Assembly: GCA_017433405.1 (NCBI GenBank)
Contig: JAFRHH010000052.1
Location: 1 to 37,492, forward strand
Source: Clostridia bacterium
GTDB taxonomy: Bacteria > Bacillota > Clostridia > Christensenellales > Aristaeellaceae
Length of the DNA stretch: 37,492 nt
Direction: 5' to 3'
Shown: positions 1 to 37,492 of the stretch, piece by piece
Layout: each line of letters opens with the position of its first letter
Position numbering within the stretch: position 1 is the first letter of the stretch
Notes under the pieces: model-generated
Databases searched by the model: none
The model's input: only the letters and a program-made list of their open reading frames with translations
Told to the model about the DNA's origin: nothing
Program-made: the position numbers and the translations under genes

Positions 1-79
1 AAAAGGCGTGAAGACACCAAAACGATAGTCAAAAAGTAAGCGCTTTAGCCAGACACGGGGGAACATTTTTGAATCATAA

Positions 80-111
80 AACGCTTGCATCGTTCAGGAG
101 ATGCAAGCGTT
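80..111. terminator. Perfect 11-bp hairpin, possible weak terminator
   Basis: Arms AACGCTTGCAT and ATGCAAGCGTT pair perfectly around a 10-nt loop. The downstream tract (TGGTTTG) is only mildly T-rich, so termination is uncertain. The 1-80 stretch before it could hold the 3' end of an upstream gene (a frame open from base 1 stops at 37-39), but this is too short to identify. Confidence 0.4.
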
Positions 112-130
112 GGTTTGAGCCAATTGTCAT

Positions 131-409
131 ATGAAAGCAGTTTGCTGTGCAGAGCCACAAAATGCGCGGGCTTCATCACTCCAGGGAACCAGCTTCTTCA
201 GCTCATCATATCTCTTCCAGAAACTGGATGATGAAGAAGATATTGAAACGAAATCGACGCAGCTGATGTGGGATATCATGTTCACTACAGCCCCAGAGTT
301 CCTTTCAGACGGCTATCGGGTTCAGTTTCAGAGAGTGATTGAGCACGAAAGCGGAGAAGAGAAGATTCTTGATATCATTGTTGAACATGCCAGCCTGGGA
401 GTGGGCTGA
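131..409 (+). CDS. Doubtful small ORF, unrecognised (92 aa)
   Basis: An open frame with no recognisable domain. There is no Shine-Dalgarno sequence ahead of the ATG and no obvious promoter. The C-terminal half (from about residue 38) has a plausible amphipathic protein-like composition, so this may be the surviving tail of a larger gene. It ends 106 bp before blaI, on the same strand. I do not recognise it and cannot exclude that it is non-coding. Confidence 0.2.
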   Translation: MKAVCCAEPQNARASSLQGTSFFSSSYLFQKLDDEEDIETKSTQLMWDIMFTTAPEFLSDGYRVQFQRVIEHESGEEKILDIIVEHASLGVG

Positions 410-441
410 GCAGTCGGAATAACCCATAAACAAATCTGCGC

Positions 442-494
442 TTGACATGTTTAGTCGACATGCGTATACTTATCGATGTAGACGCGTGTCGACT
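442..494 (+). promoter_or_regulatory. blaI promoter with flanking dyad (candidate BlaI operator)
   Basis: TTGACA at 442-447, a 17-nt spacer and TATACT at 465-470 form a near-consensus promoter. An inverted repeat, AGTCGACA (453-460) and TGTCGACT (487-494), brackets the -10 box, and CATGT/ACATG forms a smaller dyad in the spacer. BlaI/MecI repressors are known to bind dyads over their own promoters, so autorepression is the likely role; this is inferred from position. Confidence 0.75.
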
Positions 495-514
495 TTCTTG
501 CTGGAGGGATATGG

Positions 515-883
515 ATGGCTGTACAGGTTACTGAAGCTGAATGGAAAATCATGGAGTGTTTATGGGATCATGCCCCCCAGACCATGGGAGAGATCACAGC
601 GACACTGGAACCCGCCACCGGCTGGACACGCCAGACGGTGATCACGCTGCTGAAGCGGATGACGGAAAAAGGCGCCGTCAGCATGGATGATTCCGGAAGG
701 GCTAAGAAATATGTTCCGCTGATTACCAGGGAGGAAGCTTCGACGGAAGAAACTCATAAGTTTCTCCGTCATGTCTTCAGGGGCAAGGCATCCCTCCTGG
801 TCAACCACCTGGTGGACAGCGGAGACCTTTCTCCGGAAGATCTTCAGGATATCCTGCGTGCAGTGCATGGAAAGAAAAAGTAA
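515..883 (+). CDS. blaI: BlaI/MecI/CopY-family transcriptional repressor
   Basis: A 122-residue protein, the usual length for the family. The N-terminal ~70 residues form the winged helix (EAEWKIMECLWD, then GWTRQTVITLLKRM as the recognition region) and the C-terminal half is the helical dimerisation domain. The family represses beta-lactamase or cell-wall stress genes and is released when a BlaR1 M56 metalloprotease cleaves it. The start at 515 is chosen because GGAGGG (503-508) lies 6 nt upstream; an out-of-frame ATG at 511 is ignored. The partner BlaR1 gene follows but is damaged, so the normal induction route is probably lost here. Confidence 0.9.
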   Translation: MAVQVTEAEWKIMECLWDHAPQTMGEITATLEPATGWTRQTVITLLKRMTEKGAVSMDDSGRAKKYVPLITREEASTEETHKFLRHVFRGKASLLVNHLVDSGDLSPEDLQDILRAVHGKKK

Positions 884-961
884 AACTGGGTAAAACTGCA
901 GGAAATCACGCAGAAAAAACAGTCTCCTGAATCGTCTGTATAGATGGGAGGTTTATTGACT

Positions 962-2005
962 ATGCGTTCAGTATTGATTTACAACTTTCTGATCGAAGCA
1001 AACATCCTGGCGTCGATCGCAATTCTGGTGATGATCCCATTGCGGAAGCTTTTCCGAAAGCAAATCGGCAATTCTTCCATCTGCTTCGGCTGGCTGCTGG
1101 TTGCGCTGAGGCTGCTGATTCCCCTGACCCTGCCAAACCCACTGATTCATGAGATCCGTCCGGCGTATGTGAATGATGCCGTCATCCGGCCGATTGCGGG
1201 GCAGGTCAAGGTACGGGTGGTCGATGCCATCGGAGATTTGGGCAGAATCTTCTGGCAGGCAGGCAACCGGCAGGCTTATGCAGATCTGCAGAAGGTAGCC
1301 GTCGGAGTGGATTATAACGGGTATCCGGAGATTTTGGCCTGGGTTTGGCTGAGCGGATGGTTATCAAGAATCAAGTTGTTTCTGCTCATTGCGCTGAGCC
1401 TGTTATTGTCGATTGCTGCATGCGCGGAAGATGAAACCGTATACTGGATCAATCCTGATGGCGGAAGGTATTATCACCTGGATCAGAACTGTCCGTCCAT
1501 TCATCCGCGCTATCTTCCCCTGCCCGTCTACCTGACAAAAGAGGAAGTGGCGGATCAGCCCTATGGAAGCCTTTATGCACCATGCAGTGTTTGTGTGTAT
1601 GGAGGAGACACTGTTCCTGAAGAAATGCAGGAAACCGGTACGCCAACCGAGGAACCTGCATGGAAGATGATTGTCGACCTCCAATATTCCGAATATGCGC
1701 TGACAGACAGATACATCCGTGAAGCCCCCGTTTTCCTGGATGAGCATAATAAGTTAGCGAAGGCAGGCCGGGATCCGGAAGGCTATAGTACGGAAAACAG
1801 GTATCTGCAGTGGTATCAGGACGGGAAACTTTTCAGGGAAATTGAATGCAAGCATCGGGATCCCTCCCGCTGGCTGTATGAAGGCATTTTCCTTTCCTTG
1901 CCGGACGGAAATGTCGGACTGGCAGCCATCGAAGCAAATGCCCTGAACTTTTATCGCTGGGAGGAAGAAGGTCTTACACTTGCGCAAAGAATTCCGGGCA
2001 AGTGA
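962..2005 (+). CDS. BlaR1 (M56) N-terminal fragment fused in frame to a lipoprotein
   Basis: This 347-residue reading frame is two genes joined. Residues 1 to about 134 match the start of a BlaR1/MecR1 sensor protease: a hydrophobic N-terminal helix, then CFGWLLVALRLLIPLTLPNP and a terminal WVWLSG as at the next membrane helix. The frame then passes directly into a lipoprotein signal sequence (LFLLIALSLLLSIAAC, lipobox Cys154) and a secreted domain with a GGRYYHLDQNCPS motif and a CSVC pair. The M56 HExxH zinc site and the sensor domain are absent. A GGGAGG site at 946-951 supports the start at 962. I infer an internal deletion joining blaR1 to the next gene. The hybrid cannot cleave BlaI; whether the lipoprotein half is still exported and lipidated is unclear. 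Confidence 0.75.
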   Translation: MRSVLIYNFLIEANILASIAILVMIPLRKLFRKQIGNSSICFGWLLVALRLLIPLTLPNPLIHEIRPAYVNDAVIRPIAGQVKVRVVDAIGDLGRIFWQAGNRQAYADLQKVAVGVDYNGYPEILAWVWLSGWLSRIKLFLLIALSLLLSIAACAEDETVYWINPDGGRYYHLDQNCPSIHPRYLPLPVYLTKEEVADQPYGSLYAPCSVCVYGGDTVPEEMQETGTPTEEPAWKMIVDLQYSEYALTDRYIREAPVFLDEHNKLAKAGRDPEGYSTENRYLQWYQDGKLFREIECKHRDPSRWLYEGIFLSLPDGNVGLAAIEANALNFYRWEEEGLTLAQRIPGK

Positions 2006-2238
2006 ATCAGTTGGCAGATGCTCGTAAAATCTCTTTCAGAGATGTTGAAGATGCAAGAACAATTATTGCCAGTGTGGACATTTCACAAGTAATAACAGCG
2101 AACGATGTCATGACTGTTCTCAAATGTCAAACCACGAAGGCAAGACAGGTTTTACGTGAACTGGGAAAATGGGAGATTATTATAAAAGTACAGGGCAAAG
2201 GAAAAGGTAAATTCATTCTGAATATCCCTGGTTACTGA
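2002..2238 (+). CDS. Small winged-helix-like protein or gene fragment (78 aa)
   Basis: The frame starts with GTG, overlapping the previous stop codon by GTGA, which would suit translational coupling, but no Shine-Dalgarno sequence is visible. Residues ~30-75 look like a winged helix: a helix around NDVMTVLKCQTTKARQVL followed by a basic glycine-rich wing (KGKGKGKF). Such segments occur at the C-terminus of AlbA-type ATP-binding regulators, so this may be the tail of a deleted larger gene. Function unknown. Confidence 0.35.
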   Translation: MNQLADARKISFRDVEDARTIIASVDISQVITANDVMTVLKCQTTKARQVLRELGKWEIIIKVQGKGKGKFILNIPGY

Positions 2239-2254
2239 CTTCCGGCGTGTATAC

Positions 2255-2268
2255 TGTAAGCGCTTACG
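2255..2268. promoter_or_regulatory. cre-like palindrome TGTAAGCGCTTACG
   Basis: A 12-bp perfect palindrome GTAAGCGCTTAC (2256-2267) fits the LacI-family/CcpA catabolite-responsive consensus (TGWNANCGNTNWCA) except at the last base. It lies between two convergent 3' ends, where no promoter is evident. The same decamer GTAAGCGCTT recurs at 36-45. Confidence 0.3.
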
Positions 2269-2269
2269 A

Positions 2270-3169
2270 TCATCTTGCAAGGTTTCTTTCCTTTTTCCTG
2301 ATTTTCTGCAAAGACCGATCTAAAATCTTCTCCTTTCGCTCCGCAAGCATCGTCTTATAGAATCGCTTTTGCAGATCGGAAATAAACGGCGTTTCATCAA
2401 TCAGCAGGTCGATTTTATTCATGTCAATTCGGGGCAGGATTCTTTTCAGGGCCGCATTGCAATCCTGGTTCTTCCCAGAATATATGAAATCATAATAATT
2501 GATCTTTTGCCCGTCCTGTCGGATGCCGGAAAGGGGAATCTTAAAAATACGCACATCCCTTTCAGCAGGATCATCCAGGACAGCCTGCATGATGTCATCA
2601 TCAGCCTGAGGGAAAAGACTGCTGCCGCAATCAAAGACCGGGGCCAGCGTCATTTCGTCCGTTCTGCTGTTGTACAGAAATCCCCAGTTCCCGTTATGCC
2701 GATCCCAGTTGCCGATCAAAGCGTCCACAATAAACATATCCCAAAACCGCTGCTTCAGAGCATCAGAATCAATCGCCTGCTGCTCATCCATCGCCATCAG
2801 AATATCCGATAATTCCGTTCCATATCCATTATGTTCGGAATCAATGATCGTATTTTTCAGCGAAGCGAAGTCCTGGATCACGGTATCGGGCGTTGTGAAA
2901 TCCTTGCAGGCCACAACGATCTTTTCTTTGCCATTTCGGGTAAATGTGCCAAGCAGCGTTTTCTGTACCGGAATGCCCGCAATCTCAAAGACATGACAGC
3001 CAAGGTACTCACAGATACAGCCATTAGCATAGCTCATATCCTTGTTTTTCCTGGCGATGCCGGGGAACTTGAGCATATACAGCTCATCCTCATACATCAC
3101 CGCGATCTTGCTGCCATTAGCGCCGGCATAGGTCTTGTTCCGCCGGGGCAATAAGCTAAAATCAATCAT
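2270..3169 (-). CDS. HipA-like serine/threonine kinase toxin
   Basis: A 299-residue single-domain HipA-family protein. It keeps an N-terminal lysine in LKF (about residue 34) that probably contacts ATP, the catalytic loop NWDRHNGNWGF (Asp156, about 154-164) and the metal-binding aspartate of APVFDCGSS (Asp180). Members phosphorylate translation-linked targets (glutamyl-tRNA synthetase for E. coli HipA) and cause growth arrest; the target here is unknown. At 299 aa it is shorter than classical HipA (~440 aa), because the N-terminal HipA_N-like part is missing. Its ATG overlaps the stop of the upstream helix-turn-helix gene by ATGA, the usual antitoxin-toxin arrangement. Confidence 0.85.
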   Translation of the reverse strand: MIDFSLLPRRNKTYAGANGSKIAVMYEDELYMLKFPGIARKNKDMSYANGCICEYLGCHVFEIAGIPVQKTLLGTFTRNGKEKIVVACKDFTTPDTVIQDFASLKNTIIDSEHNGYGTELSDILMAMDEQQAIDSDALKQRFWDMFIVDALIGNWDRHNGNWGFLYNSRTDEMTLAPVFDCGSSLFPQADDDIMQAVLDDPAERDVRIFKIPLSGIRQDGQKINYYDFIYSGKNQDCNAALKRILPRIDMNKIDLLIDETPFISDLQKRFYKTMLAERKEKILDRSLQKIRKKERNLAR

Positions 3170-3627
3170 GTGTTATCATCCATCTCCATCCGCAGATATT
3201 TCCGGCGAAGATACCAGGCCTGGTCACTGGAAATCTCCTGCTCCGTTTCCGCACTGTTGATATCGGCATTCAACTCGTTCCAGTAAATATCCCAATGCAA
3301 GTCTTTTCCGCCGCGATCCACAATCGCCCATGACGTCTGCATAGCCGTGATAGATTTCTGAAGGTAAGCTGGAAGACCTTTCTCCAGATAGCTTTCATCC
3401 TTGGGCAGCCCGGTTGAGCGATCATAACGGGCATTGTCGATCTGCATCAATTCTTCCATCGTGCAGCCCAGCGCCCGGGAAAGCTGCATGACTGTTTTTG
3501 CAGTGCAGCCTTCGATATCGCTTTTGCCGGAGCATATATCAATCACGGTTGTCTTGGGTACACCACTGATTTGCGATAGACGATACATGGACATGTTCTT
3601 CTCTCGCAGCATGGATTGTATCGTCAT
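3166..3627 (-). CDS. XRE-type HTH antitoxin/repressor (HipB role)
   Basis: 153 residues. Residues 1-~65 are a Cro/C1 helix-turn-helix (MSMYRLSQISGVPKTTVIDI...). The C-terminal ~85 residues contain a WDIYWNELNADI segment of a type that often accompanies HipA-like kinases. The start at 3627 follows GAAGGG with 6-nt spacing; an ATG six bases earlier (3633) abuts that site and is less likely. The gene overlaps the kinase by 4 nt. It probably neutralises the kinase and represses the operon through the palindrome in its promoter. Confidence 0.8.
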   Translation of the reverse strand: MTIQSMLREKNMSMYRLSQISGVPKTTVIDICSGKSDIEGCTAKTVMQLSRALGCTMEELMQIDNARYDRSTGLPKDESYLEKGLPAYLQKSITAMQTSWAIVDRGGKDLHWDIYWNELNADINSAETEQEISSDQAWYLRRKYLRMEMDDNT

Positions 3628-3652
3628 GTTCATCCCTTCTTTCCTCGCTACT

Positions 3653-3681
3653 ATTATATCGGTTAACCGACCGTTCGTCAA
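3653..3681 (-). promoter_or_regulatory. Promoter and palindromic operator of the hipBA-like operon
   Basis: Read leftward: TTGACG (3676-3681), exactly 17 nt, TATAAT (3653-3658). The spacer contains the 12-bp perfect palindrome TCGGTTAACCGA (3659-3670), abutting the -10 box. A repressor bound there would exclude RNA polymerase, consistent with autoregulation by the XRE protein just downstream. Confidence 0.8.
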
Positions 3682-3709
3682 TATGAAACCCGTTCCCCAA
3701 AAAGAAATA

Positions 3710-3729
3710 CCCCGACATAAATACCGGGG
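3710..3729 (-). terminator. Possible weak leftward terminator
   Basis: CCCCG and CGGGG pair around a 10-nt loop. On the minus strand the stem is followed by TATTTCTTTTT. It could insulate the toxin-antitoxin promoter from leftward transcription entering from the remnant upstream. Confidence 0.35.
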
Positions 3730-3797
3730 CAGGTGATTGCGGTCAATAAATGGCTCATCTTTAAACAAGCTCGGTCAGGACGATTTCTTCCACTCGG

Positions 3798-3949
3798 TTA
3801 TGAACGCTGTTCATCCTCCGCACCCGTTCCATCTGATTCTTCTGCCTTGAGTGCCTCGGTAATCGCCCTGTATGAAAATACACCGACGATCAGGAAACCA
3901 GCCTGAAATATGTCGTGTCCGCGTCACCGAATCCCCAGAGCCTTTTCAT
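3798..3949 (-). pseudogene. Remnant of a membrane protein, apparently frameshifted
   Basis: Leftward, one frame reads MKRLWGFGDADTTYF and stops soon after. The neighbouring frame continues with a membrane-like segment (AGFLIVGVFSYRAITEA) and a polar tail to a stop at 3798-3800. Joining them needs a shift near 3906. No Shine-Dalgarno sequence is visible. The rest of the 3.63-4.10 kb spacer shows only short, conflicting open frames on both strands, so I read it as decayed DNA. Confidence 0.25.
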
Positions 3950-4101
3950 GGGGACGCCGCCGACAACCGGGCACGGTGTTCATGCACATGCGCGATGCAA
4001 TCATTTCCCAGGGCATTTGTACTATGTGGTGGCTTTGTTTTACTTATCGTTCCGGCTGATGGCCTTCACTAAAGCGATGAGAAGAAACTGTAAATAGACG
4101 C

Positions 4102-4130
4102 TTGTAGATGAGCATGAGATTCGGTATAAT
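4102..4130 (+). promoter_or_regulatory. Promoter of the S10 peptidase gene
   Basis: TTGTAG (4102-4107), a 17-nt spacer and TATAAT (4125-4130), about 34 bp before the chosen start codon. Confidence 0.7.
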
Positions 4131-4163
4131 GACCGGGTGAGAAATCCGGGAGAAAGTGATTCC

Positions 4164-5654
4164 ATGAAACGAATGATGACACTGCTGCTCAGTCTGTGTC
4201 TGCTGGCGGGGATGATGAGCCTGGTCTTCGCGGAGGAGGCGAAGGCAGCCCGTGAGGATCATCTGGTGGTGACTCATCATACGGCCGTGATCCAGGGGAA
4301 GGAGATCGCCTATACGGTGACCGCCGGGACGATGGCCATGGACAACGAGCTGGGGCAGTATGATCTTTTCTTCACCGCCTATACGATGGATGGGTTGGAG
4401 AATCCCGCGGAGCGCCCGATCACCTTCGCCTGGAACGGCGGCCCGGGGGTTGCCTCCATGTTTGTCAATCTGGGCTTCATGGGGCCGGAACGTATGGATC
4501 TCGACGGGAACGGCATGCTGAAGCAGGTTCCTTCCGGGACGATCCCCAACGACTATTCCCTGCTGGATCTGACGGATCTGGTGTTCGTCGATCCGGTCGG
4601 CACCGGCTTTTCCCGCGCCGCGGGGAATACGGATCCGAAGGTCTTTTATCACTACGACAACGACTTTACGTCCATCGGAGAGTTCATCCGGGTGTATGTC
4701 AACCGGAACGGGCGATGGGCCTCCCCCAAGTATATCGCCGGGGAATCCTACGGAACCGTCCGGAACGCCGGGGTGGCCCGCTACCTGCAGGATGAGGCGC
4801 ACATGAATCTGAACGGGATCATGATGATTTCGACCGCCAATAATTTCGCGACGCTGGAATTCACCCCGGGCAACGAGCTGCCCTTCGTGACCTTTTTCCC
4901 GACCTACGCGGCGACCGCCTGGTATCATAAAAAGGCCGCGGAACATTTCCTTGCCATGTCCCTGGAGGACTTCATGAAGGAGGCCCGCACCTTCGCGGAG
5001 GAAACGTATCAGCCGGCCCTGTTCAGGGGATCCCGCCTGACGGTGGAGGAAAGGAGAGACCTGGCGGAAAAGATGGCGGGCTATATCGGCCTGAGCCCGG
5101 AGGACATCGAAGGGCAGAACCTTCGCGTGACGAACGATTTCTTTTGCTCCCATCTTCTGAAGGACAGGAAACTGATGGCCGGCCGGGTCGACAGCCGGTA
5201 TACGGGCCCCGTCGTTTCCGGAAGCCTGGAAGACGGGGATGCCGATCCATCCATGACCGGAATGACGGAGGCCTTCGTCGGGGCGTTCAATGAGGTGCTG
5301 ACCCGAAAGCTGAATTATCAGACGAATCTGCGCTATGAGGCGATGAGCAACGAAGTGAATGGGAAATGGGATCAGTCTCATTTTACCAACAGTATGCTCA
5401 GCCAGGAAAGCATGATTCACGACTGCATGTCCAAGAACACCTTCATGAAGGTCTGGGTGGTCTGCGGCTACTACGATCTGGCGACGCCTTTCTTCGCCGC
5501 GGAGTGGACGTATTCTCATCTGTTCCTGAACGAGGATATTCGGAAGAATCTGTCCTTTACCTACTATCCGGCGGGCCACATGTTTTATCTGCATGAGCCT
5601 TCCCTGAAGCAGTTCCGGCAGGACGCGGAGGCCTGGTTCGGGGGAAATCGGTAA
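4164..5654 (+). CDS. Secreted serine carboxypeptidase-like protein (peptidase family S10)
   Basis: 496 residues with a signal peptide (MKRMMTLLLSLCLLAGMMSLVFA, cut near residue 23, no lipobox). S10 hallmarks are present in order: WNGGPG oxyanion loop (~residue 91), nucleophile Ser195 in GESYG, Asp438 in CGYYDLATPF and His472 in YPAGHMFY. S10 enzymes remove C-terminal residues from peptides at acid pH. They are best known from eukaryotes but occur in some bacteria. The start at 4164 follows GGGAGAAAG; an in-frame GTG at 4137 would add nine residues ahead of the signal sequence and is rejected. The gene has its own promoter and appears monocistronic. Likely extracellular peptide digestion; substrate unknown. 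Confidence 0.9.
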   Translation: MKRMMTLLLSLCLLAGMMSLVFAEEAKAAREDHLVVTHHTAVIQGKEIAYTVTAGTMAMDNELGQYDLFFTAYTMDGLENPAERPITFAWNGGPGVASMFVNLGFMGPERMDLDGNGMLKQVPSGTIPNDYSLLDLTDLVFVDPVGTGFSRAAGNTDPKVFYHYDNDFTSIGEFIRVYVNRNGRWASPKYIAGESYGTVRNAGVARYLQDEAHMNLNGIMMISTANNFATLEFTPGNELPFVTFFPTYAATAWYHKKAAEHFLAMSLEDFMKEARTFAEETYQPALFRGSRLTVEERRDLAEKMAGYIGLSPEDIEGQNLRVTNDFFCSHLLKDRKLMAGRVDSRYTGPVVSGSLEDGDADPSMTGMTEAFVGAFNEVLTRKLNYQTNLRYEAMSNEVNGKWDQSHFTNSMLSQESMIHDCMSKNTFMKVWVVCGYYDLATPFFAAEWTYSHLFLNEDIRKNLSFTYYPAGHMFYLHEPSLKQFRQDAEAWFGGNR

Positions 5655-5789
5655 TGGGAGGTCCGGGGGAGGAAAAACGAAAAACAATTCCAGCGAGGTG
5701 CCGCCCCCTGGATTCCCTGCGTATCAAACGGTGATTCTCGCGGCGATGGCTGTGATGATCCATAGAACAAAAAATGGAGGAAGAAAACA

Positions 5790-6410
5790 ATGAAGAAACT
5801 GATTTCTCTGGCGCTGGTTCTGGTTATGCTCTGCACTGTTTCCCTGGCATTTGCCAAGTCCCTGGCTCCGGACAATTCCGAGGTTGAGTATCTGGAAGGG
5901 GCCGTGATTCACGCGACGGTCGGCGCCTACAACGAGACGACGAAAACCCTAACCGTGACGCTGTACAAGAACGATAACTTCGATCTGGAGGACGCCGACA
6001 AGCTGGCGGCGGGGGACCTGCTCCTGGCGAACGACCAGGTCTGCAAGGTAAAGGAAAAGAAGAACGATGCGGACGGCAATATCCTGGTAACTACCGAGGA
6101 CGGCCTGGAACTGATCTTCTTCCAGATCGGCGGGGACGACGTGAATCTGAAGCTGGCCGAAGACGACAGACAGTGCATGCACGCCTATGCGGTGCTGAAC
6201 CTGCCGGTGGCAGAGGGAATCATTTATGAGGACAACTCCGATCCGGAAGCGAACGCGCCGGTGGTGACCAAGGGCCTGGAGGAAATCCTGAAGATCAAGG
6301 AGCAGAAGGAAAAGGACAGCATCGGCTTCGATTTCTATGCAACGACCATCGAGCTGAACCAGAACCTGGAGATCGTCCGGATTCATCAGGACTTCGACGT
6401 CGCCCAGTAA
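5790..6410 (+). CDS. Secreted protein of unknown function (206 aa)
   Basis: An N-terminal signal peptide (MKKLISLALVLVMLCTVSLAFA, cut before KSLAPD) precedes a ~180-residue acidic domain of alternating strands with no cysteine pairs or known motif; the one mature cysteine lies in the middle. GGAGGAAG precedes the ATG. I do not recognise a family. It follows the secreted S10 peptidase by 135 bp on the same strand and may share its transcript; a strong terminator lies behind it. A folded extracytoplasmic beta domain is the most that can be said. Confidence 0.7.
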   Translation: MKKLISLALVLVMLCTVSLAFAKSLAPDNSEVEYLEGAVIHATVGAYNETTKTLTVTLYKNDNFDLEDADKLAAGDLLLANDQVCKVKEKKNDADGNILVTTEDGLELIFFQIGGDDVNLKLAEDDRQCMHAYAVLNLPVAEGIIYEDNSDPEANAPVVTKGLEEILKIKEQKEKDSIGFDFYATTIELNQNLEIVRIHQDFDVAQ

Positions 6411-6465
6411 CAGGCGGCTTTCGGGCTTTGATGAAGCCCAGTGAACCCATCCGATGAAGATAAAA

Positions 6466-6505
6466 CAGGGGCAGGGGGTAGAAAGACTCCTCTGCCCCTG
6501 CTTTT
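6466..6505. terminator. Bidirectional terminator between convergent genes
   Basis: CAGGGGCAG (6466-6474) pairs with CTGCCCCTG (6492-6500) and the stem extends inward. It is followed by CTTTT rightward and TTTTATC leftward, so it serves both the secreted-protein gene and the leftward lipid-kinase gene. A smaller GGGCTT/AAGCCC hairpin sits at 6423-6439. Confidence 0.8.
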
Positions 6506-6537
6506 CCGTCGAAAAGCCGGGAGAGAGCTCCGGGACT

Positions 6538-7401
6538 TCAGGCATGGATTTCCAGCGCCCCGGGAAGAATCCGGAAATGAGCTTCATCCATGGGGACCAG
6601 CTCTCCGTCCAGCTCCACCGTCATGCCGGGGCAGCGGACGGTCAGCTCACTGCACCGGAATTCCCGGATGGCGGCCAGCTCCGTATGCCTTCCGGAGATG
6701 AACCTGCCGAGAAACTTCAGAATGGAGAGGCGGCTCATCCCGTCCGCGATGATAACGTCGAACAGCCCGTCGTCGATCCGGGCCCGTGGAACCGCCTTCA
6801 TTCCTCCGCCGAAATAGCTGCCGTTTCCGACGGAGAAGATGGTGATCTCCCGTGTTTCGGTCCGCCCGTCCAGGGTGATTTCCACCGTCAGGGGACGAAA
6901 GCGCCGGAGAGCGGTAAAAATTCCCATCAGATAGGGCAGAATACCCTGGCCCAGGCGCTTGAACCGGGAGGCCTGCAGCAGCACTTCCACGTCAAAGCCG
7001 CTGCCGGCGATGTTCATGAACCATCGGTCGTTCACCCGGCCGACGTCAATCCGCCGGGGCTTCCCATCCAACTGGGTTTCCAGGGCCTTCGCCGGATCGG
7101 CGGGAAGGGAAAGCATCCGTACGAAATCATTGCCCGTCCCGCAGGGAACAAAGTACAGGGAGGCGAAGCGGCCGGCGATACCGTTCACGATTTCAAAAAT
7201 CGTTCCGTCCCCGCCGACGCAGATCAGCTGATTTATCCCTTCCGAAACGGCCCTGTCCGCGATCCGGGTCGCGTCGCCGGCCTTCTCCGTGACGGCTGTC
7301 TGGAACCCCAGCCCCCGTCCGCGAAGCACCTCCTCCGCGCCTCTCAGCGCCTTCGTCCCCGCGCCGCATCCGGAATTCTGATTTGCGATGATCTGAAACA
7401 T
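6538..7401 (-). CDS. Diacylglycerol/lipid kinase family protein (DgkB/YegS/BmrU type)
   Basis: 287 residues, typical of the soluble DAGK-catalytic family. The nucleotide-binding GGDGT is at 63-67 and PCGTGND at 86-92. A GNGSYFGGGM segment and an ELDGE motif near the C-terminus belong to the second beta-sandwich domain. The family phosphorylates diacylglycerol or related lipids with ATP, returning diacylglycerol to phospholipid synthesis after lipoteichoic acid assembly; substrate choice cannot be read from sequence. GAGGG lies just upstream of the ATG. A large dyad (7421-7458) sits in the leader. Confidence 0.88.
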   Translation of the reverse strand: MFQIIANQNSGCGAGTKALRGAEEVLRGRGLGFQTAVTEKAGDATRIADRAVSEGINQLICVGGDGTIFEIVNGIAGRFASLYFVPCGTGNDFVRMLSLPADPAKALETQLDGKPRRIDVGRVNDRWFMNIAGSGFDVEVLLQASRFKRLGQGILPYLMGIFTALRRFRPLTVEITLDGRTETREITIFSVGNGSYFGGGMKAVPRARIDDGLFDVIIADGMSRLSILKFLGRFISGRHTELAAIREFRCSELTVRCPGMTVELDGELVPMDEAHFRILPGALEIHA

Positions 7402-7420
7402 ACGCTTCCCTCAATTGCCG

Positions 7421-7458
7421 CGCCTGCCGGCCTGATGCCCCCATCATGCCGGCAGGCG
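7421..7458. promoter_or_regulatory. 38-bp dyad in the leader of the lipid-kinase gene
   Basis: CGCCTGCCGGC (7421-7431) pairs with GCCGGCAGGCG (7448-7458). Inside, TGATG pairs with CATCA around CCCC, with one C/T mismatch between the two stems. A TATAAT-like box (leftward, 7471-7476) lies just upstream, so the dyad falls in the 5' UTR or around +1. No T-run follows. It could be an operator or an RNA hairpin. Confidence 0.6.
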
Positions 7459-7556
7459 GTAAATATTCCCATTATAATTCTCATTCCGGTGCGGGATTTC
7501 CTGCTGAACGAGAAGAATCATTGTGCTGACAGGTTGGGCGACAGGTCGTGAAATGG

Positions 7557-7581
7557 AAAAGCACCCCCTCAGGAGTGCTTT
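7557..7581 (-). terminator. Terminator of the Rpn-family gene
   Basis: Leftward reading: AAAGCAC pairs with GTGCTTT, with a GC-rich loop, followed by TTCC. It lies 22 bp beyond the stop codon of the gene at 7603. Confidence 0.65.
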
Positions 7582-7602
7582 GAAAAGGGAATACGGCGGG
7601 GT

Positions 7603-8538
7603 TCAGGAAATTCCGAACTCCTTCAAAAGCTCTTTTTGGTATTCCGGATCGGTCGCGGCCCTGTACGCATCGTCATACCGTTTTAGCTCGATAAGCTTTT
7701 GCATCAGAATACTGACCTGACTCCGGCCTTCTTCACGCCCTTTCACGCGGCCCTCTATGCGGCCTTCTTCAAGCCCTTCCACGCGGCCTTCTTCAAGCCC
7801 TTCCACGCGGCCTTCTTCGCGGAACATTTCCATAGTTCTTTTTTCATCATATTCAGTAATACACATTCTTGTCACCTCCGCTTTATTGGCAAGCAAAAAC
7901 TGTTTCAGTGATGAATTCTGAGGAAGATCATCCAACGCTTTGCTGACAGACTGCCCCATGTCATTGCTTTCTTTATAGTATTTTCTGCATTGCGCTACAA
8001 AGAGGGAGTATTCTTTCAGGGGAAGGCAGGCGTTCAAAAGGGCTTTGTTTTTTCCATAGTTGATATTGAGCATGGTAACCCGAACACTGATGTCCGGATC
8101 AGTCCCGGGAGCAAAGGCGTCGGCCAGCGAGAGGATAAGCCGATCGGGTTCATCGCGAAGTCCGTTATAGAAGCAGATCAGCTTTGGAACGGGGAAATGC
8201 TGTTGAACGCTGCTGTACAGATTGATTCTATTCTCAAACGCCTCCACATATTTGCTGTAAACCATTCCGGCATAGATCAGCATACGCATGGGCATATTGG
8301 GATTGTAGGAAGACTGCTGTTCATAGAAGTTCATGGAATCCATGATCAGAAAGGAGAGATCATTTTTCATGGACATGTACAGCGCGTCCTCGACGGTGGT
8401 GATCTGAATGTCATCCGGGTCATCGTAGGAGGTATGGTTGACCGCGTTATAAAGGCTCAGCGTCCATTTTCTGTTTTCGGGACGGCCAAAGATCAGCCTG
8501 AACAGGCGATCCTTGTTTTCCCGGTTAACCTCGCTCAT
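7603..8538 (-). CDS. Rpn/PD-(D/E)XK nuclease family putative transposase
   Basis: 311 residues from the ATG at 8538, which follows AAGGAGGGG; an ATG 27 bp upstream would place the ribosome site inside the gene. The N-terminal part carries the family core: ENKDRLFRLIFG, then KNDLSFLIMDSMNFYEQQS with the acidic catalytic-type residues, then PMRMLIYAGMVYSKYV. The C-terminus has charged repeats (EGRVEGLE units) encoded by 24-bp tandem repeats at 7759-7806. Rpn proteins are linked to RecA-independent recombination and DNA cleavage in E. coli, and they expand into many copies in rumen Clostridia. No inverted repeats mark it as a mobile element here. Confidence 0.85.
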   Translation of the reverse strand: MSEVNRENKDRLFRLIFGRPENRKWTLSLYNAVNHTSYDDPDDIQITTVEDALYMSMKNDLSFLIMDSMNFYEQQSSYNPNMPMRMLIYAGMVYSKYVEAFENRINLYSSVQQHFPVPKLICFYNGLRDEPDRLILSLADAFAPGTDPDISVRVTMLNINYGKNKALLNACLPLKEYSLFVAQCRKYYKESNDMGQSVSKALDDLPQNSSLKQFLLANKAEVTRMCITEYDEKRTMEMFREEGRVEGLEEGRVEGLEEGRIEGRVKGREEGRSQVSILMQKLIELKRYDDAYRAATDPEYQKELLKEFGIS

Positions 8539-8675
8539 GATGCCCCTCCTTTCGATCTTCGCCATCTTTTCCGCTACTATTAGTTTATCATAAAGTGAAG
8601 AGAATGAGCAATACTGGGGAAATCACTTTTGGACTTTGTGCTTGAAACAAACCGGATGCGCTGCGACCGCAGGAT

Positions 8676-8705
8676 TTGATTCGGCTTCAAGGCTTATGCT
8701 ATCAT
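8676..8705 (+). promoter_or_regulatory. Promoter of the 5'-nucleotidase-like gene
   Basis: TTGATT (8676-8681), an 18-nt spacer and TATCAT (8700-8705), 20 bp before the start codon. Confidence 0.6.
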
Positions 8706-8724
8706 AGAGGAAGGGAGGTGCGGC

Positions 8725-9303
8725 ATGATCATCCTTGTGGATTTGGACGATACGATTGAGCAGCTGCTGAAGGCGTGGGTCAAAAGGGCGAACGAGAAGT
8801 TCAGCCGGAGCGTTACGCTGGAGGATATCACCGATTGGAATGTTGCGACGGCTTACCCGGGCCTGACGCGGGAGAAGGTCTACGGCGTGACCTATGAGAA
8901 AGGCTTCTGGGAAAGCGTCGAGCCCATGCCCGGAGCGGCGGAGGCGCTGAAACACTTTATGGATGAGGGCCATGAAGTCTATATCGTGACGGCTACGGAG
9001 CCGGAGCATGTGGAACAGAAAATGAAGGGGCTTCTGTTCCGGTATTTCCCCTTCATCAGCTGGAATCAGGTGATTATTACGGGCAGGAAGCAGCTGATCC
9101 GGGGAGACGTCCTGATTGATGACGGCATCCATAATCTGGAGGGCGGGAAATACAAGAAGATCCTGTTCACCGCGCCGCACAACAGGTTTTACGATGCGGA
9201 GAAAAACGGGATGACAAGAGTATCCACCTGGGAGGAAGCGGTCAGGGTTGTTGATGATTATGCTTTTACAGGACGCCGTGGCGGAAATGGAACGGAAGAG
9301 TGA
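8725..9303 (+). CDS. 5'(3')-deoxyribonucleotidase-like HAD hydrolase (NT5C family)
   Basis: 192 residues of HAD fold. The nucleophile motif DLDDT is at residues 6-10, a serine/threonine motif follows near IVTA, and the acidic motif is LIDDGIHNL. The FWESVEPMPGAAEAL segment is typical of the NT5C/YorS-like branch that dephosphorylates (deoxy)nucleoside monophosphates. GGGAGGTG precedes the ATG. It has its own promoter and no partner gene. Exact nucleotide preference unknown. Confidence 0.82.
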   Translation: MIILVDLDDTIEQLLKAWVKRANEKFSRSVTLEDITDWNVATAYPGLTREKVYGVTYEKGFWESVEPMPGAAEALKHFMDEGHEVYIVTATEPEHVEQKMKGLLFRYFPFISWNQVIITGRKQLIRGDVLIDDGIHNLEGGKYKKILFTAPHNRFYDAEKNGMTRVSTWEEAVRVVDDYAFTGRRGGNGTEE

Positions 9304-9506
9304 GATCAAGTCCGCGCTCATGGGAATATGCATGTAAATTTATTGCGCTTTTATTCAAATTATGTGACAGAAATACAAATGAAAAGTTTTGACCGGTTTA
9401 GAGAATTTTAAAACAATCGTAATCATTGCATCCGCAAATTTTTCACCTGTATGGTTGAGCTGTACACCAATGGCTAGAAGGTATCGTGTAAACAGGTATA
9501 CAAGCT

Positions 9507-9560
9507 GAAGAGAAGCGACAAACTAAAGAGAAGCTGCAGACCGAAGAGAAGCTGCAGACA
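9507..9560 (+). repeat. Three 18-bp tandem units, coding-like remnant
   Basis: Three units (9507-9524, 9525-9542, 9543-9560) of the type GAAGAGAAGCTGCAGACA. In one frame they encode EEKxQT hexamers, like the coiled tails of Rpn-type proteins, but the frame is closed by a stop just upstream and no start is near. Probably the tail of a lost gene. The rest of the 9304-9786 spacer is AT-rich, with only the terminator and promoter listed separately. Confidence 0.5.
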
Positions 9561-9576
9561 GCAGCAAATGGAATAG

Positions 9577-9615
9577 AAACCGCCTCGCCGGAGAGAATCC
9601 AGCGGGGCGGTTTTT
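9577..9615 (+). terminator. Rho-independent terminator
   Basis: AAACCGCCTCGC (9577-9588) pairs with GCGGGGCGGTTT (9602-9613) over 12 bp with one G-U pair, and ends in a TTTTT run. It follows the tandem-repeat remnant and would end transcription coming from the nucleotidase gene. Confidence 0.8.
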
Positions 9616-9698
9616 CAGGACGCAACCATCCGCTTCGGAGGCGCTTCGGAACAGAGGTGTTAGCGTCGGGAATAAAGGGCCGGCATGTTCTCCTGTTC

Positions 9699-9727
9699 TT
9701 GTAGTTTGCCGGCGGAATCTGTATAAT
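9699..9727 (+). promoter_or_regulatory. Promoter of the AAA/PD-(D/E)XK gene
   Basis: TTGTAG (9699-9704), a 17-nt spacer and TATAAT (9722-9727), 60 bp before the start. Confidence 0.7.
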
Positions 9728-9786
9728 AGACGCAGAGAAAGACACACTCGGAGATGGATCGCTGAGAACGGAGGGGCGGGGCGCGA

Positions 9787-11490
9787 ATGAAGCGGGTGGT
9801 TGGAACAGGCGTACAGGATTTTGAAAAACTGAGGATGAGCCATGCGTTTTATGTGGATAAAACGGAGTTTATCCGGGAATGGTGGAAGAAAAACGATGAT
9901 GTGACCCTGATCACCCGGCCGCGCCGTTTTGGAAAGACGCTGAACATGTCCACCCTGAACTGCTTCTTCTCGAACAGATTTGCAAACCGTCCGGAGCTTT
10001 TCAAAGGACTGAAGATCTGGGACGATCCGGAAATGCGGGAGCAGCAGGGGAAATGGCCGGTGATCTTTCTGTCCTTTGCCGGGGTCAAAGGAAGCACCAT
10101 CGAAAGCGCGCTCTCCCAAATCAAAGCAGTGCTGTCCGGCCTGTTTGCAAGCTATCCGGAGCTGTATCGCTGCGAACAGTTTGAGGCCAGCGAGAGGAAG
10201 GCGCTGCTCAAAATAGACGGAGACATGTCTGATGATACTGCGGAAATGTCCCTCAGGCTCCTGTCTTCGCTGCTGGAAAAAGCATACGGGAAGAAAGTGC
10301 TGATTTTTCTGGATGAATACGATACGCCCCTGCAGGAAGCCTATATCAACGGATACTGGAATGAGCTGACTGTCTTTATCCGGACGCTGTTCAACAATGC
10401 CTTCAAAACGAATCCTTCCCTGGAGCGGGGGATCATGACGGGAATCACCCGGGTCAGCAAGGAATCCATCTTCTCCGATCTGAACAATCTGGATGTGGTG
10501 ACGACGACATCAGATAAATACGCGACCGCCTTCGGGTTCACAGAGGAGGAGGTGTTCGCGGCCCTGGAGCAGCAGGGATTTGATGAGGAAGCAAAGCGCG
10601 AGGTGAAGAACTGGTACGACGGGTTTACCTTTGGCTCCGTAACGGATATCTATAACCCCTGGTCCGTGACGAACTTTCTGGATAAAGGGAAATATGATAC
10701 CTACTGGGCAAATACCAGCGGCAACGGCCTGATCGGGATGCTGCTGCGGACGGGAAGACCGGAGATCAAAAGCCAGTTTGAAGCTTTGATGAAGGGCGGA
10801 ACGGTTGTCGTTCCGATGGACGAGCAGATTGTTTTCAACCAGCTGGATACCAACCCGGACGCGGTATGGAGCCTGCTGCTGGCGACGGGCTATCTGAAGC
10901 CCGTTCACGTGGTCTCCAAAATAGAAGCGGTCAGAACAAACACCAGGCCGCTTTATACCCTGCAGCTGACAAATCTTGAAGTGCGGCTGATGTTTGAGCA
11001 GATGGTGCAGACCTGGTTTGCCCAGACTGGCGGCCTGTCCCGATTCGTTCAGGCGATGCTGGGGGGGGATGTGGAGAGCATGGAGGAGCGGCTGGAGGAT
11101 ATCATGCTGACATCCATGAGCTCCTTTGACGGCGGAAAGAACCCGTCCATCAAGCTGCCGGAGAATTTTTATCATGGCCTGGTGCTGGGCATGCTGATCG
11201 AAAATACAAGGGACTACCTGGTAATATCGAATCGGGAAAGCGGCTATGGCCGGTACGACGTGGCTATGGTGCCGAAGGACGCGGGAAAGCCGGCTGTCAT
11301 CATGGAATTCAAGGTGTTCAATGCCAGACGGGGAGAAAAGACGCTGGAAGACACGGTTCAGAACGCGCTGCGGCAGATTGAAGAAAAACAGTATCAGGCT
11401 GATCTCGTGGCCAGGGGAATTCCGGAGGAGCATATCCTGAAATACGGTTTCGCATTTCGGGATAAGGAATGCCTGATCCGGAAGGGATGA
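9787..11490 (+). CDS. AAA-ATPase-like / PD-(D/E)XK nuclease superfamily protein
   Basis: 567 residues, the standard length for this two-domain family (AAA-ATPase_like plus PDDEXK_9). N-terminal signature YVDKTEFI (~22-29); Walker A variant TRPRRFGKT (43-51); Walker B LIFLDEYDTP with Asp176/Glu177; then NWYDGFTFG and YNPWSV, typical of the family. The C-terminal nuclease motif is Asp491 (GRYDVAMVP) with Glu507 and Lys509 in MEFKV, so the active site looks intact. Such genes are abundant and repeated in Bacteroidales and Clostridia from gut habitats. Their role is unknown; defence or mobile-DNA functions have been suggested. The frame is undamaged and the gene has its own promoter. Confidence 0.9.
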   Translation: MKRVVGTGVQDFEKLRMSHAFYVDKTEFIREWWKKNDDVTLITRPRRFGKTLNMSTLNCFFSNRFANRPELFKGLKIWDDPEMREQQGKWPVIFLSFAGVKGSTIESALSQIKAVLSGLFASYPELYRCEQFEASERKALLKIDGDMSDDTAEMSLRLLSSLLEKAYGKKVLIFLDEYDTPLQEAYINGYWNELTVFIRTLFNNAFKTNPSLERGIMTGITRVSKESIFSDLNNLDVVTTTSDKYATAFGFTEEEVFAALEQQGFDEEAKREVKNWYDGFTFGSVTDIYNPWSVTNFLDKGKYDTYWANTSGNGLIGMLLRTGRPEIKSQFEALMKGGTVVVPMDEQIVFNQLDTNPDAVWSLLLATGYLKPVHVVSKIEAVRTNTRPLYTLQLTNLEVRLMFEQMVQTWFAQTGGLSRFVQAMLGGDVESMEERLEDIMLTSMSSFDGGKNPSIKLPENFYHGLVLGMLIENTRDYLVISNRESGYGRYDVAMVPKDAGKPAVIMEFKVFNARRGEKTLEDTVQNALRQIEEKQYQADLVARGIPEEHILKYGFAFRDKECLIRKG

Positions 11491-11535
11491 TGAGTCCCCG
11501 CGGCTGAACAGCCGTGTTCGGGCGTGAAAAGCGGC

Positions 11536-11564
11536 TTGTCCGGAGGGGGAAAGCGTGGTATAAT
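11536..11564 (+). promoter_or_regulatory. Promoter of the dCMP deaminase gene
   Basis: TTGTCC (11536-11541), a 17-nt spacer and TATAAT (11559-11564). The implied leader is about 95 nt long and contains a hairpin (11607-11633). Confidence 0.7.
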
Positions 11565-11606
11565 TCCTATTTGGATACTGTCAGTTTAACAATAGACCTG
11601 AATTCC

Positions 11607-11633
11607 CGGGCTGAATACCGATCAGTCAGCCCG
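11607..11633 (+). promoter_or_regulatory. Leader hairpin upstream of dCMP deaminase
   Basis: CGGGCTGA (11607-11614) and TCAGCCCG (11626-11633) pair perfectly over 8 bp around an 11-nt loop, between the promoter and the ribosome site. No T-run follows, so it is not a terminator. It may stabilise the mRNA or bind a regulator. Confidence 0.5.
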
Positions 11634-11667
11634 CTATTCTGAAAAATAAAGACGAGGAGTGGCAGCC

Positions 11668-12129
11668 ATGGATAAATGGGATGACCGTTTTATGCAACTG
11701 ACCTATACGATTGCCGGATGGTCCAGCTGTTTCCGGGCGGGACGAAGCATCGGATGCGTGATCGTCAAGGACAAGCGGATCATGACGACGGGCTATAACG
11801 GCGCGCCTGCCGGGATTCGGACCTGCCGGGAGAAGGGAGAGTGCCTGCGGGATCAGCTGGGGATTCCCAGCGGAACCCGGATGGAGGCCTGCTATGCCGT
11901 TCACGCGGAGCAGAACGCCATTGTTCAGGCGGCCAAGCTGGGGGTTTCCATCGACGGGGCGACCCTGTACTGCACGCACCAGCCCTGCTCCATGTGCTGC
12001 AAGATGATCATCAACAGCGGCATTCGCCGGGTGGTTTACCGGGAAGGGTATCCGGATGATTTCACGCTTGAGCTTTTCGCGGAGGCCGGGGTGCAGCTGG
12101 AGCGGTACACAAAGGAGATTCCCGGTTGA
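11668..12129 (+). CDS. Deoxycytidylate (dCMP) deaminase family protein
   Basis: 153 residues with the zinc-dependent cytidine deaminase core. His79-Ala-Glu81 (HAEQNAI) supplies a zinc ligand and the proton shuttle; Cys107 and Cys110 (PCSMC) complete the zinc site. GYNGAPAG and the TCREKGECLRDQ insert with extra Cys/His positions are characteristic of the ComEB/dCMP deaminase branch, which makes dUMP for thymidylate synthesis. The ATG at 11668 has GAGGAG 8 nt upstream; the in-frame GTG at 11659 overlaps that site and is rejected. It has its own promoter and leader hairpin. Confidence 0.88.
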   Translation: MDKWDDRFMQLTYTIAGWSSCFRAGRSIGCVIVKDKRIMTTGYNGAPAGIRTCREKGECLRDQLGIPSGTRMEACYAVHAEQNAIVQAAKLGVSIDGATLYCTHQPCSMCCKMIINSGIRRVVYREGYPDDFTLELFAEAGVQLERYTKEIPG

Positions 12130-12167
12130 GGCGGAACGTGGGGCCGGAGGAAAGATGTCTGATCGGC

Positions 12168-12229
12168 GGAACGCGGGGACAATCCCCATGTTCCGCTTCG
12201 CGTAGCACAGGGGACAGTCCCCGTGTTCC
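12168..12229. repeat. Pair of GGGGAC palindromes
   Basis: Two palindromes lie in tandem. At 12168-12194 arms GGAACG-GGGGA face TCCCC-TGTTCC; at 12206-12229 CAC-GGGGA faces TCCCC-GTG around CAG. A partial copy (GCGGAACGTGGGG) begins near 12131. The same type recurs at 31329-31355. The pair sits between dCMP deaminase and the DUF6062 gene; no T-run follows. Confidence 0.75.
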
Positions 12230-12247
12230 TGACTGAGAGGAGACAGC

Positions 12248-13030
12248 ATGCGGTATCATATCGATACGATTCCCATCTGGGACGCGGTAAAGCTGGACGG
12301 CGAATGCCCCCTGTGCGCCCTGGAGCGGCGGACGGAGCTCGGGGAGGCGGAGCGGTATCTCGGGGCTTCCGTCATGGAGCCGGATATCCGGATTAAGGTC
12401 AATGACCGGGGCTTCTGCCGGAAGCATCACGGGATGCTTTTTTCCATGAGCAACCGGCTGGGCCACGCCCTGATGCTGGAAAGCCATATGATGAAAAACC
12501 GGGAAAAGACCGAAAAGATCTTCGGAAAGATGAATCAGGCGGCGGATCAGCTGACGGCCGCCGGACTGGGGGACCGGCTGAGCGGGAAGACCCGGGCGGC
12601 GGCTTCCGCCGTCACGGAGCAGGCGAGGGCGCTTTCGGAGATGGCGGAGAGCTGCATCATGTGCGATACGATTCAGGAGAACATGCTGCGCTATCTGCAT
12701 ACCTTCTTTCACCTGTATAAGCAGGACGCGGAGTTCCGGACGCGGATCGGGAAGGGAAAGGGCTTTTGCCTGCCGCATCTGGGTCAGCTGATCGAGGTGG
12801 CGGCGGAGGAGTTCAGCGGCCGGGAGCTGGGAGAGTTTATCCGCGCGGTGACCCGGGTCGAGGCGGAGAACCTGGATCGGATTCAGGAGGACATCTCCTG
12901 GTTCATCAAGAAGTTTGACTATCGGGTGGAAGGGGAGTCCTGGACGAACAGCAAGGACGCGGTGGAGCGGACCGTGAACAAGACCCGGGGCTGGTGCGTC
13001 GGGAAAGAGCCCGTTCCGGAGGAATCATAA
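12248..13030 (+). CDS. DUF6062-type cysteine-rich protein
   Basis: 260 residues, mostly helical. Two similar halves each begin with a CxxC and follow with a Cys-x2-3-His: CPLC (residues ~21-24) with CRKHH, and CIMC (~136-139) with CLPHL. The spacing suggests two metal or redox sites of the same fold, produced by duplication. I identify it with DUF6062 from these motifs; function is unknown. GGAG stands 8 nt before the ATG. It leads the DRTGG/ATPase/hydrogenase-like gene string with a gap of about 50 bp, so it may be the first gene of that transcript. Confidence 0.7.
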   Translation: MRYHIDTIPIWDAVKLDGECPLCALERRTELGEAERYLGASVMEPDIRIKVNDRGFCRKHHGMLFSMSNRLGHALMLESHMMKNREKTEKIFGKMNQAADQLTAAGLGDRLSGKTRAAASAVTEQARALSEMAESCIMCDTIQENMLRYLHTFFHLYKQDAEFRTRIGKGKGFCLPHLGQLIEVAAEEFSGRELGEFIRAVTRVEAENLDRIQEDISWFIKKFDYRVEGESWTNSKDAVERTVNKTRGWCVGKEPVPEES

Positions 13031-13074
13031 AGGAGACGGAATGGCAGACGCGAATGATCATTCACAGAGGAGAG
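13030..13074 (+). repeat. Leader repeat, internally deleted copy (before DRTGG gene 1)
   Basis: It keeps the 5' piece AAAGGAGACGG and the 3' piece GCAGACG followed by the self-complementary GAATGATCATTC (13052-13063) and CACAGAGGAGAG, but lacks the ~50-nt central stem present in the copies at 17191 and 22871. The AGAGGAGAG is the ribosome site of the gene at 13083. Confidence 0.65.
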
Positions 13075-13082
13075 AAAAGAAG

Positions 13083-13445
13083 ATGACGATTCGGGAAGTA
13101 ATGGAAATCGTGGAGGGAAAGGTGCTGGTGGGAGAGGACCGGCTGGACGATCCGGTGGACACCGCCTGCGGGTCCGACCTGATGAGCGACGTGCTGGCCT
13201 TCGTTAAGGAGCGGACGGTGCTGATTACCGGGCTGATCAATCCCCACGTGCTCCGGACCTCGGAGATGCTGGATATTACCTGCATCGTGTTTTCCCGGGG
13301 AAAGCTGCCAAGCGAGGAGATGCTGGAGATGGCCGACGAGATCGGGATTACGGTAATCGCCAGCCCGATGACCACCTATACCGCCTGCGGGGAGCTGTAT
13401 ATCCACGGCCTTCCCGGAACCAAGAAGAAGCCGAAGGAGGTGTAA
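13083..13445 (+). CDS. DRTGG-domain protein 1
   Basis: 120 residues covering a single DRTGG domain (VEGKVLVGEDRLDDPVDTACGSDLMSDVL near the N-terminus, VIASPMTTYTACGELY near the end). DRTGG domains occur beside CBS domains and in phosphotransacetylase-like proteins and are thought to bind a ligand. Stand-alone copies are commonly found near [FeFe] hydrogenase genes in Clostridia. The start at 13083 is chosen because AGAGGAGAG (13066-13074) lies 8 nt upstream; the ATG at 13041 would translate the leader repeat itself. A GTG-start ATPase follows after 3 bp, so the two are co-translated. Confidence 0.8.
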   Translation: MTIREVMEIVEGKVLVGEDRLDDPVDTACGSDLMSDVLAFVKERTVLITGLINPHVLRTSEMLDITCIVFSRGKLPSEEMLEMADEIGITVIASPMTTYTACGELYIHGLPGTKKKPKEV

Positions 13446-13448
13446 GGC

Positions 13449-13874
13449 GTGGCTGTACTGCTCGAAAAGAGCTTCCCGGTAGAGGCCGGCGCCTACACCA
13501 CGGCGGGGGAAGCCTCGACGACGATCAAGCGGACGCTCAAGCAGCTGGGCATCAGCGCGGAGGTGCTTAGGCACGTGTCCGTCGCCTGCTACGAGGTGGA
13601 GCTGAATCTGGTCATTCACAGCCTTGGGGGGACGCTGACCCTGCTGGTGGATCCGGAAAAGGTGACCTTGATCTCCAAGGACATTGGGCCGGGCATTCCG
13701 GATATCGACAAGGCGATGACCGAGGGCTTCTCCACGGCGAACGAGGAGGCGCGGACGCTGGGCTTTGGCGCCGGCATGGGCCTGCCGAACATGAAGCGGA
13801 ACGCTACTGAGTTCGATATTCAGAGCGAGGTTGGGGTCGGGACGACCATTACCATGAGCTTTGCGTTGAAGTAG
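13449..13874 (+). CDS. Anti-sigma-factor-like ATP-binding protein (HATPase, RsbW/SpoIIAB type)
   Basis: 141 residues of GHKL ATPase fold with no histidine phosphoacceptor domain. The N-box region is VACYEVELNLVIHS, the G1-type loop is DIGPGIPDID and the G2-type loop GFGAGMGLPNMKRN. This is the anti-sigma/serine-kinase layout. It starts with GTG at 13449 after AAGGAGGTG. Its position between a DRTGG protein and an H-cluster protein suggests a switch relaying a redox or hydrogen signal to a partner protein, but no sigma factor or STAS anti-anti-sigma protein is encoded nearby. Role inferred. Confidence 0.82.
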   Translation: MAVLLEKSFPVEAGAYTTAGEASTTIKRTLKQLGISAEVLRHVSVACYEVELNLVIHSLGGTLTLLVDPEKVTLISKDIGPGIPDIDKAMTEGFSTANEEARTLGFGAGMGLPNMKRNATEFDIQSEVGVGTTITMSFALK

Positions 13875-13915
13875 GTGGGGGCGTTCCGCGGTCGCAGAGG
13901 AGGAAACAAGAGGAA

Positions 13916-15211
13916 ATGGACACGAAACGGTTTCATTCGGTCCGGCTGGAGGGGGACAAGTGCCGGGGCTGCACCAACTGCCTGAAGCGCTGTCCGACCG
14001 AGGCGATCCGGGTCCGGGGCGGCCGGGCGCACATCATCGATGAGCGCTGCATCGACTGCGGCGAGTGCATCCGGGTCTGCGGATACCACGCCAAGGTCGC
14101 GGTCACGGATCCCCTGAGCTCCATCAGCCGGTTCCGCTACAAGATCGCGCTGCCGGCCCCGAGCCTGTACGGTCAGTTCAAGGAGCTGCGGGGCATCAGC
14201 CAGGTGCTCAACGGCCTGAAGCAGATGGGGTTCGACGAGGCCTTTGAGGTCGCCCGGGGGGCGGACGTGGTCAGCCGGGCCATCCGGGAGCGGCTGAAGA
14301 ATCCGGACCTGCCGCGGCCTGTAATTTCCAGCGCCTGCCCGGCCATCGTCCGGCTGATTCAGGTTCGCTTTCCGGATCTGATCGATCATATCGTTGACGT
14401 GAGGCAGCCGATGGAAGTGGCTGCCATGATCGCGAAGCGGGAGTTCGCCCGGAAGCACGGGGTGGACGAAAAGGAGATCGGCTGCTTCTTTATTACCCCC
14501 TGCCCGGCGAAGGTCACGGCGGTCCGGAATCCCATCGGGCACGAGAAGAGCGCGGTCGACGGGGCCATCTCCGTGCTGGAAATCTACGGCCTTTTGAGCA
14601 GCCAGATCCGGAACGCGCCGGTGGATATCACCATCGAGACGGCCTCGGATCTCGGGGTCGGCTGGGCCCGGAGCGGCGGGGAATGCAAGGCGGTCAGCGT
14701 GGAGAACGCCATGGCAGTGGACGGGATCGAGAACTGCATCCGGGTGCTGGAGGAGATCGAGGATAACCGGCTGCGGGATCTCGAATTCTTCGAGGGAGCC
14801 GCCTGCACCGGCGGGTGCGTCGGCGGTCCGCTGAATTTCGAAAACAACTATGTGGCCCGCTCCAATGTGACCCGGCTGAGCAGCCGGACGCCGAACCCGG
14901 AGCTCAACGTGGACAGCGGGATGATGACCAAATACGAGCTGTATGACTCGAGCCGCATTCTGCCCAACAGCGCCATGAAGCTGGACGACGATCTGATCGA
15001 GGCGATGCGGAAGATGGAGCGGATCGAGGCGATCTACAAGGAGCTGCCGGGGTACGACTGCGGCAGCTGCGGCAGTCCGACCTGCCGGACCTTCGCGGAG
15101 GATATCGTGCAGGGGGCGGCCACCCAGATGGACTGCATCCATAAAATGAAGGAACAGCTGAAGATCATGGCGCAGCAGATGGTCAATCTGGCCCAGACCA
15201 CCCGGGAATAA
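13916..15211 (+). CDS. [FeFe]-hydrogenase-like H-cluster protein with C-terminal FeS domain (sensory type)
   Basis: 431 residues. Two [4Fe-4S] ferredoxin motifs (Cys16/19/22/26 and Cys45/48/51/55) precede a compact hydrogenase large-subunit domain. H-cluster loops are SSACPAI (Cys141), TPCPAK (Cys196) and ACTGGCVGG (Cys297, Cys301). A C-terminal four-cysteine FeS domain follows (Cys382, 385, 390, 407). All cysteines needed to hold an H-cluster remain, but the loops differ from catalytic enzymes, and an alanine stands where active enzymes carry an extra cysteine next to the first ligand. This resembles the putative sensory (HydS, group C/D) hydrogenases. It has no PAS domain, so output may pass through the neighbouring ATPase. 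GAGGAGG lies upstream of the ATG. Confidence 0.82.
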   Translation: MDTKRFHSVRLEGDKCRGCTNCLKRCPTEAIRVRGGRAHIIDERCIDCGECIRVCGYHAKVAVTDPLSSISRFRYKIALPAPSLYGQFKELRGISQVLNGLKQMGFDEAFEVARGADVVSRAIRERLKNPDLPRPVISSACPAIVRLIQVRFPDLIDHIVDVRQPMEVAAMIAKREFARKHGVDEKEIGCFFITPCPAKVTAVRNPIGHEKSAVDGAISVLEIYGLLSSQIRNAPVDITIETASDLGVGWARSGGECKAVSVENAMAVDGIENCIRVLEEIEDNRLRDLEFFEGAACTGGCVGGPLNFENNYVARSNVTRLSSRTPNPELNVDSGMMTKYELYDSSRILPNSAMKLDDDLIEAMRKMERIEAIYKELPGYDCGSCGSPTCRTFAEDIVQGAATQMDCIHKMKEQLKIMAQQMVNLAQTTRE

Positions 15212-15218
15212 GAAGACA

Positions 15219-15308
15219 GATTTTGTCCGCGAACGCGTCAGCGAAACGGATATAAAATCGTTATTCAGACAGAGCAACAGACTTGAAATGACGTTCACGG
15301 AGGAGAAG
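15219..15308 (+). repeat. Leader repeat (before DRTGG gene 2)
   Basis: A diverged full-length copy. GATTTTGT (15219-15226) can pair with ATAAAATC (15252-15259) including one G-U pair. A weaker TGAA/TTCA hairpin (around 15284-15297) leads into CACGGAGGAG, the ribosome site of the gene at 15320. Confidence 0.7.
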
Positions 15309-15319
15309 GAGAAGGAAAA

Positions 15320-15673
15320 ATGACGGTAGCGGAAATGGCAAAGCTGATCGACGGAACCAATCTGACCCCGGAGGCGCCGAAGGACCGGGAAGTATCCTGC
15401 GGCTATACCTGCGACCTTTTAAGCTGGGTCATGGCCCACGGGGCGGCGGGCATGGCCTGGGTCACGGTGCAGACCCATATGAACGTCATCGCGGTGGCGA
15501 GCCTGATGGAGATGGCGGCCGTCATCATTCCGGAGGGAATCGAGATGGAGGAGCCCAGTCTGCAGAAGGCGCGGGATGAGGAGATCAACGTGCTTTCAAC
15601 GAAGCTGACCGCCTACGAGATCTGCGCGCGGCTGGCGGCGGCGGGGCTGCCCGGAAAGGAGCGGGACGCGTAG
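15320..15673 (+). CDS. DRTGG-domain protein 2
   Basis: 117 residues, a second stand-alone DRTGG-like domain. It resembles the first copy in its SCGYTCDLLSWVMAH block (compare ACGSDLMSDVLAFV) and its C-terminal VLSTKLTAYEICARL helix. Likely a small ligand-binding regulatory protein paired with the PHP protein that starts 3 bp after its stop. GGAGGAG and GAAGGA precede the ATG and are part of the leader repeat and its margin. Ligand unknown. Confidence 0.75.
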   Translation: MTVAEMAKLIDGTNLTPEAPKDREVSCGYTCDLLSWVMAHGAAGMAWVTVQTHMNVIAVASLMEMAAVIIPEGIEMEEPSLQKARDEEINVLSTKLTAYEICARLAAAGLPGKERDA

Positions 15674-15675
15674 GC

Positions 15676-16365
15676 ATGTGGGCCGATCTGCACATGCATT
15701 CCTGTCTGTCCCCCTGCGCGGATGAGGACATGACGCCGGCCAATATCGCCGGTATGGCCCATATCAAGGGTCTGCAGGCCATCGCCCTGACGGATCACAA
15801 CACCGGAAGGAATCTGCCCTACATGAAGGAGGCCGCGGATTATTACGGCCTGATCTTCCTGCCGGGAATGGAGATCACCACCCGGGAGGAGGTTCACCTG
15901 CTGGGGTATTTCCGGGATGTTGAAACCGCGGTGGCGGTAGGGGAGATCTTTACGGAGCATCTTCCGAAGATGAAGAACCGGCCGGATTATTTCGGCACCC
16001 AGTATGTTATGAACACCGACGACGAGATTGTGGATGTCGAGGAACGGCTGCTGATCGGAGCGACGGATCTGGATCTGGCGGAGTGCACGGAGATCATCCG
16101 GAGCCACGGCGGCGCTGCGGTGCCGGCGCATATCAACCGGGGCCACGGGCTGCTGGTCAACCTGGGGCTGTTTCCGGAGGAGCCGGAGTTCCCCGTGGTC
16201 GAGGTGCGGCCGGAGCTGCCTGTGATGGAAAAGCTGATCACCGGAAAGCGCAGGCTCTGGTCTTCGGACGCCCATCATCTCGGGGATATTCTCGAGGCGG
16301 TCAGCGACGTGCCGACGGAGCGGTTTTCTCTGGGCGGGCTGTTTGAGTATGTAAGCGGAAGGTAA
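15676..16365 (+). CDS. PHP-domain phosphoesterase
   Basis: 229 residues with the PHP metal motifs in order: DLHMHSCLSPC (residue 4 on), TDHN, PGMEITT, EVHLLGYF, PAHI (His in the middle) and SSDAHH near the C-terminus. The family hydrolyses phosphoesters using two or three metal ions; the TrpH/YciV branch acts on 3',5'-nucleotides or RNA ends. Genes of this kind repeatedly accompany clostridial trimeric hydrogenases. Adjacent to DRTGG 2 with a 2-bp gap, so the two are translated together. Substrate unknown; degradation of a signalling nucleotide would suit the regulatory context. Confidence 0.85.
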   Translation: MWADLHMHSCLSPCADEDMTPANIAGMAHIKGLQAIALTDHNTGRNLPYMKEAADYYGLIFLPGMEITTREEVHLLGYFRDVETAVAVGEIFTEHLPKMKNRPDYFGTQYVMNTDDEIVDVEERLLIGATDLDLAECTEIIRSHGGAAVPAHINRGHGLLVNLGLFPEEPEFPVVEVRPELPVMEKLITGKRRLWSSDAHHLGDILEAVSDVPTERFSLGGLFEYVSGR

Positions 16366-16425
16366 AAGGGACGGAGGGGACAGAGCTGCAGCGAAGGCAG
16401 AGTTCTTCTGTCCTGGCGGACAGCG

Positions 16426-16483
16426 CAGACAGAGGGGACAGTTCTTCTGTCCTGGCGGACAGAAAGAACCGTCCCCCTGTCTG
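16426..16483. repeat. 58-bp GGGGAC palindrome, copy 1
   Basis: Two 27-nt arms around TGGC; arms begin CAGACAGAGGGGACAG and end CTGTCTG, with single-base bulges and one mismatch. A half copy (GTTCTTCTGTCCTGGCGGACAG) precedes it at about 16402-16423. It lies 61 bp after the PHP stop codon. Nearly identical copies are at 21828-21885 and 25028-25085. Confidence 0.85.
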
Positions 16484-16574
16484 AAAGCCCGGAGCGAAGG
16501 ACTGGAACGAAAGCCCGGAGCGAAGGAATGGAGCGAAGGACTGGAACGAAAGCCCGGAACGAAGGACTGAAAAA
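16484..16574. repeat. Seven 13-bp tandem repeats
   Basis: Seven consecutive units, alternating AAAGCCCGGAGCG-like and AAGGACTGGAACG-like, run from the end of the palindrome to an A-rich stretch before the hydrogenase promoter. The period is not a multiple of three and no reading frame uses it. The 16366-16706 spacer is otherwise filled by the palindrome, promoter and 5' hairpin. Confidence 0.85.
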
Positions 16575-16625
16575 GAAAAACAAAAAAGAAACAAAAGACT
16601 TTTCAGCTTTTCCAAAGTGTGATAT

Positions 16626-16660
16626 TATAATAAACTGTGGACAAGCGGGGAAACCCGCTT
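16626..16660 (+). promoter_or_regulatory. Hydrogenase operon -10 box and 5' mRNA hairpin
   Basis: TATAAT at 16626-16631 with no good -35 match. The predicted start is near 16638. A perfect hairpin follows at 16643-16660: AAGCGGG, GAAA tetraloop, CCCGCTT. It would lie within about 5 nt of the transcript's 5' end, the position of known mRNA-stabilising hairpins. Confidence 0.6.
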
Positions 16661-16706
16661 GAAAGTTCGGTTTTTGAATCCAATTGATAAGGAGGTCACT
16701 GATTCC

Positions 16707-17183
16707 ATGCCTGACAACAAGGAAAAGTACGCGAAGCTTCAGGCGGCCATTGAAAAGCACAAGGGGGAGCGGGGAGCTGTCATGCCCGTGCTTCAGGAAG
16801 CGATGACGATCTTCGGCTACGTCCCGCAGGACGTTCAGGAGATGATCGCGGACGGGCTGGGGGTTACCCTGTCCGAGGTGTACGGCGTTTCCACCTTCTA
16901 TTCCCAGTTTTCCCTCGAGCCCAAGGGCGAGCACATCATCGGCGTCTGCCTGGGAACGGCCTGCTACGTTAAGGGCAGCCAGAAGATCCTCGACAAGCTC
17001 AGCGAGGAGCTGAAGATCGAGCCCGGCCGGACGACGGCGGACGGTCTGTTCTCCCTGAACGCGACCCGGTGCCTCGGCGCCTGCGGCCTGGCGCCCGTCA
17101 TGATGATCGGGGAAGAGGTCTACGGTCGGCTGACGCCGGATCAGGTGCCCGGCATCCTGGACAAGTATCGCACCGCACAGTAA
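16707..17183 (+). CDS. hydC: NADH-dependent [FeFe] hydrogenase subunit HydC (NuoE-like 2Fe-2S protein)
   Basis: 158 residues, the usual NuoE length. Helical N-terminus, then a thioredoxin-like 2Fe-2S domain with ligands in VCLGTAC (~residues 82-87) and RCLGACG (~122-127). It passes electrons between NADH/flavin in HydB and the hydrogenase subunit. The ATG at 16707 is chosen because AAGGAGGT (16689-16696) is 10 nt upstream; a TTG further upstream lies in the 5' hairpin. First gene of the hydrogenase operon. Confidence 0.9.
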   Translation: MPDNKEKYAKLQAAIEKHKGERGAVMPVLQEAMTIFGYVPQDVQEMIADGLGVTLSEVYGVSTFYSQFSLEPKGEHIIGVCLGTACYVKGSQKILDKLSEELKIEPGRTTADGLFSLNATRCLGACGLAPVMMIGEEVYGRLTPDQVPGILDKYRTAQ

Positions 17184-17190
17184 GCATTTG

Positions 17191-17287
17191 AAGGAGACGG
17201 TTTTTGTTCGCGAATCGCGTTCGCGTGAGCGGCAACAAAATCGTCATCCGACGCAGCAAGGCAGACGTGAACTGCTGTTCACGGAGG
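17191..17287 (+). repeat. Leader repeat (before the hydrogenase-operon ATPase)
   Basis: Long stem: GACGG-TTTTTGTT (17196-17208) against AACAAAA-TCGTC (17234-17245). Second hairpin: CGTGAAC (17266-17272), loop TGCT, GTTCACG (17277-17283), running into GGAGGAAAGGG before the ATG at 17301. It lies inside the hydrogenase operon, between hydC and the ATPase gene. Confidence 0.8.
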
Positions 17288-17300
17288 AAAGGGAAGAGGC

Positions 17301-17858
17301 ATGCGAGATCTGAGCCTTCATCTGCTGGATCTGGCCCAGAACAGCATTACCGCCGGGGCGAAGCTGGTGACGATCCGGATCCGGCTCGAGGACGGCGGCA
17401 TGCTGACGATGGAGCTGGAGGACGACGGGAAGGGCATGAGCCCGGAGCTGCTGGAGCGGGTGACCAGCCCCTTCGCCACCACCCGGACGACCCGGAAGGT
17501 GGGCCTCGGGATTCCGATGATGAAGGAAAACGCGGAGAAGGCCGGGGGGAGCTTCCGCCTCGAAAGCGAGGAGGGGCGCGGCACCCGGCTGACCGCCAGC
17601 ATGGATACCCGGAACATCGACTGCCTTCCCTTGGGGGATCTGCAGGGAACCCTGCTGAGCCTGATGCTGACCAATCCGCTGCATCCGGACTTCCTGTTTG
17701 AGGGAAGGACCCCGAAGGGAGCATGCTCCTTTGATACCAGGGAGGTACGCAAGGCCCTGGGGAGCGACATCCCGTTTAACGAGCCTGCCGTGGCCGAATG
17801 GCTGCGGGAAGCGCTGGAAGAGGAAATGAACCCAATCTTTGGAGGTGTATTGTTATGA
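17301..17858 (+). CDS. Histidine-kinase-like ATP-binding protein in the hydrogenase operon
   Basis: 185 residues. Residues 1-~105 form a GHKL ATPase: N-box HLLDLAQNSITAGA, G1 DDGKGM, F-box SPFATTRTTRK, G2 GLGIPMM and a terminal GTRLTA strand. There is no dimerisation or phospho-histidine domain. The remaining ~75 residues form an unrecognised tail. Comparable ATPases are regularly found between NuoE- and NuoF-like genes of clostridial hydrogenases. Its stop overlaps the ATG of the ferredoxin gene (ATGA, 17855-17858). Probably regulatory; target unknown. Confidence 0.85.
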   Translation: MRDLSLHLLDLAQNSITAGAKLVTIRIRLEDGGMLTMELEDDGKGMSPELLERVTSPFATTRTTRKVGLGIPMMKENAEKAGGSFRLESEEGRGTRLTASMDTRNIDCLPLGDLQGTLLSLMLTNPLHPDFLFEGRTPKGACSFDTREVRKALGSDIPFNEPAVAEWLREALEEEMNPIFGGVLL

Positions 17859-18223
17859 AGTCTTTGGCTGACCTGGAAGCGATCCGCGCGCGGACGCTGG
17901 AAAACATCAACATGCGCAAGGATGAGGACGCCTGCCGCGTCGTCATCGGCATGGCTACCTGCGGCATCGCCGCCGGCGCCCGCCCCGTGATGCTCGCCTT
18001 TATGGAAGAGATCGCCAAGCGCAACCTGAAGCATGTGACCGTGAGCCAGACCGGCTGTATCGGCATGTGCCGCTACGAGCCCATGCTGGACGTCATCCTG
18101 CCGGGCCAGGAAAAGGTGACCTATATTCACGTGAAGCCTGAAATGGTGCCGCGGATCGTCTCCGAGCACATTGTAAACGGTCATCCGGTGGAGGAATACA
18201 CCATCGGCGCCGCGAAGGACTAA
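17855..18223 (+). CDS. 2Fe-2S thioredoxin-like ferredoxin
   Basis: 122 residues. Four cysteines suit a [2Fe-2S] thioredoxin-like ferredoxin: DACRV and MATCG in the first half, QTGCIGMC in the second. Start 17855 follows GGAGGTG; an upstream in-frame start at 17798 would overlap the ATPase by 60 bp and lacks a ribosome site. In related hydrogenases this module is the detached equivalent of the N-terminal 2Fe-2S domain of HydB. Codon choice shifts here to CGC, GGC and AAG, and stays so to the end of hydA. Confidence 0.85.
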   Translation: MKSLADLEAIRARTLENINMRKDEDACRVVIGMATCGIAAGARPVMLAFMEEIAKRNLKHVTVSQTGCIGMCRYEPMLDVILPGQEKVTYIHVKPEMVPRIVSEHIVNGHPVEEYTIGAAKD

Positions 18224-18250
18224 TCGACGACAAAGAGGAGGAATACCCAG

Positions 18251-20047
18251 ATGGAGCTTTATCGTTCTCATGTGCTGGTCTGCGGCGGTACCGGCTGCTC
18301 TTCTTCCGGATCTGCGAAGCTGATTGAACGCTTCGAGGATCAGCTGAAGGAGAAGGGCCTTGACAAGGAAGTCAAGGTCGTCCGCACGGGTTGCTTCGGT
18401 CTGTGCGAGGCCGGCCCGGTGGTGATCGTTTATCCCGAAGGAACCTTCTACAGCCGCGTCAAGGTGGAGGACGTGGACGAAATCGTCAGCGAGCATCTGC
18501 TCAAGGGCCGCAAGGTGCAGCACCTGGTCTACGTGGATCACAAGACCCACGAGAGCAGCGTTCAGAAGAGCCTGAGCGAGATCGGCTTCTACAAGCAGCA
18601 GGAGCGGGTCGCGCTGCGGAACTGCGGCGTCATCGATCCCGAGAACATCGACGAGTATATCGCCTTTGACGGCTATCGCGCCCTGGCCAAGGCTCTGACC
18701 GAGATGACCCCCGAGCAGGTGATCCAGGAGGTGCTGGATTCCGGGCTGCGGGGCCGCGGCGGCGCCGGTTTCCCCACGGGAAAGAAATGGCAGTTCGCCC
18801 GGGCGAGCAAGGCGGAGCATAAGTACTTCGTCTGCAACGCCGACGAGGGCGACCCCGGCGCGTTCATGGACCGCTCCCTGCTGGAGGGCGATCCCCACGC
18901 GATCCTGGAAGCCATGGCCATCGGCGGCTATGCCATCGGCGCGGATGAGGGCTGGATCTATGTCCGGGCCGAGTATCCCATCGCCGTCAAGCGCCTGGAG
19001 AAGGCCATCGAGCAGGCCCATGAATACGGCCTGCTGGGCAAGAACATCTTCGGGACCGATTTCAGCTTCGACATTCATATCCGCCTGGGCGCCGGCGCCT
19101 TCGTCTGCGGCGAGGAAACCGCGCTGATGGCCTCCATCGAGGGCAAGCGCGGCGAGCCCCGGCCGAAGCCCCCGTTCCCGGCGGTGAAGGGCCTGTTCGA
19201 GAGCCCCACCAACATCAACAACGTCGAAACCCTGGGCAACATCGCCCAGATCATCCTCAAGGGCGCCGACTGGTTCAAGTCCATCGGCATTCCCACCTCG
19301 ACGGGCACCAAGGTGTTCGCCCTGGGCGGCAAGATCAACAACACCGGTCTGGTCGAAGTTCCCATGGGCGTGAAGCTGCGGACCATCATCGAGGACATCG
19401 GCGGAGGCATCCCCAACGGCAAGAAGTTCAAGGCCGTTCAGACCGGCGGTCCCTCCGGCGGATGCATCCCGGCCAGCCTGCTGGACATCTCCGTGGACTA
19501 TGATTCCCTGACCTCGGTCGGCGCCATGATGGGCTCCGGCGGTATGATCGTCATGGACGAAGACAACTGTATGGTCGATATCGCCCGCTTCTTCCTGGAC
19601 TTCACCGTCGACGAGAGCTGCGGCAAGTGCACCCCCTGCCGGATCGGTACGCGCCGGATGCTGGAAATCCTCGAGCGGATCACCCAGGGCAAGGGCGAGG
19701 AAGGCGACATCGAGAAGCTGGAAACCCTGGCGGAGAACATCAAGTCCAGCGCCCTGTGCGGCCTGGGCCAGACCGCTCCGAACCCGGTTCTGAGCACCAT
19801 CAAGTTCTTCCGGGACGAGTATGAGGCGCACATTAAGGAGAAGCGGTGCCCCGCACATCACTGCCAGGCCCTGCTGAACTACGAGATCACCGACGCCTGC
19901 CGCGGCTGCACGGCCTGCGCGCGGAAGTGCCCGGTCAACGCCATTTCCGGAACCGTGAAGCAGAAGCACGTGATCGACACCCAGAAGTGCATCAAGTGCG
20001 GCAACTGTATGGCGACCTGTAAGTTCGGCGCCATCATCAAGAAGTAA
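18251..20047 (+). CDS. hydB: NADH-dependent [FeFe] hydrogenase subunit HydB (NuoF-like flavoprotein)
   Basis: 598 residues. Domains: 2Fe-2S thioredoxin-like (Cys11/16/48/52); FMN/NADH-binding Rossmann-like domain with GRGGAGFPTGKKW (168-180) and CNADEGDPGAF; SLBB; NuoF [4Fe-4S] site starting ESCGKCTPC (Cys457/460/463); C-terminal two-cluster ferredoxin domain (Cys550/553/556/560 and 580/583/586/590). It oxidises or reduces NAD(H) and, in bifurcating members, couples this to ferredoxin. AGAGGAGG lies ahead of the ATG; hydA follows after 22 bp. Confidence 0.93.
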   Translation: MELYRSHVLVCGGTGCSSSGSAKLIERFEDQLKEKGLDKEVKVVRTGCFGLCEAGPVVIVYPEGTFYSRVKVEDVDEIVSEHLLKGRKVQHLVYVDHKTHESSVQKSLSEIGFYKQQERVALRNCGVIDPENIDEYIAFDGYRALAKALTEMTPEQVIQEVLDSGLRGRGGAGFPTGKKWQFARASKAEHKYFVCNADEGDPGAFMDRSLLEGDPHAILEAMAIGGYAIGADEGWIYVRAEYPIAVKRLEKAIEQAHEYGLLGKNIFGTDFSFDIHIRLGAGAFVCGEETALMASIEGKRGEPRPKPPFPAVKGLFESPTNINNVETLGNIAQIILKGADWFKSIGIPTSTGTKVFALGGKINNTGLVEVPMGVKLRTIIEDIGGGIPNGKKFKAVQTGGPSGGCIPASLLDISVDYDSLTSVGAMMGSGGMIVMDEDNCMVDIARFFLDFTVDESCGKCTPCRIGTRRMLEILERITQGKGEEGDIEKLETLAENIKSSALCGLGQTAPNPVLSTIKFFRDEYEAHIKEKRCPAHHCQALLNYEITDACRGCTACARKCPVNAISGTVKQKHVIDTQKCIKCGNCMATCKFGAIIKK

Positions 20048-20069
20048 TCGTGCGAGGAGGAACAACACA

Positions 20070-21818
20070 ATGGAAAATCTCGTTAAGCTGACGATTGACG
20101 GCATCCCCGTTGAAGTTCCGGCCGGCACGACGGTTCTGGAAGCGGCGCGGAAGGCCGGCATCAAGATTCCGACCCTGTGCTATCTGAAGGATATCAACCA
20201 GATCGGCGCCTGCCGGATGTGCATCGTGGACACCGGCGCCCGGGCCTTCGGCGCGGCCTGCGTGCTGCCCGTGAGCAACGGCATGAACGTCAAGACCAAT
20301 ACCCCGAAGCTCCGCTCCGCCCGGAAGACCAACCTGGAGCTTCTGCTGAGCAACCACGACAAGAAGTGCCTGAGCTGCGCCCGGAACCAGAAGTGCGAGC
20401 TGCAGCAGATGTGTATCGACCTGGGCGTGGAGGATACCGACACCTACGCGGGCAAGATGAACGAGTATGACATCGACGATCTGAGCCCCTCCATCGTCCG
20501 GAACAACAATAAGTGCATCCTGTGCCGCCGCTGCGTCGCCGCCTGTATCAACACCCAGGCCGTCGGCGTCATCGGGCCGGTAGGCCGCGGCTTCAAGACC
20601 CAGATCCGCAGCGCCTGGGGCCAGTCCCTGAGCGAGGTGGCCTGCATCAACTGCGGCCAGTGCATCGCGGCGTGCCCCACCGGCGCGCTGTACGAGAAGG
20701 ACAGCACGAAGGAAGTCTGGGATCTGCTGGCGGACACGACCAAGCACGTCGTGGTGCAGCCCGCTCCCGCCGTCCGCGCCGCCCTGGGCGAGGAATTCGG
20801 CATGCCCATCGGCAGCCTGGTGACCGGGAAGCTGGCCGCCGCCCTGCGCCGCCTGGGCTTTGAAAAGGTCTTCGACACCGACTGGGGCGCCGACCTGACG
20901 ATCATGGAGGAGGGCACCGAGCTGCTGGGCCGCCTGAAGAACGGCGGAACCCTGCCGATGATCACCAGCTGCTCCCCCGGATGGATCAAGTTCTGCGAAA
21001 CCTACTATCCGGACTTCATCGACAACCTGAGCTCCTGCAAGTCTCCCCACGAGATGGAAGGCGCCATGATCAAGTCCTACTGGGCGGAGAAGGAAGGCAT
21101 CGATCCCAAGGATATCCGCGTGGTGTCCGTCATGCCCTGCACCGCCAAGAAGTTCGAGGCCAAGCGGCCCGAGCTGAGCCATAACGGCCTGCAGGACGTG
21201 GACGCCGTCATCACCACCCGGGAGCTGGCCCATATGATCAAGCAGGCGGGCATTGATTTTGCCAACCTGCCGGACGAGGACTTCGATCCCGTGCTGGGCG
21301 AGAGCACCGGCGCGGGCGTCATCTTCGGCGCGACCGGCGGCGTCATGGAGGCCGCGCTGCGCACCGTGTATGAAAAGGTGACCGGCGAGACCCTGAAGAA
21401 CGTTGACTTCGAAGCCGTCCGCGGCATCGAGGGCGTCAAGGAAGCCACCGTCAAGGTCGGCGATCTGGACGTGAAGGTGGCCGTGGCCCACGGAACCGCC
21501 AACGCTGCGAAGCTGCTGGACAGCATCCGCAGCGGCGAGAAGACCTATCACTTCATCGAGATCATGGGATGCCCCGGCGGCTGCGTGACCGGCGGCGGAC
21601 AGCCCATCGTCGACGCGCAGACCCGGATGGAATGCGATCCCAAGGCCCTGCGGGCCGCGGCGCTGTACCGCGAGGACGCGAACAAGCCGCAGCGCAAGAG
21701 CCACGAGAATCCCTCCATCATGGCCCTGTATAAGGACTATCTGGGCGAGCCCAACAGCCACAAGGCGCACGAGCTGCTCCATACGACCTATACCAAACGG
21801 CCGAAGTATACCAAGTAA
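20070..21818 (+). CDS. hydA: NADH-dependent [FeFe] hydrogenase catalytic subunit HydA (trimeric group A)
   Basis: 582 residues. Order: 2Fe-2S domain (Cys37/48/51/64), His-Cys3 cluster (His96, Cys100/103/109), two [4Fe-4S] motifs (Cys149/152/155/159; 192/195/198/202), then the H-cluster domain with TSCSPGW (Cys301), MPCTAKKFE (Cys357) and MGCPGGCVTGGGQP (Cys501/505), and the C-terminal small-subunit-like tail. It makes or consumes H2. With HydB and HydC it forms the NADH/ferredoxin-linked trimeric enzyme of anaerobes. The first loop has Ser beside its cysteine, where the textbook motif has two cysteines. No hydEFG maturation genes are in the window. GAGGAGG lies 9 nt before the ATG. Confidence 0.94.
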   Translation: MENLVKLTIDGIPVEVPAGTTVLEAARKAGIKIPTLCYLKDINQIGACRMCIVDTGARAFGAACVLPVSNGMNVKTNTPKLRSARKTNLELLLSNHDKKCLSCARNQKCELQQMCIDLGVEDTDTYAGKMNEYDIDDLSPSIVRNNNKCILCRRCVAACINTQAVGVIGPVGRGFKTQIRSAWGQSLSEVACINCGQCIAACPTGALYEKDSTKEVWDLLADTTKHVVVQPAPAVRAALGEEFGMPIGSLVTGKLAAALRRLGFEKVFDTDWGADLTIMEEGTELLGRLKNGGTLPMITSCSPGWIKFCETYYPDFIDNLSSCKSPHEMEGAMIKSYWAEKEGIDPKDIRVVSVMPCTAKKFEAKRPELSHNGLQDVDAVITTRELAHMIKQAGIDFANLPDEDFDPVLGESTGAGVIFGATGGVMEAALRTVYEKVTGETLKNVDFEAVRGIEGVKEATVKVGDLDVKVAVAHGTANAAKLLDSIRSGEKTYHFIEIMGCPGGCVTGGGQPIVDAQTRMECDPKALRAAALYREDANKPQRKSHENPSIMALYKDYLGEPNSHKAHELLHTTYTKRPKYTK

Positions 21819-21827
21819 AAGAAAATG

Positions 21828-21885
21828 CAGACAGAGGGGACAGTTCTTCTGTCCTGGCGGACAGGAAGAACCGTCCCCCTGTCTG
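21828..21885. repeat. 58-bp GGGGAC palindrome, copy 2
   Basis: Same architecture and nearly the same sequence as 16426-16483: arms starting CAGACAGAGGGGACAG, TGGC loop, ending CCCCCTGTCTG. It begins 9 bp after the hydA stop codon, directly ahead of the terminator. Confidence 0.85.
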
Positions 21886-21892
21886 CGCGGGG

Positions 21893-21922
21893 AGCGCCTT
21901 CTTCGGAGGGCGCTTCTTTTTG
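21893..21922 (+). terminator. Terminator of the hydrogenase operon
   Basis: AGCGCCTTC (21893-21901), TTCG tetraloop, GAGGGCGCT (21906-21914), then TCTTTTTG: a textbook rho-independent terminator. Three 10-bp units of CAGGCTGnnn follow at 21958-21987, then a partly palindromic GGGGAACAGTCCC stretch at 22000-22021. Confidence 0.85.
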
Positions 21923-22030
21923 TTTGTCAGACGGGGTCCAAAATGATACAATCATTTCAGGCTGCTTCAGGCTGTTGCAGGCTGTGCAACGATTGAACCG
22001 GGGGAACAGTCCCTGTGTTCCGGGCAGAAA

Positions 22031-22060
22031 AGCAGACGTGGACAGACGTTCACGGAGGAG
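22031..22060 (+). repeat. Leader repeat, 3' part only (before the FRG gene)
   Basis: GCAGAC followed by hairpin GTGGAC (22038-22043), loop AGAC, GTTCAC (22048-22053), then GGAGGAG and the ATG at 22067. The G-U pair replaces an A-U pair of other copies, keeping the stem. Confidence 0.7.
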
Positions 22061-22066
22061 AAAGGC

Positions 22067-22867
22067 ATGATTCAGGAAGTTGTTATCCGCGATCTCGAGG
22101 GGCTTCTGCCGCTTCTGACGGAGCAGGAATACCGGCCGGATCTGAAGCGGAACCGATCCACCTATCTGTACCGGGGCATGCCGAATTCGGATTACCGGAT
22201 GGTGACCAGCCTGAGCCGCTGCTGTAAGCATCTTCAGGCTTCCCTGGAGCCGGCGATCCTCAGCAGCTTTGCCAAGTACGCCGTGCGGGAGGATCCAACG
22301 GTGACCCATTCCGTCTGGAACCGGATGATTACCGGCCAGCATAACGGCCTGCCGACCCGGCTGCTGGACTGGACCCATTCCAGCATGGTGGCGCTGCACT
22401 TTGCGACGACGGAGGAAAATCTGGCGGAGATGGACGCCCATGACTGTCTGGTCTGGCGGATCGATATGCAGGAGCTGATCGATCATCTTCCGGAAAAATA
22501 CCGACGGGCGGTGGAACGGGAGCAGACGACCCTCTTCAGCGTCGAGATGCTGCAGGGCATTACCGACAGCCTGGCGCAGTACGACCGGGACATGGACGGG
22601 AAGGCCATGGTGGTAATCGAGCCGCCGAGCACCAGCAACCGGATCGTGACCCAGTATTCCTTCTTTTCCATCATCCCCATGGGCATGGACAATATCGAGA
22701 AGTTTCTCGACGAGACCACGGAGCATACCGTGAAATATATTCTCGACCGGCAGCTGCGGTGGCGGGTTCGGGACATGCTGGATCAGCTGAACATGAGCGA
22801 GCGGCTGATCTATCCGGGGCTGGACGGGCTGAGCAAGTGGATCGCCCGGCATTATTATGTAAAGTAG
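22067..22867 (+). CDS. FRG-domain protein
   Basis: 266 residues. The FRG signature appears as YLYRGMPNSDYRMVTSL (residues ~34-50), followed by QHNGLPTRLLDWTHSSMVALHFA (~98-120), the most conserved block of the domain. The family name comes from the F/Y-R-G motif. Its biochemical role is not settled; some members sit in phage-defence contexts. The C-terminal ~120 residues are less conserved, ending in RWRVRDMLDQLNMSERLIYPGLDGL, which is typical of the family. Single gene behind the hydrogenase terminator, with a leader repeat supplying the ribosome site. Confidence 0.85.
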   Translation: MIQEVVIRDLEGLLPLLTEQEYRPDLKRNRSTYLYRGMPNSDYRMVTSLSRCCKHLQASLEPAILSSFAKYAVREDPTVTHSVWNRMITGQHNGLPTRLLDWTHSSMVALHFATTEENLAEMDAHDCLVWRIDMQELIDHLPEKYRRAVEREQTTLFSVEMLQGITDSLAQYDRDMDGKAMVVIEPPSTSNRIVTQYSFFSIIPMGMDNIEKFLDETTEHTVKYILDRQLRWRVRDMLDQLNMSERLIYPGLDGLSKWIARHYYVK

Positions 22868-22870
22868 CAC

Positions 22871-22970
22871 AGAGGAGACAGTTTTTGTCCGCGAACGCTC
22901 AAGCGAAGCGGCTGCTAAATCGTCATCCGGACAGAACGGCGGACGTGAAATGCCGTTCACAGAGGAGGGA
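22871..22970 (+). repeat. Leader repeat (before the CotH-kinase gene)
   Basis: Begins AGAGGAGACAG and GTTTTTGTCCGCGAACGC four bases after the FRG stop. CCGC and GCGG of the inner stem are kept; the outer stem is weaker. Near the end GTGAA (22945-22949) pairs with TTCAC (22956-22960), running into AGAGGAGGGA before the ATG at 22981. Confidence 0.75.
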
Positions 22971-22980
22971 AAGAAATCGC

Positions 22981-24960
22981 ATGAGAATAAAGCCTGTGGT
23001 TTTCACTGTGGCGCTGTTGCTGGTTCTCGGCCTTTGGGCGGCGGGCTCGGCGGAGATCCGGATCAGCGAGGTCATGGCCAGCAACGGATGGTACGAAAAC
23101 GGCCACGCCTGGGACTGGGTGGAGCTGCGCAACGACGGGAAGAAAACCGTGAACCTGAGCGGCTGGTTCTTCAGCGACAGCGAAAAGAATCCGCTGAAAT
23201 GGGCCTTTCCGGAGGGAACAAAGCTGAAGAAGGGCGCCTGTCTGACCGTCTTCTGTACGGGAGAGGAAATAAGCGACCCCGGGAAGGGGGACACCTTCTA
23301 TACGGATTTTGCCCTGTCCTCCAAGGGGGAGACGGTCGTCCTGTCGGACGCCCAGGGCAATGTCGTTCAGCGGCTGGAGATTCCGGAGCAGTACGGCTGC
23401 GTCAGCTGGGGAATTCCGAAGGGCGGGGAGGACTACGGCTATTTTGAGAACCCGACCCGGGGGGAGAAAAACGAGGAAAAGGTCTATCCGCGGCGGACGG
23501 CCGCGCCGTCGCTTCTGACCGCCGGCGGCTTCTATGCCGGCAGTGTGACGGTGGAGGCCCAGGGCGCGGAGGGGGCGGAGCTGCGCTATACCACCGACGG
23601 AGGCACCCCGACCCAGAAGAGCAAGGCCTTTCCCGGCGGCGGGCTGACGCTGAAGAAGACCACGGCCCTGCGGATCCGTGCCTTCGGGGAGGACGCGGTT
23701 TCCTCCGAAACCGTGAGCGCCACCTATTTTATCGACGACAATCCCGGAACCTCCGTCGTCAGCCTGATTACGGACGAGAAATATCTTTTCAACAAAAAGA
23801 CCGGGATCCTGGTCAAGGGGAGCGGCAGCATTCCCAATTACAGCAAGGGATGGGAATATCCGATCAACATTGAATACTTCAACCGGCAGGGGCAGGGGGA
23901 GATCAACCAGATGGGCACCTTCACCGCCTCGGGCCACAGCGCCCGGATCAACGCCCAGAAGAGCATCGCCCTCTACGCCCGGAAATCCTGGGGAAAGGAA
24001 CGGTTTGCCTTCAACCCATTCCCGACCCGCAATTATGACAGCTATAAGAGCCTTTTGCTCCGCTCCGCCAACAGCGATTACAGCGCGACCCGGCTGCGGG
24101 ATATCGTGGCATCCAGCCTGGCGGAAGGGCAGGGGATCCTGTATCAGGATCACGAGGTGATTCAGGTCTATATCAACGGCGCCTACTGGGGGCATTATAA
24201 CCTGCGGGAAAAGATCAACAAGCATTTCATCGCCCAGTACGAGGGGGTGACCGACGAGGATCAGATCGACGCCATCGACATCCTCGCCCGGACGGGGACG
24301 GACGAGTTTCTTCAGAACGGGGACAACAGCGACTGGCTGGCGCTGGCGGATTTCTGCAAAAAGAACGATCTGAACCAGCCGGAGAACCTGGCCTGGGTCG
24401 AGGGGCAGCTGGATATCGACAGCCTTTTTACCCACGCGGCCTTTGAAATCATCCTGGGTAACGTGGACTTTACCAACGTCCGGGTTTACCGGGTGCCCGG
24501 AGGAAAATGGCGGTACCTGCTCTTCGACGTCGAGGCCTGCTGGCGGGGACTGGACAGGACGCCGCTGGAATACTATATCAAGCCCGTCAGCGGAAAGATT
24601 CAGGGCTTTCGCCATGAGCCCCTCAACGCGCTGCTGGCGGTACCGGAATACAGGGCGAAGTTCCTGAACCGGGTCAGCGAGCTGCTGGCCACGGTCTTCC
24701 GGTGGGACCGGGTCGAGGCGGCCTTCGACCGGGTCATCGAGCAGCTGGAGCCGATTTTGCCCCGGCATATCAGGCGGTGGAAGAATATGAAGATGTCGAA
24801 CTGGAAGAAGAATATCGGGGCGACCAAGTATTATGCCCGGGTCCGGCCAAAGAAGATCCCGTCCCTGCTGAAGACAGCCATGAAGCTGTCGGACGCGGAG
24901 GTGGAAACCTATTTCGGAGAGACGATGGCCCTGCTGGAGGAGACGAATAAGGCGCCCTGA
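22981..24960 (+). CDS. Secreted CotH-kinase family protein with lamin-tail and chitobiase-like domains
   Basis: 659 residues. The start at 22981 gives a signal peptide (MRIKPVVFTVALLLVLGLW..., cut around AGSA-EI); an open frame extends upstream but reads through the leader repeat and lacks a ribosome site. Mature domains: LTD/lamin-tail-like (IRISEVMASNGW, WVELRNDG, LSGWFFSD; ~26-130); CHB_HEX C-terminal-like (YTTDGGTP; ~165-245); CotH kinase-like (~255-590) with GYWEYPINIEYF-like core, NLREKINKHFI, DVEACWRGLD. CotH proteins are atypical protein kinases of spore coat fame; in gut Clostridia this domain set occurs on surface proteins, often linked to polysaccharide degradation. Substrate unknown. 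Confidence 0.85.
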   Translation: MRIKPVVFTVALLLVLGLWAAGSAEIRISEVMASNGWYENGHAWDWVELRNDGKKTVNLSGWFFSDSEKNPLKWAFPEGTKLKKGACLTVFCTGEEISDPGKGDTFYTDFALSSKGETVVLSDAQGNVVQRLEIPEQYGCVSWGIPKGGEDYGYFENPTRGEKNEEKVYPRRTAAPSLLTAGGFYAGSVTVEAQGAEGAELRYTTDGGTPTQKSKAFPGGGLTLKKTTALRIRAFGEDAVSSETVSATYFIDDNPGTSVVSLITDEKYLFNKKTGILVKGSGSIPNYSKGWEYPINIEYFNRQGQGEINQMGTFTASGHSARINAQKSIALYARKSWGKERFAFNPFPTRNYDSYKSLLLRSANSDYSATRLRDIVASSLAEGQGILYQDHEVIQVYINGAYWGHYNLREKINKHFIAQYEGVTDEDQIDAIDILARTGTDEFLQNGDNSDWLALADFCKKNDLNQPENLAWVEGQLDIDSLFTHAAFEIILGNVDFTNVRVYRVPGGKWRYLLFDVEACWRGLDRTPLEYYIKPVSGKIQGFRHEPLNALLAVPEYRAKFLNRVSELLATVFRWDRVEAAFDRVIEQLEPILPRHIRRWKNMKMSNWKKNIGATKYYARVRPKKIPSLLKTAMKLSDAEVETYFGETMALLEETNKAP

Positions 24961-24998
24961 AGGGGTTCAGGGACAGAGATGAGAGCCAGGGACAGATG

Positions 24999-25107
24999 AG
25001 ACAGTTCTTCTGTCCTGACGGACAGCGCAGACAGATGGGACAGTTCTTCTGTCCTGGCGGACAGGAAGAACCGTCCCCCAGTCTGCGAGAACCGTGCCCC
25101 TGTCTGC
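24999..25107. repeat. 58-bp GGGGAC palindrome, copy 3, flanked by half copies
   Basis: Full copy at 25028-25085 (arms CAGACAGATGGGACAG ... CCCCCAGTCTG, TGGC loop). A 5' half copy (GACAGTTCTTCTGTCC) is at 24999-25026 and a 3' half copy (GAGAACCGTGCCCCTGTCTG) at 25087-25106. Its end abuts the leader repeat. Confidence 0.85.
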
Positions 25108-25108
25108 A

Positions 25109-25199
25109 GATTTTGTCCGCGAACGCGTCAGCAAAGCGGTTACAAAATCGTCATCCGGACTGAAAGGCAGACGTGAACTGCCGTTCACAGAGGAGGAGA
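25109..25199 (+). repeat. Leader repeat, best-structured copy (before the HAD gene)
   Basis: GATTTTGTCCGC (25109-25120) pairs with GCGG (25136-25139), TT bulge, ACAAAATC (25142-25149). Then TCGTCATCCGGAC, GGCAGAC, and the perfect hairpin GTGAAC (25173-25178), TGCC, GTTCAC (25183-25188), followed at once by AGAGGAGGAG and ATG 25207. Confidence 0.85.
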
Positions 25200-25206
25200 C
25201 AAGCTG

Positions 25207-25887
25207 ATGACGGATAAACGGAACGGACTGAAATTCCCCTGCCTGGTGCTGGATCATGACGATACCACGGTGAACTCTACCGCCACGATCCATTACCCCT
25301 GCTTTGTTGAATACATGGAGAAGTTCTTTCCGTCGGTCCATCTGACTCTGGAGGAATACTTCAACGCCAATTTTGATCCGGGGGTCGTGGCGCTGTTTAC
25401 CGAGATCTGCGGGATGACCGAGGAACAGATGATGGACGAGGAGCACTACTGGGCCGCCTATTGCCGGACTCACAGCGCAAAGGCCTATCCGGGGATCCGG
25501 GAAATTCTCGAGGAGCAGCGGCGGCGGGGCGGGCGGTTCTGCGTCGTCAGCCACAGCTTTACGGAAAACATCTTGCGGGATTATCGGGAGAACGGCCTGC
25601 CGGAGCCGGATATGGTCTTCGGCTGGGAATATCCGCCGGAGCAGCGGAAGCCTTCCCCCTGGCCGCTTCAGAAGATCATGGCTCAATACGGCTATGAGCC
25701 GGAGGAGCTGCTGGTGGTGGACGACCTGAAGCCGGGCTATGATATGGCCAGGGCGGCTGGCGTTCCCTTTGCCGCGGCCGGATGGGCCAACGATATTGAG
25801 AAGATTGAAAGCTACATGAGGAAGCACTGCGACCGGTATTACAAGACGGTTCAGGCGCTTTGGAAGGACCTGTTTGAACAGACATAA
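25207..25887 (+). CDS. HAD-family hydrolase (phosphatase-like)
   Basis: 226 residues. Motif I DHDDT (residues ~17-21; the second Asp of the DxDDT type is kept), helical cap, motif II VVSHS, motif III Lys in EQRKPSPWP, motif IV VVDDLKPGYDMA. This is the beta-phosphoglucomutase/phosphoglycolate phosphatase-like subfamily I layout. The substrate cannot be named from sequence. The ribosome site GGAGGAG is the end of the leader repeat. It is the last rightward gene before convergent repeats. Confidence 0.85.
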   Translation: MTDKRNGLKFPCLVLDHDDTTVNSTATIHYPCFVEYMEKFFPSVHLTLEEYFNANFDPGVVALFTEICGMTEEQMMDEEHYWAAYCRTHSAKAYPGIREILEEQRRRGGRFCVVSHSFTENILRDYRENGLPEPDMVFGWEYPPEQRKPSPWPLQKIMAQYGYEPEELLVVDDLKPGYDMARAAGVPFAAAGWANDIEKIESYMRKHCDRYYKTVQALWKDLFEQT

Positions 25888-26129
25888 ACCAGTTCGCGTT
25901 ATACTGGTTCACGTTAGCATTTGCCGAAGGCAAAGCTCTATGTAAACATAAATACTTTGGACAACCACGGACTGTTCCCGTGGGCTCCAGGCGTTCATGT
26001 GTCCCCCGATTCTACAGAATTCCTGAGATTTCTATGGAAGTTCTTGAGACTTCGTTGAATACGGAAACATTATCTTATGCTGCTGAAGGTCGTAACAGGT
26101 ATGATTTTAACTACCGCTTACTTATGATT

Positions 26130-26271
26130 CACACAAAAGGACCGTCCCCGTGTGTTTTTCCCGTGTGTTTTTTCTTGTGACATGATAATGGTTAGGAAAA
26201 CACAAAAGGACCGTCCCCGTGTGTTCCCCCGTGTGTTCCCCGTGTGTTCCCGTGTGCTCCCCCGTGTGTTT
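26130..26271. repeat. Two ACACAAAAGGACCGTCCCC repeats and a GTGTGTT tandem tract
   Basis: Copies at 26130-26158 and 26197-26225 form hairpins (ACACA/TGTGT outside, GGAC/GTCC inside). The first is followed by TTTT rightward, the second by TTTTCC leftward, so they may terminate the converging HAD and transglutaminase transcripts. A degenerate ~11-bp tandem tract of CCCCGTGTGTT units runs from 26221 to 26271. The rest of 25888-26129 has only small hairpins (25887-25909, 25920-25934). Confidence 0.7.
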
Positions 26272-26273
26272 CC

Positions 26274-28583
26274 TTAGTGCAGGGGGCTGCGGCGGGAATT
26301 CGGCAGGAAGATCCGGCGGAGCAGGCAGCGGACCCGGGCGGGAGCGGAGAGCTCCCGGCGGATGGCTGTGGCGGCGGCCCGGATCAGCTCCGTGTCGGAG
26401 GCCAGGGGCAGGACAGCGGCGTAGCGGATCAGGGACAGGCATTCCCCACAGGGCAGCAGGGGGACGGAGAACCGGGGCGTCCGGTCCACCCGGCGGGCAA
26501 AGGCCATGGGGGTTTCCCCGGCTTCCCGGGTCAGCCCCTCCGCCCGGAGGGATTCCGCCAGATCCTGCACCCAGATTTCAAAGCGGACGGATTCCGAAGC
26601 GGCTCTCCGGGCCCGAACCTTTGGATCGGTCAGGCGAAGCCGAAGCGCCAGGGCAGATACCAGGAGCGCCAGGAGACCCAGGATCCACCAGAGCGGGGAA
26701 GGGCCCGGATGCTCCGCCGGGGCGGCGGGGCTGTCCGGCGTATCGGGCGTCGGCGGCGGGGTCGGAGAGGCCGGGGGCTGATCTTCCGGGGGCTCCGGGG
26801 TCGGCGTGTCTTCCGGCGGCGGATTATCAAAGGGATCCTCGGAGGGGACCTCCGACGGGCTTTCCGTGGGTTCCTCCGAGGGCTCCGGGGAGGGGCTTTC
26901 GGAGGGCACGGGGGTCGGGGTCGGCGTCGGGGCCGACGCGGGAGGCGGCGTCCGGGAATCCGAAGCGCTGTGGTGGGGAGTGGCGTCAAAGGTCAGCCAT
27001 CCGAAACCGCTGAAATAGACTTCGGTCCAGGCATGGCCGGAACGGCCGGTTACCAGAGCCCGCCCATCTGTGTCCGGCTCCGCCAGATAGCCCTCCACAT
27101 AGCGGGCCGGCAGCCCAACCATCCGGCAGAGCACCGTCATGGCGGAGGCAAAATACGTGCAGTAGCCCTCCCTGGTTTCCAGGAGGAAGCGGGTGACGAA
27201 ATCCTGGTTTTCCGGCTGATCCTCCACCTCCAGGGTATAGCGGAAGCTTCGGGCGAGCCAGTTCTGAATCGCCAGGGCCTTTTCATAGGGGGTCAGCCCG
27301 GCGGCGGAAGCCTCCGCGGCCAGGGTATAGACGGGCTGCTCCAGATGGGCGGGCAGCTGGGTATAGGTATTCAGGATCCGCTCGTAGCCGACGTCGTTGA
27401 AGGCCGCGGAGGCGTCCACGATCCGGGCGAGGCCGGGATCGCCGCCGACGAAGAGGGGGGCCTCCACGCTCCAGGTGGCGCCCGCCTCCAGATTCCGGGT
27501 TACGAACACCTCGGAAGCGTTCGAAAAATACGGCACCAGATCCCCGCCGGGCTCCAGAAGCCTGATCCGCTGGGGAACGAACAGGGTCGACGCGCTGTCG
27601 GAGAGCATACGGACCGAGACCGTCAGCGGATCGCAGACGGATCCCCGGGCTGTTTCGGGGGGAAGGGCCTCGTTAAAGATCGCGGCACGGTTCTCCCGCT
27701 GAGAGAGCGCCTGCCAGAGGTAGCGTCGGCCGCCGGTGGTATTGACCCAGGCGCGGCCGTTGTATTCATTATAGATGACGCCCCGGAGATAGACCGTGCG
27801 GGGGGCGGAGACCTGCATCACCGGCCGGTCGGAAAGCTCCGGCTTCCCGCCGAGCTGATGCGGCCCCTGGGGATAATAGCCCTCGGCCGAGAGGGAGAAG
27901 ACATCCCGGGCTTCCGTAAAGAAGAGCCGGTCCATGACGGCCTGGCGGAGATCATCCGCCTTTTCCCGAAGGGGCGCGAGATCCGCCGCGTTTCGGGGCA
28001 CCAGCAGCCAGGCCAGGGCCACCGGCAGGAGAACCCAGGGGAGCAGTCGGAGGGGATTCAGCCCCTCATAGCGGTCCAGAATCAGCCGCAGCAGCACCGC
28101 AGAGAAGGCGGGAAGCAGCCAGGGCAAAAGATCCATCCGATTCGAAAGCCAGGCCAGCAGGGTGACGATGACCGTCAGACACAGGGCGGGGAGCCAGGTG
28201 GCCTTTTCCGCCATCGACAGGCAGGCCAGCAGCGGGATCAGCACCGCCATGACCCGGACGGCTGTGTCCGCGATCAGGGGAAGGGCGGCCTGCTGACCGG
28301 ACAGGCGCAGGGACAGGGCGATCATCAGATCCTGCGCCTGAAGCCGCCCGCCGGCGCCAAAGAGCCAGAAGAGCACCGCGGCCGCGCCAAGGCCCAGGAA
28401 GATCAACGCGATTCGCCGGTTCAGGGTGGCCAGCTCAAAAACGAGGACCACCAGGGCGGCGGAGAGCAGGTGGACCGGATCGGCAAAGGAAGGATCCAGC
28501 AGCCCCAGCACGGGCATCAGAAGGCCCGCGGAGAGCAGCAGGGACGGAAGGGCATGGCCGAGCTTTCTGCGAAGCAGCTTCAT
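26274..28583 (-). CDS. Membrane transglutaminase-like protein with Pro-rich linker and DUF4129-like tail
   Basis: 769 residues from the ATG at 28583, preceded by AAGGAGGGG. About six N-terminal membrane helices (residues ~15-200), an extracytoplasmic region, then a transglutaminase core: catalytic Cys ~475 in GYCTYFASAM, His in SGHAWTEVYF, Asp in TFDATP. A long Pro/Ser/Thr/Glu linker (PTPTPVPSESPSPEP type) follows, then one membrane helix (LWWILGLLALLVSALALRL) and a ~110-residue DUF4129-like cytoplasmic tail. Such proteins are partners of MoxR ATPases and DUF58 proteins and are thought to act on or cleave cell-surface proteins. Third gene of that leftward operon. Confidence 0.88.
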   Translation of the reverse strand: MKLLRRKLGHALPSLLLSAGLLMPVLGLLDPSFADPVHLLSAALVVLVFELATLNRRIALIFLGLGAAAVLFWLFGAGGRLQAQDLMIALSLRLSGQQAALPLIADTAVRVMAVLIPLLACLSMAEKATWLPALCLTVIVTLLAWLSNRMDLLPWLLPAFSAVLLRLILDRYEGLNPLRLLPWVLLPVALAWLLVPRNAADLAPLREKADDLRQAVMDRLFFTEARDVFSLSAEGYYPQGPHQLGGKPELSDRPVMQVSAPRTVYLRGVIYNEYNGRAWVNTTGGRRYLWQALSQRENRAAIFNEALPPETARGSVCDPLTVSVRMLSDSASTLFVPQRIRLLEPGGDLVPYFSNASEVFVTRNLEAGATWSVEAPLFVGGDPGLARIVDASAAFNDVGYERILNTYTQLPAHLEQPVYTLAAEASAAGLTPYEKALAIQNWLARSFRYTLEVEDQPENQDFVTRFLLETREGYCTYFASAMTVLCRMVGLPARYVEGYLAEPDTDGRALVTGRSGHAWTEVYFSGFGWLTFDATPHHSASDSRTPPPASAPTPTPTPVPSESPSPEPSEEPTESPSEVPSEDPFDNPPPEDTPTPEPPEDQPPASPTPPPTPDTPDSPAAPAEHPGPSPLWWILGLLALLVSALALRLRLTDPKVRARRAASESVRFEIWVQDLAESLRAEGLTREAGETPMAFARRVDRTPRFSVPLLPCGECLSLIRYAAVLPLASDTELIRAAATAIRRELSAPARVRCLLRRIFLPNSRRSPLH

Positions 28584-28614
28584 CCGTCTTTCCCCTCCTT
28601 TCCGTGTTTTCCGC

Positions 28615-28632
28615 CGTGAACACCCGTTCACG
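28615..28632 (-). promoter_or_regulatory. Leader-type hairpin upstream of the transglutaminase gene
   Basis: On the minus strand CGTGAAC, loop GGGT, GTTCACG, followed by GCGGAAAACACGG and then the AAGGAGGGG ribosome site. Same stem sequence as the rightward leader repeats, in gene orientation, but without their long 5' stem. Confidence 0.6.
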
Positions 28633-28672
28633 CCTTTCCATTGATCCGGGAACCTTTGGTAAATCCTGCCGA

Positions 28673-29827
28673 TCAGTCCGCCTCCGGCGCCACATAGGCA
28701 ACCTCGATTCCGCTCTGGCGCAGGCGGCTGATCAGCGGCAGCACGTTCTGATCATCCGGCACGAAGGTGACCAGATACAGCCGGAGGTTCGGTCCCATCC
28801 GGTGAATGCGCGTCATGATATCCACCATGGCGTAGTTCAGGCGGGCGGCGATCACGACGACGCAGCCCACCTTCCGCAGGCGCCGGCTTTCCATGATCAG
28901 CACCCGCTCGAACCGGTCCTCCGCGGAAAAATCCACCCGGGCCAGATGATCCAGGGTCATGGCCAGGCTCATATGCTGATCCAGATCCAGCGAGGGATTT
29001 CCCATCAGCGGCAGGCGGTAATGATGCCCTGCCTTCCCCTGGTCCGAGAGAACCGAGGCGGCGGTTTCCAGGAGGGCGTCCCGAAGATCCGCCTCCGCCT
29101 GGGGATGACCCCAGGAAGGGGGGCGGGAGCAGTCCATCAGCACCAGCACATCCTGCAGAACCGGCTCATCGAAGGTTCGAACCATCAGTTCATTTTTGCG
29201 CAGAGAGAGCTTCCAGTGAATTTTTTTCATCGGATCCCCCGGCTGATAGGCGCGGACATCCGAGGGGGCGTTCAGATCCTCCGTGGCCCGGGCCATGATT
29301 TCGCTTCCGGGATCGCCGGGGGCCAGGGTCAGGGGATCCGTATCGAAGGTCTGGGGGAGCACCGTCATTTCGAAAAGGGAATCGGAAGGGGTCCGGGTTC
29401 GGGCGGCGAGGCCCAGCAGCCCCTCCACCGTAAAGGAGCGAATTCCCGCGGAAAAGACGCCCACGTGGCGGGCGGTCAGCGGCATCCGCAGGGACTGCTG
29501 ACGGCCCGGCTGGCTGCGAAGCCAGATTTCCCGAGGCTTTCCCTCGCCGGGAACCGACAAGAGCAGGCGGACCGGGGCGACGGGAATCAGCCCCTGATGG
29601 CGCACCCGAAGGAGAAGCATGGCCTCCCGGCCGCGGCAGAGGGTTCCGTCGGAGAGCTCCGCGGAAACCCGCAGGGTTCCGGCGGCCCAGAGGACGGCCG
29701 CCAGCTCCGAGAGCACCAGCACCAGGATCAGCGCCGCCAGCAGGTAGAACAGCGGGCCGCCGGTGGCCAGGGCGACGGCCAGAAAGGCCGCCTCCAGCGC
29801 CAGGGGAATACTCAGACGCAGTTTCAT
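28673..29827 (-). CDS. DUF58-domain protein
   Basis: 384 residues. Two N-terminal membrane helices (to ~residue 48), a beta-rich middle, then the DUF58 signature RAYQPGDPMKKIHWKLSLRK (~192-211) followed by a vWA-like domain (VLVLMDCSRPP). Its ATG overlaps the moxR stop (29824-29827), so it is translationally coupled. DUF58 proteins with MoxR AAA+ ATPases and transglutaminase-like proteins form a conserved envelope-associated set, whose exact activity is unknown; a chaperone-like role is often proposed. Confidence 0.9.
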   Translation of the reverse strand: MKLRLSIPLALEAAFLAVALATGGPLFYLLAALILVLVLSELAAVLWAAGTLRVSAELSDGTLCRGREAMLLLRVRHQGLIPVAPVRLLLSVPGEGKPREIWLRSQPGRQQSLRMPLTARHVGVFSAGIRSFTVEGLLGLAARTRTPSDSLFEMTVLPQTFDTDPLTLAPGDPGSEIMARATEDLNAPSDVRAYQPGDPMKKIHWKLSLRKNELMVRTFDEPVLQDVLVLMDCSRPPSWGHPQAEADLRDALLETAASVLSDQGKAGHHYRLPLMGNPSLDLDQHMSLAMTLDHLARVDFSAEDRFERVLIMESRRLRKVGCVVVIAARLNYAMVDIMTRIHRMGPNLRLYLVTFVPDDQNVLPLISRLRQSGIEVAYVAPEAD

Positions 29828-30768
29828 AGCTTTACGGGAACGACGGTATTCTGCAGAATGGTCAGCAGGATCTGCTCCGCCTGGATATTCTTCATCCGGG
29901 CCTCCGGCGACATGACCATCCGGTGGGCCAGGACGGGCAGGAACATATGCTGGACATCCTCCGGCAGCACGAAATCCCGGTTATCCAGCAGGGCGCAGGC
30001 CTGGGCGCCGCGGATCAGCGCAATGGCCGCCCGGGTGGAGGCCCCCAGCTGGAAAGCAGGATCCGTCCGGGTCGCGGCGGCAAGGGTCGCCACATAGGAG
30101 CGCACCTCCGGGGAACAGTAGATATGGGTCACCTGCTCCTGCATGTTCAGCACGTCCTGGGCGGTACAGACGGGCTCGATGGTCGTCATGGGATGGACGG
30201 AGCCGGAGTAGCGCTCCAGCACGTCCATTTCCTGTTCAATGGTGGGATAGCCGATGGAGATCCGCAGGAAGAAGCGGTCCACCTGGGCTTCCGGCAGGGG
30301 ATAGGTTCCGACGAATTCCCCGGGGTTCTGGGTGGCCAGGACGATGAAGGGCTTCGGCAGGGGATGGGTCACCCCGTCCACCGTGACCTGGTGCTCCTCC
30401 ATCACCTCCAGGAGCGCCGACTGGGTCTTCGGACTGGTCCGGTTAATCTCGTCCGCCAGAATGATCTGGCTCATGACGGCGCCTTCCCGGAATTCCGTTT
30501 CGCCGGTTTTGAAGTTCACCAGGGTAAAGCCCGTCACATCCGAAGGCATCAGGTCCGGCGTAAACTGGATCCGTCGGAAGGAGCAGTCCAGGGAGCGGGC
30601 CAGGGCGCTGGCCAGGGTGGTTTTTCCGACGCCGGGCACATCCTCGATCAGCACGTGGCCCCGGCAGAGCAGGGCGATCAGGGCGTATTCCACCGCCTCT
30701 TCCTTCCCGACGACGGCGCGCCCGATGGACTGCTGAAGAGAGAGAATCATCTGACCCGGATTCAACAT
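29824..30768 (-). CDS. MoxR-family AAA+ ATPase
   Basis: 314 residues. Walker A GVGKTTLA preceded by LIEDVPG, Walker B IILADEINR, sensor 1 LATQNPGEFVGTYPLPEAQ and arginine-containing DRFFLRI, all typical of MoxR. Start 30768 follows CAGGAGGG with about 7-nt spacing; an earlier ATG at 30834 lies in the -35 box and cannot be on the transcript. Likely energises the DUF58/transglutaminase partners encoded downstream. Confidence 0.92.
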   Translation of the reverse strand: MLNPGQMILSLQQSIGRAVVGKEEAVEYALIALLCRGHVLIEDVPGVGKTTLASALARSLDCSFRRIQFTPDLMPSDVTGFTLVNFKTGETEFREGAVMSQIILADEINRTSPKTQSALLEVMEEHQVTVDGVTHPLPKPFIVLATQNPGEFVGTYPLPEAQVDRFFLRISIGYPTIEQEMDVLERYSGSVHPMTTIEPVCTAQDVLNMQEQVTHIYCSPEVRSYVATLAAATRTDPAFQLGASTRAAIALIRGAQACALLDNRDFVLPEDVQHMFLPVLAHRMVMSPEARMKNIQAEQILLTILQNTVVPVKL

Positions 30769-30805
30769 GGCAAGGCCCTCCTGAAGCATTTCAAACAACC
30801 TTCTT

Positions 30806-30847
30806 ATTATAGCGTCAATTGAACCAAAGAGCAAGTTATGATAGAAT
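30806..30847. promoter_or_regulatory. Overlapping divergent promoters (moxR left, acpS right)
   Basis: Leftward: TTGCTC (30829-30834), 17-nt spacer, TATAAT (30806-30811). Rightward: TTGAAC (30819-30824), 17-nt spacer, TAGAAT (30842-30847). The two elements interleave, so polymerase can occupy only one at a time. Confidence 0.75.
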
Positions 30848-30942
30848 GAGCGGACGGAATCCCGGGCGGGACGGTCCGGCGCGGGAAAGCGGGCGGACGG
30901 CCGGAGCGGGGACGCCTGATAACGAAGGGAAGCGGATGAGAA

Positions 30943-31308
30943 ATGATCAGGGGTGTCGGGCTGGATTTATGCGAAATTGCGCGGATGGAGAAGCTCCGGA
31001 TGATGACCCGGTTCATGGAACGGTATTTTACCGGGGAGGAGCAGGAATATATCCGGAGCAAGGGCCGGAACGCCGCCCAGACCATGGCGGGGATTTTCGC
31101 CGCCAAGGAGGCCCTCGCCAAGGCCCTCGGCAGCGGACTGGACTTCGACCTGCGGGAGGCGGAGGTGGCCCACGACGAGGCGGGGAGGCCCTTTTACCGC
31201 TTCTCCGGGAAGCTGCCGGAGCGGGCCCGGGGCACCTTTCACCTGAGCATCAGCCATGACGCCGGGGTTTCGGGGGCCGTTTGCATCTGGGAAGCGGATG
31301 CTGATTGA
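30943..31308 (+). CDS. acpS: Holo-[acyl-carrier-protein] synthase
   Basis: 121 residues, the standard AcpS length. GVGLDLCEI (Asp8 region, Mg2+ site), RYFTGEEQEYI, GIFAAKEALAKALG (Glu-Lys of the active site) and HLSISHD are all present. It transfers 4'-phosphopantetheine from CoA to the serine of acyl carrier protein. The ribosome site is weak (GAAGGGA, ~12 nt upstream). It is followed by a GGGGAC palindrome and the next promoter, so it is probably transcribed alone. Confidence 0.93.
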   Translation: MIRGVGLDLCEIARMEKLRMMTRFMERYFTGEEQEYIRSKGRNAAQTMAGIFAAKEALAKALGSGLDFDLREAEVAHDEAGRPFYRFSGKLPERARGTFHLSISHDAGVSGAVCIWEADAD

Positions 31309-31328
31309 CGAAGGCGGAACGCGGGGCC

Positions 31329-31355
31329 GGAACGCGGGGACAGTCCCCACGTTCC
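31329..31355. repeat. GGAACG-GGGGAC palindrome
   Basis: GGAACG-C-GGGGA, CAG, TCCCC-A-CGTTCC; a half copy precedes it (31315-31326). Located 20 bp after acpS and 4 bp before the -35 box of the next gene. Same family as 12168-12194. Confidence 0.8.
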
Positions 31356-31359
31356 GGGC

Positions 31360-31388
31360 TTGAAAAAGCGATGGAAAAATCCTATAAT
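31360..31388 (+). promoter_or_regulatory. Promoter of the phosphohexomutase gene
   Basis: TTGAAA (31360-31365), a 17-nt spacer and TATAAT (31383-31388). Confidence 0.75.
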
Positions 31389-31437
31389 AAATCAACTGAT
31401 TTCGACGAAACTCTGACATGAAAGGCGGTATCGGAGC

Positions 31438-33156
31438 ATGACCATTCAGGAAAGATTCAACCAGTGGATGACGGATTTTGCGAACGATCCGGAGACGATT
31501 CGGGAGCTGGAATCCATCCGGGACGACGCCAGGGAGGTGGAGGACCGGTTCTATACGGAGCTGAGCTTCGGAACGGCGGGCATGCGGGGCGTGCTGGGCG
31601 CCGGGATGAACCGGATGAACAAGTACAACGTCCGCCGGGCCACCAAGGGCCTGGCCGGCTATCTGAAGCGGAACCCGGAGGAGGCCAGGCGAGGCGTCGT
31701 CATCGCCTATGACAGCCGTCGGTTCAGCGCGGAGTTCGCGAAGGATACCGCGCTGGTGCTGTGCGCCGAGGGCGTGCCGGTCTATCTGTTCGACGCGCTG
31801 CGGCCCGTGCCGGTGCTGAGCTACGCGGTGCGCCATCTGAAGGCCATCGCCGGCGTCGTGATTACCGCGAGCCATAACCCGCCCCAGTACAACGGATACA
31901 AGGTCTACGGGGAGGACGGGGCCCAGGTCGGGCCGGAGGCCGCCGAGGGCATTACCGAGGTCATCCGGGCCACGAAGTATACCGACTGCCGGCTGATGGA
32001 CGAGCAGGAGGCGCTGAAGAGCGGCCTTCTGAAGATCATCGGCAACAGGGAAGTGGACGACGACTATATCGCCCAGGTCAAGACCCTGAGCATCAATCCG
32101 GAGCTGCTGGCCCGGGAAGGCGCGAAGCTGAAGATCGTCTATACGCCCCTCCACGGGAGCGGCAACGTACCGGTTCGCCGGCTGCTGAAGGAAATCGGGC
32201 TGACCAACGTTTCCGTCGTCAAGGAACAGGAGATGCCGGATCCGAACTTCAGCACCATCAAGGTGCCGAACCCGGAGGATCCCGGCGCCTATACCCTGGC
32301 CTTCAAACTGGCGGAGGAGGTCGGGGCCACCGTAATCTTCGCCACGGATCCGGACTGCGACCGGCTGGGTGTCGCCGTCAAGGACGGGAAGGGCGAATGG
32401 CACCTTCTGACCGGCAACCAGATCGGCTGCGTCATGCTGCATTATATCCTTTCCGGCAAGCAGAAGGCCGGGACGCTGCCGAAGGACGGGGCGGCGGTCA
32501 AGAGCATCGTCAGCACCAGCCTGGCCAACCGGATCTGCGAGCGCTACGGCGTCGCCATGTTTGAGACCCTGACGGGCTTCAAGTTTATCGGCGAGAAGAT
32601 TCAGCAGTTCATGGACAGGGGAGATCATACCTTCCTGTTCGGCTTCGAGGAGAGCTACGGCTTCCTGAGCAGCACCTTCGTCCGGGACAAGGACGGGGTG
32701 AACGCCAGCCTGCTGATCAGCGAGGTCGCCTGCGCCTGCATGGCGGAGGGGATCACCCTCTACGACCGGGTTCAGGAAATCTTCCGGGAATACGGATACT
32801 ATGTCGAAAAGGTGGCCTCCACCACCCTGCCGGGCAAGGACGGCCTGACGAAGATGAAGGAGATCATGGCGAGCCTGCGGGCCGAGCCCCCGAAGGAGCT
32901 GGCGGGCATGAAGGTGACCGCCGTCCGGGACTATCTGAAGGGAACCCGCTGCGCGGCGGGGAAGGAGGAGCCCACCGGCCTGCCGGCCTCTGACGTGCTG
33001 TACTTTGAGCTGGAGAACGGCTGCTGGGTCTGCATACGGCCCTCCGGCACCGAGCCGAAGATCAAGCTGTACTGCAACGCCAACGCGAAGGACCGGGAGA
33101 CGGCTTCGCGGATCGCGGAGGAGCTGGCGAAGGCCAGCCAGGCGCTGATGGCCTGA
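31438..33156 (+). CDS. Alpha-phosphoglucomutase/phosphomannomutase (phosphohexomutase)
   Basis: 572 residues, the full length of the PgcA-type enzyme. Phosphoserine loop TASHNPPQYNGYKVY (Ser145), metal loop DPDCDRLG, sugar-binding GFEESYG and phosphate-binding RPSGTEPKIKLY at the C-terminus. An N-terminal FGTAGMRGVLG matches the family. It interconverts glucose-1-phosphate and glucose-6-phosphate for glycogen, capsule and wall precursors. Ribosome site AAAGGCGG or the closer GGAG. Own promoter; no partner in the same operon is obvious before the membrane protein at 33232. Confidence 0.92.
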   Translation: MTIQERFNQWMTDFANDPETIRELESIRDDAREVEDRFYTELSFGTAGMRGVLGAGMNRMNKYNVRRATKGLAGYLKRNPEEARRGVVIAYDSRRFSAEFAKDTALVLCAEGVPVYLFDALRPVPVLSYAVRHLKAIAGVVITASHNPPQYNGYKVYGEDGAQVGPEAAEGITEVIRATKYTDCRLMDEQEALKSGLLKIIGNREVDDDYIAQVKTLSINPELLAREGAKLKIVYTPLHGSGNVPVRRLLKEIGLTNVSVVKEQEMPDPNFSTIKVPNPEDPGAYTLAFKLAEEVGATVIFATDPDCDRLGVAVKDGKGEWHLLTGNQIGCVMLHYILSGKQKAGTLPKDGAAVKSIVSTSLANRICERYGVAMFETLTGFKFIGEKIQQFMDRGDHTFLFGFEESYGFLSSTFVRDKDGVNASLLISEVACACMAEGITLYDRVQEIFREYGYYVEKVASTTLPGKDGLTKMKEIMASLRAEPPKELAGMKVTAVRDYLKGTRCAAGKEEPTGLPASDVLYFELENGCWVCIRPSGTEPKIKLYCNANAKDRETASRIAEELAKASQALMA

Positions 33157-33231
33157 AAAATCAAACAAGATGGACGGAGCCGGGACGGCACGGCGAACGT
33201 GACCTGAAGGCTCCCGGAGGAGGAACCCACG

Positions 33232-34362
33232 ATGTTTGGCAGATTCATGAACAACTACTACTACGGAAAGAGCGGAAAAGGCGATTTCCGGAAGGAGGAC
33301 ATGCCCGAGACCCGGATGCAGCTGTTCTGGGATACGCTGCGGACCCGGCTGAGCGGGCTGTGCCGGCTGAATCTGATGTACGCCGTGGCGTTCCTCCCTA
33401 CCATCATCGTGCTGATCATGGGGGTCTATAACCTGCTGAATCGGGTTAACGTCGTCTTCAACGCGCAGCAGGGAACCCTGCAGGAATACGTCGACGCCGT
33501 GCAGGCCCAGCAGGCCGGCGAGAACGCGGAGAACGTTCAGAAGGTCGTGATCTCCCAGGAGGAACAGGAGGCCATCGCCGCCACCGACGTACGGGGCCTG
33601 CTGGACAGCATGCTGTTTTCAACCCTGCTCTGGCTGATGCCCTGCCTCGCCATTACCGGGCCCTTTACGGCGGGGGTCAGCTACGTGACCCGGAACTGGG
33701 CCCGGGACGAGCACGCCTTTATCTGGAGCGATTTTAAGGACGCGGTGAAGGAGAACTGGCGCAAGGGGCTGGTGATCTCCGCCATCACCTCCGTCCTGCC
33801 GCTGGCGGCCTACGTGGGGTGGAAATTCTACGGGGACATGGCGGCGAAGCAGCTGATTATGATCGTTCCCCAGGTGCTGGTGATGCTGGTGGGAATCCTG
33901 TGGTCGCTGGCGGTGACCTATATGCATCCCCTGAACGTCAGCTATGAGCTGAAGCTGGGGGGCATCCTCCGGAACGCCTTCCTGCTGGCGGTTGCCCGGC
34001 TGCCCATGAGCATCGGGATCCGGCTGCTCCACTGCGTGCCGGCGCTGCTGACCTTCGCCGCCGTCTGGTTTTTCGCCCTGGATCCCATGATCGGGTGCCT
34101 GATCCTGGCGGCCTACTACATCCTGATCGGCTTCGGGCTGAGCCGCTTTATTACGGCCAGCTATACCAACGCGGTCTTTGACCGGTTTATCAACAGCCGG
34201 ATCGAGGGGGCGAAGGTGAACCAGGGGCTGAAGGATGCCGACGAGGACGACGGGGACGACGGGGATGACGGGGACGAGGCCGACGGGGAAGCGGAAACCG
34301 GGAAAGAGCTGTCCGGGGAAAAGCCGGAGGGAACAGCGGCGGCGGAGAAGGTGACGGAATAA
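33232..34362 (+). CDS. DUF624-like integral membrane protein with acidic C-terminal tail
   Basis: 376 residues with six or so membrane segments (around 48-70, 128-150, 178-196, 208-232, 258-285, 286-306). An extracellular-looking Gln/Ala/Glu-rich loop lies at ~78-120. The last ~50 residues are extremely acidic (DEDDGDDGDDGDE). The fold resembles the YesL/DUF624 family, often near sugar transport genes, but the identity is tentative. GGAGGAGG precedes the ATG. The methyltransferase gene starts 4 bp after its stop. Confidence 0.65.
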   Translation: MFGRFMNNYYYGKSGKGDFRKEDMPETRMQLFWDTLRTRLSGLCRLNLMYAVAFLPTIIVLIMGVYNLLNRVNVVFNAQQGTLQEYVDAVQAQQAGENAENVQKVVISQEEQEAIAATDVRGLLDSMLFSTLLWLMPCLAITGPFTAGVSYVTRNWARDEHAFIWSDFKDAVKENWRKGLVISAITSVLPLAAYVGWKFYGDMAAKQLIMIVPQVLVMLVGILWSLAVTYMHPLNVSYELKLGGILRNAFLLAVARLPMSIGIRLLHCVPALLTFAAVWFFALDPMIGCLILAAYYILIGFGLSRFITASYTNAVFDRFINSRIEGAKVNQGLKDADEDDGDDGDDGDEADGEAETGKELSGEKPEGTAAAEKVTE

Positions 34363-34365
34363 ACC

Positions 34366-35118
34366 ATGTATCAGGATTTCGCGGAAATTTATGACGCGCT
34401 GATGAACGATGTCAATTATGAAAGCTGGGCGGATTATTATACCCGCCTGCTTTCCGTTTATGGCGTTAAATCCGGCAGCATATGCGAATGCGCCTGCGGG
34501 ACGGGAAACATGACCCTGGCCCTCCACCGGCGAGGCTACCGGATGACCGGGGCGGATCTGAGCCGGGAGATGCTCTGGCAGGCGGCCCAGAAGAGCCGGA
34601 AGCAGGGAATCATCATTCCCTTCGTCCAGCAGGATATGCGGGCCCTGAACCTCCATCGGCCGATGGACGCGGTGCTGGCGACCTGCGACGGGGTCAACTA
34701 TCTGCTGAAGGAGGAGGATCTGCTCAGCTTTTTCCGGGCCGCCCACCGGGCGATCCGGCCCGGCGGGGCGCTGATCTTTGACGTCAGCACCCCCCATAAG
34801 CTGCGGGACGTCCTCTGCGCGGGGCTTCTGTGCGACGACCGGGAGGATATCACCTATCTCTGGGGAAACACCTGGCACACCTCCCGGCAGACGGTGGATC
34901 TCGACCTGTGCTTCTTTCTCCGGGAGGAGGACGGGCGGTACCGCCGGATGGAGGAGCATCAGACCCAGCGGGCCTGGGACCAGCAGACGATCAAGGAAGC
35001 CCTCTGGAAGGCGGGCTTCCGGGCTGTCAGCCTCTATGGGGATCAGACGCTGAACGCGGCCAAGGACACGGATCAGCGCTGGCATATCGCGGCCACCCGG
35101 CCGGGGGACGAGGACTGA
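34366..35118 (+). CDS. Class I SAM-dependent methyltransferase
   Basis: 250 residues. Motif I CACGTGNMTLAL (~residues 43-54), the adenosine acidic residue in MTGADLS, motif II-like QQDMRALNL and post-motif RPGGALIFDVSTPHKL. The N-terminal MYQDFAEIYDALMNDVNYESWADYY is typical of the small-molecule methyltransferase group found next to hslO or ylbH-type genes in Clostridia. Coupled to the upstream membrane protein (4-bp gap). Substrate unknown. Confidence 0.88.
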   Translation: MYQDFAEIYDALMNDVNYESWADYYTRLLSVYGVKSGSICECACGTGNMTLALHRRGYRMTGADLSREMLWQAAQKSRKQGIIIPFVQQDMRALNLHRPMDAVLATCDGVNYLLKEEDLLSFFRAAHRAIRPGGALIFDVSTPHKLRDVLCAGLLCDDREDITYLWGNTWHTSRQTVDLDLCFFLREEDGRYRRMEEHQTQRAWDQQTIKEALWKAGFRAVSLYGDQTLNAAKDTDQRWHIAATRPGDED

Positions 35119-35194
35119 GTCGCTTCCGGGAAGGGCGGGCCCGCGGCGGCCGGGGATGAATGAGAACAGTCAGTCAGAATGAATGGAGCAAAAG

Positions 35195-36106
35195 ATGGAA
35201 AACAGGGACGAAATGCTGGAGATTGACCTGGGGAACGGACAGGCCCGGGTCATGCTTTGCGAAACGACACAGGTCGTCCAGACCTGCGCGGACATTCACG
35301 GCTGCACGCCGGTCTGCACCGCGGCGCTGGGCCGGCTGATGACCGGGACGCTGATGCTGGGGATGATGCTCAAGGGCGAGGAGGAATCCGTGACCGTCAG
35401 CATCCGGGGCGGCGGTCCCATGGGGACGCTGATGGCGGTTTCGGAGCCCGGGCGGGTCCGGGCCTGCGCCGACAACCCGAAGACGGAGCTGCCCCTCCGG
35501 GAGGACGGAAAGCTGGACGTGGGCGGCGCCGTCGGCCATGAGGGCATGCTGACCGTCGTCCGGGATCTGGGTGGGGGAAAGCAGTACATCGGCCAGAGCG
35601 CCCTGGTCAGCGGGGAGATCGCCATGGACTTCGCCCAGTATTTCACCATGTCCGAGCAGAAGAACAGCCTCGTGGCCCTGGGGGTGCTGGTCAGCGGGGA
35701 CGCGGTCATCAAGGCGGGCGGGCTCCTGATTCAGCCGCTGCCGGGATGCGGGGAGGAAATGATCGACCAGCTGGAGCTGCGCAGCCCGATGTTCGCGGAT
35801 ATCAGCCGGGAGATGACCTTCGCGGATCTGGACACCCTGACGGAGGACTGGTTCCGGGGCCTTGCGCCGAAGGTGCTCCGGCGGACGCCGCTGCGGTATC
35901 AGTGCACCTGCTCCCGGGAGCGGATGGAGCGGGCCCTGATCTCCCTGGGGGAAAAGGATCTTCAGAGCCTGATCGACGAGGATCAGGGCGCCGAGCTGAC
36001 CTGCCATTTCTGCCTGCAGCGGCACTTTTTCTCCACGGCGGAGCTGAAGGCCATGCTGGCGCAGGCGAAGGCGCGGGGCGCGAGGAAGGAGGAGGAGCGG
36101 GAATGA
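35195..36106 (+). CDS. hslO: Redox-regulated chaperone Hsp33
   Basis: 303 residues. The C-terminal zinc/redox switch is intact: Cys237-x-Cys239 (QCTCSRE) and Cys270-x-x-Cys273 (CHFC). It is zinc-bound and inactive when reduced, and unfolds into a holdase on oxidation. N-terminal core motifs GRLMTGTLMLG, GGGPMGTL and EIAMDFAQYF are present. The ATG at 35195 has GGAG 6 nt upstream; the ATG at 35183 lies on top of that site. Such an oxidative-stress chaperone suits an anaerobe with oxygen-sensitive FeS enzymes. Confidence 0.93.
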   Translation: MENRDEMLEIDLGNGQARVMLCETTQVVQTCADIHGCTPVCTAALGRLMTGTLMLGMMLKGEEESVTVSIRGGGPMGTLMAVSEPGRVRACADNPKTELPLREDGKLDVGGAVGHEGMLTVVRDLGGGKQYIGQSALVSGEIAMDFAQYFTMSEQKNSLVALGVLVSGDAVIKAGGLLIQPLPGCGEEMIDQLELRSPMFADISREMTFADLDTLTEDWFRGLAPKVLRRTPLRYQCTCSRERMERALISLGEKDLQSLIDEDQGAELTCHFCLQRHFFSTAELKAMLAQAKARGARKEEERE

Positions 36107-36942
36107 ACCGGATGCCGATCATCAATTTTGACGAGAAGTTCGCGGATTTTACCTCCGCGTGGCTGAAGGAGCACAGGGACGAATACCGGAACTACGACGA
36201 CATGGAAGCGGATATGCCGCGGATGTATCTCTCCTTCCTGAACACCCGGGCGGACTGGCTCGACGGGGTCACCCCCGGCGCCTACTTTACCCAGTTTGAG
36301 GATCCGAAGGATCTGGTGGACTGGCTCCGCGCCTACTGCGAGGAAGGGACGCCGGTGCCGGAGCTTCTGCTGGAGCAGATCACCAATGTCGGCCGGCCCT
36401 GCGAAAAGCGGCTGCTGGAGCTTCTGAAGGACGAGGAAAGCCCGGAGGAGGCCCGGATGACCGCCGTGGGGCTGCTTCGGGATCTCGGGAGCGAGCTGCC
36501 CCGGATGCTCTATATCCAGTGGCAGATGGCCCGGGGGGAGAAGGACGAGCTGAAGGACAACGCGCTGGAGAGCCTGACGGAGATGGGCAAAAGCGTCGTA
36601 CAGCCGATCCTGCAGAACATCCAGGCCGCCAACAGCGCGGGGCAGGAGGCCCTGCTGGAGGTGCTGAGCCATTTCCCCGGGGACGAGCGCATTACCCGGC
36701 TGGCCATGAAGCTCTTCCGGGAAAAGCCGGAGAAGCGGGCGCTGCTGGCCGGCTATCTGGGGCGGATCGGGGATCCCATGGCGCTTCCGCTCCTGGAGGA
36801 GGCCGCGGCTGAAAGGGATCTTCGGTACCTGACCTTCATCGAGATCCGGAACGCCATCGAGGCTCTGGGCGGGGATTGTCCGGAGCGGGAATTCGACGAG
36901 GATCCGGAATATGACGCCCTGCGGGAGCTGGACGGAAACTGA
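36103..36942 (+). CDS. HEAT-like repeat protein
   Basis: 279 residues, overlapping the hslO stop by ATGA. From ~residue 85 on, paired helices of HEAT/armadillo type occur (RLLELLKDEESPEEARMTAVGLLRDLG; LTRLAMKLF-like; RALLAGYLGRIGDPMALPLLEEAA), interaction scaffolds rather than enzymes. The N-terminal part (FDEKFADFTSAWLKEH, DWLDGVTPGAYF) is specific to this group. Coupling to hslO suggests a role in protein quality control, but that is inference. Confidence 0.7.
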   Translation: MNRMPIINFDEKFADFTSAWLKEHRDEYRNYDDMEADMPRMYLSFLNTRADWLDGVTPGAYFTQFEDPKDLVDWLRAYCEEGTPVPELLLEQITNVGRPCEKRLLELLKDEESPEEARMTAVGLLRDLGSELPRMLYIQWQMARGEKDELKDNALESLTEMGKSVVQPILQNIQAANSAGQEALLEVLSHFPGDERITRLAMKLFREKPEKRALLAGYLGRIGDPMALPLLEEAAAERDLRYLTFIEIRNAIEALGGDCPEREFDEDPEYDALRELDGN

Positions 36943-36988
36943 GACGGCTTTGTCTTGGAAATGAAGACCGGGGAGTTGAGAAGAGGGA

Positions 36989-37492
36989 ATGCTTTGTCCC
37001 AAATGCGGTTACTATGCGGAAGGTGAGGAAATTGTCTGCCCGGAATGTGGAGAAATCCTGAGGGGGGACAGCCTGATTCCGACGGAGGGCGCCGAGTCCA
37101 TCCGCCAGGGAAAGCGGGCGCGGGAGGCCGCGCTTCGCCGCCCGGCGCCGCCCATCAGCGAGAAACCCGGAAAGAGCGGCGCCAGCCGCGGCGCGGGATC
37201 CGCCACGGCCGCGAAGACCGCGGAGGAGGATCCGGAGGAGATGAAGACCTACGGAGCCGCCGAATCCGAGGAGGACGCGGACCGGAACGGAGGCATCGAG
37301 CGGAAAAGAAGGAACCTCTACGACGATGAGTCCATCGCCCTTGAACAGGCCGCCGTCGAGGCGGCCCGATATGAAAAAAACCGGAAGCGCCGGCGGCCGA
37401 TGGTCAACTGGATGAAGGTCGCCTTCCTTTCGGTGCTGGTGCTGGCGCTGGTGGGCGGCGCCGGCTGGTTTGTTCTGAACCGGACGGAAATG
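36989..37492 (+). CDS. Zinc-ribbon membrane protein, cut by the window end
   Basis: 168 residues visible, with no stop in the window. CPKC (residues 3-6) and CPEC (17-20) form a double zinc ribbon. A long charged low-complexity region follows (basic then acidic, ending KNRKRRRP), then one membrane helix (WMKVAFLSVLVLALVGGAGWFVL, ~140-162) leading to an extracytoplasmic part beyond the window. This zinc-ribbon plus single-helix layout is common in Bacillota surface or sensor proteins. Function unknown. Confidence 0.75.
   Translation, partial: MLCPKCGYYAEGEEIVCPECGEILRGDSLIPTEGAESIRQGKRAREAALRRPAPPISEKPGKSGASRGAGSATAAKTAEEDPEEMKTYGAAESEEDADRNGGIERKRRNLYDDESIALEQAAVEAARYEKNRKRRRPMVNWMKVAFLSVLVLALVGGAGWFVLNRTEM

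Follow-up and report, generated by a model that had tools for sequence, protein, structure and literature searches.

The window, by which we mean the whole stretch of 37,492 nucleotides analysed from a Clostridia bacterium, contains six good copies of a leader repeat. Four of them are full, one is truncated and another is a short form. All lie on the plus strand in gene orientation, as the preliminary description of this DNA had claimed, and end 6 to 14 nt before an ATG. The short copy (13031 to 13073) consists of GGAGAC joined to GGAATGGCAGAC, the 3' hairpin and AGAGGAGA, without the 5' stem, and is followed by the ATG (13083) of a gene with a DRTGG Pfam match; model R1, built from 33 copies of the source genome, matched it at 13020 to 13074 (23.7 bits, E 0.0008; local match 82%). 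The first full copy (15211 to 15307; 95.5 bits with R1) has the left flank GAAGA-C and a matching internal GTTATTC, with GAGGAG at 15300 to 15305 and an ATG at 15320. The second (17192 to 17291; 87.1 bits) is located between a NuoE-like gene and a HATPase gene, with GGAGA at 17193 to 17197, GAGGAA at 17284 to 17289 and an ATG at 17301. The 5'-truncated copy (22019 to 22061) retains a spacer, the 3' hairpin and GAGGAGA ahead of the ATG (22067) of an FRG-domain gene; its R1 match (39 bits) extends over 21972 to 22062, of which 22019 to 22061 is the conserved part (local match 84%). The remaining full copies precede a gene with a CotH Pfam match (22873 to 22969; 104.5 bits; GGAGA at 22874 to 22878, GAGGAG at 22962 to 22967, ATG at 22981) and one with an HAD_2 match (25101 to 25197; 104.1 bits; GAGGAG at 25190 to 25195, ATG at 25207). 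The latter lacks the left GGAGA and is joined instead to a REP-like repeat. A doubtful hairpin, GTGAACGGGTGTTCAC (28607 to 28664, minus strand; 16.4 bits, E 0.033), stands before a leftward gene with no attached Shine-Dalgarno (SD) sequence and was not counted; its proposed membership (28615 to 28632) could not be established because the SD of that gene lies 16 nt beyond the hairpin and not directly behind it.

The element is ~97 nt long. From left to right, GGAGA-C is followed by a compound stem, and GTC-A-TCCG by a second hairpin and AGAGGAG, with the start codon 6 to 14 nt further on. Two points of the preliminary description need correction: the left GGAGAC belongs to the fold, paired with GTC-A-TCC, and the short copy has no 5' stem. 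The left boundary is itself an SD-like GGAGA, a feature overlooked in the preliminary description.

The copies of the window, which were also recovered by a repeat search, are not due to chance, since the source genome yielded 51 BLAST matches and the 2.53-Mb draft at least 150 matches of model R1 (149 at E ≤ 2.2e-5 and one at 0.076). The leader-repeat family is thus real, with the many dispersed, similar copies and the lack of coding capacity expected of a MITE-like element. In agreement with the earlier remark that no named RNA family fits, no Rfam family exceeded its gathering threshold in the window, and four element loci gave four sub-threshold, unrelated matches. One copy used as query had no match in phage sequences, nor did one exact element pattern in IMG/VR. 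In the titles, abstract openings and open-licence full texts covered, no SD-rebuilding repeat was found described. The sole locus inspected as a long autonomous version, C56:7151 (L189), is a copy whose 5' part is detached; the next ORF, on the opposite strand, appears glycoside hydrolase-like by eye, and the candidate was rejected.

Among 132 copies, the left flank was G in 100, G in 114, A in 119, G in 129 and A in 126, with a sharp edge and no consensus beyond it. For its part, the right end, AGAGGAG, is the element's own (82 to 93 of 95 copies per base) and does not follow deviations of the left flank, the agreement being 3.69 of 5 bases against 3.71 after shuffling. No target-site duplication was found at the copies tested. 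The footprint is the one expected of IS200/IS605 elements, which insert on the 3' side of a short fixed target and duplicate none of it. Given this left flank, the independent right end and the missing duplication, insertion seems to swap one SD for another at similar spacing.

An ORF of 60 or more codons started 3 to 18 nt past the terminal GGAG in 86 of the 150 copies listed, compared with 282 of 1,500 random positions; no such ORF lay right behind the other 64, some of which represent missed starts or tandem neighbours, the ORF calls coming from a home-made gene caller with errors, for example at 17192. ATGs at offsets 5 to 13 numbered 72 in 146 anchored copies and 15 in the antisense control. 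The ratio of SD to other intergenic sites was 52:86 for elements and 14:131 for GGAGA sites (odds ratio, 5.7). Full copies were at an SD in 74 of 126 cases, non-tandem truncated copies in 15 of 28 and short forms in all seven. This enrichment may reflect survival rather than targeting. The preliminary description had named copies equally frequent antisense to genes or in intergenic DNA remote from start codons, and stems free of covariation, as findings that would count against it; instead, 117 of 126 classifiable copies were sense to the right-hand gene, and the stems covary through compensatory changes. The genes downstream have no common function, as had been proposed.

Relatives share gene junctions with the source genome but lack the element there. 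At six copies, 24, 6, 19, 15, 5 and 5 of 58 relative loci were comparable and had element-free junctions, and model R1 had no match at those junctions. Copy 15211 accounts for 6 such loci and copy 17192 for 24, the latter with junctions of 0 to 38 nt; two of the four full window copies (22873 and 25101) have no comparable relative locus. Because sequence identity to these relatives is only ~80 to 85% for the genes of the window and lower still at C86, the empty sites are not readable base by base, and the pattern of occupation in one lineage and vacancy in relatives, typical of MITE-like elements, stands with junction bases that are deduced. Copy number ranged from 0 to at least 150 per genome over relatives (56 of 61 genomes) plus carriers, with matches in only 3 of the 61.

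The same anatomy was found in genomes G026 (18 matches) and G067 (9 matches), and 26 of 30 copies outside the source genome were at an ORF start. Another family of the class, in genus g56, combines this anatomy and an invariant-looking core with largely different stem sequences (24 matches in one genome), and its copies precede argJ-, FBPase-, NAD-synthase- and AIRS-type genes. Downstream genes were hardly ever common to carrier species, the exceptions being ABC ATPases, one pair at 24% and one locus 99% identical between G000 and G009. The sequences thus show separate amplification in several species. Since the same junctions are element-free in relatives and other carriers have the element at other genes, it is an interspersed repeat and not a conserved regulator.

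The left GGAGAC is complementary to the internal GTC-A-TCC segment. Within the source genome, target-guide covariation was weak, with 0 or 1 two-sided changes in 134 sequences for each of six pairs. In copy 15211, however, the target (GAAGAC) and the guide (GTTATTC) are altered together, and in the second family GGAGC faces GC-A-TCC. The complementarity, this copy and the second family support a putative target-guide pairing.

Taken together, these data very probably describe a non-autonomous, MITE-like repeat that inserts 3' of GGAGA, very often the SD of a gene, in sense orientation, and brings its own SD. With AGAGGAG as its right end, the gene would retain an SD at ordinary spacing and gain a structured leader of ~90 nt, and the displaced left GGAGAC could be paired away by the internal segment. 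An insertion of this kind should hardly disturb translation initiation, so that copies would be tolerated before ordinary chromosomal genes; each right end would also form a new GGAGA target, which would lead to head-to-tail arrays with one GGAGA in common. What the sequence itself provides are the copies, their boundaries without target duplication, the element-free junctions in relatives, the position at SDs and the covariation. We infer active movement, since no strain-polymorphic insertion, no autonomous partner and no mobilising enzyme were found (Y1_Tnp and Y2_Tnp searches, one candidate locus inspected). The carried SD is predicted to work in translation, and the anti-SD segment presumably contributes to target choice or masks the old SD. 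The preliminary suggestion of a mobile element serving as a ready-made 5' UTR is thus well supported by the species-specific amplification, the element-free junctions, the unrelated genes and the tandem and truncated copies.

A broader proposal, which we regard as plausible but short of probable, is that of a widespread, undescribed Clostridia superfamily homing to SDs via an internal anti-SD guide, possibly through mRNA, and rebuilding the SD so that the gene stays translated. Mobile DNA landing in a gene start region usually causes damage; here the ribosome-binding site would be the safe harbour, and replacement of the SD would explain the spread of the repeat before ordinary genes, biosynthetic ones among them. 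A mobile element would then have written many of the gene leaders found in these Clostridia, and how an SD becomes a target, and whether such leaders later serve as regulators, become testable questions.

Regarding the route of movement, an IS200/IS605-type HUH enzyme that transfers the element in single-stranded DNA form is a candidate, albeit a rather unlikely one. It would account for the left-only target, the missing duplication, the two end hairpins, the target-like right end and the internal guide, including its joint change in copy 15211. The enzyme distribution argues against it: the one Y1_Tnp gene of the source genome is of the RAYT type, G067 (77% complete) and G474 (83% complete) have 9 and 5 matches and no Y1_Tnp, and G064 has eight Y1_Tnp genes and no element. 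Y1_Tnp is present in the g56 carriers G473, G466 and G465, but also in 14 of 14 near-complete g56 genomes, carriers or not, and is hence non-discriminating. In addition, the guide is 3' of the hairpin, unlike the guide tetranucleotide of IS608, which is 5' of the hairpin foot. IS91-type Y2_Tnp had no match in the source genome, but none in any control genome either, which makes this negative uninformative.

Copying of a leader transcript into DNA at a nick in the SD, primed by GGAGA microhomology, seems improbable. Consistent with it, 35 5'-truncated and 7 short copies were counted in the source genome against 9 3'-truncated ones, the breakpoints were scattered over positions 16 to 68, truncated copies showed no clear SD enrichment relative to full ones, and the element lies in sense orientation at expressed genes. 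However, recombination could produce truncation, as could decay, if selection preserved the SD part, and a deletion between two GACAG repeats could yield the short forms. Moreover, the left GGAGAC is present in full copies, and simple target-primed copying would not retain it unless the RNA begins there.

A shared cis-regulatory RNA, the other possibility raised in the preliminary description, would be a leader common to the genes of a regulon, either riboswitch-like or bound by a protein, with GTC-A-TCC as an anti-SD whose partner is the left GGAGAC or the terminal GGAGGA. The compensatory stem changes, the sense position in leaders and the core kept across families would suit it, as would the folds: in three of six leaders the segment faces the left GGAGAC, and in copy 25101 it faces the terminal SD. 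Nevertheless, z was above -2 in four of the six folds, the copy number varies widely, tandem, short and truncated copies exist, and the downstream genes share neither a function nor, with few exceptions, their identity between carriers, so that as the main explanation it is unsupported and very improbable. Copies may have been used as regulators later.

Least likely of all is a REP-type repeat mobilised by the source genome's single RAYT-like gene (NCBIfam REP_Tyr_transpos, 58.5 bits, under the cut-off of 80), which is preceded, ~150 nt away, by a copy on its own strand but seems tied to another repeat: GGGGACGG-type repeats flank 10 of the 10 homologues with flanks examined (43 to 58% identity), 80 RAYT loci gave no credible match to R1, which may miss other sub-families, copy number does not track Y1_Tnp number, and the element consists of two different hairpins rather than one palindrome tagged by GTAG or CGTC, the latter occurring only within ATCGTCATCC, behind the first stem.

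Among known systems, the structured leader RNAs of Rfam resemble the element in the folded 5' leader beside the SD and in covariation, but it matches no family at threshold and lacks a conserved gene context. Non-autonomous derivatives of IS200/IS605 are called PATE-like. With IS200/IS605 and these derivatives, the element shares the end hairpins, the left-only target without duplication and possibly the guide-target pairing (PMC6006769, section 3, for the IS200/IS605 logic); it differs in that its guide follows the hairpin on the 3' side and its target is an SD motif, and no matching transposase gene emerged from the Y1_Tnp and Y2_Tnp searches. The pneumococcal BOX, RUP and SPRITE repeats are small, interspersed in leaders or between genes and thought to be parasitic, but the part of that account covered describes no SD rebuilding for them, and their sequences are unrelated as far as compared (PMC3049150). 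REP/REPIN sequences and their RAYTs, tagged by GTAG or CGTC, are likewise short, folded, non-autonomous, lineage-specific and mostly intergenic repeats of many copies; apart from the unsupported RAYT link, the element is set apart from them by its ~97 nt with two unlike hairpins, its GGAGA target, its SD right end, its sense orientation and its head-to-tail arrays.

The element, a folded repeat of ~97 nt, belongs to a large repeat family, amplified by lineage, for which a Shine-Dalgarno sequence (SD) serves as the site and which brings another SD along. All the window copies that the preliminary description had placed at start codons were recovered, namely, four full copies (15211-15307, 17192-17291, 22873-22969, and 25101-25197), one truncated at its 5' end (22019-22061), and a short one (13031-13073), whereas the hairpin ahead of the leftward gene (28615-28632) was not counted as a member, since the match there (28607-28664) was too weak. 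The element opens with (A)GGAGA-C-AG, followed by a compound stem of the form GATTTTGT-CCGC...GCGG-ACAAAATC, which encloses CGC/GCG. Next come GTCATCCG, a spacer, CAGAATGGCAGAC in the majority of copies, a 3' hairpin (GTGAAC-N4-GTTCAC), and the terminal SD AGAGGAG, with the start codon 6 to 14 nt further. Seven short forms (13031-13073 and loci L058, L104, L119, L125, L152, and L185), in which the spacer or the 3' hairpin follows a GGAGACAG-like end, lie without exception at ORF starts (7/7), and are possibly a mobile minimal version or the result of a deletion between two GACAG repeats.

A model built from 33 copies (R1) gave at least 150 matches in the window's own draft genome (2,533,817 bases, 92 contigs, 89% complete). 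In the 388,824 bases around them, the 96-base consensus yielded 191 local matches, of which 134 were full, 43 lacked the 5' part, 10 the 3' part, and 4 both, counting cases at segment ends. Independently of gene callers, an ORF of at least 60 codons started 3 to 18 nt past the terminal GGAG in 86 of the 150 copies, compared to 282 of 1,500 random positions, and ATG peaked 5 to 13 nt past it (72 in 146 anchored copies; antisense control at these offsets, 15). Genes were also called with a home-made codon model, whose calls contain errors (the copy at 17192, sense to a HATPase gene, was called antisense via a spurious ORF). By these calls, 117 of the 126 copies outside predicted genes and with a right-hand gene were sense to it, in agreement with the gene orientation noted earlier for the window copies; 20 of the 150 overlapped predicted genes, and 4 had no right-hand gene in view. 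The ratio of SD to other intergenic places was 52:86 for elements and 14:131 for GGAGA sites outside elements (odds ratio, 5.7; P = 2e-8). Away from SDs, the sense bias was milder (70:9 versus 88:30, respectively; P = 0.018). The enrichment at SDs may come from targeting or equally from survival.

The left flank of 132 copies showed G100 G114 A119 G129 A126 at -5 to -1 and A63 at -6, with no consensus further out. Among 95 solo copies, the right AGAGGAG was even (82 to 93 per base; next base A in 45 and G in 36), and it did not vary in step with the left 5-mer where the latter differed from GGAGA (39 copies), the agreement between left and right 5-mers being 3.69 of 5 (shuffled, 3.71). Thus, no target duplication was seen in these copies; GAGGAG at the right is part of the element itself, whereas GGAGA at the left has the behaviour of a target. 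In 22 of 121 copies, the element adjoins another copy's right end with one GGAGA common to both, giving a period of ~90 nt.

In relatives, several of these gene junctions lack the element. For the copy at 17192, 24 of 29 relative loci aligned on both sides, with 0 to 38 nt between points 131 nt apart here. One of them reads TAAGCGAGAGGAGAGGGATCAGCGTG, and the window's junction minus the copy would read TAAGCATTTGAAGGAGA joined to AGGGAAGAGGCATG; exact bases are only inferred because relatives are ~80 to 85% identical at the window genes and less so at contig C86. For 15211, six of 29 loci were comparable, with spacers of different sequence, in some as long as or longer than ours; for 22873 and 25101, none was. 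Of 58 loci, 19, 15, 5, and 5 were comparable for four C86 copies, with junctions viewed at up to 12 loci per copy, and R2, a further model, gave three weak matches over all 58 (E, 0.01 to 0.94), none at these junctions.

The fold described earlier was supported by two-sided changes in 20 of 27 pairs among 134 own copies (shuffled mean, 8.7). Two-sided cells numbered 53 versus 14.9 after shuffling, although one slid version reached 46, and the score was 0.106 (shuffled, 0.082; slid, 0.008 to 0.046), in an alignment fitted to a model. With 14 own copies, six from G026, and one from G009, 9 of 27 pairs were two-sided (15 cells versus 3.7; score, 0.131 versus 0.086, one slid version giving 0.094). 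RNAalifold proposed that the left GGAGAC pairs with GTC-A-TCC; each of the six pairs involved showed two-sided change in 0 to 1 of 134 rows; copy 15211 has GAAGAC together with GTTATTC. In six folded leaders (z-scores, -0.1 to -3.1; two below -2), GGAGAC lay opposite GUC-A-UCC fully in three, partly in one, and not in one, and in copy 25101, without the left GGAGA, GUC-A-UCC folded opposite the terminal SD.

R1 matched 3 of 61 genomes, its own included, and R2 matched 5 of 28 chosen genomes of the genus (G026, 18; G067, 9; G009, G061, and G018, 1 each), an ORF starting 2 to 18 nt past the SD in 26 of these 30 copies (9/9 in G067). Class-wide, under stricter filters, 2 of 391 genomes matched: our own and G290, from another family. 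Within the genus of G290 (g56), its copy used as a DNA query matched 12 of the 31 genomes at E ≤ 0.01, some only partially (G473, 24; G466, 7; G474, 5; G465, 4). Most of the 26 g56 copies viewed begin with GGAGC and a compound stem, continue with either GC-A-TCCG or GT-A-TCCG and then GTCAGA, and close with an AT-rich hairpin, AGAGGAG, and the start codon; 19 of 22 examined had an ORF immediately behind. In 20 of the 26, 10 of 25 pairs changed on both sides (shuffled, 7.4; 55 of 500 shuffles reached 10), with 43 cells versus 14.7 and a score of 0.268 versus 0.116 (slid, 0.036 to 0.084).

The preliminary description had left open a mobile element or a shared regulatory leader. The former is well supported, as a lineage-amplified repeat, whereas the latter finds little support as the main explanation, the downstream genes being hardly common across species. 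When downstream proteins (86 own, 26 from other genus members, and 19 from g56) were compared all against all, what species had in common was limited to ABC ATPases, a pair at 24%, and a locus 99% identical between G000 and G009. Ten g56 genes encoded the Pfam domains MFS_2, ArgJ, FBPase_2, dCMP deaminase, FliE, NAD synthase, PALP, tRNA pseudouridine synthase, AIRS, and ABC transporter, and the nine in G067 included aspartate/ornithine carbamoyltransferase, a RecD2-type helicase, and PmbA/TldD, one having no match. This locus, at which the downstream proteins are 99% identical, carries the same copy in both genomes (L142, G000 C54:10424; L062, G009 C45:39358) and was likely transferred recently between two species otherwise far more diverged.

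As to how the element moves, there are hints of an RNA intermediate: 35 copies lack the 5' part (plus the seven short forms) versus 9 lacking the 3' part, and the 5'-truncated copies show no clear enrichment at SDs (15 of 28 nontandem ones, compared to 74 of 126 full copies and 7 of 7 short forms), although recombination and decay may also produce this imbalance. T4 RegB cuts GGAG in SDs, so SD-directed RNA cutting exists. G064 has eight Y1_Tnp matches and no elements, and G067 nine elements and no Y1_Tnp. In g56, near-complete genomes have Y1_Tnp whether or not they carry the element, so help from IS200/IS605 is possible there. A link to the single Y1_Tnp gene of our draft, RAYT-like (REP-associated) and with an element copy ~150 nt upstream, was rejected: in all 10 RAYT homologues whose flanks were viewed, the repeats beside the gene are of the GGGGACGG type, and 80 RAYT loci yielded no credible match to R1.

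Other repeats lie nearby. An unrelated REP-like family (GGGACAGTTCTTCTGTCC ... AGAACCGTCCCCCTGTCTG; 16367-16483, 21829-21886, and 24969-25107) resembles the GGGGACGG repeats beside RAYT homologues, and apparently replaces the element's left end in chimaeras at L164 (C5:10911, C5:9617), L168 (C48:5502), and 25101-25110. A tandem repeat with 13-bp steps (GGAGCGAAGGACTGGAACGAAAGCCC, 16491-16568) follows the REP-like repeat, and a GTCCCCGTGTGTTCCCC-type run (26131-26273) separates the HAD gene from the leftward gene.

No Rfam family reached its threshold in the window or in four element loci, in keeping with the earlier remark that no named RNA family fits, and literature searches over open-licence papers listed no repeat that rebuilds ribosome-binding sites. 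Kindred repeats are described in PMC3733652, PMC6006769, and PMC3049150, the excerpts of which describe no such rebuilding. The element resembles small non-autonomous repeats in kind, but its site logic appears to be new.
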